From Chondrosia reniformis (taxonomy: Eukaryota; Porifera; Demospongiae; Chondrillida; Chondrillidae), in contig OX359202.1 of NCBI GenBank assembly GCA_947172415.1, positions 4,636,899 to 4,700,898 on the forward strand: a stretch of DNA of 64,000 bases. Reading direction: 5' to 3'. Positions within the stretch are counted from its first letter, which is position 1, and every line of letters starts with the position of its first letter. A program made the translations under genes and the position numbers. Below the pieces are notes generated by a model. The model saw nothing but the letters and a program-made list of their open reading frames with translations. It ran no database searches and was not told where the DNA came from. Below are positions 1 through 64,000 of the stretch, one piece after another.

Positions 1-43
1 AACCAATACAAGAATAAAATGAACAGATACTTAAATATCTTAC

Positions 44-270
44 TTTAAGCTCAGAAAATACATATGTATACAATCTTCCATGAATGGCTGTGTTACTAAG
101 GGTATTGAAATCACTGTATCCTAAAACAAAAGCTTTTGAATTGTAATGTCCAAATTCTGTGACTGCAATAACAACAGTCCCCTGTTGTTTATCTTGATCT
201 TGACAAAGATGCTTGAGGTAAGAATTCACCAATTCCCTTACATATCCACTTAATTTTCGATAGATAGTTT
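44..270 (-). CDS. Gene 4 cytosolic exon at window edge
   Basis: A 227-nt exon, phase 1 in, phase 0 out (AAA|GTAAGA). It reads YRKLSGYVRELVNSYLKH, then GTVVIAVTEFGHYNSKAF and VLGYSDFN. Strand-helix alternation suggests a globular domain, unrecognised. It joins in phase after 550-780. Confidence 0.45.
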
Positions 271-3200
271 CTATACAAAATGTATAGTAGGTATGAACAC
301 AATAAATAGGTATATATACGTACGTATTTAACTTTTTATTCTATTAAGAGAAAGCTATTGATTTAATTTATAAAGATGCAAAGAAGAACATCCAGAAAGA
401 CATTCAGGGAGACTAATGAAGCGTGGTATTCCCAGAAACAGACTTTTATTGTAGAAAAGTTGTAAGAAAATAGTGCTTTAATTAGATTCTGTGTTAATAC
501 TGTACATACCTGTTAGATGTGCTATTGCAAAAATGCCATTATTATATACCTTTATGGCTATTTCTGTCTTGTTCTAATTCTTTTAAAGCAGACACTACAT
601 GACTTTTAATGGTGGTGTTGCTCCCGGTGTATGATTCTGACAGCCATTTTACTATCAATTTACTAAAAGCAACATTCTCTAATAATTTGGATACCTTCCT
701 TTCCAGTGGAAAAGGTAATGATAGGATTACTCTGGCATTCTCATCCACATGAGATTGCTCATTAGTGCTGAAGCATTTTCCTGAAAAAAAACCAGAAAAT
801 TGTAAAATTAACAGCTGACCTGTGTACACAAATATGTACATAGGTACTACACCAATCCCATGTATTGTAACATATATAAAGTATATAGTTTCAACTACTG
901 TACGATGCTTCTTCACGATTTTTTTATCCAAGCATTTTGGGGCCATAGTAGACTACATATTACGTATATATGTGTGTACATATGTATGTTGTACACTTTT
1001 AAGAGCTAACCAGAGGAAAATGACCTCCTTTGATGTAGTCTTGCGATTATATTCTTTGCAATAACAAATATAATCCATACATTAAACACAATAAATGTAA
1101 CCTCAAGAGAAATCTTCCGTGTTTCCAAGGTTACATCATTTATTGTCATATACAATTTATTGGATCTGCTATCCTCAATGCAGGAAAAGCGTAAAATTAC
1201 ATAACAACACCGTGGCTCATTAGCTGACTTATCAAGGCCATTACCAGGGACTACCAGCGAGGAGGCGAGCTCTCCGGAGAAAACAAGATACACGTAGTCA
1301 GTTTTGATTCTTTCAGTCCCCATCATAGTAACTTGAAAAGGTGAATTTATAAATGGCAAGTATACTTGAAGAAGGTTTCCTGTAAAGATGAACATTTTAA
1401 CACATGAAATAAAAATATGTACGTACGTACGTACCTTATAAACTGCTATATAGAGGGATAACACACCTTTATGTAATGTCGTAAGATACTGTTGTAAATC
1501 AGGCTCATACTCTTCAGCATACTTGGAAAGGAGCTGCTGAGCCCCTACGGAGGAGACATGTACATTGAAAATACAAGTTATTACACATGGAAGTATAGGA
1601 ATTAAGGCTCTTATGATAAGAAACTATATACGTACATGTACCTGGCTGAGGCTAACTGAAGGTCAATTATTTTGAAGATGAATTCTACATAATCTTGCAG
1701 TTGAAAACACTATTTTCCTCTGAGGATATTTAAATATAAATTTGCAATTTTTTGATGCTACATGAATTCCTTTGTTTAGGCCTTACAATGACCACTGTGG
1801 ATTGTGGATAATCAATCACTGGAAAAATATTACATCAAACCAGTCAAGGGATCAGAGTCTTCTTATCTTGCCTCATAATAAAATTGGCAACCAGTGATTG
1901 TCTGCCAGTCACTCAAGTTGGAAAAATATTCAAAGACAACTGTTTTGCCCTCCGTAGGGCTCACCAGTGTGGTATATACTTTAGTGTTGAGTTTAGATGA
2001 TGATTTGAAATGTATACGTATATACATTTTCCAGGGCTTATCCACAATACGTAGATATATATAGTCTTTGCATAAGCATTGCACAATCAACTCACTTGTA
2101 TATATATCAATGACAGTAATGTTATATAAGTGTTGTGTTTTTGTGACATAACTGCTTTAAAGGTTATACAGCACATGACAAGAGACTTATAATGGGCATC
2201 AAATATAGTACAAAGGCATACATAGTTGGATTCCCTTGGTAGAGCCATAAAGACAACCTCAGACCAATGAGGAAACTATTCAATCAATTCATGTGTTACT
2301 ATGTTTGAACCATATAAACAGGAAATAACTACAATTCTTTGAATAGTTCTTTCATTATCCATTAATGTATTCCTACTAATATGTACATACATACTGTATG
2401 TATTAGGACTATACTATACTATACTATACTATACTATACTATATATTATACTATATATTATATTATTATGCCCCTAATATATTATACTATATATTAGGGG
2501 CATGAGAAGACTGTTCAACTGGAATTTTAAACTTCCTAATCAAGTGACTTACTGGGCTAAGTTTATTAAACTTTATATATATTATGCCATCCAGAATACA
2601 AACACATATAGTACAATCTCTATTCAATGTCAGGAACCGTTAGTATATATAACCAGCAGTGGTAGCCAGAAATATTGAAGGTGCATGTCGCTAGATTTTA
2701 TAGATTTCCTAAATACAATATGGGAACAATGTATATATATATATGTATGTATATAAATGTGAACACAGCTGCTTGGAAAACTGCTAATGTTGACAGAAAA
2801 TGTTTGTGAAACATAGAAAACAAGATATTATTTGGTAGAATTTTTTCACTGGTAGGCAGAGAGCATTGAAACGTATTCTTAAGCCTAATATTGATTAGTT
2901 AATCAGTTACTGTATATGTACGTATACTCCATAGGGCAATTAACCTTTGCTCCACCTTGGCCTCCGATATATTTTAGCTAAAACTGTTTTATACCCAGGT
3001 CTAGGTGAAGGATATTAAAATAGAAAAGAAATCGCATCATGACTAAGTATATAAATTTCAGAAAATTTATACAGTGAAATGACAAAATGCCTTTCAGCGC
3101 TTCGGGTTCAATCAAATATCTACAGCTGCTAGTGGTAAATATCTATCCTCTTAGCCATATATCTATAGAGAATGACGATACTATACCATGCTTCTGATCT

Positions 3201-5794
3201 AAGTTACACAATCATGCAGTAGCTAGCATGCTCCTGTAAAACTGAGAGGATCAATACACAAAATGTTTTAAAGTTTTTAATTAGAAAATTTTAAGTCTGT
3301 TATTATATGTATTGTACAGGCAATTAACATTTAACTAATCTCACCTTTCAAAAGAGAGACAAATGGTGAAATTCCAGGGGATGCACCTACATAAATAAGG
3401 GAACCGAGCACAGTCACAGCATCTTCAACAGTTTCCACGTATATACGTACATATACAGTATGTTAATATATTATTACATGCACTGTATAAAAATAGTTCC
3501 TACGTACGCATTAATAATACACAAAGTATAGTTTTAAAGTTGCTAGTTCATGGTCATAATTATATCTTATATACGCTTGAAATGTAATATATTTGTGACT
3601 GTATACACAGCTTCGATCATATAATAGAGTTTGTTATAAACTTCAAATTCAAAAAGTAGATCCCCACTAATTATATATATAATATACATGTATGTATATA
3701 TATGGAAGTCATTAAAACTTTTATTAATACTATTTGTGATTACATACTTTGGGGAGGTCTAATGTATGGGAATATATATGGTCACAGTTTACATGCCATG
3801 TGACACACCTACATACATAAGACACACCTACGTGCATAAGACACGCCTACATACATGAATAAGACACGCCTACGTACGTGCATAAGACACACCTACGTAC
3901 GTGCATAAGACACACCTACATACACAGGCATGTACAACTGACCAAGATTTCGGAAAGTGTTCTTGGTAAGGCCATAGATGAAAAAAGTCTTGCCACAATC
4001 ATGCGTATGCTGAATACTTGCATAGCAATGTATTCTTGGACAATCGTTTGCATTCTTCAGTACTGGTAAGTTGAGGTAAACTGCATTACATCTCATTTTA
4101 GTACCCATTTCAAAGAAGTTAAACAGTGCTGAAGAGAAAGAAGTTGTAATAGTCTTTAAAAGGGACATTCAAACATGAGTATAGACATTAGTTTCTCACT
4201 TAATTTAACAATCTCCAAACCTTCAATGAATTTTAATTTCAGATATTCCATAACCTCACCTGCAGGAAGTATCATATTTTATATATAGACCAGTATATAC
4301 CAAAGTACACATGTATATGCTAATAAAGGAATAGGCCTCCGAAATGCTACAACAAGGACATAACCTGTAAATTATATAATGAAATGCAGTATAAAACAGA
4401 CTTTCTCTTACTTGTTTTGTTGAGAACAGAAATCAACAAAAAATGTAGCTCTTCAAAGTATTGGCCAATGATACATCGACTATTTAATTGACAAAATTCA
4501 AATGGTAATGCACAAATTCTTTGTATTCTGGATTCTTCATGATCAAGAATTTCTGAAAGATCCACTGCAAAATACAAGCCATCAAATTACCATTACCATT
4601 TACAGTTCATTTTACCTAAATACACATATATATGTACGTTATACATACTGATTTCATGTGTATATCTGCAGTATATGTATTCAGTGCATTCAAGGCAAGA
4701 GTGTATAGAGTAAAAATGTATGTTGTATGCATATTATATTGTATGAAATAATCTACTTTATAGTAATATAAAGGCCAGTGGGTCACTATATATGCCAGCA
4801 ATATTTTACATACTTCATTTACGTATATAGTAGCTTATTAATGCTCAATGCATATATACAACATCAAACGTTTAAATGTACAGCTGCAGTATATACATGT
4901 ACATTATACACAATCTTTAAATTTCCAATACGCACTGTCAAAACTGAATTGCGTATGTACCTATACGTATAGTACATGATATATACGTATGTATCTATAT
5001 ACATACATGCTGTATCTCTTGATTTAAGTCTATCCAAAACAGGTCTTTCACAACTATTTAAACAGTACACTGCTTTGAAATACCATGTATTATTATAATA
5101 CCCAATATTTACTTACCAGTTGCACTGATCATGATGAAGATATCAGCCAGGAAAAGAAATACAGCAAAAAAGAATTTAGTAATACGACTATCACTGGTTT
5201 CTTGAGTAAAGGCCATTGTACCATAGTTGTACATATCACTAGCTTGAAACAAAGCAGACTCTGCAGATGAGAATTTTAAGTGTTCATTGAAAAATAAGTA
5301 AAATATAACTATATAAATATGCTACAATCAAAATGTGAGAATAATATATAATTTCCCTTAATTAAGCACCTATAGCTGTGCATAGTCCATGGGCCATTGA
5401 AAAATATATGCACACCTTATACTTACCTCTGTTAGTTTGATCTTTTATGAAATTAACTGTATCAGCGTCTTGGCCATACAAAAAATCTATTAAGGAATCT
5501 TATAATTAAAACATAAGTTTGTATTCTAACTATATTTGCACTGCATAACATATACATACATTTCATACAGTTAGTATGAATCACCTTTCCTCTTACCATT
5601 GGTGCACTCTGCATTTCTATTCTGTTCATTATCCAATCTAAATATATTTAATCCAGCTATGTGTGACTCTTCAATGCTATACATATAGCAATTGCTATCA
5701 TGAACTTCCAGTTTCCAATCAAAATATTCATCATTGCAAAAAGTGTTGGCTTTCAATCTACTCCGATGACAAAAGTCCTCATTTTCAATGTATA
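44..5794 (-). CDS. Gene 4: partial membrane protein, paralogue of Gene 3
   Basis: Phase-1 exons found: 5597-5794, 5427-5468, 5117-5260, 4412-4564, 3943-4128, 3345-3386, 1467-1544, 1011-1379, 550-780 and 44-270 (the last leaves at GTAAGA in phase 0 and continues beyond the left edge). The signal-peptide exon was not found. Exons 5117-5260, 3943-4128 and 3345-3386 match Gene 3 exons 42506-42673, 41366-41518 and 41036-41074 in order, with the shared LTKNTFRNLG-ASPG junction. A second membrane segment and a death-domain-like piece follow. It probably lies downstream of Gene 1 as Gene 3 lies downstream of Gene 2. Confidence 0.55.
550..1544 (-). CDS. Gene 4 second membrane segment and death-like exon
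   Basis: Exon 1467-1544 is helical (QQLLSKYAEEYEPDLQQYL). Exon 1011-1379 is a strand-rich part with Cys (RCCYVILRFSCIED) ending in VTFIVFNVWIIFVIAKNII, a membrane helix followed by basic residues, so the following part is cytosolic. Exon 550-780 carries IVKWLSESYTGSNTTIKSHV and SALKELEQD, which resemble helices 5-6 of a death domain; the first half of that fold is not clear. Confidence 0.52.
1545..3344. other. Gene 4 intron with simple repeats
   Basis: No coding exon was recognised. It contains a fragment at about 1790-1940 related to the 28.6-kb inverted-repeat element, and an ACTAT run near 2405-2445 followed by a small palindrome around ATGCCCCTAATATA at 2468-2503. Confidence 0.5.
3345..4564 (-). 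CDS. Gene 4 middle exons
   Basis: Exon 4412-4564 (VDLSEILDHEESRIQRIC to HFLLISVLNKT), exon 3943-4128 (CPRIHCYASIQHTHDCG, ending YGLTKNTFRNLG; donor GTCAGT is weak) and exon 3345-3386 (ASPGISPFVSLLKG). All are phase 1. The last two correspond to Gene 3 exons 41366-41518 and 41036-41074. Confidence 0.55.
3801..3925. repeat. Minisatellite of 19-23 bp units
   Basis: About six head-to-tail units beginning GACACACCTAC or GACACGCCTAC and ending ATAA (some with an extra TACG). It lies directly beside the exon at 3943-4128. Confidence 0.7.
5117..5468 (-). CDS. Gene 4 first membrane segment exons
   Basis: Exon 5427-5468 (DADTVNFIKDQTNRG) and exon 5117-5260, which ends ITKFFFAVFLFLADIFIMIS, a clear hydrophobic helix. 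The exon corresponds in position and layout to Gene 3 42506-42673. Donors are GTAAGT in both exons. Confidence 0.58.
5597..5794 (-). CDS. Gene 4 Cys-containing ectodomain-like exon
   Basis: A 198-nt phase-1 exon between TTGTAG and GTAAGA: ENEDFCHRSRLKANTFCND, FDWKLEVHDSNCYMYS and NRNAECTNG. Four Cys and several aromatic residues suggest a folded extracellular part. The family is not recognised. Confidence 0.55.
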
Positions 5795-8700
5795 CTACAA
5801 AAGACCATAACCAATAATGTGAATCCTGAAACAGTGTATATGAAGCTGTAAGTATCCTCTTCCGAAGCTCTCACTAGGTTCAGTTCCCTATAAGCCTTTT
5901 ATTGAAAGTAGATGTAGCTCATAGCTCCTGCGTGTCTAGTAAGTCACAAATTGCAAAATGATGACCAATTAGACTCGTTGTCACTTCATAATAATATTAT
6001 GAATATCATTAAAATGTAAATAAACTATGTATGTACTCCTTATCAATTAACCTTTGCCCCAGAGTTAATTGATTGATTTCATTTTTAAAAATTAATGTTT
6101 CTATTTTTCTTGTATATACAGTACAAGTATATACAGTACAAGTTACAATATATATATATATATATATATATATAGTAGGTGGAGTGTTATTTGACATTTA
6201 GGTAAATATACATATTGTATAGTCTTATTCCCAAACCCAGCTTGATTAACGAGCTAATAGGCTACATGCAGTAGGGCTACATATTAATGTTTATCCAAAG
6301 CTGGTAACTTTAGTATTTTTGGAGATTTAAGTATTCAAATTCTAATATGTATTATGCATTATACAGTGCTGGGACGTATCTTAAAGACTTTGGAATGAGA
6401 CTAAATGGCACAATACATAAAGCAAAGCTGTGTGTAAAAGGTAAGTAGCGGGAAATTGCGACGACGGCTAGCTCCATCTTTATCAAATATGAGGGCATGA
6501 AACCAACGCATCCTGGATATTGCAGTTGATTACGCTTTGCTCCAGTTGTGAAGCTTTTGGGAATTCGAAGTTAACTATCTTCAGCCCGAAATCGAACAGA
6601 AACAATATATTCTATGATGCAATTAAGGTTTCGGATATTTTAATATCTTATTAGTCTGCAGTCGGCTATTGCTAGATTTTGTCCATGCAATTTCCAGCTA
6701 CTAAACTGCACTAACCCCCTAAGTATATGATTCTTAGAAGGTGTAATCCTAACATCCTTCCTCTCTAGCAAGCGCTAATAGGTACTTTCTCGGGGTAAAC
6801 ACCATGATGTCATTAACCTTATTTGGAACGATCACGTGACCATGAATAATTGTAATCTAAAATTATATTTTATGAAAACAGGAAGCCATACGTTAACCTA
6901 CTATAATAAAGATTGGCAGATGTGTAGTTAGCTAACTTTAATTGCAATTGAATAAAACATCTAGCAGGTTAACACGATGAAAATCAACTAAAATGATATA
7001 TTTGAAATTCAAAATTGGATGGGAATGATGAAATCATTAATGAGGAGGTTAGATCTTGATGAAGCTGAATTAGTTGACTGTAATGAAAAGGAAGCTAGAA
7101 GGATGAAGCTTTAATCAATGGAGGAAGCCAGATGGAATGAAGAAATTGATAGGAAGCCTAAATTGGAATTTTACCATCTGATTTTTGGATTCTAGACACA
7201 TAAGGAGTCTCCTGTGTAAGCTAGTTGGAGGCACACACTCCCACTAAGGATTGAAAGTGGCAGATATTATAATGAACCAAGAGAAAAATAGCATGTGATA
7301 CAAATCAAATAGAAGATCAATTTCATTTTCTAATGGAATGCCCAGCATTAGATGATATATCTTTCTTGTACATGTCTTTAATCTTACTTAAAGATTGTAA
7401 AGATACCTTTACTGTCTTTAATCTTACTTAAAGATTGTAAAGATACCTTTACTGTCTTTAATCTTACTTAAAGATTGTAAAGATATATACCTTTACTGTC
7501 TTTAATCTTACTTAAAGATTGTAAAGATACCTTTACTGTCTTTAATCTTACTTAAAGATTGTAAAGATATATACCTTTACTGTCTTTAATCTTACTTAAA
7601 GATTGTAAAGATACCTTTACTGTCTTTAATCTTACTTAAAGATTGTAAAGATACCTTTACTGTCTTTAATCTTACTTAAAGATTGTAAAGATACCTTTAC
7701 TGTCTTTAATCTTACTTAAAGATTGTAAAGATACCTTTACTGTCTTTAATCTTACTTAAAGATTGTAAAGATACCTTTACTGTCTTTAATCTTACTTAAA
7801 GATTGTAAAGATACCTTTACTGTCTTTAATCTTACTTAAAGATTGTAAAGATACCTTTACTGTCTTTAATCTTACTTAAAGATTGTAAAGATACCTTTAC
7901 TGTCTTTAATCTTACTTAAAGATTGTAAAGATACCTTTACTGTCTTTAATCTTACTTAAAGATTGTAAAGATACCTTTGCTGACTTTAAATTTACTTAAA
8001 CACAGTAAAGATCATCTTTAAGGATTTCTTTAAGCATCTTTAATTTACAGCCTTAAAGATGCCATATTCATTTACAGTGTGATAAAAGGCAGGTAATAGC
8101 TCATTTGGAGAGATTGGTGGTGGGATTGGTCCCTCTGAGTAATGAAGAATTGGCTATATTATTAGTAGGTGCTAGCATTTTCGACTCCTCCCTGCATGGC
8201 CAAACAATTTTATAATTAGTGAACCTTTTTAAATTACGAATAAATAGGCTTTCCTAACTATATAAGGTGTCTTGTAGGTCATGCAGTTGTATTCTTTATT
8301 GGTTTGCAAATATGTGCCCATATACGTTTGCAGTGGTTGATCATGATACAGGTAAAGGTTCGTTTTGGTGATTTACGGTATACCTATATAGATAGGATGT
8401 TTCTGATTTTGTTTGTCTTCCCCTTATTCGCTTGGCATGGCATAGGTATAGAATGTTTCTTTTTTTTGTCTTCTCCTTACCCGTTCGGCATGATCACTTG
8501 ACCAGTTTGCGTGTTTAATCCGCTTGTAATATCCCGCTGAATTTCATCGTTTTACATTATCGTCATTTATATTATAAATGATTCAGAATAGATTTATGTG
8601 CATACAAGTAAGATTCTTCCCTCTCTGCATCTTGTAATATATAGCTATAGACTACGTATATATTGTGAGGATAGTCCCTCAACTGCAGATGATACTTCAA

Positions 8701-9632
8701 CCATATTAGAAATGTTCTTAGGAATAATTGATAACTTTAATCAAAATGATTGAATATGAAATTGGAATTAGAGTTGGAAACCCTTACAGATATGTAACAA
8801 TGTGATTTGTTATTAATTCAATTAATCCACTTAGGAAAGAATTAGAAGAACAAGATTTAAGCTCAGAAAGTCCAGCAGATGAAGATGAAGAGTTGTATAT
8901 ATATATATTATATATAGCAGCTGATTTATAATATTAGAGACTAAGCATATATACATGTATTATATAGATAGATATACAGTGACTCATGGGTCCCAGCTTG
9001 GTGTTTCTTTCTAGAAAGTACATACACGTGTCACTCTAATAATAATAATAGTATTAATAATAATAATAATATAAATATAAATATATAATATAAGCAGTTA
9101 ATCTTTTTATATACGTAAATCTGATACATGCAGGTTTCTAGCTATAGGACCAGGTAAATTGAGAGAAAAAGTATTTTATATAGATTAATATTACTATAAT
9201 ATTAATATAGAAGGTGTAGTAGAGACATTGTGTATATATCAGAATTTCCTTTTGAGAGTGTATTTCGCACACGTGTGTGGAATTAAACTTAAACTTTAAA
9301 ATTATGACCATACGTATATATATGTAGTCCAAACTACACATGTTACTCATGTGAACGTAATAATATTCTTTTTAATGGCATAACCTTGGTAAATGATTAT
9401 GATTATACATACAATAAACAATACATTTAATAATAAATAAGTTAGTTATACGAGTAAAAAGTCAGCCTTATGCATGAAAATTTTTAAAAAGTAAATTCTA
9501 GGTTAATGTTAATATTGAAAAGTATTTGTATATAGATCATTTCTAAAATGCGCATTCATCCTATATCAATGTACTTGTGTCAAATTAATGCAAGTAATAT
9601 AAAGTATTGATCTTAGGCTAAGCATGTTTCTG
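5795..9632. other. Region between Gene 1 and Gene 4
   Basis: A TA-dinucleotide run at 6149-6174, the 40-bp satellite, and AT-rich simple sequence with an (AAT)n tract near 9037-9080. The missing first exon of Gene 4 should lie here. I found no convincing signal-peptide exon. Confidence 0.5.
7373..8010. repeat. 40-bp satellite array with two hairpins per unit
   Basis: About 15 near-identical 40-bp units; two have a 4-bp TATA insertion. Each unit contains two short inverted repeats: CTTTAA..TTAAAG and GTAAAG..CTTTAC. The last unit decays (TTTGCTGACTTTAAA). Confidence 0.9.
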
Positions 9633-10970
9633 TTAATTCAATACTTTCACCAATTTTTTCAATGCAGAAAGGTATAAACTAGTACCTTTATGGCTCATCT
9701 GCAGGGTATCGTTGGCAATTGATGTAATGAGGTGCCTATCGGCATCATCAAGTTCAAATGTAACAATTCTCTGTATCACATCTGGTACACAGAGCAACTT
9801 CTCTCCAGCTGCCTCCTCAGGAGGAGAGAGGACTGGCTGTGGGTAGGGTCTCAGGAGCTTCAACCTCTCCAGTTTGGCTACCATCTCAGATCCAGTGATA
9901 CCATCTTCTGGATAAGACACAGCTATAGTGTCAGCCAAACTGAGAATAAAGGTCTCAGGGAAGGAGAAAGTAGCTTCAGATGTGTGGTTGGGAAACAAGC
10001 TGATGTAACTCAGTGCTTGCAAGAGAAAGTGCTCACGCGGCTGAAGTTTCATCTCAAAGAAAGTGCTTAAAACAGAAAGAATCATGTGATGTTTCACAAA
10101 TCCATTACTCAGTATTGCTTGCTCTTCTAAGGAGAGTTTGTGCAAAATATCGGCATCAATCAGAGGATTGCTTTCATTTGCAGTAGTCACTGGCTGTTGG
10201 GATTTCTTTCTTAATTTCGGTAGCTTCTCTTTCCAGCTCTTCTTAGCAGAAGGTGCTTGCTGAGTTGCAGAACGTACAGGTGCTGGGTCGTTGTAAAGTA
10301 CTTTGATGTAATTAGCAGTGAGAAGATCTTGTGCCATTTGTCTCAATTCAAGGGCTGGATCGTTGTGGCTAAGCATTCCTTCAAACACCTTAACCAAACT
10401 AGCACAACCACTGCACACATTGCAGAGCTTCTGGAAAGCTTCAATATCCTTTCTGTAGGGGCTGAACTCTTCAGCTGAACGGACAAGGCTGTAGGACATT
10501 CTCTGGATGCTACTGTAGGACTCCAGATGGCCAACATTGACCACAGCACATCCTCTCAGGAGCAGTGTGTCTACCTTCTTGGTGAAGGACTGGTCTGTAT
10601 CCACATCATCTGGACCAATCACAATGATATCAGTCTGAGGATGCTTCAGGTCTGGTAGCAGTGGAATGACAGTCTCCATATTGGATGGATGGTCCAGAAT
10701 GTATAATCGGAAATGATTCTCAAAGCTCTTACCAATATTGGACTCGAGGTACTTGGGGCTCTTCTTCATGGTCTCCTTGATCTCAGGAGGGTCCTTCTGC
10801 AATTTGGTGAGTGAAGGAATGGTTGCCTCTATCTCCTGCAGTGACGCCTTCAAGAGGTCATCAGTGGCACAGTTCAACCAGAAGACACCTCCTGGAAAGT
10901 GCTTGAAATTCCTGCACACAAAATCTCCGACTACTTCTGAGGGATCATGAGGACTCATTCCTTTGACAAG
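9633..10970 (-). CDS. Gene 1 last exon: degenerate NB-ARC/STAND-like domain
   Basis: The exon opens at a clean acceptor (pyrimidines then CAG) with LVKGMSPHDPSE and ends at a stop. FPGGVFWLNC, about 20 residues after GMSPHDPSE, and RLYILDH (Walker B-like) followed by a DIIVIG strand match the NB-ARC order P-loop, strand, Walker B, sensor. At the P-loop position the sequence is GMSPHDPSE instead of GxGGxGKT, so the Lys and Thr that bind nucleotide phosphate are absent. The later half (residues 230-440) has a winged-helix-like stretch and a QPVLSPPE motif shared with Gene 2. It probably works as a scaffold or sensor arm, not an ATPase. The domain assignment rests on motif order and was not searched. 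Confidence 0.8.
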   Translation of the reverse strand, partial: LVKGMSPHDPSEVVGDFVCRNFKHFPGGVFWLNCATDDLLKASLQEIEATIPSLTKLQKDPPEIKETMKKSPKYLESNIGKSFENHFRLYILDHPSNMETVIPLLPDLKHPQTDIIVIGPDDVDTDQSFTKKVDTLLLRGCAVVNVGHLESYSSIQRMSYSLVRSAEEFSPYRKDIEAFQKLCNVCSGCASLVKVFEGMLSHNDPALELRQMAQDLLTANYIKVLYNDPAPVRSATQQAPSAKKSWKEKLPKLRKKSQQPVTTANESNPLIDADILHKLSLEEQAILSNGFVKHHMILSVLSTFFEMKLQPREHFLLQALSYISLFPNHTSEATFSFPETFILSLADTIAVSYPEDGITGSEMVAKLERLKLLRPYPQPVLSPPEEAAGEKLLCVPDVIQRIVTFELDDADRHLITSIANDTLQMSHKGTSLYLSALKKLVKVLN

Positions 10971-13900
10971 CTGTAGGTAAAGATGAAAACATTAGTCATC
11001 AAAAAATAAGAAAATATATATCTGCAAATTAGTACACCTGCTAAATACATAACCAGAGGTCGAAATAAGTTTAGGTGAATAGTCAAATGTCCTAGCACTT
11101 GTGACTTCGATCGGTCATCTATAATGGTTGTGAGGTAAAATATTCTAGCACTCGTGATTATGTTCAGTCATTTATAATTTTGACATCAAAAAAGTATCCA
11201 TTCCGTTTGTTAATACAAAGTCGGAACGGCATATTGTTTCGTCTTATCTTTGCCTTCAATTTGTCCAAAAGTGTTTCGAGGTGTTTCAGAGGTGGGATTA
11301 GTAAATAGGGAATTGTTTTTCAAAGACGAACTATCATTCGTAATCGACCTTGCACCATTTTCGTAGAAACAAAACTCAAATTTCAGCACATGTGTAACAT
11401 TTCAAACTATTACATAAGCATTAAATATAAAGAGGCAGTGTGTTAATCTGCATGATCTTCAACTGACAGGAAATGGAGCAATACTAGTGGAACTGCTATA
11501 GAAAAGTGGATTGAATAGTGTTACACTCCTATACCATTACCAATGCATCCTTGACAGCTAGTTCCAGATGATGAGCTATGCATCACGTCCAGAACACCCA
11601 GCACAAACACTTTTCCATCAAACCTTGCAGCCTTGATGCTGCTATGTTTGCAGATGTACCATTCCAACCAGATTTAGGAACTTTTAAGTGGAGACTTCCC
11701 CTGGCCCTGGAGTCCACTCTTCAACACTTCACAAATGCCTTCTGCTGTAACATGGTGTGATTAAACAAGGGTGAAATATTCCCTTTGCATGTGAATCTTC
11801 TTGTAGCTTCCATCTTGATAGTATCATACGACAAGGATAAGCTCATTGTCGATGTTTGCCGTCTGTTGACCCATTTAGGAGCAAAGAAAGGAACTTGGCA
11901 TTGGCAAGCTTTTCTTTAGCTCCTGTCTTCTGGACTCAGCAATGTAGTAAATCATCTCTTTTCCTGCACTTTCGTTGATATACGTATATGAAGTGCCAAG
12001 GCTAACTCCATGGTGAGTTTCCAGTTCACAAATTTTCTGGTATTTGCTAAAAGGGAGATTCTCAGTTGCCATAAAATGGAAAATATCAAATTTGCGTTAC
12101 AGGTTTCTCTCTCTCATCATTGGATGGATAGCTTGCTGAAAGCGTGAGCTAGACCAGATGACTTAGAGCGCTGTTTCCTCAGGAGCAACATTGAGTGCAG
12201 ATGCTGAGCACTTTGGGCATGGTCAGGAACATTGCTTACTCTCAGAGTCAGTTCTGACAATCCACTTGTCACTAAGTTTTTACTCCCTTGGAGTTGTTTG
12301 CAAATTTGCTACACCCTTTGCACATGAGCTGGGTCACCATCCACTTCCTGCCATCTCTCTTGCTTGAACAATCCAGCCAGGAGAAAGTCTGATAATAACG
12401 GTCGAGTTTGTGCTGCAATTTTTGGATGGTTGAGTCCTCAACATGCTGTTTCTTGGTGTCACTTGCTTCACCTTGCATAGCAGATTTTCTCTTTAGGCTG
12501 AACAATAGTCTTAGGCAAACAACTACTCCAGAATCACTTAATCCTAACCAACTGTGCTCGCAAACGATGGAAACACTACCAGATGCAAAAAGTGGCACCT
12601 CCAAAACGATTTTACTTTGTCATTCCTACTGACCATGTGGAAAATCTATATATATGTATATATATAAATAGTGTAACCTGGATTTCGCCACAATTCGTTC
12701 AAGCACTTTTTTGGCGGAATATTGAGTTTGGCAAATTAACCAAAAATAAACAATATTTATAGCCAGCTAAATAAAACGATATTTGCTCCTGCGGTGCCAT
12801 CGAATTCCTCCTCTTACAATGGCCAATTCATAATGTGTCATCGAAGGACTTGAAAGCATGCTAGCTAATGGCTTACTAATTTTGTCTTCAAAGGCGGGGG
12901 TGCTCATATGTATAATAAAATGTATGAACATTGAACGATGATCGAACGTTATTTTAACCACTTTATGGTATGTACATATTTACAATTGCAACTCTAGACT
13001 GAATATATAATAAATTTAACAATGCACATGGGCTCACCACAACGTCTCTGGGAGGTAACCTGTCTTGTCTGAACAAGGCAAATTCCATCTCTTCCATGAT
13101 GTCCAGTCTGGGGAACGGAGATGGGTCACCAACTCGAGCACTCACTTTGGCCGAATCACAGGTCTTGTTGTACTCAATAGAAATATCTCTCCCAATTAAC
13201 TGCAGACCTCCCCAATGGACGTGCTGTGAAAACTGCTGGATACAGCGAATGGCCATTGAGCTCTTCTGGATGGCCTTGGAGGTTGGGTAGCCATCATGAG
13301 CAAGAAGACGGTAGAAGAAGCTCATGAAGATGCTGGCACTCTTGTCTGGTACTCTGAGAAGAGACACAAGCACTGATTGGGCACCTGCAGCTAGAAATGC
13401 CCTAGCAACAGAGTTAACGCCTTCATTGGCCACCTGTCCCCTGCCACTATCACAGGCAGATAGAACCACCAAAGAGGCATTCAACTGAAGCTTTTGGATC
13501 TCTTCAATGAAGAGAAGTGCTTCTTTAGCATCTACTGCTTGCTTTAGTGATAGTGTGGGTATGCTGGCACCAAATGCCAGGTATCCTTGGGTCCCTGATC
13601 CATGAGTGGCAATGTGGACAATGTTGGCAAGTTGCAGTCTGTATACAATGGTCTGTTTGGTAGCCTGTTCCTTCAGTACAGGTGGAGCCTCCAGAATGTG
13701 AGCAATCTGAACTGCTTCAGCTTCAGCATGAGGAAGACGACCCAGTGATATCTCCCTGTTGTTGTGGGTGACCTTAGGGATGGTAGGGTTACCAACTACA
13801 AGGAAGCGATCTTCTGAAGGAAGGGTGATTGTCACAGGAGGCTGACTGTTGATGATTCCCATGGTGAAGATGGAGGGAAACACTCGAATGGTGTACCTAT

Positions 13901-16900
13901 CTCCTAGGAACACTCCAGTGCTCTTATCCTGTAGTATAGCCCATGGCAACAGTTGCGCTGTCTGATCAGGAATAATGACTAGATCTCTGATAGACGGCAT
14001 CTTGCTTTCAATGACTTCAATAAATTTAAAAGCAAGATTGTCAAAAAGCACATTCAATGGAGTGTTCATCTCTTCCAGTGTGATGGGCTCAAAGAGGTCA
14101 AACTCCTTCTGATTCAGGTAGTCAATCAGGCTCTTGGACACATACTGGTCAAATTTGACTTTCTCTGTGGATGTAGGATCACTGAAAAGATCCGTTGGGA
14201 GCGGTATCTTCAAAAAGTGATAATTTTGAGGAGGAATGAGTGTCTTTGGATCAGTATGAGAAGCAGTGTAGGATGATGGTGAGGATGAGGAACTAGTCAC
14301 ATTTGTGGCTAGAGAGGGATTCTTTGATGATTCAGTGGCATGACCAGGGAAGATAATATGCACCAACATACAGGAAGTAGTGAAACTCAGCATCACCACC
14401 GGGGACTTCTCTTGCTGTGCAAACTCCCAAATGGAGGAGAGCTCGAGTGGTCGATTGACCTGCATCAAACTGACTGTACCAGATATCTTTCTCTTCTGCC
14501 ACAGGATCTCTCCAAGGTTTCTAGCTCTGTTAGCCTCTGCCACTTTCAGTGACTCCTGGTTCTCCCCAAGTAACACTAGAATGCGCTGGAGGTTGTAGAA
14601 AGCCCTGGAGTTGGATTCAAACAAGGAAAGTGCCATGGAATCTGTGTCTTCTTCACTACCAGTACCTCCCTTGACTTTATCAAAGGAAGACTCAATAAGT
14701 GTCATGACTTCTTCAAGATCATCTTTGGCTTTGAGAAGATAGTACTTACGATAGCTCAAGTAATGTTGATCAGAGGCAAACGTTGGTTCTTGTGGACTAT
14801 CACTGCTTTGTTGAGTGGAAGTGGGAACAATAGCTGAAATCACTTCATGGTCACTGTTGCTATGTTTGTCCTCTATGTCCTTCATGTTGTCAAGACCATC
14901 TCTGGTCCTATACTTCCCTTCACTGACAACCAAACGACTATGGCGAGTCTGTGAGGATTCCGATTCTTTGACAGGCAAATACAATTTTTTAGATTCTGAT
15001 GGCTCAGCTGCAACCACGTCAGAGGGAACTTCATCCCACTCTCCAACGTTCTCATTCACCTTGTGGGCCAGTGTCATGTACAGCTGTGCACGATTCTGGA
15101 GAGCATTAATCTTAGCTTGCTCATCACAATTGAGGGACAGTGTCTCATTGTAGCAGTTCAGTGCATCCAAGTTCTCCTCCAGTAAGGTCTTGATGTTACC
15201 AAGGTTACCCAATGCTCTAGCCTGGGCAGGCTCGTCATTGCAGAACACTGCATGACCGTACGCTATCTCAAAGTAGTCATTTGCCTCTTTGTATCTCTTC
15301 ACTGTTTGGAGTGCATTTCCAAGGTTGGATGCGGCTCTGCCAATGCCAAGCAGTGATCTCTCATATTTCTTTGCAAATTCAAAAGCTTCTTTTAGATATG
15401 GGATAGCTTCATGTACTCTGTTCAGACCAAGAAGGGCATTACCCAAGTTGCCTTTAGCCCATCCCAGAGCAAGTGGATCATTCAGTGCCTCTTGTAGTCT
15501 GAGAGCTTCCTTGTATTCTTCCAAGGAGTTGTTACAGTCAGACATTCCCTGGTAAAGGTTTCCCAGAGCGTGGCGAGTTGAAATTTCATCTTTTGTGGCC
15601 TGTGTGATTTTATCCTTTCTTTTAGGATCACTGCTTGGGAGAGCTTCAGCTTCTTTTCTCAGTTGAACGGAATGTTCTACAGCCATTTTAAAGATCTCTT
15701 TTGCCTTTCTGAAGTTGCTTGTAAGTTTGTAGCAGTTTGCCAGTTTGAGAATGACTGCACTCTTTGAGATGATAATGACTCCAAACTTGTGAGCAACATT
15801 CTTCACATCATAAGTAGTGCGTGCTTGTTCGTACATTTCAATGGCTTTAGGGTACTCTTTCAGAGCTAGTCTGATCTCACCTCTGTAGATGGAGGCCACT
15901 GCTACGTCTCCTGATGCATTGTGTTGCATAGCAACATCTTCCAACCTGTTAAGGTGCTGATAGGCTTCTTTATAAAGTTTCTGTCGGTAGAAGCTGATAG
16001 CAACTCCAAACATTCTAGCTCTCTGGATTTCTTCATCAAGTAGAAGCTGTCGATCTAGTATGGATAAGACTTCTCTGCATCTTGGGTAGTCTCCAGTAAG
16101 ATAAATTGCTTTAGCATGAATTACCACAGATATGGGGTTCTTAGGATCAAGAGGTTGCTTTATAAGGTAGTCCTCATCAGTGATCTTACAGATAGGTACA
16201 AAGAAGCCTGGTTGAGACTGGTTGGACTCACCAACAGGGGCATCACGGTGTGCTTGTCGAGTGGCATTATGGTTATTGGAAGGTGGTAATTTTCTTTGAT
16301 TATGGTCTCCAGACTTATCCACATTCTTTGGGGGTCTTGGTGATGAAGGCAAAGGTTTCTTTGCACTATGGGTTGGAGAATTGATTGGCTTATCTTGGTG
16401 GACATTTTGAAGTTGAGCAAGGAATGAAGAATCAACTACCCCTTCCTCTTTTTCCTCTCTTTTAACAATTGATTTCCTCAATTTTTTGGTTAAATCTAAA
16501 TAGTGGAGATGTTAGTATTAGTTCATACTGAGTGAGTAATGCAATGTAGACAACAAAAAATGTGCATAATATAAATGTACCTGATTCACCAAAAGTTTTT
16601 TCTGCCTTGGAATAATGATAGTCTACATGTTCCACAGCAGGTAACGTAACGGGAACATCAAAATCTGATTCAACAAAAGAACCTGCTCTTTCACCATTAT
16701 ATATTTCTCCACTTGGCAACAGTGCTAATGTGCTCCCTGAATAACCCGCAGCCTCCATCAGGCTAGCAAACTTACTCCAGGTAATGGGTGTGCCTGATTC
16801 TGATTTGTAAGCTAGCCAGAAACCAAGACAGTGAAGGATATCTTCCTCCATCCCACTGTCACTTGGAAGGTATTGGGCAGGATTATACAGAGGACTAAAA

Positions 16901-19900
16901 CGAAATGATTTGCTGATTTCAGCCCAAAAGTTGCTCCATCGCTTGGAAAGCGGAACCTTCTTGAGTTTAATGAGTGATGGTATCCCATCAAGTACATTGT
17001 CTAAATAAAGGAAGGAATACTAAGTTAAAGGTTTAGGCAATAAAATTGATATATGTATACAGTGGAACCTCACCTTTGGGACCACATTTTTTGGTCTTAA
17101 TTTTAAGGTGGTTCTAATTCTGAAATTATTATGTACATGTACATGTAGGAAATATCTGTCAACAAAATGCTCGGCTGGCTTTCGTTTTCTACCTTAAAAA
17201 TAAGCTTTTCTTCCTTAACGTCCAGCATTGAACCAGTGAAAGGGATTTAGAAAGCACTTTTACTAAGGTAAAGCTTGCACAAACGTTTTCTATGAGATGT
17301 GACATTGGCGACGACCAGAACTCGAACTTAGTTTTCACACTTGGTCGTTATACCGAGGTTATTTGCTGGTTATTTTAATAATATCGGTCCGAAAATAGTG
17401 GTCGTAAAAGTGAATTCCGAGGTGGTCGCTTTTCTGAACACCTAAAGTACAGCGCGAGCTACAATTACTCGGGACCAAAAAAATGTGTTGCAATTTTGAG
17501 GTGGTCTTAATACTGAGGTGGTCGTTAAGCGAGGTTCCACTGTATTAGAAAACATAAGTGCCATATGACTGCAATGTGCTATTACATTTTAGGCTCAGTT
17601 TTAACCAATTAATCACCACCGTTGCATTTCCAACGCAAAAATGTGACAGAAAATGTGGGCGCCCAAAGCTAGGTGATAAATCATAGACTTTCTGCTTTGG
17701 CCATTTTATTTTACAACAACTTACTTCCTTATTCAGCTATTCTGTTATTCTTTATTTATATATTTATGTTTAGTAATGCCACAAAATAAGACATTCCTGG
17801 GAATTGAACTCAGGACAGCCATCAAATGAGAAATTAATATCCTCAATTTAAGAATTATTAATAATCATTTGTAGTCTTTTTAATGTACTAATCCATAAGA
17901 ATTAACCACTATCAACATGCTAAAAATCTCTTGTAATTTTACAAGGGTCGGAATCAGCCATAAGGTAACCTTAACTATTTCAGCAGCTAGGTAAAGCAGT
18001 TGCTGGGAAATATATACACAATTATAGCATTGGCTTTGGGCACCAATGTTCAGCCACTGACTTATGACTTGCTTTGTACCTACGTACCCACCTAAACTTT
18101 TTATATAATACCTATATACACAATATTTCTTTATTAACAATAACATATGTACATACGTACTTAATACGTATGTATGTAAGTAGTATGTACTGTACCTTGT
18201 TTCAAGACTCTGTCTATAAAGGCAACATCAGTGTTGGCTTCAAAGAGAGCATGAATGACTTGAGATTTAGGAAGCCTTCTACTTCCCTTATCCCTTAGTA
18301 ATATCTTTATTTCTTTTATGATTCCATGAAAATCTTCTTTTGGCAAAACAGCTTTCATGTGACTGGCAAATATTTTAATGTCCAAGCTATCAGCAAGAGT
18401 TTTGACATAATTCCAAGTCTTTCTTGGATTTCTGGTCCCTAACATTTCATTAAAAGGTATATAAACCTTGACATGAGCTGTGGAATATAAGCTAAAGTAA
18501 AACTCACATTCTGAGCCAATGTCAGAAGCAATCATTGGAGTTACTCCAGCAACTTTCAAAGCAGGTATAAACAATTCTGTCTGTTTTTTCTTGCTGGTAT
18601 GCAACATCATGTTCAAATACATCTTTTCTAATATAGCTCTGTCAATAACATAATCAACAATAGTGATAGGACTCTGAGAATGACTGAGATAATATTCCAA
18701 GTGAAGCGCTGAAATAAAAGACCGTAGCAAAAAGTTAAAACCAAGTGCCTCTTTGTTCCTGGAAATAATATCAAGCTCATTTTGTTTAAGTATGCTCTCA
18801 GTTGTGTTGATAAATTCAGTTGGATGCACTACAGTGAATAACATTGGTTACATGTAACACTACCAGAAAATATCACTTACAGAAAATGTTGAGCTGACTG
18901 AAATATTTAGTATTAAACATGTAAATGGACCATAATACTTCTGTAGAACTTCAATAAAATAAAATGAGCTAAGGCCAGTAGCTTCATTTGTCCAAAACAT
19001 TTTGCTGACTTCTACTATTATGACTGAAATGTATATTAATAGGTATATACTGTATATACAAATTATTACTGTAAACATATGGTAGGGACGTGAAAAATGT
19101 TTCCAAGCAAAGTTCGTTCAAAATTCAATGGTATTGAGATCAAAGTTCGATCCAAGTGTGTATGAAGTTCAATCACAGTACAGTGGACCCTTGCTTATCC
19201 GGACCTCGAGTATCCAGCCGCTTGGATTATCCGGCCTTCAATTCCGTTTTCTAATTAACATCCATCGTTTAGTATCATGTACGGGTTTACGACAATGGCT
19301 AGTTGTAGCAATGTCTCCTTGAAAAGGAAACGTAGTTGCGATACATTAAAGACCAAACTAGCATATTTGAACTAACCACTCGACAAAATCAACCGAAATA
19401 CTACTTGTTCCTTGGCTTGAAAATCTTGATCAAGGCGGTGTTTCTTTTGGTACAGTACAATAATTATTGCTTCACATATCCAGTAGTTTCAGTTATCTGG
19501 ACATAGTCCAGTACTGTTGGGTCCTGATAAGCGAGGGTCCACTGTACTAGTGTTCAAGGTTCAATCGAAGTAAATTAACTTGAAGTTCGTTTACATACGT
19601 TATACGAATGTTGTAGTAAGTTGCTATAGCATCGAAGGTTTTAAGTTAGTATATATTTAGTATATAATAATATATTCTTCAAAGATCTAGACTATAGTCA
19701 CTCATTAAGGTACACGCCAAAAGAAACACCACCTCAATCAAGATTGGCAAGGCTTTCACTCGGCGATATCTTGCCAAATCTCGACTAAAGCCTTGCTAGA
19801 ATCTTGACTGAAAAATTGGCTACTGAGTGCTATGTAATCACGCATACAAGTGTTAAAATCATCACTAAAAGGGTGTGAATTTTAGTAAAAGTGATTAAAA

Positions 19901-22900
19901 TAGGCCAGAAGAGACATTTGTGATGACTTCTCCAATTGTATCTTCTCAGATGAGACTACCGTACAAATGGAGACTCACAGGAGGTTTTGTTGTATAAAGA
20001 CTGGTCTCAAACCTAGAAACAAGCCAAGAAGAAAACATTATTAAAGTTCATGCATATGTGGGCAACTATCAGCAGAAAGGACAGACCAAGAATACGCATT
20101 TTTGAAGGATGCATGGATGATGTGTCTCATGTGTACATTCTGGAGCAAGCCTTAGTGCCTATGATTCACAATTATTATTCAACTGGACACAGATTTGTCC
20201 AAGATAACGATCCAAAACATACATCATCTCATGCATAGCAATTCCTTCATGACAATGGTATTAATTGGTGGCGTACTCCTTCAGTCTCCAGACTGCAACT
20301 CAATTGAGAATTTGTGGCATGAACTTAAAGAATATTTGAGGAGAGAAGTAAAGCCAAGACACAAAGAAGAGCTGGTAGGAGGAATAATTGCTTTTTGGGA
20401 AACTGTTGATGCAACAAAATGTGGTAGATACATCAATCACACCTAAATTTTATTAATAGTACATATAATGTAACTAAAATTATTGCTTCAAAGTACAGTG
20501 GACCCTTGCTTGTCTGAACCTCGAGTATCCGGCCGCTCAGATTATACAGCCTTCGATTCTGTTTTCTAATAACGCCCATCGTTTAGTATCGTGTACATGT
20601 TTACGACAATGGCTAGCTGTAGTGATGTCTCCTTGAAAAGGAAGCATAGTTGTGACACTTTAGAGACCAAACTAACCTATTTCAAATAACCACTTGACAA
20701 AATCTCAACCGAAATACCACTTGTTTCTCGCTTGAAAATCTCAATCAAGGCGGTATTGTTTCTTTTGGCACGTACCTACATATGTGCACATGTACAGTAC
20801 ATTATTGCTTTACATATCCGGTCATTTTAGTTATCTGGACATAGTCCAGTCCCGTTGGGTCCAGATAAGCGAGGATCCACTGTACATAAAATGTTTGTAA
20901 CTCCAGATCTGTTGGCTTTACTCCTCAATACATGGCAAGCCTTACCAATTGCAATAAGACACTTTTGCCACAGTGGCTCAAACTCAACTTGGTTATTGAA
21001 ACAATAACATTCATAAATCTTGCCTTTATTTCTTTCAGTTTGTCTTTTTTAAGGGTTGCTACAGTCACGGTTGGCTTTCATCTCTTTTTCTCCAAAATAG
21101 GATTCTCTAGCCTGCTAGACAACCTGCCTTAGTTACAGATATTGTAGCTCCTGATTTTCTTCAGCAACATCCGCAGGAGGTTTCAAATTCATCTCAAATG
21201 TGCTACAATGTTGTGGTGACTTTTTAGTCAAATTTGAAGTATCATGAAAATCCTCTCTAGGAAGCGTCTGCAGTGTGGGAGGGTTTTCTGGTACAAAGAC
21301 TTGACTTGAATTACACGGAGCTTGCAGCCCTTGAATCCGGGTTACCCATAGGTCACTTGCTACTAGAAACATTGCAAATTGGTTGTGCATCCATTTTTCA
21401 TGTTATGCCATGTTACCTTGAGTATCTGAACCACTTCATATAGTTCATCACATTCAAGCCTGTCCTTCTGGTGAGCTTAAAATAATTGTTGGTTTTGTTT
21501 TAAACTGTAACCTTTGGGCTGTCACTTCTGAATTGTTTGTCACTTGTGGAGTTCAGGTACAGCTACCTCTGAAGGTTCTGTAGAAAGGATGGTGACTGGC
21601 TTCTTCATTCATTTCTTCTCTCTTCTTTTGATTTCTGGCCCATGATTTTGATGAACTTTGGTTGTGTCAATATTAATAAATCCAATAATCATGATATTTT
21701 ACACATGATTATTGTGAATACACTTTTCAATACCAACCAATACTAATTAAGATCACAGTACAATTACAGTCAAACTCAATTAGTACGTACTAGTGTATTG
21801 CGTACACTCGGTACAGAAGAACCTTTCGTAGAGAACCTGGTCCAATCTTCATTCAATTCATTTTCAATCGTTCACTTAAAGCGTACTTGGATAGTCAGTA
21901 AATTCCTTTAGTACGTACGTGATATTGGTCCCCAGGTGAGATATTATAAGCAAATTAGACAGTTTAGCACATACATTTTGAGAGTTAACTTTGGTAATCA
22001 TGGCATGTGGAACGAAGAAAAATGTAATCGCTTTAAAAGACAAGATGCAGATTATATTCAAGATACAGAGTGGAGAAAGGAAAGCCCAAGTATGCGAATG
22101 ATTAAAGTTCCCTAAGACTACGGTCAATTCGATATGGAAGAACCAAAAAAGTATTAAATGTAAATTCAAAACATCCAAGGTGAGTCTAGATAGTAATTGT
22201 AATTTAATTTAGAACAGCAATGGATACTGTGAGGAGATACGTACGTTACTTGTAATGCTAAGAACTCACAAGACATTGAAGCAGTCCTCAAATTAGAAAG
22301 CTTAATAAATGTTTAACTTTAATATAATTTTTTAACCTATCTAATAATTGTACTGTTTACATTAGTTAATACTAAAATGCATATAAAGTTGATTTTTGAT
22401 CAAGCTTGGATACCAAGTACCTAATAAGTACTTTTTCTTGTTCCTCTTAAGGGTACTTACTATCATAGTTTGACTGTAGGTAAATACGTATAGGAACAAA
22501 TAACACATACACTACAAGCTGTTGACATAGGTTTAATTACATGAATAATATACCAACCACAAATATACGTATACACACTAAACTTCTGTAATACCTGTAT
22601 TGGGAGGGGGAATGTTTGTCATGTGACTGATACAGTGAGGTTGATCTCCATACATATCACCACTCTTGTGAGCAAACACCATTTCACCAGAAGATTCTGT
22701 AGCAACTGACTGGGGAGATTGGCCATTGTTCAGATGGCTTGGTTTAGACTTGAAGGTACTTAGCAACCTTGCTGAAGGATCCAGAGAAGTACTTTGCAGA
22801 GGAGTTGCTACCAACTGCAGAGGTGCTGGAGCATCCGAAGCATCTTCTTTTCCAACAGGAGCCAAACGCTCTCCAAAGAGAAGAGACGACTTTGGAGTTT

Positions 22901-25900
22901 GATTATGTGGAACTTGACTGCTAGCAATTGAAGGAGGCTTTTTCTCATGCTGAGCAGCTGCATCCTGAGATATGGCCTCGTTCCCTGGCAGTGGCCTATC
23001 ATTAGACCCATTTTTAGGTGTGGTATCAACTCTAACTTTAAACCCATTTGTTGCTTCACTTGGCATTTGGAGACATTCTGTTGCCTTTGGCTCTCCTATA
23101 ACATAATACAGTTTAGAAGAAAATTTATCAAATTTGCAAGTAATGTTGATAATTTGTTGCTTAATTATATAAGTATATATATATATCCCTTTGAGAAATG
23201 CTCACTAGAAATGACTGCTCTATTATAATTTTCACACTCTTCGTTTCCATTGAATTTCACAGATCCTGTATAATATAACAGATTTGATTAACTAGTAATA
23301 TTTATATTGCAAATTTTAAAATCGCATGAGTACATAGATATATAACACGCTAATGGAAGTATCAATATTTAGCGTAAAAACTAGTCTAAACAAACAATCA
23401 CCACAAAACCACAAATATTCACATGAACAAAATACTTAGGATACCTATATACCTATGGAAACCATAAAAGTCGCTAAAGTATCAATCATTCAAGCAAAAA
23501 ACAGTTGTAACGTGATGTTGCGCATGCGCAGTCAAACGGTGGATTCTTATGTTGACATTTTTGTGGTAATAGTTTCGTGGTTGCCCCCAAACCACGAAAA
23601 TTTCCTAAATTTACGGTAGACTTCATGACATGAATAATACACCAAGCACAGATATTCACACTAGAAAAATATTTGCGCTGATTCGTGAAAATTAGCGAAA
23701 TTAAAAATTTGTACGCATATGGTATACATTTGAGAAATGGGAAGAACATAAGAGCAGAGACTGAGCACAAAGGAGCAGTGGAGAGAAACGACAAACAATA
23801 CATGCATGGAAAACACATCACAAGGCTGGGAAGTTGCCACAATCAAGCAGGGGACAAACAACACAAGGAGGAGGATCATTGATACCGTCCACATCGAAGA
23901 GCAGGTTACTTCGTACTGATTGTGGTTGGTCCCTCAATCCAGTATGACACCTTTAAACCTTTCCTTTAAACCCCCAACATTATTAGTAATAAAATTGATT
24001 TCATCAATTTATTCTGATATCATAATTAGAAATGGCCAGGAAAATAATTGATTTGTTTGTTGTGCATTCCAGTAGCTGCAATGTGCTCAAAAGAGGTCTC
24101 ACTGTTCAATATTCTTAATGAGGTATAACAATGGTGTAACAATGTACTATACTCTAACTGGCCAACAAAAATGAACGACAAACGTATTATAAAACTTCTC
24201 ACACATACAATCTTGTACAGCGACATATATTTGGATAGGCCATTGTTCTTCAATGTTATTTATGCGTTGTACCATGTCTTCTTTCAAATCAAATGATGAT
24301 GAAAAGAGCTGTATGCTTTATACGTACATAGAACACATAAGAGATATGTAACATTTTAGGATTAATGAGAAAAGCTATAGCATTTCTCAAGAAGAACTTC
24401 CATCTTCTCATGCTTCCTAATAGAAAACAGGTAATCTGTATAATAGTGATTTATTAAATATACATAATCTTGTAACCTTTTCAAAGTTAGTTGTTCATCT
24501 TCTCCGATTATTCTTTGAGAGAAAGATATTCTCAGATGTAGTTAGACTTGCAACTTCATACACTTATTATCAAAATATTCTAAAATATGTCTTGAAGGAT
24601 GCTGTAGGTACGTACACATATGTATATGTACTGAGCAAAGATCCAGGTAGCCAACATTGATGTAGGCAGTGTACATTAAAATCTTGAACATGTTGGTAGG
24701 CCAGACATTGAGTGAAACCCACAAAAGGTGAAGTTTCACTTAATTAACCCTATCAACTGATAGTGAGTAAGGGTCTTTCTTAACCTTTGAAGCAGACACA
24801 ATATCTGTCAGAACTCTTTATATTCTACATCACTATACAACATTCTGTTAATTATTTAACTTTTGGAGCATAAATATTATTTATTAACAACAGCCAAACA
24901 AGTATTTCGAGTTTAAAAAACTCGTGGGGCGCCAGGTGCCCCTAAATAAACTCGAACTACTTGGCTGGTTCTCATAGATATCCGGTTAACCGATTTCAGG
25001 TCAACTATTGTTGGCCATCAATTTTTCAAGGCCATATCTCGTAGAAAACGTTTTTGTGCAAGCTTTACGTTACATAGTATTAGTATAGGTGGTTTCTAAA
25101 TCCTTATCCTTTTCATTAGTTCAACGTTTGACGCAAAGGAAGAGAAAGCTAATTTTAAGCTAGAAAACGAAAGCCAGCCGAGCGTCTGCCATTTTGGTGA
25201 CAGATATATATACAGTACAAGTTACAATATACTAAGGTAATCTAATATAAATAAATAAATAATATAAATAATCATATGGCTCCAGGAAAGGACCTAGCAA
25301 CAGAATGGGCATAGTATCATAAAGTTTAGGGTATAAAACTCATTTTAAATTAAGGGATTTTTTATTTAGGTCTCCGTTTGGTAGAAAACAGAGGACAAAG
25401 TCTGCATATAAAATGCCATAGGACTATAGAAAACATATAGGAAATTTATATTGAAACCAGGTGTTATATTGATAAAAATTATCAATTCGTCAGATCACTG
25501 TGAAACCGACATATATCATGGTACATGTGTGTAACAAACGTCTGGCGAAGTTTTGCTTAATTAAAGTTGCAAAATAATCAAGATATAATGAAGAATGCAA
25601 GGTTACGATTGCGCAATCTGGTGATGTATTGTGGATGTTGCTCTAGTGCGTCTTCAAAACCTTCATATATCGCTCTGTACACATTTAGTGGATTATCATG
25701 TGACGTTGCGAAAACGTCACCGCCTCGTTGTTACAGAAGATCATCCTTTCGAGAACGGCTATGACAAGTCGACGCTCTCCTACAAGGAGCTACGGAATAA
25801 ACGAGTTGTAGCGAAGGTTAGATAGATACAATATTAAAATTACAATCAAGTACTAGCTACACATGCAGTGCAAGTTACAAATTTAAAGAGATCCAAGTGA

Positions 25901-26446
25901 CCCCTAGGATAATCAGTATTTTAAACAGTACAAGACTTTAGTCACACTAGTACTGTTGCAGGCTTTGAAATCCTCAACTATTGCATAGAGAGTAGTAGTT
26001 GATACAGATCATCCAATTGCAAGGTAGAACACATGGCCTACCAATTACCTTTTCACACCTTAGTATAGACTAAAGATGATGCATCTGCATGCCATATATC
26101 AACAAAGGCTCCAGTATTAAAGGGGTCTCAGCTAATAACCGCAGCAGATTTGATTTGCCTTGTGAGGGAGCTAAGAACACCGACGGTTGGTTGCATGCAT
26201 TCGCATAATCAACAGGGTTAGAGACCATTTTGTAACTTGTACACAAGCGACATCACATACGTATATAAAGGCCTTGGCCTTTTTTGTCCTTGTGTACAAG
26301 TATATACAGTACAAGTTACAATATACTAAGGTAATATATATATATATATATATATGCCATATGAATTATTTAATTAATTATATTATTTATATTATATTAT
26401 ATTAGATTACCTTAGTATATTGTAACTTGCACTGTATATATACGTA

Positions 26447-26491
<45 letters not shown>

Positions 26492-29400
26492 GGCGCCCCA
26501 AAAATGCATATCACTGCACACATCCTCATGCTATTTAAAGGAATACCTTCTGTAAGTATATGCTCATCTCAGTATATGGGTTCTGCTTTACAACATAAGA
26601 AATTCCGCTGTTCAATCAGGTATAAATATCCTTAACATATGTTACACAAGAATCACATAAATTATGTAATAGTATGCACATTATGAAATTATAAAGATGC
26701 TTCTGTGGGCAGATTTAAGTGACTTTGAGCACATAATCCAGTGTTTTATGGCTCATACAAATGTTCATTATGAGCCATAAAGTACATATTTTTGAATGGA
26801 ATTAGCCAATCAGCTTGCAGATTGTGCATTGGGGACAACAGCAGTCAGCCAATCAGATTGCAAGATAATTTACGTGAAAAGACCAAGAGTGTTGCACAAG
26901 ACACTCTAGATCTATATCATTTACAGTCTTCGCTGAGTGCTTTACCATGCAGCTTGACCCCACACCTCGTGCCAAAAATCACGTAAAGCACTCCTAGCCC
27001 ACTCTAAGAGTAAATAAGAGCTTGCAACTGCATATCTGTAGCTTGTATGGCATTTTTATAAAATGACACAGTAATGTATCACAGGTAGGCATGGAAACCA
27101 TATTCATACTCTTATGTAATGGTAATTGCAATTGTAAATGTCTACTATACAAGAGATGCGATGTGTTCAAAGTGGCTCATAAAATGGATAATATGTAGGA
27201 AATATTGCAGAGGTGATTAGCAAAAATCTACACAATTGCTTTTCAAAAGACATGCTATGGAAACTTTCTAATAGAGCAGCTCTATTATGAATATTGTTTC
27301 CATGCCTATGTGTGACATGTTAATATGTCATTTTTAAAAATACTGTCGTGCATTAGGATACACAGTTGCATACTCTTATCTCTTATGTATTCTTGGTAAC
27401 ATATATGCATATATTCCACTAGCAACACTAGTACTTTTTTGAACTAATATGGAAATGAGCTATTGCCACAGCAAAAGGATGTCACACTTGCTGAACAGAA
27501 AGTTGGAGTTCAATTGCCTAAATTACTACTTGAATAGGAATGACATGCAAGATGAGGAACCATTCATAGATTTTCTTTGTTTGTTTGTCTTCAAACTAGT
27601 ACTCCTCCTTCAGTCCGTGTGCAGTTGACCTGAAGCACCCTTTTGTCCTTTACGAACATTCCTAAAGTGTCCTTAGGGGTTTGGCATTTTCTTTTCAACC
27701 TTCTTTAAACAATTAAATCTTATATCCATTTTCACTGTATTCAAAAACACCATTTTTTACTTCTCAGCCAGAAGTGCACTGTTGTTATGGGAATGGGGTG
27801 TCGTATGTAGCTCAATAGTTGCACTTTCATTGCCTTATGACTTTAATAGGAATGACATGTGATAAAATATGTGGCAGGGATGCAAATGTTTAAGTTGGCA
27901 CAGCAACATAAAATATGTCAGAATGTCTTAATGAACTCGATCAGTGGTGGTAATCATTTTCTTTCTTACCTTTTATCTTACCCTTTTAAAGTTCAATTTA
28001 TGGGTACATAACTAGACTACCAACGTTTTTGCCAGACTTTTGGTTTAACAATCGGCTCAACAATCAATTTTCACCTTCCCACCAGCTTTTACTTTAGTGC
28101 ATTTGTTTATTTAAGGCTAGATGGCTGTTCAGTGCTTGTTGTTTCACTTTTTCACCTAATTGTCTCCATTTCAAAACTAGTTAGTATTATTGCTGTATAT
28201 TGTGTCTAGAAATAGCTCTGTAAAGCCATATTTCGAATACATTTTTCGTGACTAATATTAGGCCAATATTTCACTGTTATACCCCCATCAAGTTGCTTTT
28301 GCCACATCACCTCCTGAAAACCCAAAATTGTTGGTACTGTAGCAGCTCTATGAGAAAAATATGTACATGTTTCTTATACAATTCTTATATACCCTTGAAA
28401 TATTGGCCAGCTACGTATGTACATATCCTTGCTTCAAACGTTATCATAACAGATAAACTTCACTAGGCAGCCATTTCTATTCTGCATTCTTATTGCATTT
28501 CCATAATCAAATACACAACTTCACCTATTTGCTTGTATAACCATCAATTTAATAAAAGAGAGTTAATTGTACTGAGCTGTGCAAAGACTATGATGATAAG
28601 CAAATGATCATTGGGACACATTACACCAAACCAGCCGAGTGACTGAAGTCTAATATTGGTTGGGGGACCAAAGTCCTATTAAAATGGCAACCAGTGATCA
28701 CCTCCCAGTCATCCAAGATGGAAACAAATCATCAAAGTACACTTCAATTACCATCTTGAATGACTGTGAGGTGATCACTGGTTATTAATTTAATAGGACT
28801 TTGGTCTCCTAGCCAAGATTGGAATTTTGGTCAGTTGGCTGGTTTGGAATAATAATTTCCAGTGATTATTTGCTTATAAACATCAATTTCATTATCATCA
28901 TCATTAAACTCTGGATATTACCCCTGCTCACCCTGCTCTGCACAGCCCTGCTCATCTCCTGAGGAGCGCAATGAGCTAATGGGAGGAACCGAAGTTCGCT
29001 TGATGGGAACCAGAGTCTCCCTCTAGGCATTCAAAAAGATGGTCGAGCCATAGACAGCTGTTTCGTCATTATTAGGATTCATCAGTATGGCATACTGACT
29101 CTGGTTCCCATCAAGTGAACTTCGGTTCCACCCATTAGCCCAGATGGTAACTAGTGGGCAAGGTTGGCATCGATCGACTCAGCTACGTTCTTTGGTGTTA
29201 GCACTGGGTATATACAAGCAAGCGCCCTCTGGCGACTGGGATTCGAGGTGTGAAATTGACAATCTGCTAGACCCTATTTTTTCGCCCACGCAAAAGGGTG
29301 AAAGTAGGGGCTAGCGGCTAGACTACACAAAAGCACAAATAGGCTGAAGCCTAAAGTCCCTTTACCCTCAATTATAAGGCTCATGACATGCATATTGTAC

Positions 29401-30512
29401 CTTTAAATCTTTCAGAATTCTGAAAACCTGCAATAAAACCATGATAAATAGACACAGTAAGGGATAGGTGGAGAGTAACAGGCCTTTTGTTACAAAATGA
29501 ATCATTGTACATGCTTTACACATGTAAAAAATCCCACACAAACTGCTAAATAAGTTAGGTATATAAACCAGAATGGAAGGTTTAAAAGCATTCAAAGGAA
29601 ACTTTGCTTATCTCTTCTTTGAGTGTTGGAATTGTCTGAGTGGTCACTTTAGTAAGTACGTAATTAAAGGCCACTGACATGCTCAAAATCAATTTTGAGT
29701 TAGCAGCATTTTCAAAGTGTCTAATGCATACTTAGATAAATCAAAATTTTGTTTACATCTATACTCTTCCTTCGAAGGGAAATTGAGGCACTTAACAATT
29801 TGCATATGTAGTATGGCATTAGTCTTCAGCCAAATACGTCCAATGACAACCTGAGTAACGGTTTGAATTGATATGGTACTATTGTACCTGTAGTGCCTTC
29901 TAAACTGTTTGCGCCACTATCTTCGCACGTATCCGAATCAGATTCTGAATTGTCTTCATCCTCATTAAAACTAGAAGACTCATAATCTAGTTATAAGCTA
30001 CTGAAATTGTCCTCTTTCATACTAAAAATGGTATACGATCCGTACTTCCATTCCTGTAGTGACGTCACAGCCGACCAGGCGAAAAAGTTTTTTTTTTTAA
30101 TGCAGTTGTGTTTCACCCATGTAAATATGACAAATATTTAACTTAATTTAGGTAAACTAAAGCGATCTGACCATTTAAATTTGTACTGTTAGAGTACTCT
30201 ATATTATACCTAACTTTTATGCAAAAGAAAAAATAGCATGTCAGTGGTCCTTTAAGGTATTTGTTTTGGCTAATATAAGCACTTACAGTATGTGTATGCA
30301 TGTGTCAAATATAAATTTTTACTAACAGAATACGTATTTACAGTATGAGATTGAGATATACCATATAAAATCTTACCACGTGTAGTATAGGTCTTTGCTG
30401 TACCCACTGAGGGAGAGTGACTACATGATGGTGTTGTAGACTTGGGATCCATTCTTCCAGAATCAACATTGTCAAATTTCTTGACTGAACAATTTTTCTC
30501 TTCAAAATGTGT
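9633..30512 (-). CDS. Gene 1: death domain-TPR-CHAT-pseudo-NB-ARC protein
   Basis: Nine exons join in frame: 30377-30512, 29888-29986, 23206-23265, 22595-23095, 18508-18828, 18196-18438, 16581-17000, 13038-16495 and 9633-10970 (2191 residues plus stop). Order of parts: acidic low-complexity N-terminus, a linker ending in an FAHKSGDMYG motif, a helical module, a death domain, about seven TPRs, a CHAT cysteine peptidase, then an NB-ARC-like domain without a P-loop. The first exon found starts at an acceptor, so upstream exons may be missing; an in-frame ATG lies at 30452. The 6.6-kb intron at 23266-29887 could hide exons. CHAT proteins are caspase-clan peptidases; death domains recruit partners. 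The nearest known animal architecture is TTC28-like TPR-CHAT. A cytosolic signalling protease is inferred. Confidence 0.75.
10985..12962. mobile_element. Insertion in Gene 1 last intron
   Basis: The matching intron of Gene 2 shares a short stretch with 12965-13012, directly next to sequence that matches the acceptor side. So about 2 kb here is extra in Gene 1. It holds small broken reading frames (for example a minus-strand piece with KWMVTQLMCKGCSKF near 12300), perhaps from a DNA transposon. No complete transposase or clear ends were found. Confidence 0.45.
13038..16495 (-). CDS. Gene 1 TPR-CHAT exon (cysteine peptidase core)
   Basis: This exon of 1152 codons runs from a phase-1 acceptor to a GTGAGC donor in phase 0. 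Exon residues about 1-95 are a polar linker. About 120-500 hold seven TPR-like helical pairs with NLGNAL and ALGNLY signatures. About 500-690 are a low-complexity linker and a pre-CHAT helical pair ending in EANRARNLGEILW. About 700-1100 are the CHAT domain. The catalytic His lies in HIATHGSG (codon 13602-13604, about residue 964) and the Cys in SACDSGRG (codon 13452-13454, about residue 1014). Both motifs are intact, so peptidase activity is expected. The family relates to separase, metacaspases and bacterial TPR-CHAT proteases. The substrate is unknown. The exon is nearly identical to 50523-53956. Confidence 0.92.
16581..17000 (-). CDS. Gene 1 death-domain exon
   Basis: A phase-1 exon of 140 residues. 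The order of hydrophobic positions fits a death domain: a KRWSNFWAEI helix, an acidic loop, then ILHCLGFWLAYKSES followed by a helix ending AAGYSGSTLAL. The Trp in helix 2 and the HCLxxW motif in helix 5 are the clearest marks, and Gene 2 has the same layout at 54875-55294. The ORF continues into an acidic tail (FVESDFDVPV) and ends GES before a GTACAT donor. It joins in phase to the TPR-CHAT exon. Death domains bind other death domains, so this is the likely recruitment end of the protease. Confidence 0.7.
17060..17542. mobile_element. Non-autonomous DNA transposon (MITE) in Gene 1
   Basis: Terminal inverted repeats CAGTGGAACCTC at both ends and TA on both sides (target-site duplication). 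No transposase. Its interior (about 17140-17330) is related to repeats at 24.9 and 55.8 kb. Confidence 0.8.
18196..18828 (-). CDS. Gene 1 helical module (two exons, 69-nt intron)
   Basis: The region opens at an acceptor with VHPTEFIN and ends RVLKQ before GTACAG. Gene 2 has the same two exons at 56588-56896 and 56134-56376. The first (about 105 residues) and second (about 80 residues) parts are mostly amphipathic helix; the second carries DxxxxKIFASHMKAVL and a KSQVIHALFEANTD helix. In Gene 1 the two are separated by a 69-nt segment (18439-18507) with GTGAGT and TTAG ends. That segment has no stop and is a multiple of three, so it could be spliced or retained. A death-fold relation is possible but I cannot name the family. 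Confidence 0.65.
19181..19544. mobile_element. Tigger-type MITE, copy 1
   Basis: Terminal repeats CAGTGGACCCTTGCTTATCC and its complement, flanked by TA. The inside carries ACGACAATGGCTAG, part of a pogo/Tigger transposase start in other copies. Ends of this kind are typical of Tigger elements. Confidence 0.8.
20050..20446 (+). pseudogene. Tc1-type transposase fragment
   Basis: Two frames together show the C-terminal half of a Tc1 DDE transposase: GHRFVQDNDPKHTS, then SPDCNSIENLWHELKEYLRR and AFWETVDATKC. A frameshift near 20235 and the lack of an N-terminal half make it inactive. Confidence 0.85.
20496..20882. mobile_element. Tigger-type MITE, copy 2
   Basis: The same family as 19181-19544: CAGTGGACCCTTGCTTG start, TA flanks, and an internal MASCSDVSLKRKH-like frame that breaks off. 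It lies just past the Tc1 fragment. Confidence 0.78.
21767..22476 (+). mobile_element. Deleted Tigger/pogo element with HTH remnant
   Basis: Inverted ends start CAGTCAAACT, with TA flanks. Inside, 21998-22180 on the plus strand reads VIALKDKMQIIFKIQSGER, one stop, then LKFPKTTVNSIWKNQKSIK. This is the CENP-B-like helix-turn-helix of pogo/Tigger transposases. The catalytic part is missing. Confidence 0.75.
22595..23095 (-). CDS. Gene 1 linker exon with conserved FAHKSGDMYG end
   Basis: A phase-1 exon of 167 residues, polar and rich in Ser, Pro and Gln, so probably disordered. Two parts match Gene 2 exon 56974-57435: GERLAPVGKEDASD near the middle (GERIAPIGQEDVSD in Gene 2), and the C-terminal stretch from FAHKSGDMYG to IPPPNTG, which is almost identical in both genes. 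Strong conservation of an otherwise loose linker suggests a binding motif. Acceptor TTATAG and donor GTATTA are both good. It joins directly to the VHPTEF exon. Confidence 0.7.
23206..23265 (-). CDS. Gene 1 small N-terminal exon
   Basis: A 60-nt phase-1 exon between ATACAG and GTGAGC. It reads SVKFNGNEECENYNRAVIS and joins in frame to the linker exon. It is short and was accepted because both splice sites and both phases fit. It has no recognisable motif. Confidence 0.45.
24897..25215. repeat. Dispersed repeat family, copy 1
   Basis: It shares GGTGGTTTCTAAATCCTT, AAAGGAAGAGAAAG and a CAGCCGAGCGTC-type end with 55748-56000, and in reverse with the inside of the MITE at 17060-17542. A short related start (GGGGGCGCC) is near 45371. 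Confidence 0.65.
26301..26490. repeat. Inverted repeat and (ATT)n tract
   Basis: TACAGTACAAGTTACAATAT on the left returns in inverse orientation on the right (ATATTGTAACTTGCACTGTA), around an AT-rich core, followed by about 14 ATT units. Confidence 0.65.
28626..28847. mobile_element. Long-inverted-repeat element (222 bp)
   Basis: Two arms of about 100 bp, each starting CCAAACCAGCC, pair with each other (for example AGGACTTTGGTC against its complement). Partial relatives lie near 1.8 kb and 37.2 kb. Confidence 0.75.
28904..29165. repeat. Dispersed repeat, copy 1
   Basis: It shares ACTCTGGATATTACCCCTG, AACTTCGGTTCCACCCATTA and GCTCATTG-type pieces with 33105-33530, which carries the same parts rearranged. 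It is probably a non-autonomous element. Confidence 0.6.
29888..30512 (-). CDS. Gene 1 acidic N-terminal exons
   Basis: Two exons, 30377-30512 and 29888-29986, joined G|AT in phase 1. The first reads HFEEKNCSVKKFDN and then a Ser/Thr-rich stretch. The second is strongly acidic, with NEDEDNSESDSDT. The donors are GTAAGA and GTACAA. No domain is visible; this looks like a disordered N-terminus. The first exon begins at an acceptor, so either more exons lie upstream or translation starts at the internal ATG at 30452. Confidence 0.5.
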
Positions 30513-30901
30513 CTAAAAAAGGTATGCGCATGCATATATGTATATAGAAACATATTTTAGTTAGAAACAAACGTACAGATAGACATTTTAACACTTAAAT
30601 GTGCTAACACAAAAAATGTACACTAGTGTACAATAGGTACACTAAGGTACATGCATGTTGCCTGGTTTATTACTTTCAAGCAGCACTGTACTAATAAATC
30701 TACAATTAAACAAGCAATTCGAGTAGGGCTGCCATCCCCACACTTGAAATATTTTGCCACTTTTTTGGTAAGCTTAGTTAATTTAAACATCGCCATTTGT
30801 AGTTACATGTAAATTAAGCTGTTATAATAATATTGTATAAACCTGTATATTATATATACTCTATTTACAGCTTCATGTTACGGAAAGATATATACTGTAT
30901 A

Positions 30902-31365
30902 CCGTAAATCAAGAAATTCATGCGTGCATCTACGTAATTCGTGTGTATTCGTGCGAGGCGTCTCAGCGCGCACAAATTACATCACACAGAATTTCTGTAA
31001 CGTGCGGGTTTGTGCACCTGTAGCTTTACAGCGTTAATTAAGTGTGAAAGGTAGGAGAATTTGACCATGAGCTTGCTGCGGTATTTTGCAAAGGCGAAGG
31101 TGGTACCGACCCCGGAGGAGACAGGAATCGGGGAGAAACCTACTGCAGAGGCCAACAAACGTGTGGCAGACGTACTCGAACGGCAGCAGCTAGGTTAATC
31201 CAATCGTAAGCGTACGGTTACAGCGTACTCAATAATACTCAATTATGTGACCACCCAATACTGATAATGCAAATTCGCATGAATTACATCACATTACTTT
31301 TTCTAGGAATCAGTTTAAACTAAAACTGCATGAATTTACTGCAGCATGAATTTCTTGATTTACGG
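30902..31365. mobile_element. MITE with 22-bp inverted ends
   Basis: CCGTAAATCAAGAAATTCAT at the left end and its complement at the right, with TA on both sides. A short plus-strand frame inside (MSLLRYFAKAKVVPTPEE) may be the start of a lost transposon gene. Confidence 0.8.
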
Positions 31366-31420
31366 TATATAATACGGGTTCATAAGCAACTATTATAACA
31401 CTTATTTTATACATCGATAT

Positions 31421-32447
31421 ATGTATAATACGAACGTTGGTAACGCATCTGTGAGTAAAATGGCGGCAATCAGCTGTAGAATAAGTTGGAATCTCTCTAA
31501 TTTGGATCTTGATTTGACAGACATTTCTACTAGTATTGACACTTTCAAACCAAACTTTCAAACCAAAAGATTTTATTGGTCATATTCAGAGGAGTCCGGA
31601 GTCGTAGAATGCCCAAGTCCCGCATCATGCCCGTATGCTATCGGTGCAATGGCAGTGGTAGATGCAAGAATTGTTCCTGCTCCTGCTCAGACAATTTATG
31701 TACCAACTGTCTGCCAAGCAAGAGAGGACGCTGTTTGAACACCCACCAAGAGCCCCCTCCTGCCTCTGAGCTAGAGCGCACAAAGCACGGTTCCCAGCAA
31801 ATGCCTGCCCCTGACAACGATCATATAGAGAGTACTTCATAGCCGCGACTGACGTCCTCCTTATATCTTGAGGAACCTCAGAGACGCCTATGCACTGCAT
31901 TCGGCCAGAGTTCCAATGACCTCTGCAATGCCCTAGCTGCCTTTGCTAGAAGGATTAGCACCAACTATGTCGATCCATCAGGCTTGATGGCATACACGGC
32001 CTGCCGTCTTATTCCCTTGGACAAGGGTCCAGGCGTACGACCTATTGGTATCAGTGAAGTCTGCCGCAGGATCATAGGGAAGGTCATCAGGAAGTGCACC
32101 AAACAGGACCTTCAGAGTGCCGTGGACTCCCTCCAGCTGTGCACTGGACAGGATGCAGGCTGTGAAGCTGTCCATGCCATGGTACATGTCTACAATGCAG
32201 AGGACACTGAAGTGGTGATTTTTGTTGAAGCTGGAAATGCCTTCAACAGACTGAATAGGCAGGTTACCCTACGCAACACCCAAGTTATCTGCCCAGCCTT
32301 GGCCCCCTTCCTGATCAACACATACCGCAATCCTTCCTGGCTGGTTTTGGATGGGGAGCGCATGCTGTCCAAAGAAGGAACCACCCAGGGGGACCCCTTG
32401 GCCATGGCCATGTATGCAATTGGAACCCAGCCTCTGATATATTGATG
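31421..32447 (+). pseudogene. Truncated reverse-transcriptase element
   Basis: A Cys-rich start (YRCNGSGRCKNCSCSCSDN) is followed, after a stop, by a reverse-transcriptase part: GVRPIGISEVCRRIIGKVI, VEAGNAFNRLNR (motif A, where an Asp is usual) and EGTTQGDPLAMAMYAIG (motif B). The sequence ends before the catalytic YxDD motif. It is a non-LTR-like relic, inactive. Confidence 0.8.
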
Positions 32448-33104
32448 TACATACGTACCAACCTTATACCTTGGAAGTTCAAATAGGTTCCTTTTTCAAT
32501 GAAATATTTCATCGTAGACTGAGTTTATTCATCCATCTCATGGGTACTCCATTGGATGTTTGGAGGGTATACATAGATTAGCAAAATTTGGTAGTCTAAC
32601 TGGTTGTGACCTATGGCAACATGATCCTCATGTTGAATAGGCATGTAAACCCAAGTTCCACTGTAGTATATTTCATTGTCTTTTAATATGAGATTCCCTG
32701 CTCTCAATTCAATATATATACTGTATTCATAAAATTCAGTGGAAGTAAGCAGAAGATCTTGACCATAAATAATTGCTTAATCATGTTGAAAAGGGTAAGA
32801 AAAATAATGGACATTGCTTCAAATGTACCGTATATCGGGATTTAAATGCGTGTGTCTAAAGAATGTGAGATTACGAGAATTTTCTACTAAACCAAAAAAT
32901 GGTGATTAAAATACCGTAACATAATCAGTTCTTGAGTAATTAACTAATTATATACATGGGACATAGAATGACTTAATTTTGAACTTACCGTAGCCATACA
33001 GTAAATGCATCATACCTATTCGTAAACCAAGTCAGTAGAGATTCACCAGAACTACCAACTTCTTTTGTTACTCTTAATTTAATAGAAACATAGATCTGAA
33101 GCAT

Positions 33105-33530
33105 CACAGGGGTAATATCCAGAGTTCAATGATGATGATATCGATGCTTTAAGATCGACTTTAGATCTTAAAGTTCCCTGTTTCTTCATATTAGTAGTCA
33201 GTCACACTTTTGGCTACACCCCCTTATCTGCTGATAAGGAAACCACAAGCTTTTTTGTTGGATAAGGGATGCAGTTAAAAGTGTGGCTGACCACTAATAT
33301 GTATAAAATAGGGGAACTTTAGCTTGCTTTTGGGAGTATTTATTAGCAGAGTAGCCACTCAAACTTCCATCATATGCCATACTGATGAGTCCAAATAAGG
33401 ACAAAAAAGCTGTCTATGGCTCAACCATCTCGGGGGAAAGTCTGATTCCCATCAAATTAACTTCGGTTCCACCCATTAGCTCATTGTGCTCCTCAGGGGA
33501 CATGAGTGGACAGGGGTAATATTCAGAGTT
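33105..33530. repeat. Dispersed repeat, copy 2, with nested inverted repeat
   Basis: It begins and ends with GGGGTAATAT[CT]CAGAGTTCA in direct orientation and contains an inner inverted element (33165-33320; CAGTCACACTTTTGGC against its partner GTGTGGCTGACC). Confidence 0.55.
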
Positions 33531-33774
33531 CAATGAATAAATAAACACAATGGATAAATTTCTGTCTGCTGACTAGAAATTTATCCATTGCGTTCTAAGG
33601 CCTGTTTCTCCTTGAAAGTAATGGGTTTAGCTCTAATTTGGTACATATCTAAGTTAAGGGTTACTCTATCCACCTCTGTCAAAAAAACATCAAATGTGTT
33701 GTGATTTTTTTATCAACTGCCACATAATGCATTTGCGGAAAAATTGCAATATACTGAGGCTGTTTCCAATAATC

Positions 33775-34241
33775 TCAACATGCTATAGGAGACTTGGAAC
33801 AGCCATTTTTCAAGGCTTTTGACCTTGAACAACAATAAAAGTAAACATGTATGAATGGTGAATCTATAAAGGAAGCATATACTTCAGTATTTTTTAAACT
33901 CACTCCAACTTTATGAATTAACAGTTTTCCAAGGATCAGTTTTAAAGGATGTGAATGTGAATCCATTATTTGAGAAATTATTGCTTTGGATGCATCGGAA
34001 TGTCCACAATTCACTAAGGCAACTATCACTGTGCACCAAGAACGTTCTTCATATCCGGTTCCTGTTTCCCATTTAAGCCATGCCTCGAACATATTTTGAA
34101 TACAAATCTTTTGAGAGCTAACATTTTCTCTGATTTCCTCTTCAAGTATTTCTCTTTTATCTGCTGGGATACCAAGACTGTTTCCAAGTGGTCTCCAAAG
34201 TATAGGTTCATTGGATAAGTACTTGAATATACTATCAATAT
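33775..34241 (-). CDS. Gene 3 last exon: second death domain and C-terminus
   Basis: Joined in phase 1 after acceptor CCATAG. IDSIFKYLSNEPILWRPLG and NSLGIPADK give helices 1-3; NMFEAWLKWETGTGYEERSW gives helix 5; VIVALVNCGHSDASKAI gives helix 6. A tail of about 60 residues with a Cys cluster (FYCCSRSKALKNGCSKS) follows to the stop at 33775. Tandem death domains at the end of a membrane protein suggest multivalent recruitment. Confidence 0.7.
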
Positions 34242-37200
34242 CTATGGAAAGTGTTAATGTCAGAAGATACTACCACTACTCAGGAAAACTAACTATAGTA
34301 ACGTAAATGTTTCAGGTCTCTTCATCATCAAAATGTTAATAATATATGCAGCTAATATAAATCACATAATGTATAGGAACAAAATTCAGCATTAAAGTTC
34401 AGAATTCAGACTTTTTGATCTTGGTAGAATCAATAAAAGTAACATTACCAACCAACTTTGAAGAAAGAAATGGTTAAATTAAGACTATTCATTGTAAATC
34501 AATGGTATTACTATATTAAAATGCCTTTTCAATTGAATAAAGAAACAAAACTTTAGTTACTGCATCTTTAAGATGGTTCATCTCAGTCTTTTTATGTCTA
34601 GAGCCGTCTCTAGACATTCAAAATACTAAAAATGAACCATTTTAAAGATAAGTTTGGCACAGTTAGAAGAAATCTTTATTGGTTACTGTAGTTCAAGAAA
34701 TTTTAATAGTGCAAATTGTGTGAGGGTTTTGAAAAGTGTTAAATATTCATGCGCTATTTTCTCAGTTTATCATTCTCTACCTTCGCTATAATCCCGTACA
34801 AATGTCAAAGATGACAATGCCAATCATTTAAGAAGGCTACAGCCTCAGAGACTTTGTCAATTATACTGAAGAAGCACGGGTGAAAATGCTACAAGCGAAG
34901 TGAATGAAACAGTGGCAGTTGTACTTCAAGGATTGTCTCCACCAATATAAATGAGAGCAGCATTACACAATCAAAATTTATCAGCTATTTTCACTATTCT
35001 TTAACAAGCAGAAACTTCTTGAACTGCAGTATTCATGCAAGGTTTATTATATTTACAGAGATTGATATTCTGTATAATTAATGGGTTTCTCAGTAGAAAC
35101 TAGCAGACTTCTAACAAAGTAAGCAGCTGCATTGAGCCTTAAGTTGTGTAGGTAGTTTAAATAAATATACTGTATATAATTTACCTGCAATTCAATATTT
35201 AGATATGTGAGAAATATCAAGATTATTATTTTACCATTGCACTAGTGCAACATAATGTGATTACAGTATGTGATTCTAAAACCTATAATTCTATCAAATA
35301 GCTATTGTATTTTTTACCATTAAACATAGTATGCATGTTATTATACATTACTGCTGGTTTTAGCTCAGAAATTGTGGCTTCTTGAGCCCCCTGCTAATGA
35401 CCTCAAGTAAAATGAAGTACGTCTGTAATTTGCCTTCTTGCACACCAACACTCTGCTATATATTTATACTGTAGCTAGACTAATTCCCGGAAAGGAAAAT
35501 GTGTCACATGACTATATAAACAACTACACAATAATCATGTCACTATACCTTTGAATTGATCAGTCTCGTCTATACCAAAGGCTTTCGATGCAGCTAAAAC
35601 TTTAGAATATGACTCCATTCCAAGTTGACCTTCTTCTGTAAGCCATTTTCTTTTCATATGGTCAAAGCATAGTTTAGGAATGTTGTGATGCTGAGTAGCT
35701 ATCTTTCTAACCATTGCAGAGGAAAAACCTAATTGAATAGCTAACATAGTCCAGTTGGATGCAATATGTGTCTTGGAGCAAATCTTTACCAATTCATTCA
35801 AATTGGGTGGTTTCTCTGAATAAATAGTGGGAAATACGTATGTACAGCTTAATTACACCAGTACCTATTAAATGTTTATACACTTTATTGTACTCACTTA
35901 GACTTTGATTTGCTATTCCTTGGTTAGTTAATTTAGTTGTCAGCTGACCTAGGGTATTCATGTTATTGCCTACAAGGTACATAAAGAACACTATTATTCA
36001 AGTTTACTGTACACAAACATTCTGCCCTACTTGTACAAAGCGATTTGAGCAAGATAAAAATGCATCTCTTAAATTCCATAAAAGTGGCTCGAACAACCAA
36101 CAAAAGTCGCAATCTCCTCTCATCTGTAAGATTACAAAGATATAGTATTCTCATGTAGTGATAGCCTTTAAGTTAACTATGCTTACCTGGCAACAAATCA
36201 TATTAGCAGCTGGTAGTAGAAGAGGTAAACAGGTAAACCAAACCCTAGGCTACATGTAACAAAGCTAGCAGTCCTATTTTACAGTTACCTATTTACACCC
36301 TATGTATTGTGGACGTACGTATACTGTAAGTGCATGTGGAGTTTTTCTTTGAGTATATTAGCTGCAACTCATGCAAAATCTCTGCAGCTGGTAATGGATG
36401 TGTTATTTTTAGAAAATGGACAGAAGGTGTATGTATAGCTTTGACTAGCCAAGAGATTACAACTAGTAGTTCTAGAAATGATTTGACTCCAAATATGAAA
36501 GACCTCTGTACTTTTTTCTCCTTTACCTGTATGCACATTGCTGAATTGGGCAAATAACCACTGTATACATAATGAATATAAGGTACTGAAATCATAGTCA
36601 TAAACGATTAATTATAAATTCTTATGAAAGTGATCAAGCACTATAAAGTATAATCACTAAATCTTTTTCCTTCAGTCTAGTTATTTCCATGATTATCATG
36701 GAAGAATCATTCATTTAAGCTAATCATGACAAGAGAAGTCTGGAATGGAATACATATTTCATAGGTAATAGCAAATGGTATGGCTGGAAAGTTCTTTTTG
36801 TATGATAATTAACTTTTTGTATAATAACTAGTTATATACGTAAATTTACCACCTATCCATTGATGTACATACGTATGTATACGTATACATAAATGCTGAT
36901 ACGTACATGTAAAAAACTGTCTAACCTTTTTTCTCAAGAGCTTTTGAAAAATAATACACAATGAGAAATTGTGTTATATTAGTTAAATGGTTGATGAAAT
37001 TTATTACAATTGATCCCCAAGAATTCATTAGCATTCTGGTAAAGTCAACAAGAGCACATATAAAGGATAGTAGAATGTTGAGTAAATCCAGGTGGCCTAT
37101 AAGTAATAATAAAAATTCTTTATAATTGTATAATCATAGAAAAACATACATAATATTAGAAAAAAAGAGAAAATAACTGCAAAGTGTTATACCAATCAAT

Positions 37201-40200
37201 CAAGTGCTTAGATTACTGGAAGGCAACCACTGGTTGACATAAATAGACATTTGATTCAGTCACTTGGTTGGTCAGGGTATTGCTTTCCAGTGATTATCTA
37301 TTATTCCGTCATCCTTTGCACGGGCTCAATACCCCTACGTACATAAGGTTATGTGTACATATATAAACCTGAACATACCAGTATACAGCCCTATAAGGAA
37401 AACAGCAACAGCTAAATAACATTCTTTTGATTTCAATGCTAAGAAGCACTCTGCAAAAGAAAAAAAAACAATTAATATTATGAAGGTTAAAATTCTTGTG
37501 TACGCAGAGTAGGTTAGTTGTCATTATTTTTACACAAAATTTCCAGCTTTACTTCTATCTATAGATTAGAATATACACGTACCTTCAAAAGGTCCAGATT
37601 TTATATCATTTACTGAAGCAGTCACTATTAGATAGGGAGAATTATCAGTAAAAGCACCAATTGCTTAGAAGCTTATACATACCATTACTACTGCTTGGAA
37701 ACATCAAATAAATAAATGGTTCAATTTTGTCAATAGAACTTTCATGACTGTAGGATAGTGCTGTTGTTTGTTTAAAAGTGTCACAATTGATGATGATTCT
37801 TTTTTTCAGCAATTCAACTACTGTAGTAGGACCAAATAAAATATTGAAGACATGCATAACTGACCCAATCGTGGGTACATTTTCTCTAGCTACCTTACCT
37901 TCATGTCCGTTTAATTTTTCATGTATTACAGGAAATTGAAAATAAATAAATTGTCTATTATAAATAATTCCTACATATGTAGCATAAAGTAGATATTGAT
38001 TAAAGATACACATACATTTGTATGTAAAGGTAAAAGTTACTAAGAACATAAAAAGAGCCATGCACTTTAAAGTACAAACTAAACACAATAATAGTAATAG
38101 CACATGTATTATTAGCAAGGATATTTATTTTACTGCCACGAATACCATATAGCAGGAAATGTTTGCGACGACTTTTATTTTTCATTTTTCATGAGCTAAT
38201 CCCAACTTGAAGAAATGGAAGAACTTTTCACAAGTTTCAAGTATTCTAGCTATGATTCACTCTCTGCAACAGTGGTTCAATCCTGTTGATGTGCTGCCAC
38301 TACTAAACGACTTTTTATGCATCACTATCAGCCCAACTACTATTCAGGAAGCGAACAAGGTTTTCAAGGTCAGCATAACCTCGACACCTTCTATGTAGAG
38401 GAGCATATGTTAGGGTCGCAAGCGAGCAGCAGGCTAAGATCGCACAGTACATGTCCCTGCATGGTAACACAGCAGCTGCATGCTTATTCTCCAAAGCGTT
38501 GGGCTTTGCCATCAAGGATAGCAGCATTCAGTCATGGAAAACAAAGCACCAGACCAAGATTCAGCGCAGGTGGGCCAACAATAAGTCTGACTTTCAGCAC
38601 AGCCACTGCAAATACATCCTGAGCATTACCTTGTTCACTTTGGCGGAAGTTGTTCACCGATTGTGGCAGCCCGAACATCTTAGTACATTTGATAGCCTCT
38701 CACCATTGCTTTCACACTGACACACACATGTTTTGTACCAGCTGTACATCCGGATAAGTGGCTATACGTAGAGCACCTGAAAATATCAACTTGCAAAAGT
38801 AAGAGTCGAGGACTTTTTCAAAGATTCGCAAATATTTACCACTATATGGTATAATATAGTTGGTATACCTTCAGAGAGGGCAGTACATAACATACTTTAG
38901 CAACTTGTTACAATTTACTGTCATACTACCTATATATATGGGCAAAACTATTATAAGCAGTTTATGAATATTATTATAGTGGTTCTCCACATTATGTGCT
39001 AATCACTAATATAATAGCTTGCTTCTTGTGATCCAGAAGCAATTCAAGTCACATAAGTAGTAAAAATTCAACAATCAAATTTAAGAGAATTTTCATTCAT
39101 CAAAAGAGGGCAATGGAATCATTAAAGTAAGTAGAATCAATAAGGATTGATAATGATTTGAAATAATGCATGAAATTTCATTATAAGAAGCATAGAGGTA
39201 AATATAACATACAATGAATATGCCAACCATCTACAATACAAGAAATCATTGAAATTGTGAAAGTACGTATATACGTATTTACGTACGTATACTGTACTAG
39301 TATATGTCCTTTTACATGTCTAAGGTTACGTAGGTACTGTACATATATCAATTAGCAATCTATGTAATCCTAAATTTGGTAAATGTGATATTAGAGCATA
39401 AAATCAGACTGAAGTTGGTTATGCTGCATGCAGGCTACCAAAACAGCTTACCTTTTAAGTACCAGATGATTTGATTACAGATACTATCACCTAGGAATAT
39501 AGTAAGAGCATTAAGTGAGTGTCTGAAAAAGGCTCACAAATCAGACACAAGTGTCTTACAACTCTATTAACTACAACATCAAGACGCTCAGATATGATTA
39601 GAAATTAACTAAGCAGCTGTTTGGATGATAGGCAGGGATTACAAGAGTAGGCTGAGCTCAACTAGAGGCCAGATCCAAAATGACTGGAAGAAAATAGAAG
39701 CCTGGGTTTCTATTAAGACAAATATGGTATGTACGTATATGCGTACACACGTACATACTTTAAATCAGTAACATGATATTGAAGTCAAATCAAACGTGAA
39801 TAATAATTTGCCACATGCTCACCAGCACTAGGGTCAACTGCCCTATGAGGCACAAAACAACAATAATAACAAACATACGGTACAGGTCAAAAGAAAATTG
39901 GCGATTTCCGCAAGGGTTTGTACGGGAATCCGCAAATTTTCTGCGTACTGCTGTACAGCCATTTGCGGTTTGCCATATCAGCATCTGCGGGTATCGTCAG
40001 CGATGTTTGTAAACAAACGAACAATACGTATGTACGTAGGGTGTCGATAGGGAAGCCATGCAATCTATGAAGAAAATGATACGTACGTATGTTGAGCATT
40101 TCGATCTTTACCTACGTATAAGTATCGTCAGAATTAATAATACGAAAGTATGTAGACAACAATAAAATAATAGAGTATTCAAAACAGTTTGCTTTGTTGT

Positions 40201-43200
40201 ATAGATTCTTTTAATTGCTATAATTTTTAAAATATTGGATGCTGACCCTTTACTTTGGAGATGGAGAGACACAATTCTTTCTCTTTGATACTTAGTTAAT
40301 GGCATAGTATATTACTGGAAACTCATACGTATTATTCATTATCATTATTATTCATATTATTTATGTACGTACGTAAATCGCCAATCAAAACTCTACGATA
40401 AAACACTGAGGTCCGCTGAAAGAATCTGTGAAAATCCTCGGAATTTGTATAGATTCGCAAATTAACACCTATATTCTGAGGATTTTCACAGATTCCTTCG
40501 GCGGACCTCAGTGTTTTATTGTAGAGTTTTGATTGGCAAATTAAATAATATGAGTATCCTGTAATATCCTACATGCATTTGGACGTTATGAATCATTGCG
40601 ATTAGAAGAAGCGATTAGGAATGAGATGGCAAGCAAAATTATGGTAGAATGGATCGAAGGAAGGGCAGCTGGCAAAAGATTGTATGTAACAAGAAACAGT
40701 ATCAAAGAAGGAACTGTAGCTCCTGGAAAAACTGCTAGCGTGATTTGGGGAAAGTCAAGACTACGAATTGTAATCGTCATTATATACCATGTACGCATAC
40801 GTATACGTATGAACGTATACGCAAATTTCCGCACTTGCAGCTTTCCTCAGTTGCTCTCTCAAAAACCCTCAGACAGCTGCGTGGCCAACTGCAGACGGTG
40901 GCATTGTCCAACAGCGGAAAAATGCAAAAATCGCCAAGTTTCTTTTGACCTGTACCGTATGTCCTTATATATAGAAATTTTAGTTGACTAAATAGTCAAA
41001 CTGCGACAATTTAGCTACGTGGATAACCAGCCTACCTTCCACATGCAATGCTGCAGGGTCACCAGGGCTAGCACCTACAGGACATGATATATAGCAATAA
41101 ATTCAAGGGGTGTAATGATACAGAATTGATTTTTCAACACAATAAAGTTAATGGAAAGTTAATACTGTATATCAGGATATAAATGCGGGAGTAAAAGATT
41201 GCGAATTATGGATTTAAGTAAAATTGTGGTTAAAATAATCTCACACTTTTGCTATATATGTATACATAAGGAAAGACTTCTCCTTCACTAGTATAGCCCA
41301 TAGATAACATAATAACAGTATTAACTTAAAGAAATGTCTATTAAATTGCAAATGAGACTACATACCAAGACCTCTGAAACTTTCTTTAGTTATTCCATTT
41401 ACACAAAATGGATGCAGCAGCTCTATCAACTTCACATTAGAATACCAATCCCCATTTCTGGAGTGAATCAATCTGCATTCATTAAAGTAATCATAATGTG
41501 TTCTGGAATGCTTTTTCCCTAAAATGGCAAAAATACCTTATAAAGCATTTTAAGAATCAGATGATACAGCTATTACAGACACTATCTTATATTTATAAAC
41601 TCACACAAAAATAATGCCACTTTCTGTCCATAGCACAAATGTAAATGACTGAATGTACCTAGGAAAGCAAGAAGCAAAATCTACAATATTGAGGTTTGCT
41701 AGTACAATATAATCATAGAAGATAAACTGTGCTTTTGGAAAAATGGTTTTCATATTGATCAATCAATAAACATACAATTGAGCCAGTTACAAGGGAACTT
41801 ATATATTATCAGACTAATAATACCTTTGCACTTTGGGATTTTAAATTTTGCATCACTGAAATATATTTTCGCTTCCTTGTGAAATGGAGGAATGCATAAT
41901 CCAATCAATTTATGACAAATTTCAATTCCATGCTTAAAAAGATTTTTACCACAGTTAAAAAGCCGATAACATAATTCATGGTTATCTACTAGAAGCAGTT
42001 GAACCATCTTGGTTTCATTTAAAACGTTGAAACCTTGATTAGGTGGGTACTGTGCAAACCAAAAGAGAGAACTCCCTGTGATTAGATAAATATAAAAAGA
42101 TATAAATACTCAACATTGGTACTGGGTTTACACTTAGGAAGAATCCTAACCAGTTTTAACAATATCCAGGACTACAGTTTCAGGATTAAACCCTGTCCAG
42201 ACTGCATAAAAAAAACAGAATACATGTGCTACAACCACTATTACCTAAAAACCACAAAGACATTCAATAAATCACAGACTGAAACTATTAGATTGAATCT
42301 GAGATTCTAAGGCCTGCTACCAGGACATTCTTAGTTTAAGAACTACTTATTATAATAGAACATTGCAAAGTCTATCAGTAATTTTCATTGAATAGACCAA
42401 ATACTTTGACAGAAACATTGTAACATTGAAACTTCTTCATTAAAGTCTGTCAATAATCCATGCATATACGTATAATACAGATATGACCAGCTATTATTTA
42501 CTTACCAAAGATGTGCACAGGTAGAAGAATAAATGAAGTAATCAGTAGTATTAATGAAAGGAAATCTTTCATAAGGTAGTTATGAAAAGTTTGGTAACTG
42601 AAGGAAGTGGTTACATTGAACCTAGAATCATCTGAGTCCAAATTGTATTCTGATTCTAAATCTGGAACATAAACTAAGAAAAGAAAACAACAACAATGTA
42701 ACTCTGAAAGAAAATAAAACGGTTCCAGGAAAGGATCCTGTGGATTGTTCAAAAAATCTATATACGTAGATTTGGGAAGAATTGGAACTGAAGCCATTAT
42801 ACTCATGAATTAGGATAGTAGTGCAATCCATATTTACGGTGGGGTGGCCCAAAAAGTTGAAAAAAGCATTTCAATTAGGGAGAATGACAATTCACTAATT
42901 TACTGGTTACATATTGTTGTATAGCCTGAGCTAGTCACTTACCGCATTTATAAGACAAAATTTCAGTCTGATATCTTTTTTGGAAACCAGCAATTTCTTC
43001 TGTGGTCACAGGTTTTAACAGTGGTCTAATGATACATTTCAACTCTGTTTGAAAAAAATGTTGATTTAAAAATACATACGTACTTATCATTTGCAAATCT
43101 ATGCATACAATATGCATACAATATGTACAAGCAGATTTAGTAACTCTATCCTCTCACTGCTAGTACATTTTTGTAATCTGTTATGTGTTTAAAATTCTCC

Positions 43201-46200
43201 TGCTTCTTGAAGCTTAAGAAAATCTTATAAACATTAAAAAACATGCACTTTGTGTTTTGTGTTAAGATAACATTATGTAAATTATATGTATACTGTAATA
43301 CTGCTGTCTGTAGTAGTGGCCTCATGGGTCGAGTCTTCAGAAATAGATAGCCATCGATATACGTACATAGATGCCAGGAAATAGTGAAGCTTAATCACCT
43401 ATGGACTATATTACCGGTAAGGACTTTCCTGTTGGACCAAAACTAGACACTGAATTAAAAACACAGGCATAGTAATAAAAACAACATCTGCCATCACAAA
43501 CTAAAGAATCACAACTAATTTACCAACTGTCTTGTCAACATGTTCCCAATGGTGGTAATTAAAAAACTGGTCATTGAAGGAAGTCGTTACATTGAACCTA
43601 GAATCACCTGAGTCCACCTTGTATTCTGATTCTAAATCTGGAACCTTGTATTCTGATTCTAAATCTGGAAGCTTGTATTCTGATTCTAAATCTGGAACCT
43701 TGTATTCTGATTCTAAATCTGGAACCTTGTATTCTGATTCTAAATCTGGAACCTTGTATTCTGAAAGAGAACAAAAGGGTTTGCAGTATAGACATCCAAA
43801 GGATTGCTCAATAACTTACTATAGACTTGGGAAGAATTTGGGTTAAACTATTGAATATACGTACGTAGCAATTTTACTTCAAGGTAATTTTACCCTGTAT
43901 GATTGTTTTCATTTGCAATTGGTTGTATGGCTTCATGTTACAGAAATGCACTACTGAGTATGTAGCATATGTATATACTGTATTCGCTTGATCAGACGCC
44001 ACTCTCGATTAGTCACCACTCTCAAATTGTTGCCACACCCCCGGATGTGCTGAACAAAATAATCGCCGCTCTCAGATACTAGCCGCAGCTAATATTCGAT
44101 ATCAAAACAGACAGTGGTTACAGTTTAAGGATTGTAAAAAGTATAATATAATGGATTAGCAGTATGTCCTCTAGAACAAGTTCGTTCTCCTACAACTCAT
44201 CTTCCTCTTCTTCAACATCGCAAAGGTTCCTCGAAAATTGTGTGATGAAATAAATAGTAGCCGCGGTGTCTGATCGAGCGAATACGGTAGTTGAATACAC
44301 ATTAAACATTGTAAATGTTATATAGTCTCTCTGCACTGCACTGTATTGCATGGGCACCACAAAATGTACATTCTAGTGAATGCTAACTACAACTGGACAT
44401 TGAGACTTTGACATGATCACACTTATACGTACATAAGAACAAGATTGTAAACTAGATCCCATGGCTAATCAATTATTATTTTGCACCTACTAGATCGCAT
44501 TTCCTATACATATCTGTTACATCACTTCCAAAAGAGCCATTCTATTTAAGGGGTTTCAGTTAACAACAACAGCAGATTTGATGTACCTTGAGACAAAGCC
44601 AAGACCTTAAGGTTTCAAAACATTCGCACAAGCATACACATATTACTATTAGGGTTATAAACCATTTGTAAGTTACACACAAGGGCATTTTCCTTATATA
44701 ACAGTTACTCCAATTTTGCTTGTTTTATTGGGGCGAGCCCCAAACTGACAAGCCCCCATCTATATGTATATATATACGTACATATGTATCATAAGTACAT
44801 CATCTTAGACCACAAAGACCCCATTTAGGCCATGACATGGCCACTTTCTTGAGGCTGGTCATGCAGTGCTAATTCACTATCGTCACAAAATGACAAATGA
44901 CAGTCCTTAGCTGGCTAATATATGTGTGTACAAAAGACAAATCATGTTGATGTCTTCAACCTCCTACAGTTATTTATAGAGCTGTGAAAACTTTGCAAAT
45001 ATGCCTGATTACCCAGACGAAGTCTAGCTTATTCAACTCATCATGAACATCTACGTATAAATCACTCAGAACTCATTATCATCTGCCTGAGTGATTTATA
45101 GGTGTTCATGATGTGGGGGCACCACAATGATTATCATCTGCCTATGGGCAGCCCCTCTACTGTTTTATTCTTCCGGTTGTTACACTCATTTGATAGATTG
45201 ATATAATTATATACCTACGTATATGAAAACTAATTAACAGTTAAATTATATGTACATCTACTTTGCAAATGGCTGCATTGAGAAGCTCAAATTATTATTA
45301 TTATTCTTTATAATTTTGAGGACACTGAAGCGTTCAGAATCGATAAAGCGGCCAAGTAATTCGAGTGTGGGGGCGCCGGCCTCATGAGTTTTTTTAACTC
45401 CAATTACTTTTGATACTTAACAGTATTTTAATTTTTTGTTATTATTAATAGTTAAAACTGGTTTTGAAATTTTCTTGGTGATAAAATTAGGACTGCTCAT
45501 TCCTTAGTTCAGAGAAATTAATGAATTTGCATGTTTGCATTGCATGTTAGTTCATATGAAAAAAGAAAAAAATAGGAATTTTGGTATAGGACCTATAACT
45601 GTTTAACCTTTTGCTAATTTTGCTAATGTACGACAGCATTGAAATGTGCTTGATAATCTTTTTATATAAATGACTGCTAATTGTCGAACATAACCATAAA
45701 TCTCTTTGTTGTTGATTTATGAGGTGATAATTACGAGCGAATGTAATGAGTGAGTTATCTGCTTCAGCACTTCCTGTGACCTTTTTCAAGGTGGCATCGC
45801 TTCAGTTTTTCATGTGTAACAAACTCATCAGACCATGTTCGCTGTGTGTACGTAGTTACATTCTCACATTAAACAAACTGCACTACCTATCGCTACCTTT
45901 CAACTCAAATGTCTTCAGCTTAGCTAACACTGTAACAGTGATATCAGCAAATATATTAAACCTATGTTTCCAACCGTTTCATCTTTAATTAAATTGCCAT
46001 CGAAGTAAAAATTGGGTAAAAAACACTCCTTTTCAACTTTTTCCTGAGACAGTATTTCCTTACATTGGCCATTGCCACGGTAATTAATGAATCTATTGTT
46101 GGGGAGCATACTATTTTGAAGCCATTGTATTTTACTTGAAGGTCAAGACCAATGACATCATAAAAACAAAGCTACATGTATAAATATAGCCATATACATA

Positions 46201-46524
46201 GTGAAGGGGTGGGGGTACAGCCCCTCCCATTTTGAAAGTAAAGCAACAGTTTATTATTAGTGCTTGTCCCATGAGTATTTGGACTATGTCCACACTTAGT
46301 TGAAAATATTCTGAATAGGGCAACCATGTTTTTCCAACCATCCTACTTAGTGAGTATATACTCTCTGATATAACAAAAGGTATATGTATTAGGTTTCATT
46401 CTATATATATACCATTAAAAACCTATACACATGACATCAATAAAATGTCTAACTTACCAGAAAGGAAAAGGGAGCTGGCCGTGTGCACTACGATTATTGC
46501 GAAATAACACAAACCCCGGTGCAT
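33775..46524 (-). CDS. Gene 3: signal peptide, membrane segments and two death domains
   Basis: Sixteen exons join in frame to 840 residues: 46458-46524, 43524-43760, 42943-43044, 42506-42673, 41824-42075, 41366-41518, 41036-41074, 39452-39490, 37683-37970, 37583-37624, 37379-37450, 36926-37096, 36037-36123, 35898-35969, 35549-35815, 33775-34241. Every intron is phase 1. The N-terminus is a signal peptide. Hydrophobic segments occur near residues 175-195 and again at about 500-570. Two death domains close the protein. This looks like a membrane protein with a cytosolic death-domain tail. The middle could be mis-modelled, since hydrophobic segments on both sides of the 41-38 kb part leave topology unclear, and two genes are possible. 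Gene 4 is a paralogue. Confidence 0.58.
35549..36123 (-). CDS. Gene 3 juxtamembrane exons and first death domain
   Basis: Exon 36037-36123 (DERRLRLLLVVRATFMEF) and 35898-35969 (MNTLGQLTTKLTNQG) lead to 35549-35815, an 88-residue death domain. Marks: LNELVKICSKTH, WTMLAIQLGFSS (helix 2 Trp and LG), a CFDHMKRKWLTEEG helix 5 and YSKVLAASKAFG. This is the best death-domain match in the window. It is followed directly by the second death domain. Confidence 0.72.
36926..39490 (-). CDS. Gene 3 exons around the second membrane region
   Basis: Exons 39452-39490, 37683-37970, 37583-37624, 37379-37450 and 36926-37096 are all phase 1. The 37683-37970 exon reads IGSVMHVFNILFGPTTVVE and includes a Cys (IIINCDTF). 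Exon 37379-37450 gives CYLAVAVFLIGLYTG and exon 36926-37096 gives LLNILLSFICALVDF and FLIVYYFSKALEKK, all hydrophobic. These look like membrane helices just before the cytosolic tail. The 39-nt exon is accepted on splice sites and phase only. Confidence 0.5.
38207..38720 (+). pseudogene. Transposon helix-turn-helix fragment
   Basis: Plus-strand frames give ASEQQAKIAQYMSLHGNTAA and a following SKALGFAIKDSSIQSWKTKH, a helix-turn-helix as seen at the start of several DNA-transposon proteins. Frames are broken and no catalytic part is present. It lies in a Gene 3 intron. Confidence 0.55.
39878..40957. mobile_element. Tc1/mariner-like element remnant, 1.08 kb
   Basis: Near-perfect inverted ends of about 28 bp starting CGGTACAGGTCAAAAGAAA, with TA flanks. 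A minus-strand piece at 40180-40300 (LTKYQRERIVSLHLQSKG) looks like a Tc1 N-terminal HTH. It is interrupted by a palindromic insert at 40380-40537. Confidence 0.78.
40380..40537. mobile_element. Palindromic element nested in 39878-40957
   Basis: Arms start GCCAATCAAAACTCTAC and pair over about 70 bp around a short AT-rich loop. Confidence 0.78.
41036..43044 (-). CDS. Gene 3 middle exons (membrane and ectodomain-like part)
   Basis: Five phase-1 exons: 42943-43044 (ELKCIIRPLLKPVTTEE), 42506-42673 (VPDLESEY then DFLSLILLITSFILLPVHIF, a clear membrane segment), 41824-42075 (several Cys: YRLFNCGK, ICHKLIGLCIPPF), 41366-41518 (ending CVNGITKESFRGLG) and 41036-41074 (ASPGDPAALHVEG). Gene 4 has the same ITKxxFRxLG-ASPG junction and a membrane exon in the same place. 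No named domain is recognised. Confidence 0.58.
43524..43760 (-). CDS. Gene 3 exon with 9-residue tandem repeats
   Basis: The exon encodes five copies of VPDLESEYK (one starts with L), a 27-bp tandem repeat on DNA, followed by VDSGDSRFNVTTSF and a segment ending HVDKTVG. The single-copy form of the same unit, VPDLESEYNLDSDDSRFN, is found in exon 42506-42673, so one exon derives from the other. The repeat is strongly acidic. Array length may vary between individuals. Confidence 0.65.
43978..44287. mobile_element. MITE with CTGTATTCGCTTGATC ends
   Basis: Inverted ends (CTGTATTCGCTTGATCAGAC and CCGTATTCGCTCGATCAGAC) with TA flanks, in the first Gene 3 intron. No coding capacity. Confidence 0.75.
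46458..46524 (-). CDS. Gene 3 signal-peptide exon
   Basis: ATG at 46522-46524 starts MHRGLCYFAIIVVH, then a hydrophobic and small-residue run to SSLFLSG, before the GTAAGT donor. A short basic n-region, hydrophobic core and small residues near the end fit a cleaved signal peptide. Its phase (1) matches the next exon. The 2.7-kb intron that follows could hold another exon. Confidence 0.6.
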
Positions 46525-47885
46525 ACTTTTACCAAATAAGGATAAGAGGTACTACACCTTGGAAAGTACCGTGACGTCAGATTCCAAAACTAAGATAGAA
46601 GAAAAAAATCGAGCATGTAAAAATCTACATGCATGTTACGGTGGTATACAGCGGTGAATCATTTTCCTGAAACCATGTAAAATCAGGCGGCATATTCTGG
46701 AGACCTACGTACTACAGTAAGGATTTGACTCGACTGAGTCGCTGAACAAATCGAGATTGATTTGGTGTCGGGTTTATCTAAACGTCGACCTATATACTGA
46801 TTTACTTCTTTGTGAAAGGAGTTTTGGATATATCCTATATGTCGTATCAAACCAGAAATTTTGTTTACTATCTTCCTCATACAGCATATAGCCAGGTCTC
46901 TTTAAATAATAGTACTTTTTCAAATTAATGTAAAATATACAACCATATCTACTTATCTCGCTGATTTTATTTGTATAATATATGTATATATATAACTTGC
47001 ACTGTATATATGCGTATAATATTAACTAGTTGCTTAAATAAACGTATTATATATGTACGTATAATTTCATACACATACGTATAAATATCAGCACAGAATG
47101 CAAATATATTTGTAGTAAAATACGTATACGAATATATACATATATATTATATAGTGAATTAGATATATTTACCTGTAGAAAGTCTATATATTTCGTCTAT
47201 AACTCTGGTCAAACTAGATCTAACACGTGTCCAAAGGTCGAGGCGGTTTTTAAACTGATTCATGTGATATATGTATATATCGTAGCCATATATATAATAT
47301 GTGTATTAATTATATTCATATATAGTCTATATATACACATATAAACTAGCACGTGATCATATATATACAGGCAAGTCCTTTCAACAAGTAATCACAGCTG
47401 ACCTTTACCTACCTAACCTAGTTGATAACATTTACATATAGATGGTTCTGTATTTAAGCAAAGTGTATATGTAGCTATAGGTATCCATATGGGTACTGAC
47501 TGTGTCCTTATAGTTGCTAACCTTCTTCTGTTTTTTTTTTTTTTTATGAGTACGAGTATACAGAGAACTGCATAAAACTTTAACCTATTAAACTTCCAAT
47601 ACTTATAGGAACAGCATCTGCTATAACAAGTTAAAATCACACCTATTAAAAATTTGCAGTTATTTTTTGTACTAATTAACATATACGTACAGTTTAATAT
47701 ATAGTAAATTTTAACTTAGTACCATCCATACCTTTATATATATCCCTAGGCAGTCGGGCTATGTACCTGGGCAGACAGCCTGGTAGCCTTAAGTGGCAAT
47801 GGTTTAGACATGTCCAGGTATAGCCCCATGCCCCTTAACTACTTTTGGTTTGCCTTTTATACATTCATTGTATGCATGGGCACTC

Positions 47886-47923
<38 letters not shown>

Positions 47924-48232
47924 TATCCTCTCCCGGCCTATATAAATGCAATGTGTACATACATACATACATACATACATACATACTTGAAATAAATTTT
48001 CCATAGGAAATACATGTTCCAACTTTGATCAGACTTTATTTAAATTTTAATAATAAAACAATAGCGTAACAGTGCTGCATGAGATGTGCATTACAATACA
48101 ACTGTCAAAGGCTATAAGCTATAAAGACTTATGACTATCAGGGCTTATGATATATAGGTACATGTAAGTGTATAAGTAGGTATTAAATTCATTACCTAAT
48201 CACATGCAGCAATATCTAAATATATTTCTTAG
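46525..48232. other. Region between Gene 2 and Gene 3
   Basis: 1.7 kb holding Gene 3's upstream sequence. It is AT-rich with an (ATA)n run at 47887-47923 and a CATA run near 47958-47987. No exon was recognised; promoter elements cannot be assigned by eye. Confidence 0.5.
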
Positions 48233-49579
48233 TTATATATACCCTTGTGAACCACAACATCCTTTTATGAGTAGCAAAATATGATCAGTCGCATAGTCCT
48301 TTACACACAAGGCTTGCTTTGCTACTCGGTTTATGCAAGCCTCAATAAAAGCAGCATCAGTATCATCTAGTTCATAAGTAGCTATCCTCTGCACAACATC
48401 TGGTACATAAAGCAAATCACATCTAGGGGACCCCTCAGGAGGAGACAGAACTGGCTGAGGATATTGTCTAACTAGCTGTAGTTTTTTCAGCTTATTCATA
48501 ATTCCATATCCACAGTGTTTTCCTTCAATATCAGAAGTTGCAATACCATCAGCTAAGCAAAGTACAAAGTACTCAGGAAAACAGAATGCGGCTTGAGAGG
48601 ATTGGCTAGTGAGAAGAAGGCTAACATAGCTTAAATTTTGAAGGAGAAAGTGCTCAAGTGATCCAAGTTTCATTTCCAAGAACTTAGCCAAGGTAGGAAT
48701 GGAGCCTGGCTGGCCTTTATAACCTCTACTGAGAATAAATCTCTCGGCTAAAGTGAGACTTCGCAGTTCTTCTGCAGCAATGAGAGGACTCATCTTAGTT
48801 TGCATATTACTATTTCTTGATTTCAATTTCTTGATCAAGGTTTGCGGAAATGTCTTCCTTTTATTTCTAACTGGCTCTGAAGCATATTGATCAACTTCAT
48901 AGCTACATTGAATAACTTCTGCCATTTTAACTTCCTGTGCTATTACTCTTAAGACTATGGTTGGATCAACAGAGTCACTTAGCATTCCTTCAAAAATCCT
49001 CACTATTGATGCACAACCATAGCACAGGCGAGATATTACCTGGAAAGCTTCAATATCCTTTCTGTAGGGGCTGAACTCTTCAGCTGAACGGACAAGGCTG
49101 TAGGCCATTCTCTGGATGCTACTGTAGGACTCCAGATGGCCAACATTGACCAGGGCACATCCTCTCAGGAGCAGTATGTCTACCTTCTTGGTAAAGGACT
49201 GGTCTGTATCCATATCATCTGGACCAATCACAATGATATCAGTCTGAGGATGCTTCAGGTCTGGTAGCAGTGGAATGACAGTCTCCATATTGGATGGATG
49301 GTCCAGAATGTATAATCGGAAATGATTCTCAAAGCTCTTACCAATATTGGACTCGAGGTACTTGGGGCTCTTCTTCATGGTCTCCTTGATCTCAGGAGGG
49401 TCCTTCTGCAGTTTGGTGAGTGAAGGAATGGTTGCCTCTATCTCCTGCAGTGACGCCTTCAAGAAGTCATCAGTGGCACAGTTCAACCAGAAGACACCAC
49501 CTGGAAAGTGCTTGAAATTCTTGCACACAAAATCTCTGACTACTTCTGAGGGATCATGAGGACTCATTCCTTTGACAAG
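48233..49579 (-). CDS. Gene 2 last exon: degenerate NB-ARC/STAND-like domain
   Basis: This has the same opening as Gene 1 (LVKGMSPHDPSE, FPGGVFWLNC, RLYILDH) and is almost identical to it for about 180 residues, up to KDIEAFQ. After that point the two proteins diverge sharply, though they keep a shared pattern (QPVLSPPE, YVPDVVQRIA). Walker A is again GMSPHDPSE, with no GKT/S. Loss of the P-loop in both copies argues against a sequencing error. The C-terminus runs ATDHILLLIKGCCGSQG before the stop. Confidence 0.8.
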   Translation of the reverse strand, partial: LVKGMSPHDPSEVVRDFVCKNFKHFPGGVFWLNCATDDFLKASLQEIEATIPSLTKLQKDPPEIKETMKKSPKYLESNIGKSFENHFRLYILDHPSNMETVIPLLPDLKHPQTDIIVIGPDDMDTDQSFTKKVDILLLRGCALVNVGHLESYSSIQRMAYSLVRSAEEFSPYRKDIEAFQVISRLCYGCASIVRIFEGMLSDSVDPTIVLRVIAQEVKMAEVIQCSYEVDQYASEPVRNKRKTFPQTLIKKLKSRNSNMQTKMSPLIAAEELRSLTLAERFILSRGYKGQPGSIPTLAKFLEMKLGSLEHFLLQNLSYVSLLLTSQSSQAAFCFPEYFVLCLADGIATSDIEGKHCGYGIMNKLKKLQLVRQYPQPVLSPPEGSPRCDLLYVPDVVQRIATYELDDTDAAFIEACINRVAKQALCVKDYATDHILLLIKGCCGSQGYI

Positions 49580-52500
49580 CTGTAGGTAAAGATGAAAACA
49601 TTAGTCTTCACACTATCAATTACGTACATATTTACAACTGTTACAGTAATTGCAACTCTATACTTGCTGAATTATAATAATACTAGAGAAAAATAAAAAT
49701 TTTCTACAAAAATGAAGATGTAGGGATGGCACAAAAAGCACATAAATAAGAAAGGGATGTTACACAGTGAAGCATTAGCTATATATGCATGAATCATACA
49801 ACACCCTTGCTTGTAGGATTCATGCATAGCTAATGCTTCACTGTGTAACATCCCTTTCTTATTTATGTGCTTTTTGTGCCATCCCTACATCTTCACTATT
49901 TTCGTAGAAAATTTTTATTTTTCTCTAGTTTCTATACTTTTTATGAAGCATAAGCTTCAAATTCAATTGTATTTAAACCCATTTTGGTTTTGCAATCTTC
50001 GACTGATTATGACGTCATTAAAATGGCGAATTTATTGAGGCTCTGGGGCTATGAAAACCATCATACTCAATAATAGCGTTATCGCTCTGGCTTCTACAAA
50101 AGGATACAGCTCGGAAAATTTGCAACAGTTTCGTTTAACAATTAGTCCAAAAGCTTATATAGATGTTTAGTTATGGCTGACGAAGAAGAAGAATAGGAAG
50201 AAGAGTATGAAGAAGACGAAAATGGGAATTTTTTAAGTTTATTATTTCGCCAGCGGGACATATTCGCTTGCCTTTAAGGTCTATTTAGAGTATGTATATT
50301 GTATATTTAGCTATACATAGCCTTGTTTTGTCGATTTTCGGCCTATTTCAGGATTTTGCTCCTATACCGATGTATGGGGAAACGAAAAAAACGCGTCATT
50401 CCTACATAGGGAGTACTACCGTATTCCTACATAGGGAGTACTACCATACTCCCTGATATTTAACAAAGCACATAACTCATAATATTTAACATTACAATAA
50501 ATGCATTGCCAAATAGACTCACCACAACATCCCTGGGAGGCAATCTGTCTTGTCTGAACAAGGCAAATTCCATCTCTTCCATGATGTCCAGTCTGGGGAA
50601 CGGAGTTGGGTCACCAACTCGAGCGCTCACTTTGGCCGTATCACAGGTCTTGTTGTATTCAATAGAAATATCTCTCCCAATTAACTGCAGACCACCCCAA
50701 TGGACATGCTGTGAAAATTGTTGAATACAGCGAATGGCCATTGAGCTCTTCTGGATGGCCTTGGAGGTCGGGTAGCCATCATGAGCAAGAAGACGGTAGA
50801 AGAAGCTCATGAAGATGCTGGCACTCTTGTCTGGTACTCTGAGAAGAGACACAAGCACTGATTGGGCACCTGCAGCTAGGAATGCCCTAGCAACAGAGTT
50901 GACACCTTCATTGGCCACCTGTCCCCTGCCACTATCACAGGCGGACAGAACCACCAAAGAGGCATTCAATTGAAGCTTTTGGATCTCTTCAATGAAGAGA
51001 AGTGCTTCTTTAGCATCTACTGCTTGTTTTAATGATAGTGTGGGTATGCTGGCACCAAATGCCAGGTATCCTTGGGTCCCTGATCCATGAGTGGCAATGT
51101 GGACAATGTTGGCAAGTTGCAGTCTGTATACAATGGTCTGTTTGGTAGCCTGTTCCTTCAGTACAGGTGGAGCCTCCAGAATGTGAGCAATTTGAACTGC
51201 TTCAGCTTCAGCATGAGGAAGACGACCCAGTGATATCTCCCTGTTGTTGTGGGTGACCTTAGGGATGGTAGGGTTACCAACTACAAGGAAGCGATCTTCT
51301 GAAGGAAGGGTGATTGTCACGGGAGGCTGACTGTTGATGATTCCCATGGTGAAGATGGACGGAAACACTCGAATGGTGTACCTATCTCCTAGGAACACTC
51401 CAGTGCTCTTATCCTGTAGTATAGCCCATGGCAACAGTTGCGCTGTCTGATCAGGAATAATGACTAGATCTCTGACAGATGACATCTTGCTTTCAATGAC
51501 TTCAATAAATTTAAAAGCGAGACTGTCAAAAAGCACATTCAATGGAGTGTTCATCTCTTCCAGTGTAATGGGCTCAAAGAGGTCAAACTCCTTTTGATTC
51601 AGGTAGTCAATCAGGCTCTTGGACACATACTGGTCAAATTTGACTTTCTCTGTGGATGTAGGATCAGTGAAAAGATCCGTTGGGAGCGGTATCTTCAAAA
51701 AGTGATAATTTTGAGGAGGAATGAGTGTCTTTGGCTCAGTATGAGAAGCAGTGTAGGATGATGGTGAGGATGAGGAACTAGTCACATTTGTGACTAGAGA
51801 AGGCTTTTTTAATGATTCAGTGGCATGACCAGGGAAGATAATGTGCACCAACATACAGGAAGTAGTGAAACTCAGCATCACCACCGGTGACTTCTCTTGC
51901 TGTGCAAACTCCCAAATGGAGGAGAGCTCAAGTGGTCGATTGACATGCATCAAACTGACTGTACCAGACATCATTCTCTTCTGCCACAGGATCTCTCCAA
52001 GGTTTCTAGCTCTGTTAGCCTCTGCCACTTTCAGTGACTCCTGTTTCTCCCCAAGTAACACTAGAATGCGCTGGAGGTTGTAGAAAGCCCTGGAATTGGC
52101 TTCAAACAAGGAAAGTGCCATGGAATCTGTGTCTTCTTCACTACCAGTACCTCCCTTAACTTTGTCAAAGGAAGACTCAATAAGTGTCATGACTTCTTCA
52201 AGATCATTTTTGGCTTTGAGAAGATAGTACTTACGATAGCTCAAGTAATGTTGATCAGAGGCAAACGTTGGTTCTTGTGGACTATCACTGCTTTGTTGAG
52301 TGGAAGTGGGAACAATAGCTGAAGTCACTTCATGGTCACTGTTGCTATGTTTGTCCTCTATGTCCTTCATGTTGTCAAGACCATCTCTGGTCCTATATTT
52401 TCCTTCACTGACAACCAAACGACTATGGCGAGTCTGTGAGGATTCGGATTCTTGTACAGGTAAATGCAATTTTTGAGATTCTGATGGCTCAGCTGCAACC

Positions 52501-55500
52501 ACATCAGAGGGAACTTCATCCCACTCTCCAACATTCTCGTTCACCTTGTGGGCCAGTGTCATGTACAGCTGTGCACGATTCTGGAGAGCATTAATCTTGG
52601 CTTGCTCATCACAATTGAGGGACAGTGTCTCATTGTAGCAGTTCAGTGCATCCAAGTTCTCCTCCAGTAAGGTCTTGATGTTGCCAAGGTTACCCAATGC
52701 TCTAGCCTGGGCAGGTTCGTCATTGCAGAACACTGCATGACCGTACGCTATCTCAAAGTAGTCATTTGCCTCTTTGTATCTCTTCACTGTCTGGAGTGCA
52801 TTTCCCAGGTTGGATGCAGCCCTGCCAATGCCAAGCAGTGATCTCTCATATTTCTTTGCAAATTTAAAAGCTTCTTTTAGATATGGGATAGCTTCATGTA
52901 CTCTGTTCAGACCAAGAAGGGCATTACCCAAGTTGCCTTTAGCCCATCCCAGAGCAAGTGGATCATTTAGTGTCTCTTGTAGTCTGAGAGCTTCCTTGTA
53001 TTCTTCCAAGGAGTTGTTACAGTCAGACATTCCCTGGTAAAGGTTTCCCAGAGCGTGGCGAGTTGAAATTTCATCTTTTGTGGCCTGTGTGATTTTATCC
53101 TTTCTTTTAGTATCACTGATTGGGAGAGCTTCAGCTTCTTTTCTCAGTTGAACGGAATGTTCTACAGCCATTTTAAAGATCTCTTTTGCCTTTCTAAAGT
53201 TGCTTGTAAGTTTGTAACAGTTGGCCAGTTTGAGAATGACTGCACTCTTTGAGATGATAATGACTCCAAACTTGTGAGCAACATTCTTCACATCATAAGT
53301 AGTGTGTGCTTGTTTGTACATTTCAATGGCTTTAGGGTACTCCTTCAGAGCTAGTCTCATCTCACCTCTGTAGATGGAGGCCACTGCTACGTCTCCTGAT
53401 GCATTTTGTTGCATAGCGATATCTTCCAACCTATCAAATTGTGGATATGCTTCTTTATAAGCTTTTTGTCTGTAGAAGCTGATGGCAATTCCAAATATTC
53501 TAGCTCTTTGGATTTCTGCATCAAGTAGAAGCTGTCGATCTAGTATGGATAAGACTTCTCTGCATCTTGGGTAATCCCCAGAAAGGTAAATTGCTTTTGC
53601 ATGAATTACCACAGATGTGGGGTTCTTAGGATCAAGAGGTTGCTTTATAAGGAAGTCCTCATCATTCATCTTAGAGATAGGTACAAAAAAGCCTGGTTGA
53701 GACTGGTTGGACTCACCAACAGGGGCATCGCGAGGTACATCATGTGCAGTATCTTGTTTACGGACAGGTCTATGATCCTCTGAAAGTTCCATATTAGTAA
53801 TAGATTTAATATTAGTTTTTTGGAATATATCTGATGTTTGAGAAATTCTGCCATGATCTACATCTTCCAATACCTTTTGTTCTTCCTTGTTTAGTTTTTC
53901 ACTTAAGTTCTCATGAACTATATCTCTTGTTTTTGATTTTCTTTTAGCTATAAAACCTAAAAACAAAAGCAAATTAACAAATATTAGAACAAATATTAAA
54001 CTACATTTGTACGTACGTATGTATATACGTACCTAACTAATCTAGCAAGATGAAAATTGCTATAAGAATACATCTTAAAATCAACAGAACAAAAATACTA
54101 TACGTATAAGGTGTCAAGGTGTTAGCTATTACTAGAGAGCAAAATAACATCAAATTCATTATACACATTTGTAACCACTATGCATGGACTTCATTCACAA
54201 AATTAACACATCGAAGACAAAGCACCAGACCAGGAAAGCTTCGTTATAACCAAATTTTTCAAAGATTTATCACAAAAATTTTGTTATAAACTGAAGGTTT
54301 TATATTGTTAAAATTACAACCAAAATTTTGTTAAATCAGTGTTCGTTATAAACGTACGTACGTACATATAGCATTGTGTGATATAGACACAGTAAAACTT
54401 CAATAATCCTTTAATGACTGAATAGTCATTATATAACTAATGAACTAAAATTATTTCCTATTTTTTCAGGCCTTAACTACAATCCATTTAAAGAAAGGTC
54501 CACCAAATAACATATTTCAAGTATTGTCATTAATTTCATATGAATATCACATGACCCTCTACCCACCCATGCATTTGGATATTGACCGTCATTAATCCAT
54601 TGCCAAAGGTTAGTAAATGGAGTTACTTTTGGTTTTATTAGCCTATTTTCTCCAAAAAGGAAGTACATTACAAAAACTTGGCCACCCTATTCAATGTATT
54701 ATCATTTAACAACTCATAAATCAACAAAGTGATTTCAGTTACATTCGAATATTTGCAGTTATTTAAGTACACTGTTTTAAATATCAAAAAATGTTTTGAT
54801 GTTCTACCATCAGCAAAGTGGTTAACCAGTGTATACGTACTAAGAAATGAAGAAAATTGTATTGGTAAACATACTTTGTTGTCCAAATGTAGCTTCAACT
54901 GTTTTAGAATTATTTCCATGATCACATTCAACAACTTGAGAAGTCAATATATTTGTGAAGGAAAAATCAATAAAGGAGCCGTCATCTTCATCTATTTCAT
55001 ACGTTGGGATCAGAATGGTGATGACTTTATGAAGCCCAACTTTCTTTAATATGTCTGAAAGTTCATTCAACACTGAAGGAGTACTTGATTCAGATTTATA
55101 AGCAATCCAAACACCCAGACAGTGGAGCACCTCTTTTTCAGATCTACCATTTTCTGGGAGGTCTATTAGTGGATTGTTAGGACATTCAAAATAAAAAGAT
55201 TTTCTGATATCTGTCCATATGTTATCCCATTGTGAGAGGAGAGGCTTTGCAATTTGTGCAATGTCTTGCAAAGGGGGAAGTTGCTCAACCAAACCTGCAA
55301 AACAAAAGCTAGTAATAAGAGCACTGTGCCGTACGGATCAAAAAAGGTAATGGTCGGTGAAACAGAAATTTTATAAACATTAGGTCATAGGACAATTTCT
55401 ACTAATTGATGAATAGCAAAGGATAATGTGACGCTTTCTGCTAAACAACAAGGGCCACAGACTAACCCTTAAGAAGCTGTCATTACACATATAGCCAATA

Positions 55501-58500
55501 TGTTCAGAGAAAAGTGTTTTTAAGAGTACGTATAATCGACAAACTTGTGAACTAAATCTGACAAGAATACAATGTATCATCATTTACTGGTAGGAGCCAA
55601 TCGCTCTCTCTACTTTATTGAATAATTGTTCTTTGAAAACATCATGGGCATCCTTAGGGAACAAGGAAAGATGACAAATGCCTAAGAAACTCTTAAACTA
55701 ACTAGAACACTAACTAGAACATAATCCATTATTGACAGAATGAAATAGACAACGCCTGGCACCCCCAAATTCAAACTACTTGCTGGTTATTAGATGCCTG
55801 GTCGTCACATAATGCCATCAATTTCAAGGCTATATCTTGTAGAAAACCTTTTTGTGCAGGCTTTACATTGCATAGAGTTAGTAAAGGTGGTTTCTAAATC
55901 CTTTTGATTGGTTCAATTTTCGACACAAAGGAAGAGAAAGTTAATTTAAGCTTAGAAAACAAAATCCAGCCGAGCGTCCACCATTTCATTGACAGATATA
56001 AATATACATACACACACACACATATATATATATATGAGGTTACAAACTGGAAGCCAGATTACTATTAGCTTTTTTATTCATACTGTATAAGTAAATTTAC
56101 CACTGTACTGTGCAAGCTAGTGTAGGTACGTACCTTGTAAAATGACATCAGAGATAAATGCAGTGTCAGCATTACTCAGAAACAAAGCATGGACGACTTG
56201 TGATTTCTTGACTGGTTTAGAGCCTCTCTTACTAACAACTATCTGCAATTCATCCAAAACACCTAGATGATCTTCATTTGTAATGAAAAGCTGTAAGTTT
56301 CTCATTAACTGTTTTATGTCAAATTGATCAGCCAAGTCTTTAACATCATTGAAGGCCCCTCTTGGATTTTCACAAACTACAGTTATGTACAAATACAATT
56401 AATGATATAGTTAGCTAGGCAATGTATAAACATTTAAGAAATTCATCGGTTACACAAATAATAAAACCTCATTAACATACAGAACATCAGGACTATGTAC
56501 TTGTTAAATAAGACCATACGTATGTATGTATGTATAAATTACATATTCTAACATTTCATAAACAAATACATAATCCACACTACTTACACTTAGCATTTAA
56601 GTAATTTGCAATGTCTGAAGTTATTCCTGAAGACTTTAGAGCAACAGTGAAATCTTGAACCTGTACTTTATCTTTAAGTTTAATATGAATGTACATCTTT
56701 TCAAGCTGTGCTCTGTCTAAAATGTACTTTACAGTATCTTTAACAGAAGAAACAAGGATCCATTCAAGTCTTAGACCTTTAATAAAATTTATCACTTCAA
56801 ATTTTACTCCACATTGTCTTGATTGTTTGACAACATAACTCAAAGGATCTAGCTGTGCATTCCTTTGTGCTGCATTAACATATTCACTTGGATGAACTAC
56901 AATGTAAACATTAATGGTATAATATAAAATACTGTACATAGATTTACAACTTCTCTTTATATTATCTTTGTACCTGTATTGGGAGGGGGAATGTTTGTCA
57001 TGTGACTGATACAGTGAGGTTGATTTCCATACATATCACCACTCTTGTGAGCAAATGCTAAAACCGCAGTCATTGGTGGAGTAGATTCTGAAGCTGGTGA
57101 TATTTCATCATCTTGACGACCAAGTGGATTAATTTTCCTCTGTAGGGCCATTGTGAATGAATGCAGCTTGGATCCCTTTCCAACACTCAAGTCAACATTT
57201 GAGCTCTGAACTGGACCTAAAACTTTCTTTGTGTCACTGACATCTTCCTGCCCAATTGGGGCAATTCTTTCACCAATATTTATCCTTGATTTACTATATA
57301 TAGCATCTTCAAGCTCTGAATGCATAGGCTGAATGGAGCTGCTAGGCCTTGTAGCACCATCTTGAGACAGTTTTTGTTTCTTCTTTTCTGGCCTCTCCAC
57401 ACATCTGCCATTAGTAAGGTAGACTTGGCTTGATTCTGTAAAGAAGACAGCATGTACACATTAACATAGAACTGCATGATTCACACAGCCCCTTATTCAC
57501 CCACCAAAATCTACCATGTCTTCAACTACTGAACCTCCATCTTGTAGCACTATTTCTTTCAAATTCAATGTTCTAGTCTTCAATTCTTGAACTGACTCTA
57601 GACTGTAACTTTGTTGTAACTTGTTATATTCTTCACCTGAAAATGTCAAACTAATTAATAAAGGCATGTTCAACTACCTTAAATATACAGCTACCCATAT
57701 CGTTACGTTAAAATAACAAAAGACAGTTTTCTTGTAAACTCTAGTACTGTATATTTGGATGACAGAACCTTAACTAATTATACATAGAAGATGAATCTTC
57801 CTGTAGAGCTGAAATGCTGTATATGGAATCAGTCGACTATATTCCCTACGCAACTGACCATAGTCAGATGGCAATGCCCTGTGGGAGACTTGTAAAGGTG
57901 CACCGTCACTGGTAGTATCAACTGATAGCTCCTTATTTGCTAAAAAGAGACATGAGAATTAGATTTATGTGCTGTAGAATGTGACCGAATGTACTCACAG
58001 GACGGAAAAATGAGGCCATCAAGCATATCACTCCTGCAAGAACAAATTTCTACTTCACCCTTTACGGTTAACAGCAACTGTTTTGACCAAGTGGCTGGTC
58101 CTACAAAAGCTGACTTTTCCTTGTTAAAGGGAACACTTTCATGCTCTTCACTAATAATGTTCTCTTCAAGGGCAGGCAAGCAACTTTCGGTGCCTGCTGA
58201 CAAGAGACAAACATCTTCTCTCTCATAGAGAGGAACTGATTCCATTACAAAAGAGCCATGCACTATGTTAATGGTACATGGCGGATGACCAGCCATTTGA
58301 GCCTAAATAAGTTGAATGGAGGAACAGTTCAAGATGGGCTCTCCTAAATTACAGTACAGCCAGAACATCTGATGGTATTTAAATTTGACGATGTTGCAGC
58401 TCAAGGTTGTGATTTCATCCAGTCAGCAGTCAACAATGGCCGTGTACACTGCCACTCGGTCTGGTTACCAGCCGTAATCTCTTATACAAACGTAAGTATT

Positions 58501-61500
58501 GACGGATATAAATTTGGCAGTTATCCACGAGACTGCCAAACCATCAAATTAAAATTCCTGCCAAAATTTTCCTCTATACGGTATTAGTAGACTAATGAAC
58601 TACTGCAACAAATTGAAGTACATTTTCATTTGAAAATGTACTGAAAATGGCTCTTGTGGTATATCATTGATAAAATGAAATTCTAAGCGTACATACACAT
58701 ACAAGAGAACAAAAGCAATAACAACTGTAGAGACCTTTTGGCTTTTCTCTCTGAATAACTGTTGCTTCAGAAATGTATCATAATCCAATTCTACAAGGTA
58801 AAATTGAAATTTCTTATGATACAAACATTTGTTTACATTAAATAGTTTGACTTACTTGGTTCATCACTGTCACTTTCCTGAGATAACTCATTAGAGTTGC
58901 TACTAGTATTGACGTGACAGTATCCTAAAGATTCACCATCTGGTATAGGACTTGACAATTGATAGAGAGCCTCATCAAACACCAATTGACTGCATTCACC
59001 ATCGGGATCCGACCTCTTTCCTAGCGGATGACCAATCTTTTGATCCTAAAAAGATAAATGGAGGAACAGTTCAAGATAGGCTCTCCTAAATTACAATACA
59101 GCCAGAACATCTGATGGCATTTAAAATTGACGGTGTTGCAGCTCAAGGTTGTGATGTCATCCAGTCAGCAGTCAACAATGGCTGTCTACACTGCCACTCG
59201 GTCTGGTTACCGATCATTACTATTTATGCAAACATAAAGTTTGACAAATTTAAATTTGGCAGTTATCAACGAGACTACCAAGCCATCAAATTAAAATTCC
59301 TGCCGATATTTTCCTGTATACGGTATTAGTAGACTAATGAACTACTGCAACAAATTTAAGTACATTTTCATTTGAAAATGTACTGAAAATGGCTCTGTGT
59401 GGTATATCATTGATAAAATGACATTCTAAGCATACATACACATACAAGAGAACAAAAGCAATAATAACTGTAGAGACCTTTTGGCTTTTCTCTCTGAATA
59501 ACTGTTGCTTCAGAAATGTATCATAATTCAATTCTACAAGGTAAAATTGAAATTTCTTATGATACAAACATTTGTTTACATTAAATAGTTTGACTTACTT
59601 GGATCACCACTGTCACTTTCCTGAGAAAACTCATTAGAGTTGCTACTAGTATTGACGTGACAGTATTCTAAAGATTCACCATCTGGTATAGGACTTGACA
59701 ATTGATAGAGAGCTTCATCAAACACCAATTGACTGCATTCACCATCGGGATCAGACCTCTTTCCTAGACCTGTCTCAGACATTTTATCAATAAATGAATT
59801 ACTACAGTCACCATCAAAATCACATTGTTTAGACTCCTTCTCTTGTTCAACAGAAGTGGAAACAGGCACATTGCAGTCAAACGGATTAAAAATGCTCAAA
59901 ATAGCTACAGTAAGAAAATGATGCTTACATACTTCATACGAACATACGTAGGTCCTATTTTCAATACATATGTAACTACACATTCCAACTTCTAACCAGT
60001 GCTACTACTCTGCCTTACTTCTATCATCTAGATCTTCCTTATCAATAGGGAAAACCCTCCCATTGCAGAATAACTTTGAATTTGCATCAAATCTTCCATT
60101 TTCCCATTCGATAGGCTGAATGGAGCTGCTAGGCCTTGTAGCACCATCTTGAGACAGTTTTTGTTTCTTCTTTTCTGGCCTCTCCACACATTTGCCATTA
60201 GTAAGGTAGACTTGGTTTGATTCTGTAAAGAAGACAGCATGTACACATTAACATAGAACTGCATGATTCACACAGCCACATATTCACCCACCAAAATCTA
60301 CCACATATTCAACTACTGAACCTCCATCTTGTGGTACTTTTTCTTTCAAATTCAATGTTCTAGCCTTCAATTCTTGAACTGACTCTAGACTGTAACTTTG
60401 TTGTAACTTGTTATATTCTTCACCTGAAAATGTCAAACTAATTAATAAAGGCATGTTCAACTACCTTAAATATACAGCTACCCATATCGTTACGTTAAAA
60501 TGACAAAAGACAGTTTTCTTGTAAACTCCAGTACTGTATATTTGGATGACAGAACCTTAACTACGTACCTATACATAGAAGATGAATCTTCCTGTAGAGC
60601 TGAAATGGTGTATATGGAATCAGTCGACTATATTCCCTACGCAACTGACGATAGTCAGATGGCAATGCCCTGTGGGAGACTTGTAAAGGTGCACCGTCAC
60701 TGATAGAATCAACTGAAAGCTGCTTATTTGCTAAAAAGAGACATGAGAATTAGATTTATGTGCTGTAGAATGTGACCGAATGTACTCACAGGACGGAAAA
60801 ATGAGGCCATCAAGCATATCACTCCTGCAAGAACAAATTTCTACTTCACCCTTTACGGTTAACAGCAACTGTTTTGACCAAGTGGCTGGTCCTACAAAAG
60901 CTGACTTTTCCTTGTTAAAGGGAACACTTTCATGCTCTTCACTAATAATGTTCTCTTCAAGGGCAGGCAAGCAACTTTCGGTGCCTGCTGACAAGAGACA
61001 AACATCTTCTCTCTCATAGAGAGGAACTGATTCCATTACAAAAGAGCCATGCACTATGTTAATGGTACATGGCGGATGACCAGCCATTTGAGCCTAAATA
61101 AGTTGAATGGAGGAACAGTTCAAGATGGGCTCTCCTAAATTACAGTACAGCCAGAACATCTGATGGTATTTAAATTTGACGGTGTTGCAGCTCAAGGTTG
61201 TGATGTCATCCAGTCAGCAGTCAACAATGGCTGTCTACACTGCCACTCGGTCTGGTTACCGATCGTTACTATTTATGCAAACATAAAGTTTGACAAATTT
61301 AAATTTGGCAGTTATCAACGAGACTACCAAGCCATCAAATTAAAATTCCTGCCGATATTTTCCTGTATACGGTATTAGTAGACTAATGAACTACTGCAAC
61401 AAATTTAAGTACATTTTCATTTGAAAATGTACTGAAAATGGCTCTGTGTGGTATATCATTGATAAAATGACATTCTAAGCATACATACACATACAAGAGA

Positions 61501-63070
61501 ACAAAAGCAATAATAACTGTAGAGACCTTTTGGCTTTTCTCTCTGAATAACTGTTGCTTCAGAAATGAATCATAATCCAATTCTACAAGGTAAAATTGAA
61601 ATTTCTTATGATACAAACATTTGTTTACATTAAATAGTTTGACTTACTTGGATCACCACTGTCACTTTCCTGAGAAAACTCATTAGAATTGCTACTAGTA
61701 TTGACATGAATGTATCCTAAAGATTCACCATCTAGTATAGGACTTGACAATTGATAGAGAGCTTCATCAAACACCAATTGACTGCATTCACCATCGGGAT
61801 CAGACCTCTTTCCTAGACAAGTCTCGGATATTTTATCAATAAATGAATTACTACAGTCACCATCAAAATCACATTGTTTAGACTCCTTCTCTTGTTCAAC
61901 AGAAGTGGAAACAGGCACATTGCAGTCAAACGGATTAAAAATGCTTGAAATAGCTACAGTAAGAAAATGATACATAATACTTACATACTTCATACGTACA
62001 TAGGTCCTATTTCAGTACATATGTAACTACACATTCCAACTTCTAACCAGTGCTACTACTCTGGCCTTACTTTTATCATCTAGATCTTCCTTATCAATAG
62101 GGAAAACCTTCCCATTGCAGAATAACTTTAAATTGGCATCAAATCTTTCATTTTCCCATTCAATAGGCTGAATGGAGCTACTAGGCCTTGTAGCTACGTC
62201 TTGAGACAGTTTTTGCTCCTTATCAGAGTTTTCAGGCTGAATGGAGCTGCTAGGCCTTGTAGCACCGTCTTGAGACAGGTTTTGCTCCTTATCAGAGTTT
62301 TCAGGCTGAATGGAGCTGCTATGCCTTGTAGCACCGTCTTGAGACAGGTTTTGCTCCTTATCAGAGTTTTCAGGCTGAATGGAGCTGCTATGCCTTGTAG
62401 CACCGTCTTGAGACAGGTTTTGCTCCTTATCAGAGTTTTCAGGCTGAATGGAGCTGCTAGGCCTTGTAGCACCGTCTTGAGACAGGTTTTGCTCCTTATC
62501 AGAGTTTTCAGGCTGACTGGAGCTGCTATGCCTTGTAGCACCGTCTTGAGACAGGTTTTGCTCCTTATCAGAGTTTTCAGGCTGAATGGAGCTGCTATGC
62601 CTTGTAGCACCGTCTTGAGACAGTTTTTGCTCCTTATCAGAGTTTTCAGGCTGAATGGAGCTACTAGGCCTTGTAGCTACATCTTGAGACAGTTTTTGCT
62701 CCTTATCAGAGTTTTCAGGCTGAATGGAGCTGCTAGGCCTTGTAGCACCGTCTTGAGACAGTTTTTGCTCCTTATCAAAGTTTTCAGGCTGAATGGAGCT
62801 GCTATGCCTTGTAGCACCGTCTTGAGAAAGTTTTTGCTCCTTATCAGAGTTTTCAGGCTGAATGGAGCTGCTAGGCCTTGTAGCACCGTCCTGAGACAGT
62901 TTTTGCTCCTTATCAGAGTTTTCAGGTTTCAATTTTGATTTATTTCCAGCTATATATATGAGATTTAATTCTGCATTTAAGACAAAACAGGATTCTCTGT
63001 AGGTTCATTGAATGATAATAGTATAATTTACCCATTTCCTCCATTTTTTCACAACAATTTTCATTAAAAC
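48233..63070 (-). CDS. Gene 2: cassette-rich death domain-TPR-CHAT-pseudo-NB-ARC protein
   Basis: Twenty-one exons join in frame (about 3165 residues): 63032-63070, 62071-62949, 61648-61953, 61527-61582, 60790-61093, 60569-60730, 60292-60423, 60019-60222, 59599-59904, 59478-59533, 58856-59045, 58735-58790, 57999-58302, 57784-57939, 57505-57636, 56974-57435, 56588-56896, 56134-56376, 54875-55294, 50523-53956, 48233-49579. The last six match Gene 1 in order and phase. The first fifteen form a repeated cassette region, and the sixteenth (56974-57435) starts with one more cassette piece. The true start is unknown: exon 63032-63070 opens at an acceptor and holds an in-frame ATG at 63044. Whether one transcript carries all cassettes cannot be told from DNA; the phases allow it. 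Confidence 0.7.
49682..49929. mobile_element. Near-perfect 248-bp palindrome in Gene 2 last intron
   Basis: Both arms (from ACTAGAGAAAAATAAAAA) pair over about 100 bp, including GCACAAAAAGCACATAAAT and its complement. The matching Gene 1 intron lacks it. Confidence 0.85.
50523..53956 (-). CDS. Gene 2 TPR-CHAT exon (cysteine peptidase core)
   Basis: An exon of 1144 codons with the same layout as Gene 1: about seven TPRs, a linker, then CHAT with HIATHGSG (His codon 51087-51089) and SACDSGRG (Cys codon 50937-50939). The first 85 or so residues differ from Gene 1. From RDAPVGESNQSQ onward the two exons are nearly identical apart from scattered changes. Acceptor TTTTAG, donor GTGAGT. It is preceded by the death domain and followed by the NB-ARC-like exon. 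Both catalytic residues are present, so it should be active. Confidence 0.92.
54875..55294 (-). CDS. Gene 2 death-domain exon
   Basis: A 140-residue phase-1 exon. DIAQIAKPLLSQWDNIW gives helices 1-2, and VLHCLGVWIAYKSESSTP followed by LSDILKKVGLHKVI gives helices 5-6 of a death domain. It aligns along its length with Gene 1 16581-17000 but is far more diverged than the TPR-CHAT part. The acidic tail EIDEDDGSFIDFSF follows. This divergence next to a conserved catalytic exon suggests different partners. Confidence 0.72.
55748..56000. repeat. Dispersed repeat family, copy 2
   Basis: The same order of blocks as 24897-25215 (CTGGCACCCCC-like start, GGTGGTTTCTAAATCCTT, CCAGCCGAGCGTC), in a Gene 2 intron. 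Confidence 0.65.
56134..56896 (-). CDS. Gene 2 helical module (two exons)
   Basis: Exons 56588-56896 (opens VHPSEYVN) and 56134-56376 (ends ISDVILQG) are the counterparts of 18196-18828. The first ends AAGT|GTAAGT and joins T|TT in phase 1. The predicted helical pattern is conserved, including KKSQVVHALFLSNAD. Here the intron between the exons is 211 nt and cannot be read through as in Gene 1. The family is not recognised. Confidence 0.65.
56974..57435 (-). CDS. Gene 2 A-type cassette exon fused to conserved linker
   Basis: It begins like the A-type cassette exons (ESSQVYLTNG, then KLSQDGATRPSSSIQ) and continues with GERIAPIGQEDVSD, the linker and the conserved FAHKSGDMYG to IPPPNTG end. It therefore carries the A-type repeat and the Gene 1-like linker in one exon. 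Acceptor TTACAG, donor GTACAA, phase 1 at both ends. Confidence 0.7.
57505..57939 (-). CDS. Gene 2 cassette exons E and F (proximal copy)
   Basis: Two phase-1 exons. 57784-57939 reads NKELSVDTTSDGAPLQ to RKIHLL, and 57505-57636 reads EEYNKLQQSYSLESVQ to a GTGGGT donor. They match 60569-60730 and 60292-60423. The first exon lacks the TATAG|GTACG donor of its twin, so I used CTAT|GTATAA, which keeps phase. The F exon is predicted helical (ELKTRTLNLKEIV). Confidence 0.55.
57999..58302 (-). CDS. Gene 2 D-type cassette exon, identical to 60790-61093
   Basis: A 304-nt exon starting phase 0 (AQMAGHPPCTINIVHG) and ending phase 1 at GTGAGT. The deduced protein is identical over 118 residues of open frame to the copy at 60790-61093, indicating very recent duplication or conversion. 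It holds several Cys (CLLSAG, EICSCRSD) and acidic runs (EENIISEEHE). No known domain is recognised. Confidence 0.65.
58310..58590. repeat. Intronic repeat, first of three
   Basis: Related copies lie at about 59050-59335 and 61100-61380. All are in the intron between C- and D-type (or hybrid) exons and were carried along by the cassette duplications. They contain ATCAAATTAAAATTCCTGCC and end near TACGGTATTAG. Confidence 0.65.
58735..58790 (-). CDS. Gene 2 C-type 56-nt cassette exon, copy 3
   Basis: A 56-nt exon (phase 1 in, phase 0 out): LDYDTFLKQQLFREKSQK then a GTCTCT donor. Sister copies lie at 59478-59533 and 61527-61582. The donor is weak, but the phase it produces is exactly that needed by the following D-type exon in all three places. 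Read-through would instead give a hydrophobic stretch (STVVIAFVLLYVYV). Confidence 0.5.
58856..59045 (-). CDS. Gene 2 hybrid D/B cassette exon
   Basis: This exon starts like a D-type exon (DQKIGHP against AQMAGHP, with 17 of 21 matching bases and a matching upstream intron) and after seven codons turns into the B-type sequence from GKRSDPDGECSQ to its normal GTAAGT end. It is a junction between two unrelated exon types that kept an open frame, phase 0 in and phase 1 out. Confidence 0.6.
59478..59904 (-). CDS. Gene 2 cassette exons B and C, copy 2
   Basis: Exon 59599-59904 is B-type: SIFNPFDCNVPVSTSVEQ, an acidic Cys-bearing part (CDFDGDCSNS), and ESDSGDPS before GTAAGT. Exon 59478-59533 is C-type. 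The B exon matches 61648-61953 closely. The protein is acidic and rich in Ser, probably disordered. No family is recognised. Confidence 0.6.
60019..60222 (-). CDS. Gene 2 A-type cassette exon, single repeat unit
   Basis: A 204-nt phase-1 exon: ESNQVYLTNGKCVERPEKKK, one KLSQDGATRPSSSIQ unit, then IEWENGRFDAN and CNGRVFPIDKEDLDD before GTAAGG. It is the ungrown form of the repeat-bearing exon 62071-62949, whose tail is almost the same. Confidence 0.65.
60292..60730 (-). CDS. Gene 2 cassette exons E and F (distal copy)
   Basis: Exon 60569-60730 (NKQLSVDSISDGAPLQ to HLLCI, donor GTACGT) and exon 60292-60423 (EEYNKLQQSYSLESVQ, donor GTGGGT) are both phase 1 to phase 1. They are close copies of 57784-57939 and 57505-57636. 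Neither has a recognisable domain; F is predicted helical. Confidence 0.58.
60790..61093 (-). CDS. Gene 2 D-type cassette exon (distal copy)
   Basis: It opens with AQMAGHPPCTINIVHG after TTTAG and ends at GTGAGT. It is identical in protein sequence to 57999-58302, 2.79 kb away. It is joined by the C exon on the 5' side and the E exon on the 3' side. Confidence 0.65.
61527..61953 (-). CDS. Gene 2 cassette exons B and C, copy 1
   Basis: Exon 61648-61953 (B-type, SSIFNPFDCNVPVSTSVEQ) and exon 61527-61582 (C-type, LDYDSFLKQQLFREKSQK). They show a few substitutions from copy 2, such as LGYIHVN for LEYCHVN. Phases are 1-1 and 1-0. The unit continues into the D exon at 60790-61093. Confidence 0.6.
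62071..62949 (-). CDS. Gene 2 A-type cassette exon with 11 tandem 23-residue repeats
   Basis: An exon of 879 nt made mainly of eleven head-to-tail 69-bp units. Each encodes a variant of PENSDKEQ plus KLSQDGATRPSSSIQ; variants swap K/N, G/V and P/H. It ends with IEWENERFDAN and CNGKVFPIDKEDLDD, as in 60019-60222, then GTAAGG. The repeat is hydrophilic and likely unstructured. Array length is probably polymorphic. Confidence 0.7.
62167..62929 (-). repeat. 69-bp in-frame tandem array (11 units)
   Basis: Eleven 69-bp units inside the Gene 2 A-type exon. Because 69 is a multiple of three, the minus-strand coding frame and at least one plus-strand frame stay open through the array. Confidence 0.9.
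63032..63070 (-). CDS. Gene 2 first detected coding exon
   Basis: A 39-nt phase-1 exon with acceptor AATTAG and donor GTAAAT. It reads FNENCCEKMEEM and joins G|CT to the repeat exon. The ATG at 63042-63044 is in frame and could be the start. If not, further 5' exons lie to the right. I saw no clear exon in 63071-64000. Confidence 0.45.
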
Positions 63071-63223
63071 CTAATTATAAAGAAAGAACATTTACTACAG
63101 TTAATACTTTACACCTATCATTTATTGAAAGTAATATTAAAGTTTTGTCCTATTCTTGTTTAAATGTCTTAGCAGCTGCAAAGCCATTGAGTCTGAAAAC
63201 TTCATTATACTTCCATCTACATA

Positions 63224-63586
63224 CCGTATATGTCTGTATAGAAGCCGGGCTCAAATAGAGGCCGGGGCTCGAATAGAGGCAGGGGGTGCCGAGGCCAATT
63301 CTTTATTAGAGGCCGGGTCTCGTCTCGAATAGTGGCCAGGCTTACCCGATCAATACGCAAGACCTCTCGATCGACACGGTTTATGCTCTGCGGGCAACTG
63401 TGAGGTGCAACAACCGCTACGCGTGAGCTTCTTGCTGCAAGCAAACGATGTCTAAAAGGAAGTTGTACGATGTCTCCTTCAAATTTAAGGTGAAGGTAAT
63501 TTTATAGAACCTGGGCTCAAATAGAGGCCAGGTCAAAACTCCCTGGAAAGAAATAGAGGCCCGGGCCTCTATTCGGACATATACGG
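63224..63586. mobile_element. MITE with CCGTATATGTC ends
   Basis: Inverted ends CCGTATATGTC, TA flanks, and inner GAGGCC-rich repeats (AAATAGAGGCC in several places). It lies upstream of the first Gene 2 exon found. Confidence 0.78.
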
Positions 63587-64000
63587 TACATAATTAAACA
63601 AAAAGGCAGTCTGGGAAAGTTTCTTACTTTAGTTAAGAGGTTTCATGCAATGGTATATAAATTGTCCAAACACTGTGTCTGTTGTCAGCATATACGTAAG
63701 TACTGTGCACACAATAACAATATATTCAGCATCTTTAACCACTAATTCTTGTGTATTGTTGCAATTTAGACTATGATTTTAGCACTCAAAAGTGGGGACC
63801 ATCAGTTGATAATGTAAATGGGTTTACTCATTCTCTAATTTATTCATGCAAATTGTAACATTACAACTTAAAACCATCTCATAATAAACATGATATGTAC
63901 ATACCTACAGTAGGTTGGGGACACCCAAATATGGACACCTGTAGATACTTCAACTTAAAGGTACCAATGTGTCTACCATCCCATAGCTGTTAGTGGTTAC

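What the first reader, a model, noticed from the sequence alone, without database searches (positions are those of the whole stretch)
44..63070. Alternating pairs of death-domain CHAT genes and death-domain membrane genes
Along the minus strand the order is Gene 2 (CHAT), Gene 3 (membrane, two death domains), Gene 1 (CHAT), Gene 4 (membrane, death-like). Genes 1 and 2 are paralogues by exon order and sequence; Genes 3 and 4 share the ITKxxFRxLG-ASPG exon junction and a membrane exon. This looks like a two-gene module duplicated in tandem. Death domains on both members suggest a receptor plus protease system. I know of no described animal system with exactly this pairing, but I could not search.
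Basis: partly seen in the sequence, partly recalled or inferred. Interest (0 to 1): 0.85.

Follow-up and report, generated by a model that had tools for sequence, protein, structure and literature searches.

The report
Sponge protease and receptor-like gene array
In a kidney-sponge chromosome, three copies of a caspase-like protease gene alternate with two related genes that look like cell-surface proteins, a layout that could be a home-grown cell-death or self-recognition pathway but has not been shown to work as one.

Summary
The window fits chromosome 14 of the sponge Chondrosia reniformis. The array holds three CHAT genes, not two; the third lies just below the window, followed within about 1 kb by eIF5. 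Each encodes helical N-terminal modules, TPRs, a CHAT protease with catalytic residues kept, and an NB-ARC-like region without P-loop. Pfam finds no death domain in them; a low-confidence model suggests a diverged one. Both gaps hold paralogous receptor-like genes: signal-peptide-like first exon, then ITKxxFRxLG|ASPG exons, same order and phase. Gene 3's two death domains have clear relatives on chromosome 3, but their splicing to its first exons is unproven; Gene 4's death domain is unsupported. At the two other loci with related CHAT genes, the nearest neighbours are different genes. New: synonymous divergence shows that the TPR-CHAT-NBD core was homogenised among the three copies while heads and tails diverged. 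A new variant of the TPR-CHAT kind; receptor-protease function is inference.

The parts
56974..57435 (-).
   Evidence: Paralogous with copies b and c and, in part, C8; 85 bp of it 98.8% identical to copy b; boundaries from my own gene finder
56583..56909 (-). CHAT gene a: helical module 1 (VHPSEYVN), no family assigned; boundaries approximate
   Evidence: Aligned with copies b, c, C8, C11
56120..56374 (-). CHAT gene a: helical module 2, no family assigned; boundaries approximate
   Evidence: Aligned with copies b, c, C8, C11
54875..55294 (-). CHAT gene a: death-fold-like exon
   Evidence: 35-36% identical to copy b; the exons of copies b and C8 have no Pfam hit
50523..53956 (-). CHAT gene a: TPR-CHAT exon, catalytic His (ATHG) and Cys (SACDSG) present
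   Evidence: CHAT 160.5 bits; motifs
48236..49579 (-). CHAT gene a: last exon, NB-ARC-like region without P-loop, then variable C-terminus
   Evidence: Alignment; low-confidence model of copy b
42506..42572 (-). Gene 3: signal-peptide-like first exon (MKDFLSLILLITSFILLPVHIF), phase-1 donor
41366..41518 (-). Gene 3: exon ending ITKESFRGLG, phase-1 donor GTATG; 5' end uncertain
   Evidence: a whole-genome search found only itself
41036..41074 (-). Gene 3: small ASPG exon, phase 1-1
35549..35815 (-). Gene 3 region: death domain 1
   Evidence: Pfam Death E 0.0037, 17.8 bits, below cut-off; Smith-Waterman 82 against a C3 domain, shuffles at most 53
33904..34241 (-). Gene 3 region: death domain 2
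   Evidence: Relatives on C3 at E down to 6.6e-10 that pass the Pfam Death cut-off; Smith-Waterman 130 and 138
22595..23095 (-).
18196..18828 (-). CHAT gene b: helical modules 1 and 2 (one open frame here)
16581..17000 (-). CHAT gene b: death-fold-like exon
13038..16495 (-). CHAT gene b: TPR-CHAT exon, catalytic His and Cys present
   Evidence: Pfam CHAT 157.7 bits, TPR_12 83.3 bits
9633..10970 (-). CHAT gene b: last exon, NB-ARC-like region without P-loop (GMSPHDPSE), then variable C-terminus
5117..5216 (-). Gene 4: signal-peptide-like first exon, phase-1 donor
4412..4564 (-). Gene 4: possible extracellular exon
   Evidence: Gene finder; weak match on C1 (E 0.035)
3943..4128 (-). Gene 4: exon ending LTKNTFRNLG; its phase-1 donor GTCAGT is weak, and the gene finder prefers a donor at 3916
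3345..3386 (-). Gene 4: small ASPG exon, phase 1-1
1467..1544 (-). Gene 4: exon AQQLLSKYAEEYEPDLQQYLTTLHK, phase 1-1
   Evidence: Gene finder
1011..1379 (-). Gene 4: exon with a hydrophobic segment (ISLEVTFIVFNVWIIFVIA) and basic flank, probably transmembrane
   Evidence: Hydropathy 2.31; donors at 1011 (score 1.1) and 1245 (1.0, which would skip the segment) compete
542..780 (-).
   Evidence: Acceptor score 4.6; rank 8 of 4927 with a sponge death-domain profile

Best explanation
A TPR-CHAT protease family of this sponge has been triplicated in tandem on chromosome 14, with a related receptor-like gene in each of the two gaps. Shown: the gene order, intact CHAT catalytic residues, homology of the two gap genes at their ITK/ASPG end with a signal-peptide-like exon upstream in both, two death domains in the Gene 3 region, and homogenisation of the TPR-CHAT-NBD core among the three copies while N-terminal modules and C-termini diverged. 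Inferred: the N-terminal death-fold module recruits the CHAT protein to clustered receptors (Gene 3 through its death domains), crowding activates the protease as for initiator caspases, and the diverged heads let one common protease core serve different inputs. The degenerate NB-ARC-like tail would be a scaffold or autoinhibitory part, not an ATP switch. The output, cell death or an alarm or self/non-self response, is a guess from the family.
For: CHAT and TPR. Catalytic His and Cys in 5 of 5 family members, His lost in the TTC28-like protein on C5. Gap genes: a scan for signal-peptide-like first exons gave 5 hits on both strands of 210 kb, 3 in one minisatellite and one in each gap (thresholds were set after the two peptides had been seen). 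ITK|ASPG junction phase 1 in both; no shuffle of 5000 reaches its score. Gene 4 core scores 25.3 on the minus strand, 0 on the plus, and 0 of 60 simulated sequences reach it. Gene 3 death domains. CHAT death fold: 25 of 28 listed VIA rows, hhalign E 6e-4, and copy b against another local death domain, 0 of 1000 shuffles. CED-4 among the best structure matches of the last exon. Mosaic: dS 0.00-0.33 in the core against about 1 or more, up to saturation, in most flanking comparisons of a with b and c; DNA tracts of 96.5% and 97.9%.
Against: Nearest neighbours at the C8 and C11 CHAT loci are other genes, and no gap-gene motif was found in 20 kb at each. No Pfam death domain in the CHAT genes; model pLDDT 54.7, no significant Foldseek hit; most shuffle tests of CHAT exons against accepted death domains are not significant; copy c ranks only 17th of 4927 with the death-domain profile, E 22. 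Gene 4's death domain is at background. Gene 4's coding score lies below at least 12 of 44 control tiles, which include real genes, and the Gene 3 death-domain stretch scores only 3.0 (simulations at most 1.9). No transmembrane exon was settled for Gene 3. No expression, binding or protease data.
Confidence: 0.42

Rival explanations
1. The CHAT genes are intracellular sensors or proteases acting on their own through TPRs and the NB-ARC-like tail; the gap genes are bystanders duplicated along with them by unequal crossing-over.
For: Nearest neighbours differ at C8 and C11. Death domains are abundant. The third CHAT gene is followed by eIF5. Corals expand TPR-CHAT genes by tandem duplication (PMC12314368, passages).
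Against: Gap genes stand in both gaps, same strand and order, and the Gene 3 region carries death domains.
Confidence: 0.38
2. Genes 3 and 4 are decayed remnants or are partly mis-modelled from AT-rich noncoding sequence.
For: Weak coding scores, weak splice sites at several exons, plus-strand open frames of transposon look in the Gene 3 gap (by eye), no other copy of Gene 3's ITK/ASPG exons found in the genome.
Against: Shared phase-1 junction and signal-peptide-like exons; open death-domain exons with clear relatives; 0 of 60 simulations reach the scores.
Confidence: 0.15
3. The CHAT genes are TTC28-like structural scaffolds; the death-fold reading of the N-terminus is wrong.
For: No Pfam hit; low model confidence.
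Against: A separate TTC28-like gene exists on C5 and lacks the catalytic His; this family's CHAT is nearer cyanobacterial TPR-CHAT (35.6%, 145 bits) than that TTC28-like protein (29%, 67 bits); 25 of 28 listed VIA-align rows are death folds.
Confidence: 0.05

Closest known systems
Animal TPR-CHAT proteins (TTC28 and the coral TPR-CHAT expansions)
   Same: TPRs followed by CHAT; tandem duplication in corals (PMC12314368, PMC9145168, passages)
   Different: Here helical and death-fold-like modules precede the TPRs and an NB-ARC-like tail follows; His and Cys are kept, while the sponge's own TTC28-like protein lacks the His
Cyanobacterial TPR-CHAT proteins (e.g. Nostoc sp. UHCC 0302 WP_341531371.1)
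   Same: CHAT domain 35.6% identical over 285 residues of the query
   Different: Annotated only as a CHAT domain-containing tetratricopeptide repeat protein of 876 aa; no death-fold head was looked for there
Amphimedon Death/TRADD-N multidomain families (Kaur et al. 2021, PMC8195603)
   Same: Lineage-specific sponge expansions combining death-like domains with effectors including caspase (section 10 read)
   Different: No TRADD-N was identified here (not searched for with a dedicated profile); the effector is CHAT
Death receptors (TNFR1/FAS type) with initiator caspases
   Same: Would work alike: secreted or membrane protein with death domains plus a death-domain protease (recalled)
   Different: No Pfam family found in the Gene 4 model at E up to 0.1; protease is CHAT, not caspase; linkage and binding unproven
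Separase
   Same: Caspase-like protease with a death-like domain proposed (PMC4626109, search listing only)
   Different: Not compared by sequence here
APAF1/CED-4-type STAND proteins and NLRs
   Same: Last exon resembles the nucleotide-binding region in order of secondary structure (my reading); CED-4 among the best Foldseek hits
   Different: No P-loop, no Pfam NB-ARC hit, model pLDDT 44.1

Membership tests
TPR-CHAT protease | CHAT domain above Pfam cut-off | tested here: met
   157.7 bits against 24
TPR-CHAT protease | TPRs before CHAT | tested here: met
   TPR_12 83.3 bits, N-terminal to CHAT
TPR-CHAT protease | Catalytic His and Cys (positions recalled, motifs read from sequence) | tested here: met
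   5 of 5 family members
TPR-CHAT protease | Proteolytic activity | not testable with these tools
   needs protein
Death domain in the CHAT genes | Pfam Death hit | tested here: not met
   0 families for the exons of copies b and C8 at E up to 10; whole copy-b frame 0 families at E up to 1
Death domain in the CHAT genes | Death fold | tested here: inconclusive
Death domain in Gene 3 | Pfam Death above cut-off | tested here: not met
   17.8 and 13.0 bits against 22.6
Death domain in Gene 3 | Homology to accepted Death domains | tested here: met
   E 8.5e-10 to C3:6644799, itself over the Death cut-off (27.8 bits alone)
Death domain in Gene 4 | Profile match above background | tested here: not met
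   rank 8 of 4927, E 6.6; Pfam 0 families
Death receptor | Signal peptide | tested here: met
   signal-peptide-like exon in both gap genes by hydropathy and donor, no dedicated predictor
Death receptor | Transmembrane segment | tested here: inconclusive
   Gene 4 hydropathy 2.31, splice choice open; none settled for Gene 3
Death receptor | TNFR-type ectodomain | tested here: inconclusive
   Gene 4 model 0 Pfam families at E up to 0.1; Gene 3 ectodomain too incomplete to test
NB-ARC/STAND NTPase | Pfam NB-ARC hit | tested here: not met
   0 of 5 members
NB-ARC/STAND NTPase | Walker A (P-loop) | tested here: not met
   GMSPHDPSE or equivalent in 5 of 5; motif knowledge recalled
NB-ARC/STAND NTPase | Fold | tested here: inconclusive
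   CED-4 E 8.5e-4, prob 0.80, from a pLDDT 44.1 model; three ORC chains rank higher
Duplicated CHAT-receptor module | Receptor-like gene as neighbour of the other CHAT genes of the family | tested here: not met
   nearest neighbours at C8 and C11 are other genes; no motif in 20 kb at each; beyond those stretches not tested

The most novel reading that the evidence does not exclude
The locus is a self-contained extrinsic pathway: secreted/membrane receptors with death domains wired to CHAT proteases whose shared core is kept uniform by gene conversion while their adaptor heads diversify, an animal death or allorecognition system that uses CHAT in place of a caspase.
Probability: 0.12. Interest if true: 0.88.

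Novelty: new variant of a known kind. Interest (0 to 1): 0.52.

Why it matters
CHAT proteases are best known from bacteria (recalled), and outside anthozoans the majority of metazoan species are reported to have only one or two TPR-CHAT genes (PMC12314368, passages). A sponge family with intact active site, death-fold-like heads and an NB-ARC-like tail, beside receptor-like genes and death domains, would give early animals a non-caspase effector for death-domain signalling. The mosaic of a homogenised protease core with diverged heads and tails suggests one output kept constant while inputs change, which can be tested directly.

Tried and rejected
Tried without result: PDB sequence search for the last exon (0 hits) and for the death-fold exon (2 chance-level hits); module 2 (5 chance-level hits); hhalign of modules 1 and 2 against the death-fold exon (E 0.7); Pfam for modules 1 and 2 and the last exon; PADLOC (three TPR models and BovA for the TPR-CHAT exon, none for the last exon of b, C11 and C8); bacterial genome scan (49 pattern stretches, none confirmed). 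Considered and rejected: that Genes 3 and 4 are 3' parts of the CHAT genes (the last open frames of copies b and c end alike, and eIF5 follows copy c); that the homogenised core came from spliced cDNA (the intron between the two homogenised exons is only about 120 bases in copy c by my gene finder, and matches copy b at both ends); that the VPDLESEYK exons proposed upstream of Gene 3's signal-peptide-like exon are coding (they look like a minisatellite and a partial copy of it; as DNA this stretch was found nowhere else in the genome). The shared membrane exon as sequence homology (36 of 2000 shuffles). Two C1 matches to a Gene 4 exon (E 0.035 and 0.60); reading 1.2 kb there showed a similar short frame but no gene model.

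Limits: gene models come from a small gene finder I wrote, trained on ten CHAT-family frames, some of them the same gene twice, with generic splice weights. The ITK patterns and the signal-peptide thresholds were set after seeing the two hits. No sponge other than this one is in the collections searched. dS values are Nei-Gojobori on exon pieces. Flanks of the C8 and C11 genes were read for about 4.6 to 8.8 kb only.


Full report
Where it is. The window is C14:4636899-4700898 of a genome of 117,379,552 bases in 15 contigs. The six contig lengths I saw (C1, C3, C5, C8, C11, C14: 10.41, 9.42, 8.80, 8.13, 7.63 and 6.75 Mb) agree with Table 3 of the Chondrosia reniformis assembly odChoReni1 (PMC12181767, passages), as do total size and count (14 chromosomes and the mitochondrion); I therefore take it as chromosome 14 of that sponge (inference). 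I read 210 kb around the window and pieces of the other CHAT loci.

CHAT genes. A search of the whole genome found six CHAT exons: three in tandem on C14 and one each on C11, C8 and C5. Within about 1 kb after copy c, same strand, comes eIF5 (Pfam eIF-5_eIF-2B 98.6 bits). The minus-strand order is CHAT a, Gene 3, CHAT b, Gene 4, CHAT c, eIF5. The C5 gene is TTC28-like by its architecture (my reading), with many TPRs and the catalytic His lost. C8 and C11 are single members of the same family as C14. C8 has matches to each N-terminal exon (module 1 weakly, E 0.028). C11 has modules 1 and 2, but I saw no death-fold exon in the roughly 265 bases between their frames and the TPR-CHAT frame. Neither shows a gap-gene-like neighbour in the 4.6 to 8.8 kb read beside it: on C8 a protein kinase (Pfam Pkinase 114.4 bits) and a weak CARD-like frame; on C11 a transporter (Mem_trans 40.1 bits) and a kelch gene. 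In C14 the signal-peptide-like exons lie 5.7 and 4.4 kb below the CHAT stops, so a partner farther away at C8 or C11 is not excluded.

The gap genes. ITKxxFRxLG and GASPG occur in six frames of 210 kb only in the two gaps, each in that order on the minus strand. At the DNA level both junctions split a glycine codon in phase 1 (Gene 4's donor is weak, and my gene finder prefers one 27 bases on). Alignment of the two exons scores 66, and 0 of 5000 shuffles reach it (maximum 49). A scan for ATG plus hydrophobic core plus phase-1 donor found 5 sites on both strands of 210 kb: 3 in a minisatellite, and one in each gap upstream of ITK; none in the C8, C11 and C5 loci. I set the thresholds after seeing the two peptides, so the scan shows rarity, not an independent discovery. 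The 'membrane exon' is therefore best read as a signal-peptide-like exon; the peptides themselves are not clearly alike. Gene 4's core scores 25.3 in my gene finder on the minus strand, 0 on the plus, and 0 of 60 simulated sequences reach it. Gene 3's first part scores 17.6, in a model that includes minisatellite exons I reject, and its death-domain part 3.0. Among 44 control tiles the median was 13.6 and at least 12 scored above Gene 4. Gene 4 ends with a probable transmembrane exon and a tail whose likeness to death domains is at background (rank 8 of 4927; in a five-sequence scan it scored best, 6.9 bits). The Gene 3 region ends with two death-domain exons. Their best relatives are pairs of death domains in a five-copy array at C3:6.63-6.72 Mb, some over the Pfam cut-off. 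I could not show that these exons are spliced to the signal-peptide-like, ITK and ASPG exons 5 kb upstream, nor settle a transmembrane exon for Gene 3.

Mosaic evolution. Among copies a, b and c, dS is 0.138-0.159 over the TPR-CHAT exon; in 60-codon steps it is 0.00-0.33 once past about the first 120 alignment columns, where it is 0.85 to saturation. It stays at 0.11 or less over the first 180 columns of the last exon. Beyond that, a against b and c is 1.36 to saturation; b against c is 1.15 to saturation over the next 120 columns and then 0.08-0.36. The death-fold exon gives a-b 2.17 and b-c 0.16; the N-terminal exon a-b 1.08, a-c 0.96, b-c 0.13; module 1 b-c 1.46; module 2 b-c 0.70. At the DNA level the tracts are b 13033-16244 with a 50518-53729 (96.5%) and b 10431-11001 with a 49040-49610 (97.9%); an 85-bp piece of the N-terminal exon is also 98.8% identical in a and b. 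Selection on the protein does not explain a tenfold change in dS. Gene conversion or recombination of a core of about 3.9 kb, TPRs through the NBD-like part, does (inference). dN/dS over the TPR-CHAT exon, 0.35-0.40, fits constrained coding genes.

How it may work. Shown: anatomy, order, catalytic residues, the mosaic. Inferred: death-domain recruitment of CHAT proteins to a clustered receptor and activation by proximity, as in extrinsic apoptosis (FAS/FADD/caspase-8; recalled), with heads that diverge and a core that does not. The main rival, bystander genes, is nearly as likely, because the pairing is not seen at C8 or C11.

Known context. Acropora genomes hold about 300 TPR-CHAT genes and most metazoans outside anthozoans one or two (PMC12314368, passages). 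Montipora shows a TTC28-like expansion (PMC9145168, passages). Amphimedon has 357 TRADD-N proteins, mostly with death-like domains and variable effectors (PMC8195603, section 10). Dysidea avara has 128 DEATH genes (PMC12909245, passages). In the held library, 'CHAT domain', 'death domain' and 'sponge' occur together in one paper, a fungal review (listing). The rows listed in further searches showed no description of this pairing; these lists are capped and most subscription papers are not held. The CHAT core is nearer to cyanobacterial TPR-CHAT proteins (35.6%, 145 bits; 209 plasmid records matched) than to the sponge's own TTC28-like protein (29%, 67 bits); origin by transfer is possible but was not tested with a tree.

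Verdict. It is a new architectural variant of TPR-CHAT proteins in an animal, with an untested but testable receptor-protease hypothesis.

Noticed in passing
window 57300-63004 (-): The 5' end of CHAT gene a holds tandem copies of an N-terminal block (e.g. 57943-58302 and 60734-61093, identical 120-aa peptides) and a 69-base minisatellite at about 62.1-62.9 kb open in frame (ENSDKEQKLSQDGATRPSSSIQP).
   Followed up: partly
C3:6631762-6718600: Five-copy array of paired death-domain exons, nearest relatives of Gene 3's domains; only 2.5 kb of it could be read.
   Followed up: partly
window -63194 to -62805 (-), L009:3704-4093: Another death-domain exon about 50 kb below the third CHAT gene.
   Followed up: partly
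C8:4286011-4286346 (+): Open frame with a sub-threshold CARD match (Pfam E 0.0094, 16.4 bits, cut-off 23.9; FeoC ranks above it at E 0.0044) beside the C8 CHAT gene, opposite strand.
   Followed up: partly
window 20165-20443 (+): Transposase remnant (Pfam DDE_3, 19.9 bits, below cut-off) between two exons of CHAT gene b.
   Followed up: partly
window 31843-32442 (+): Reverse-transcriptase-like frame by eye (DKGPGVRPIGISEVCRRIIGK); Pfam gave no hit at E up to 0.1.
   Followed up: partly
C2, nine sites at 0.60-1.83 and 8.30 Mb: Nine of the 150 listed death-domain matches lie on C2 and read through one in-frame TAG each, suggesting intron ends or decayed copies of one family.
   Followed up: no
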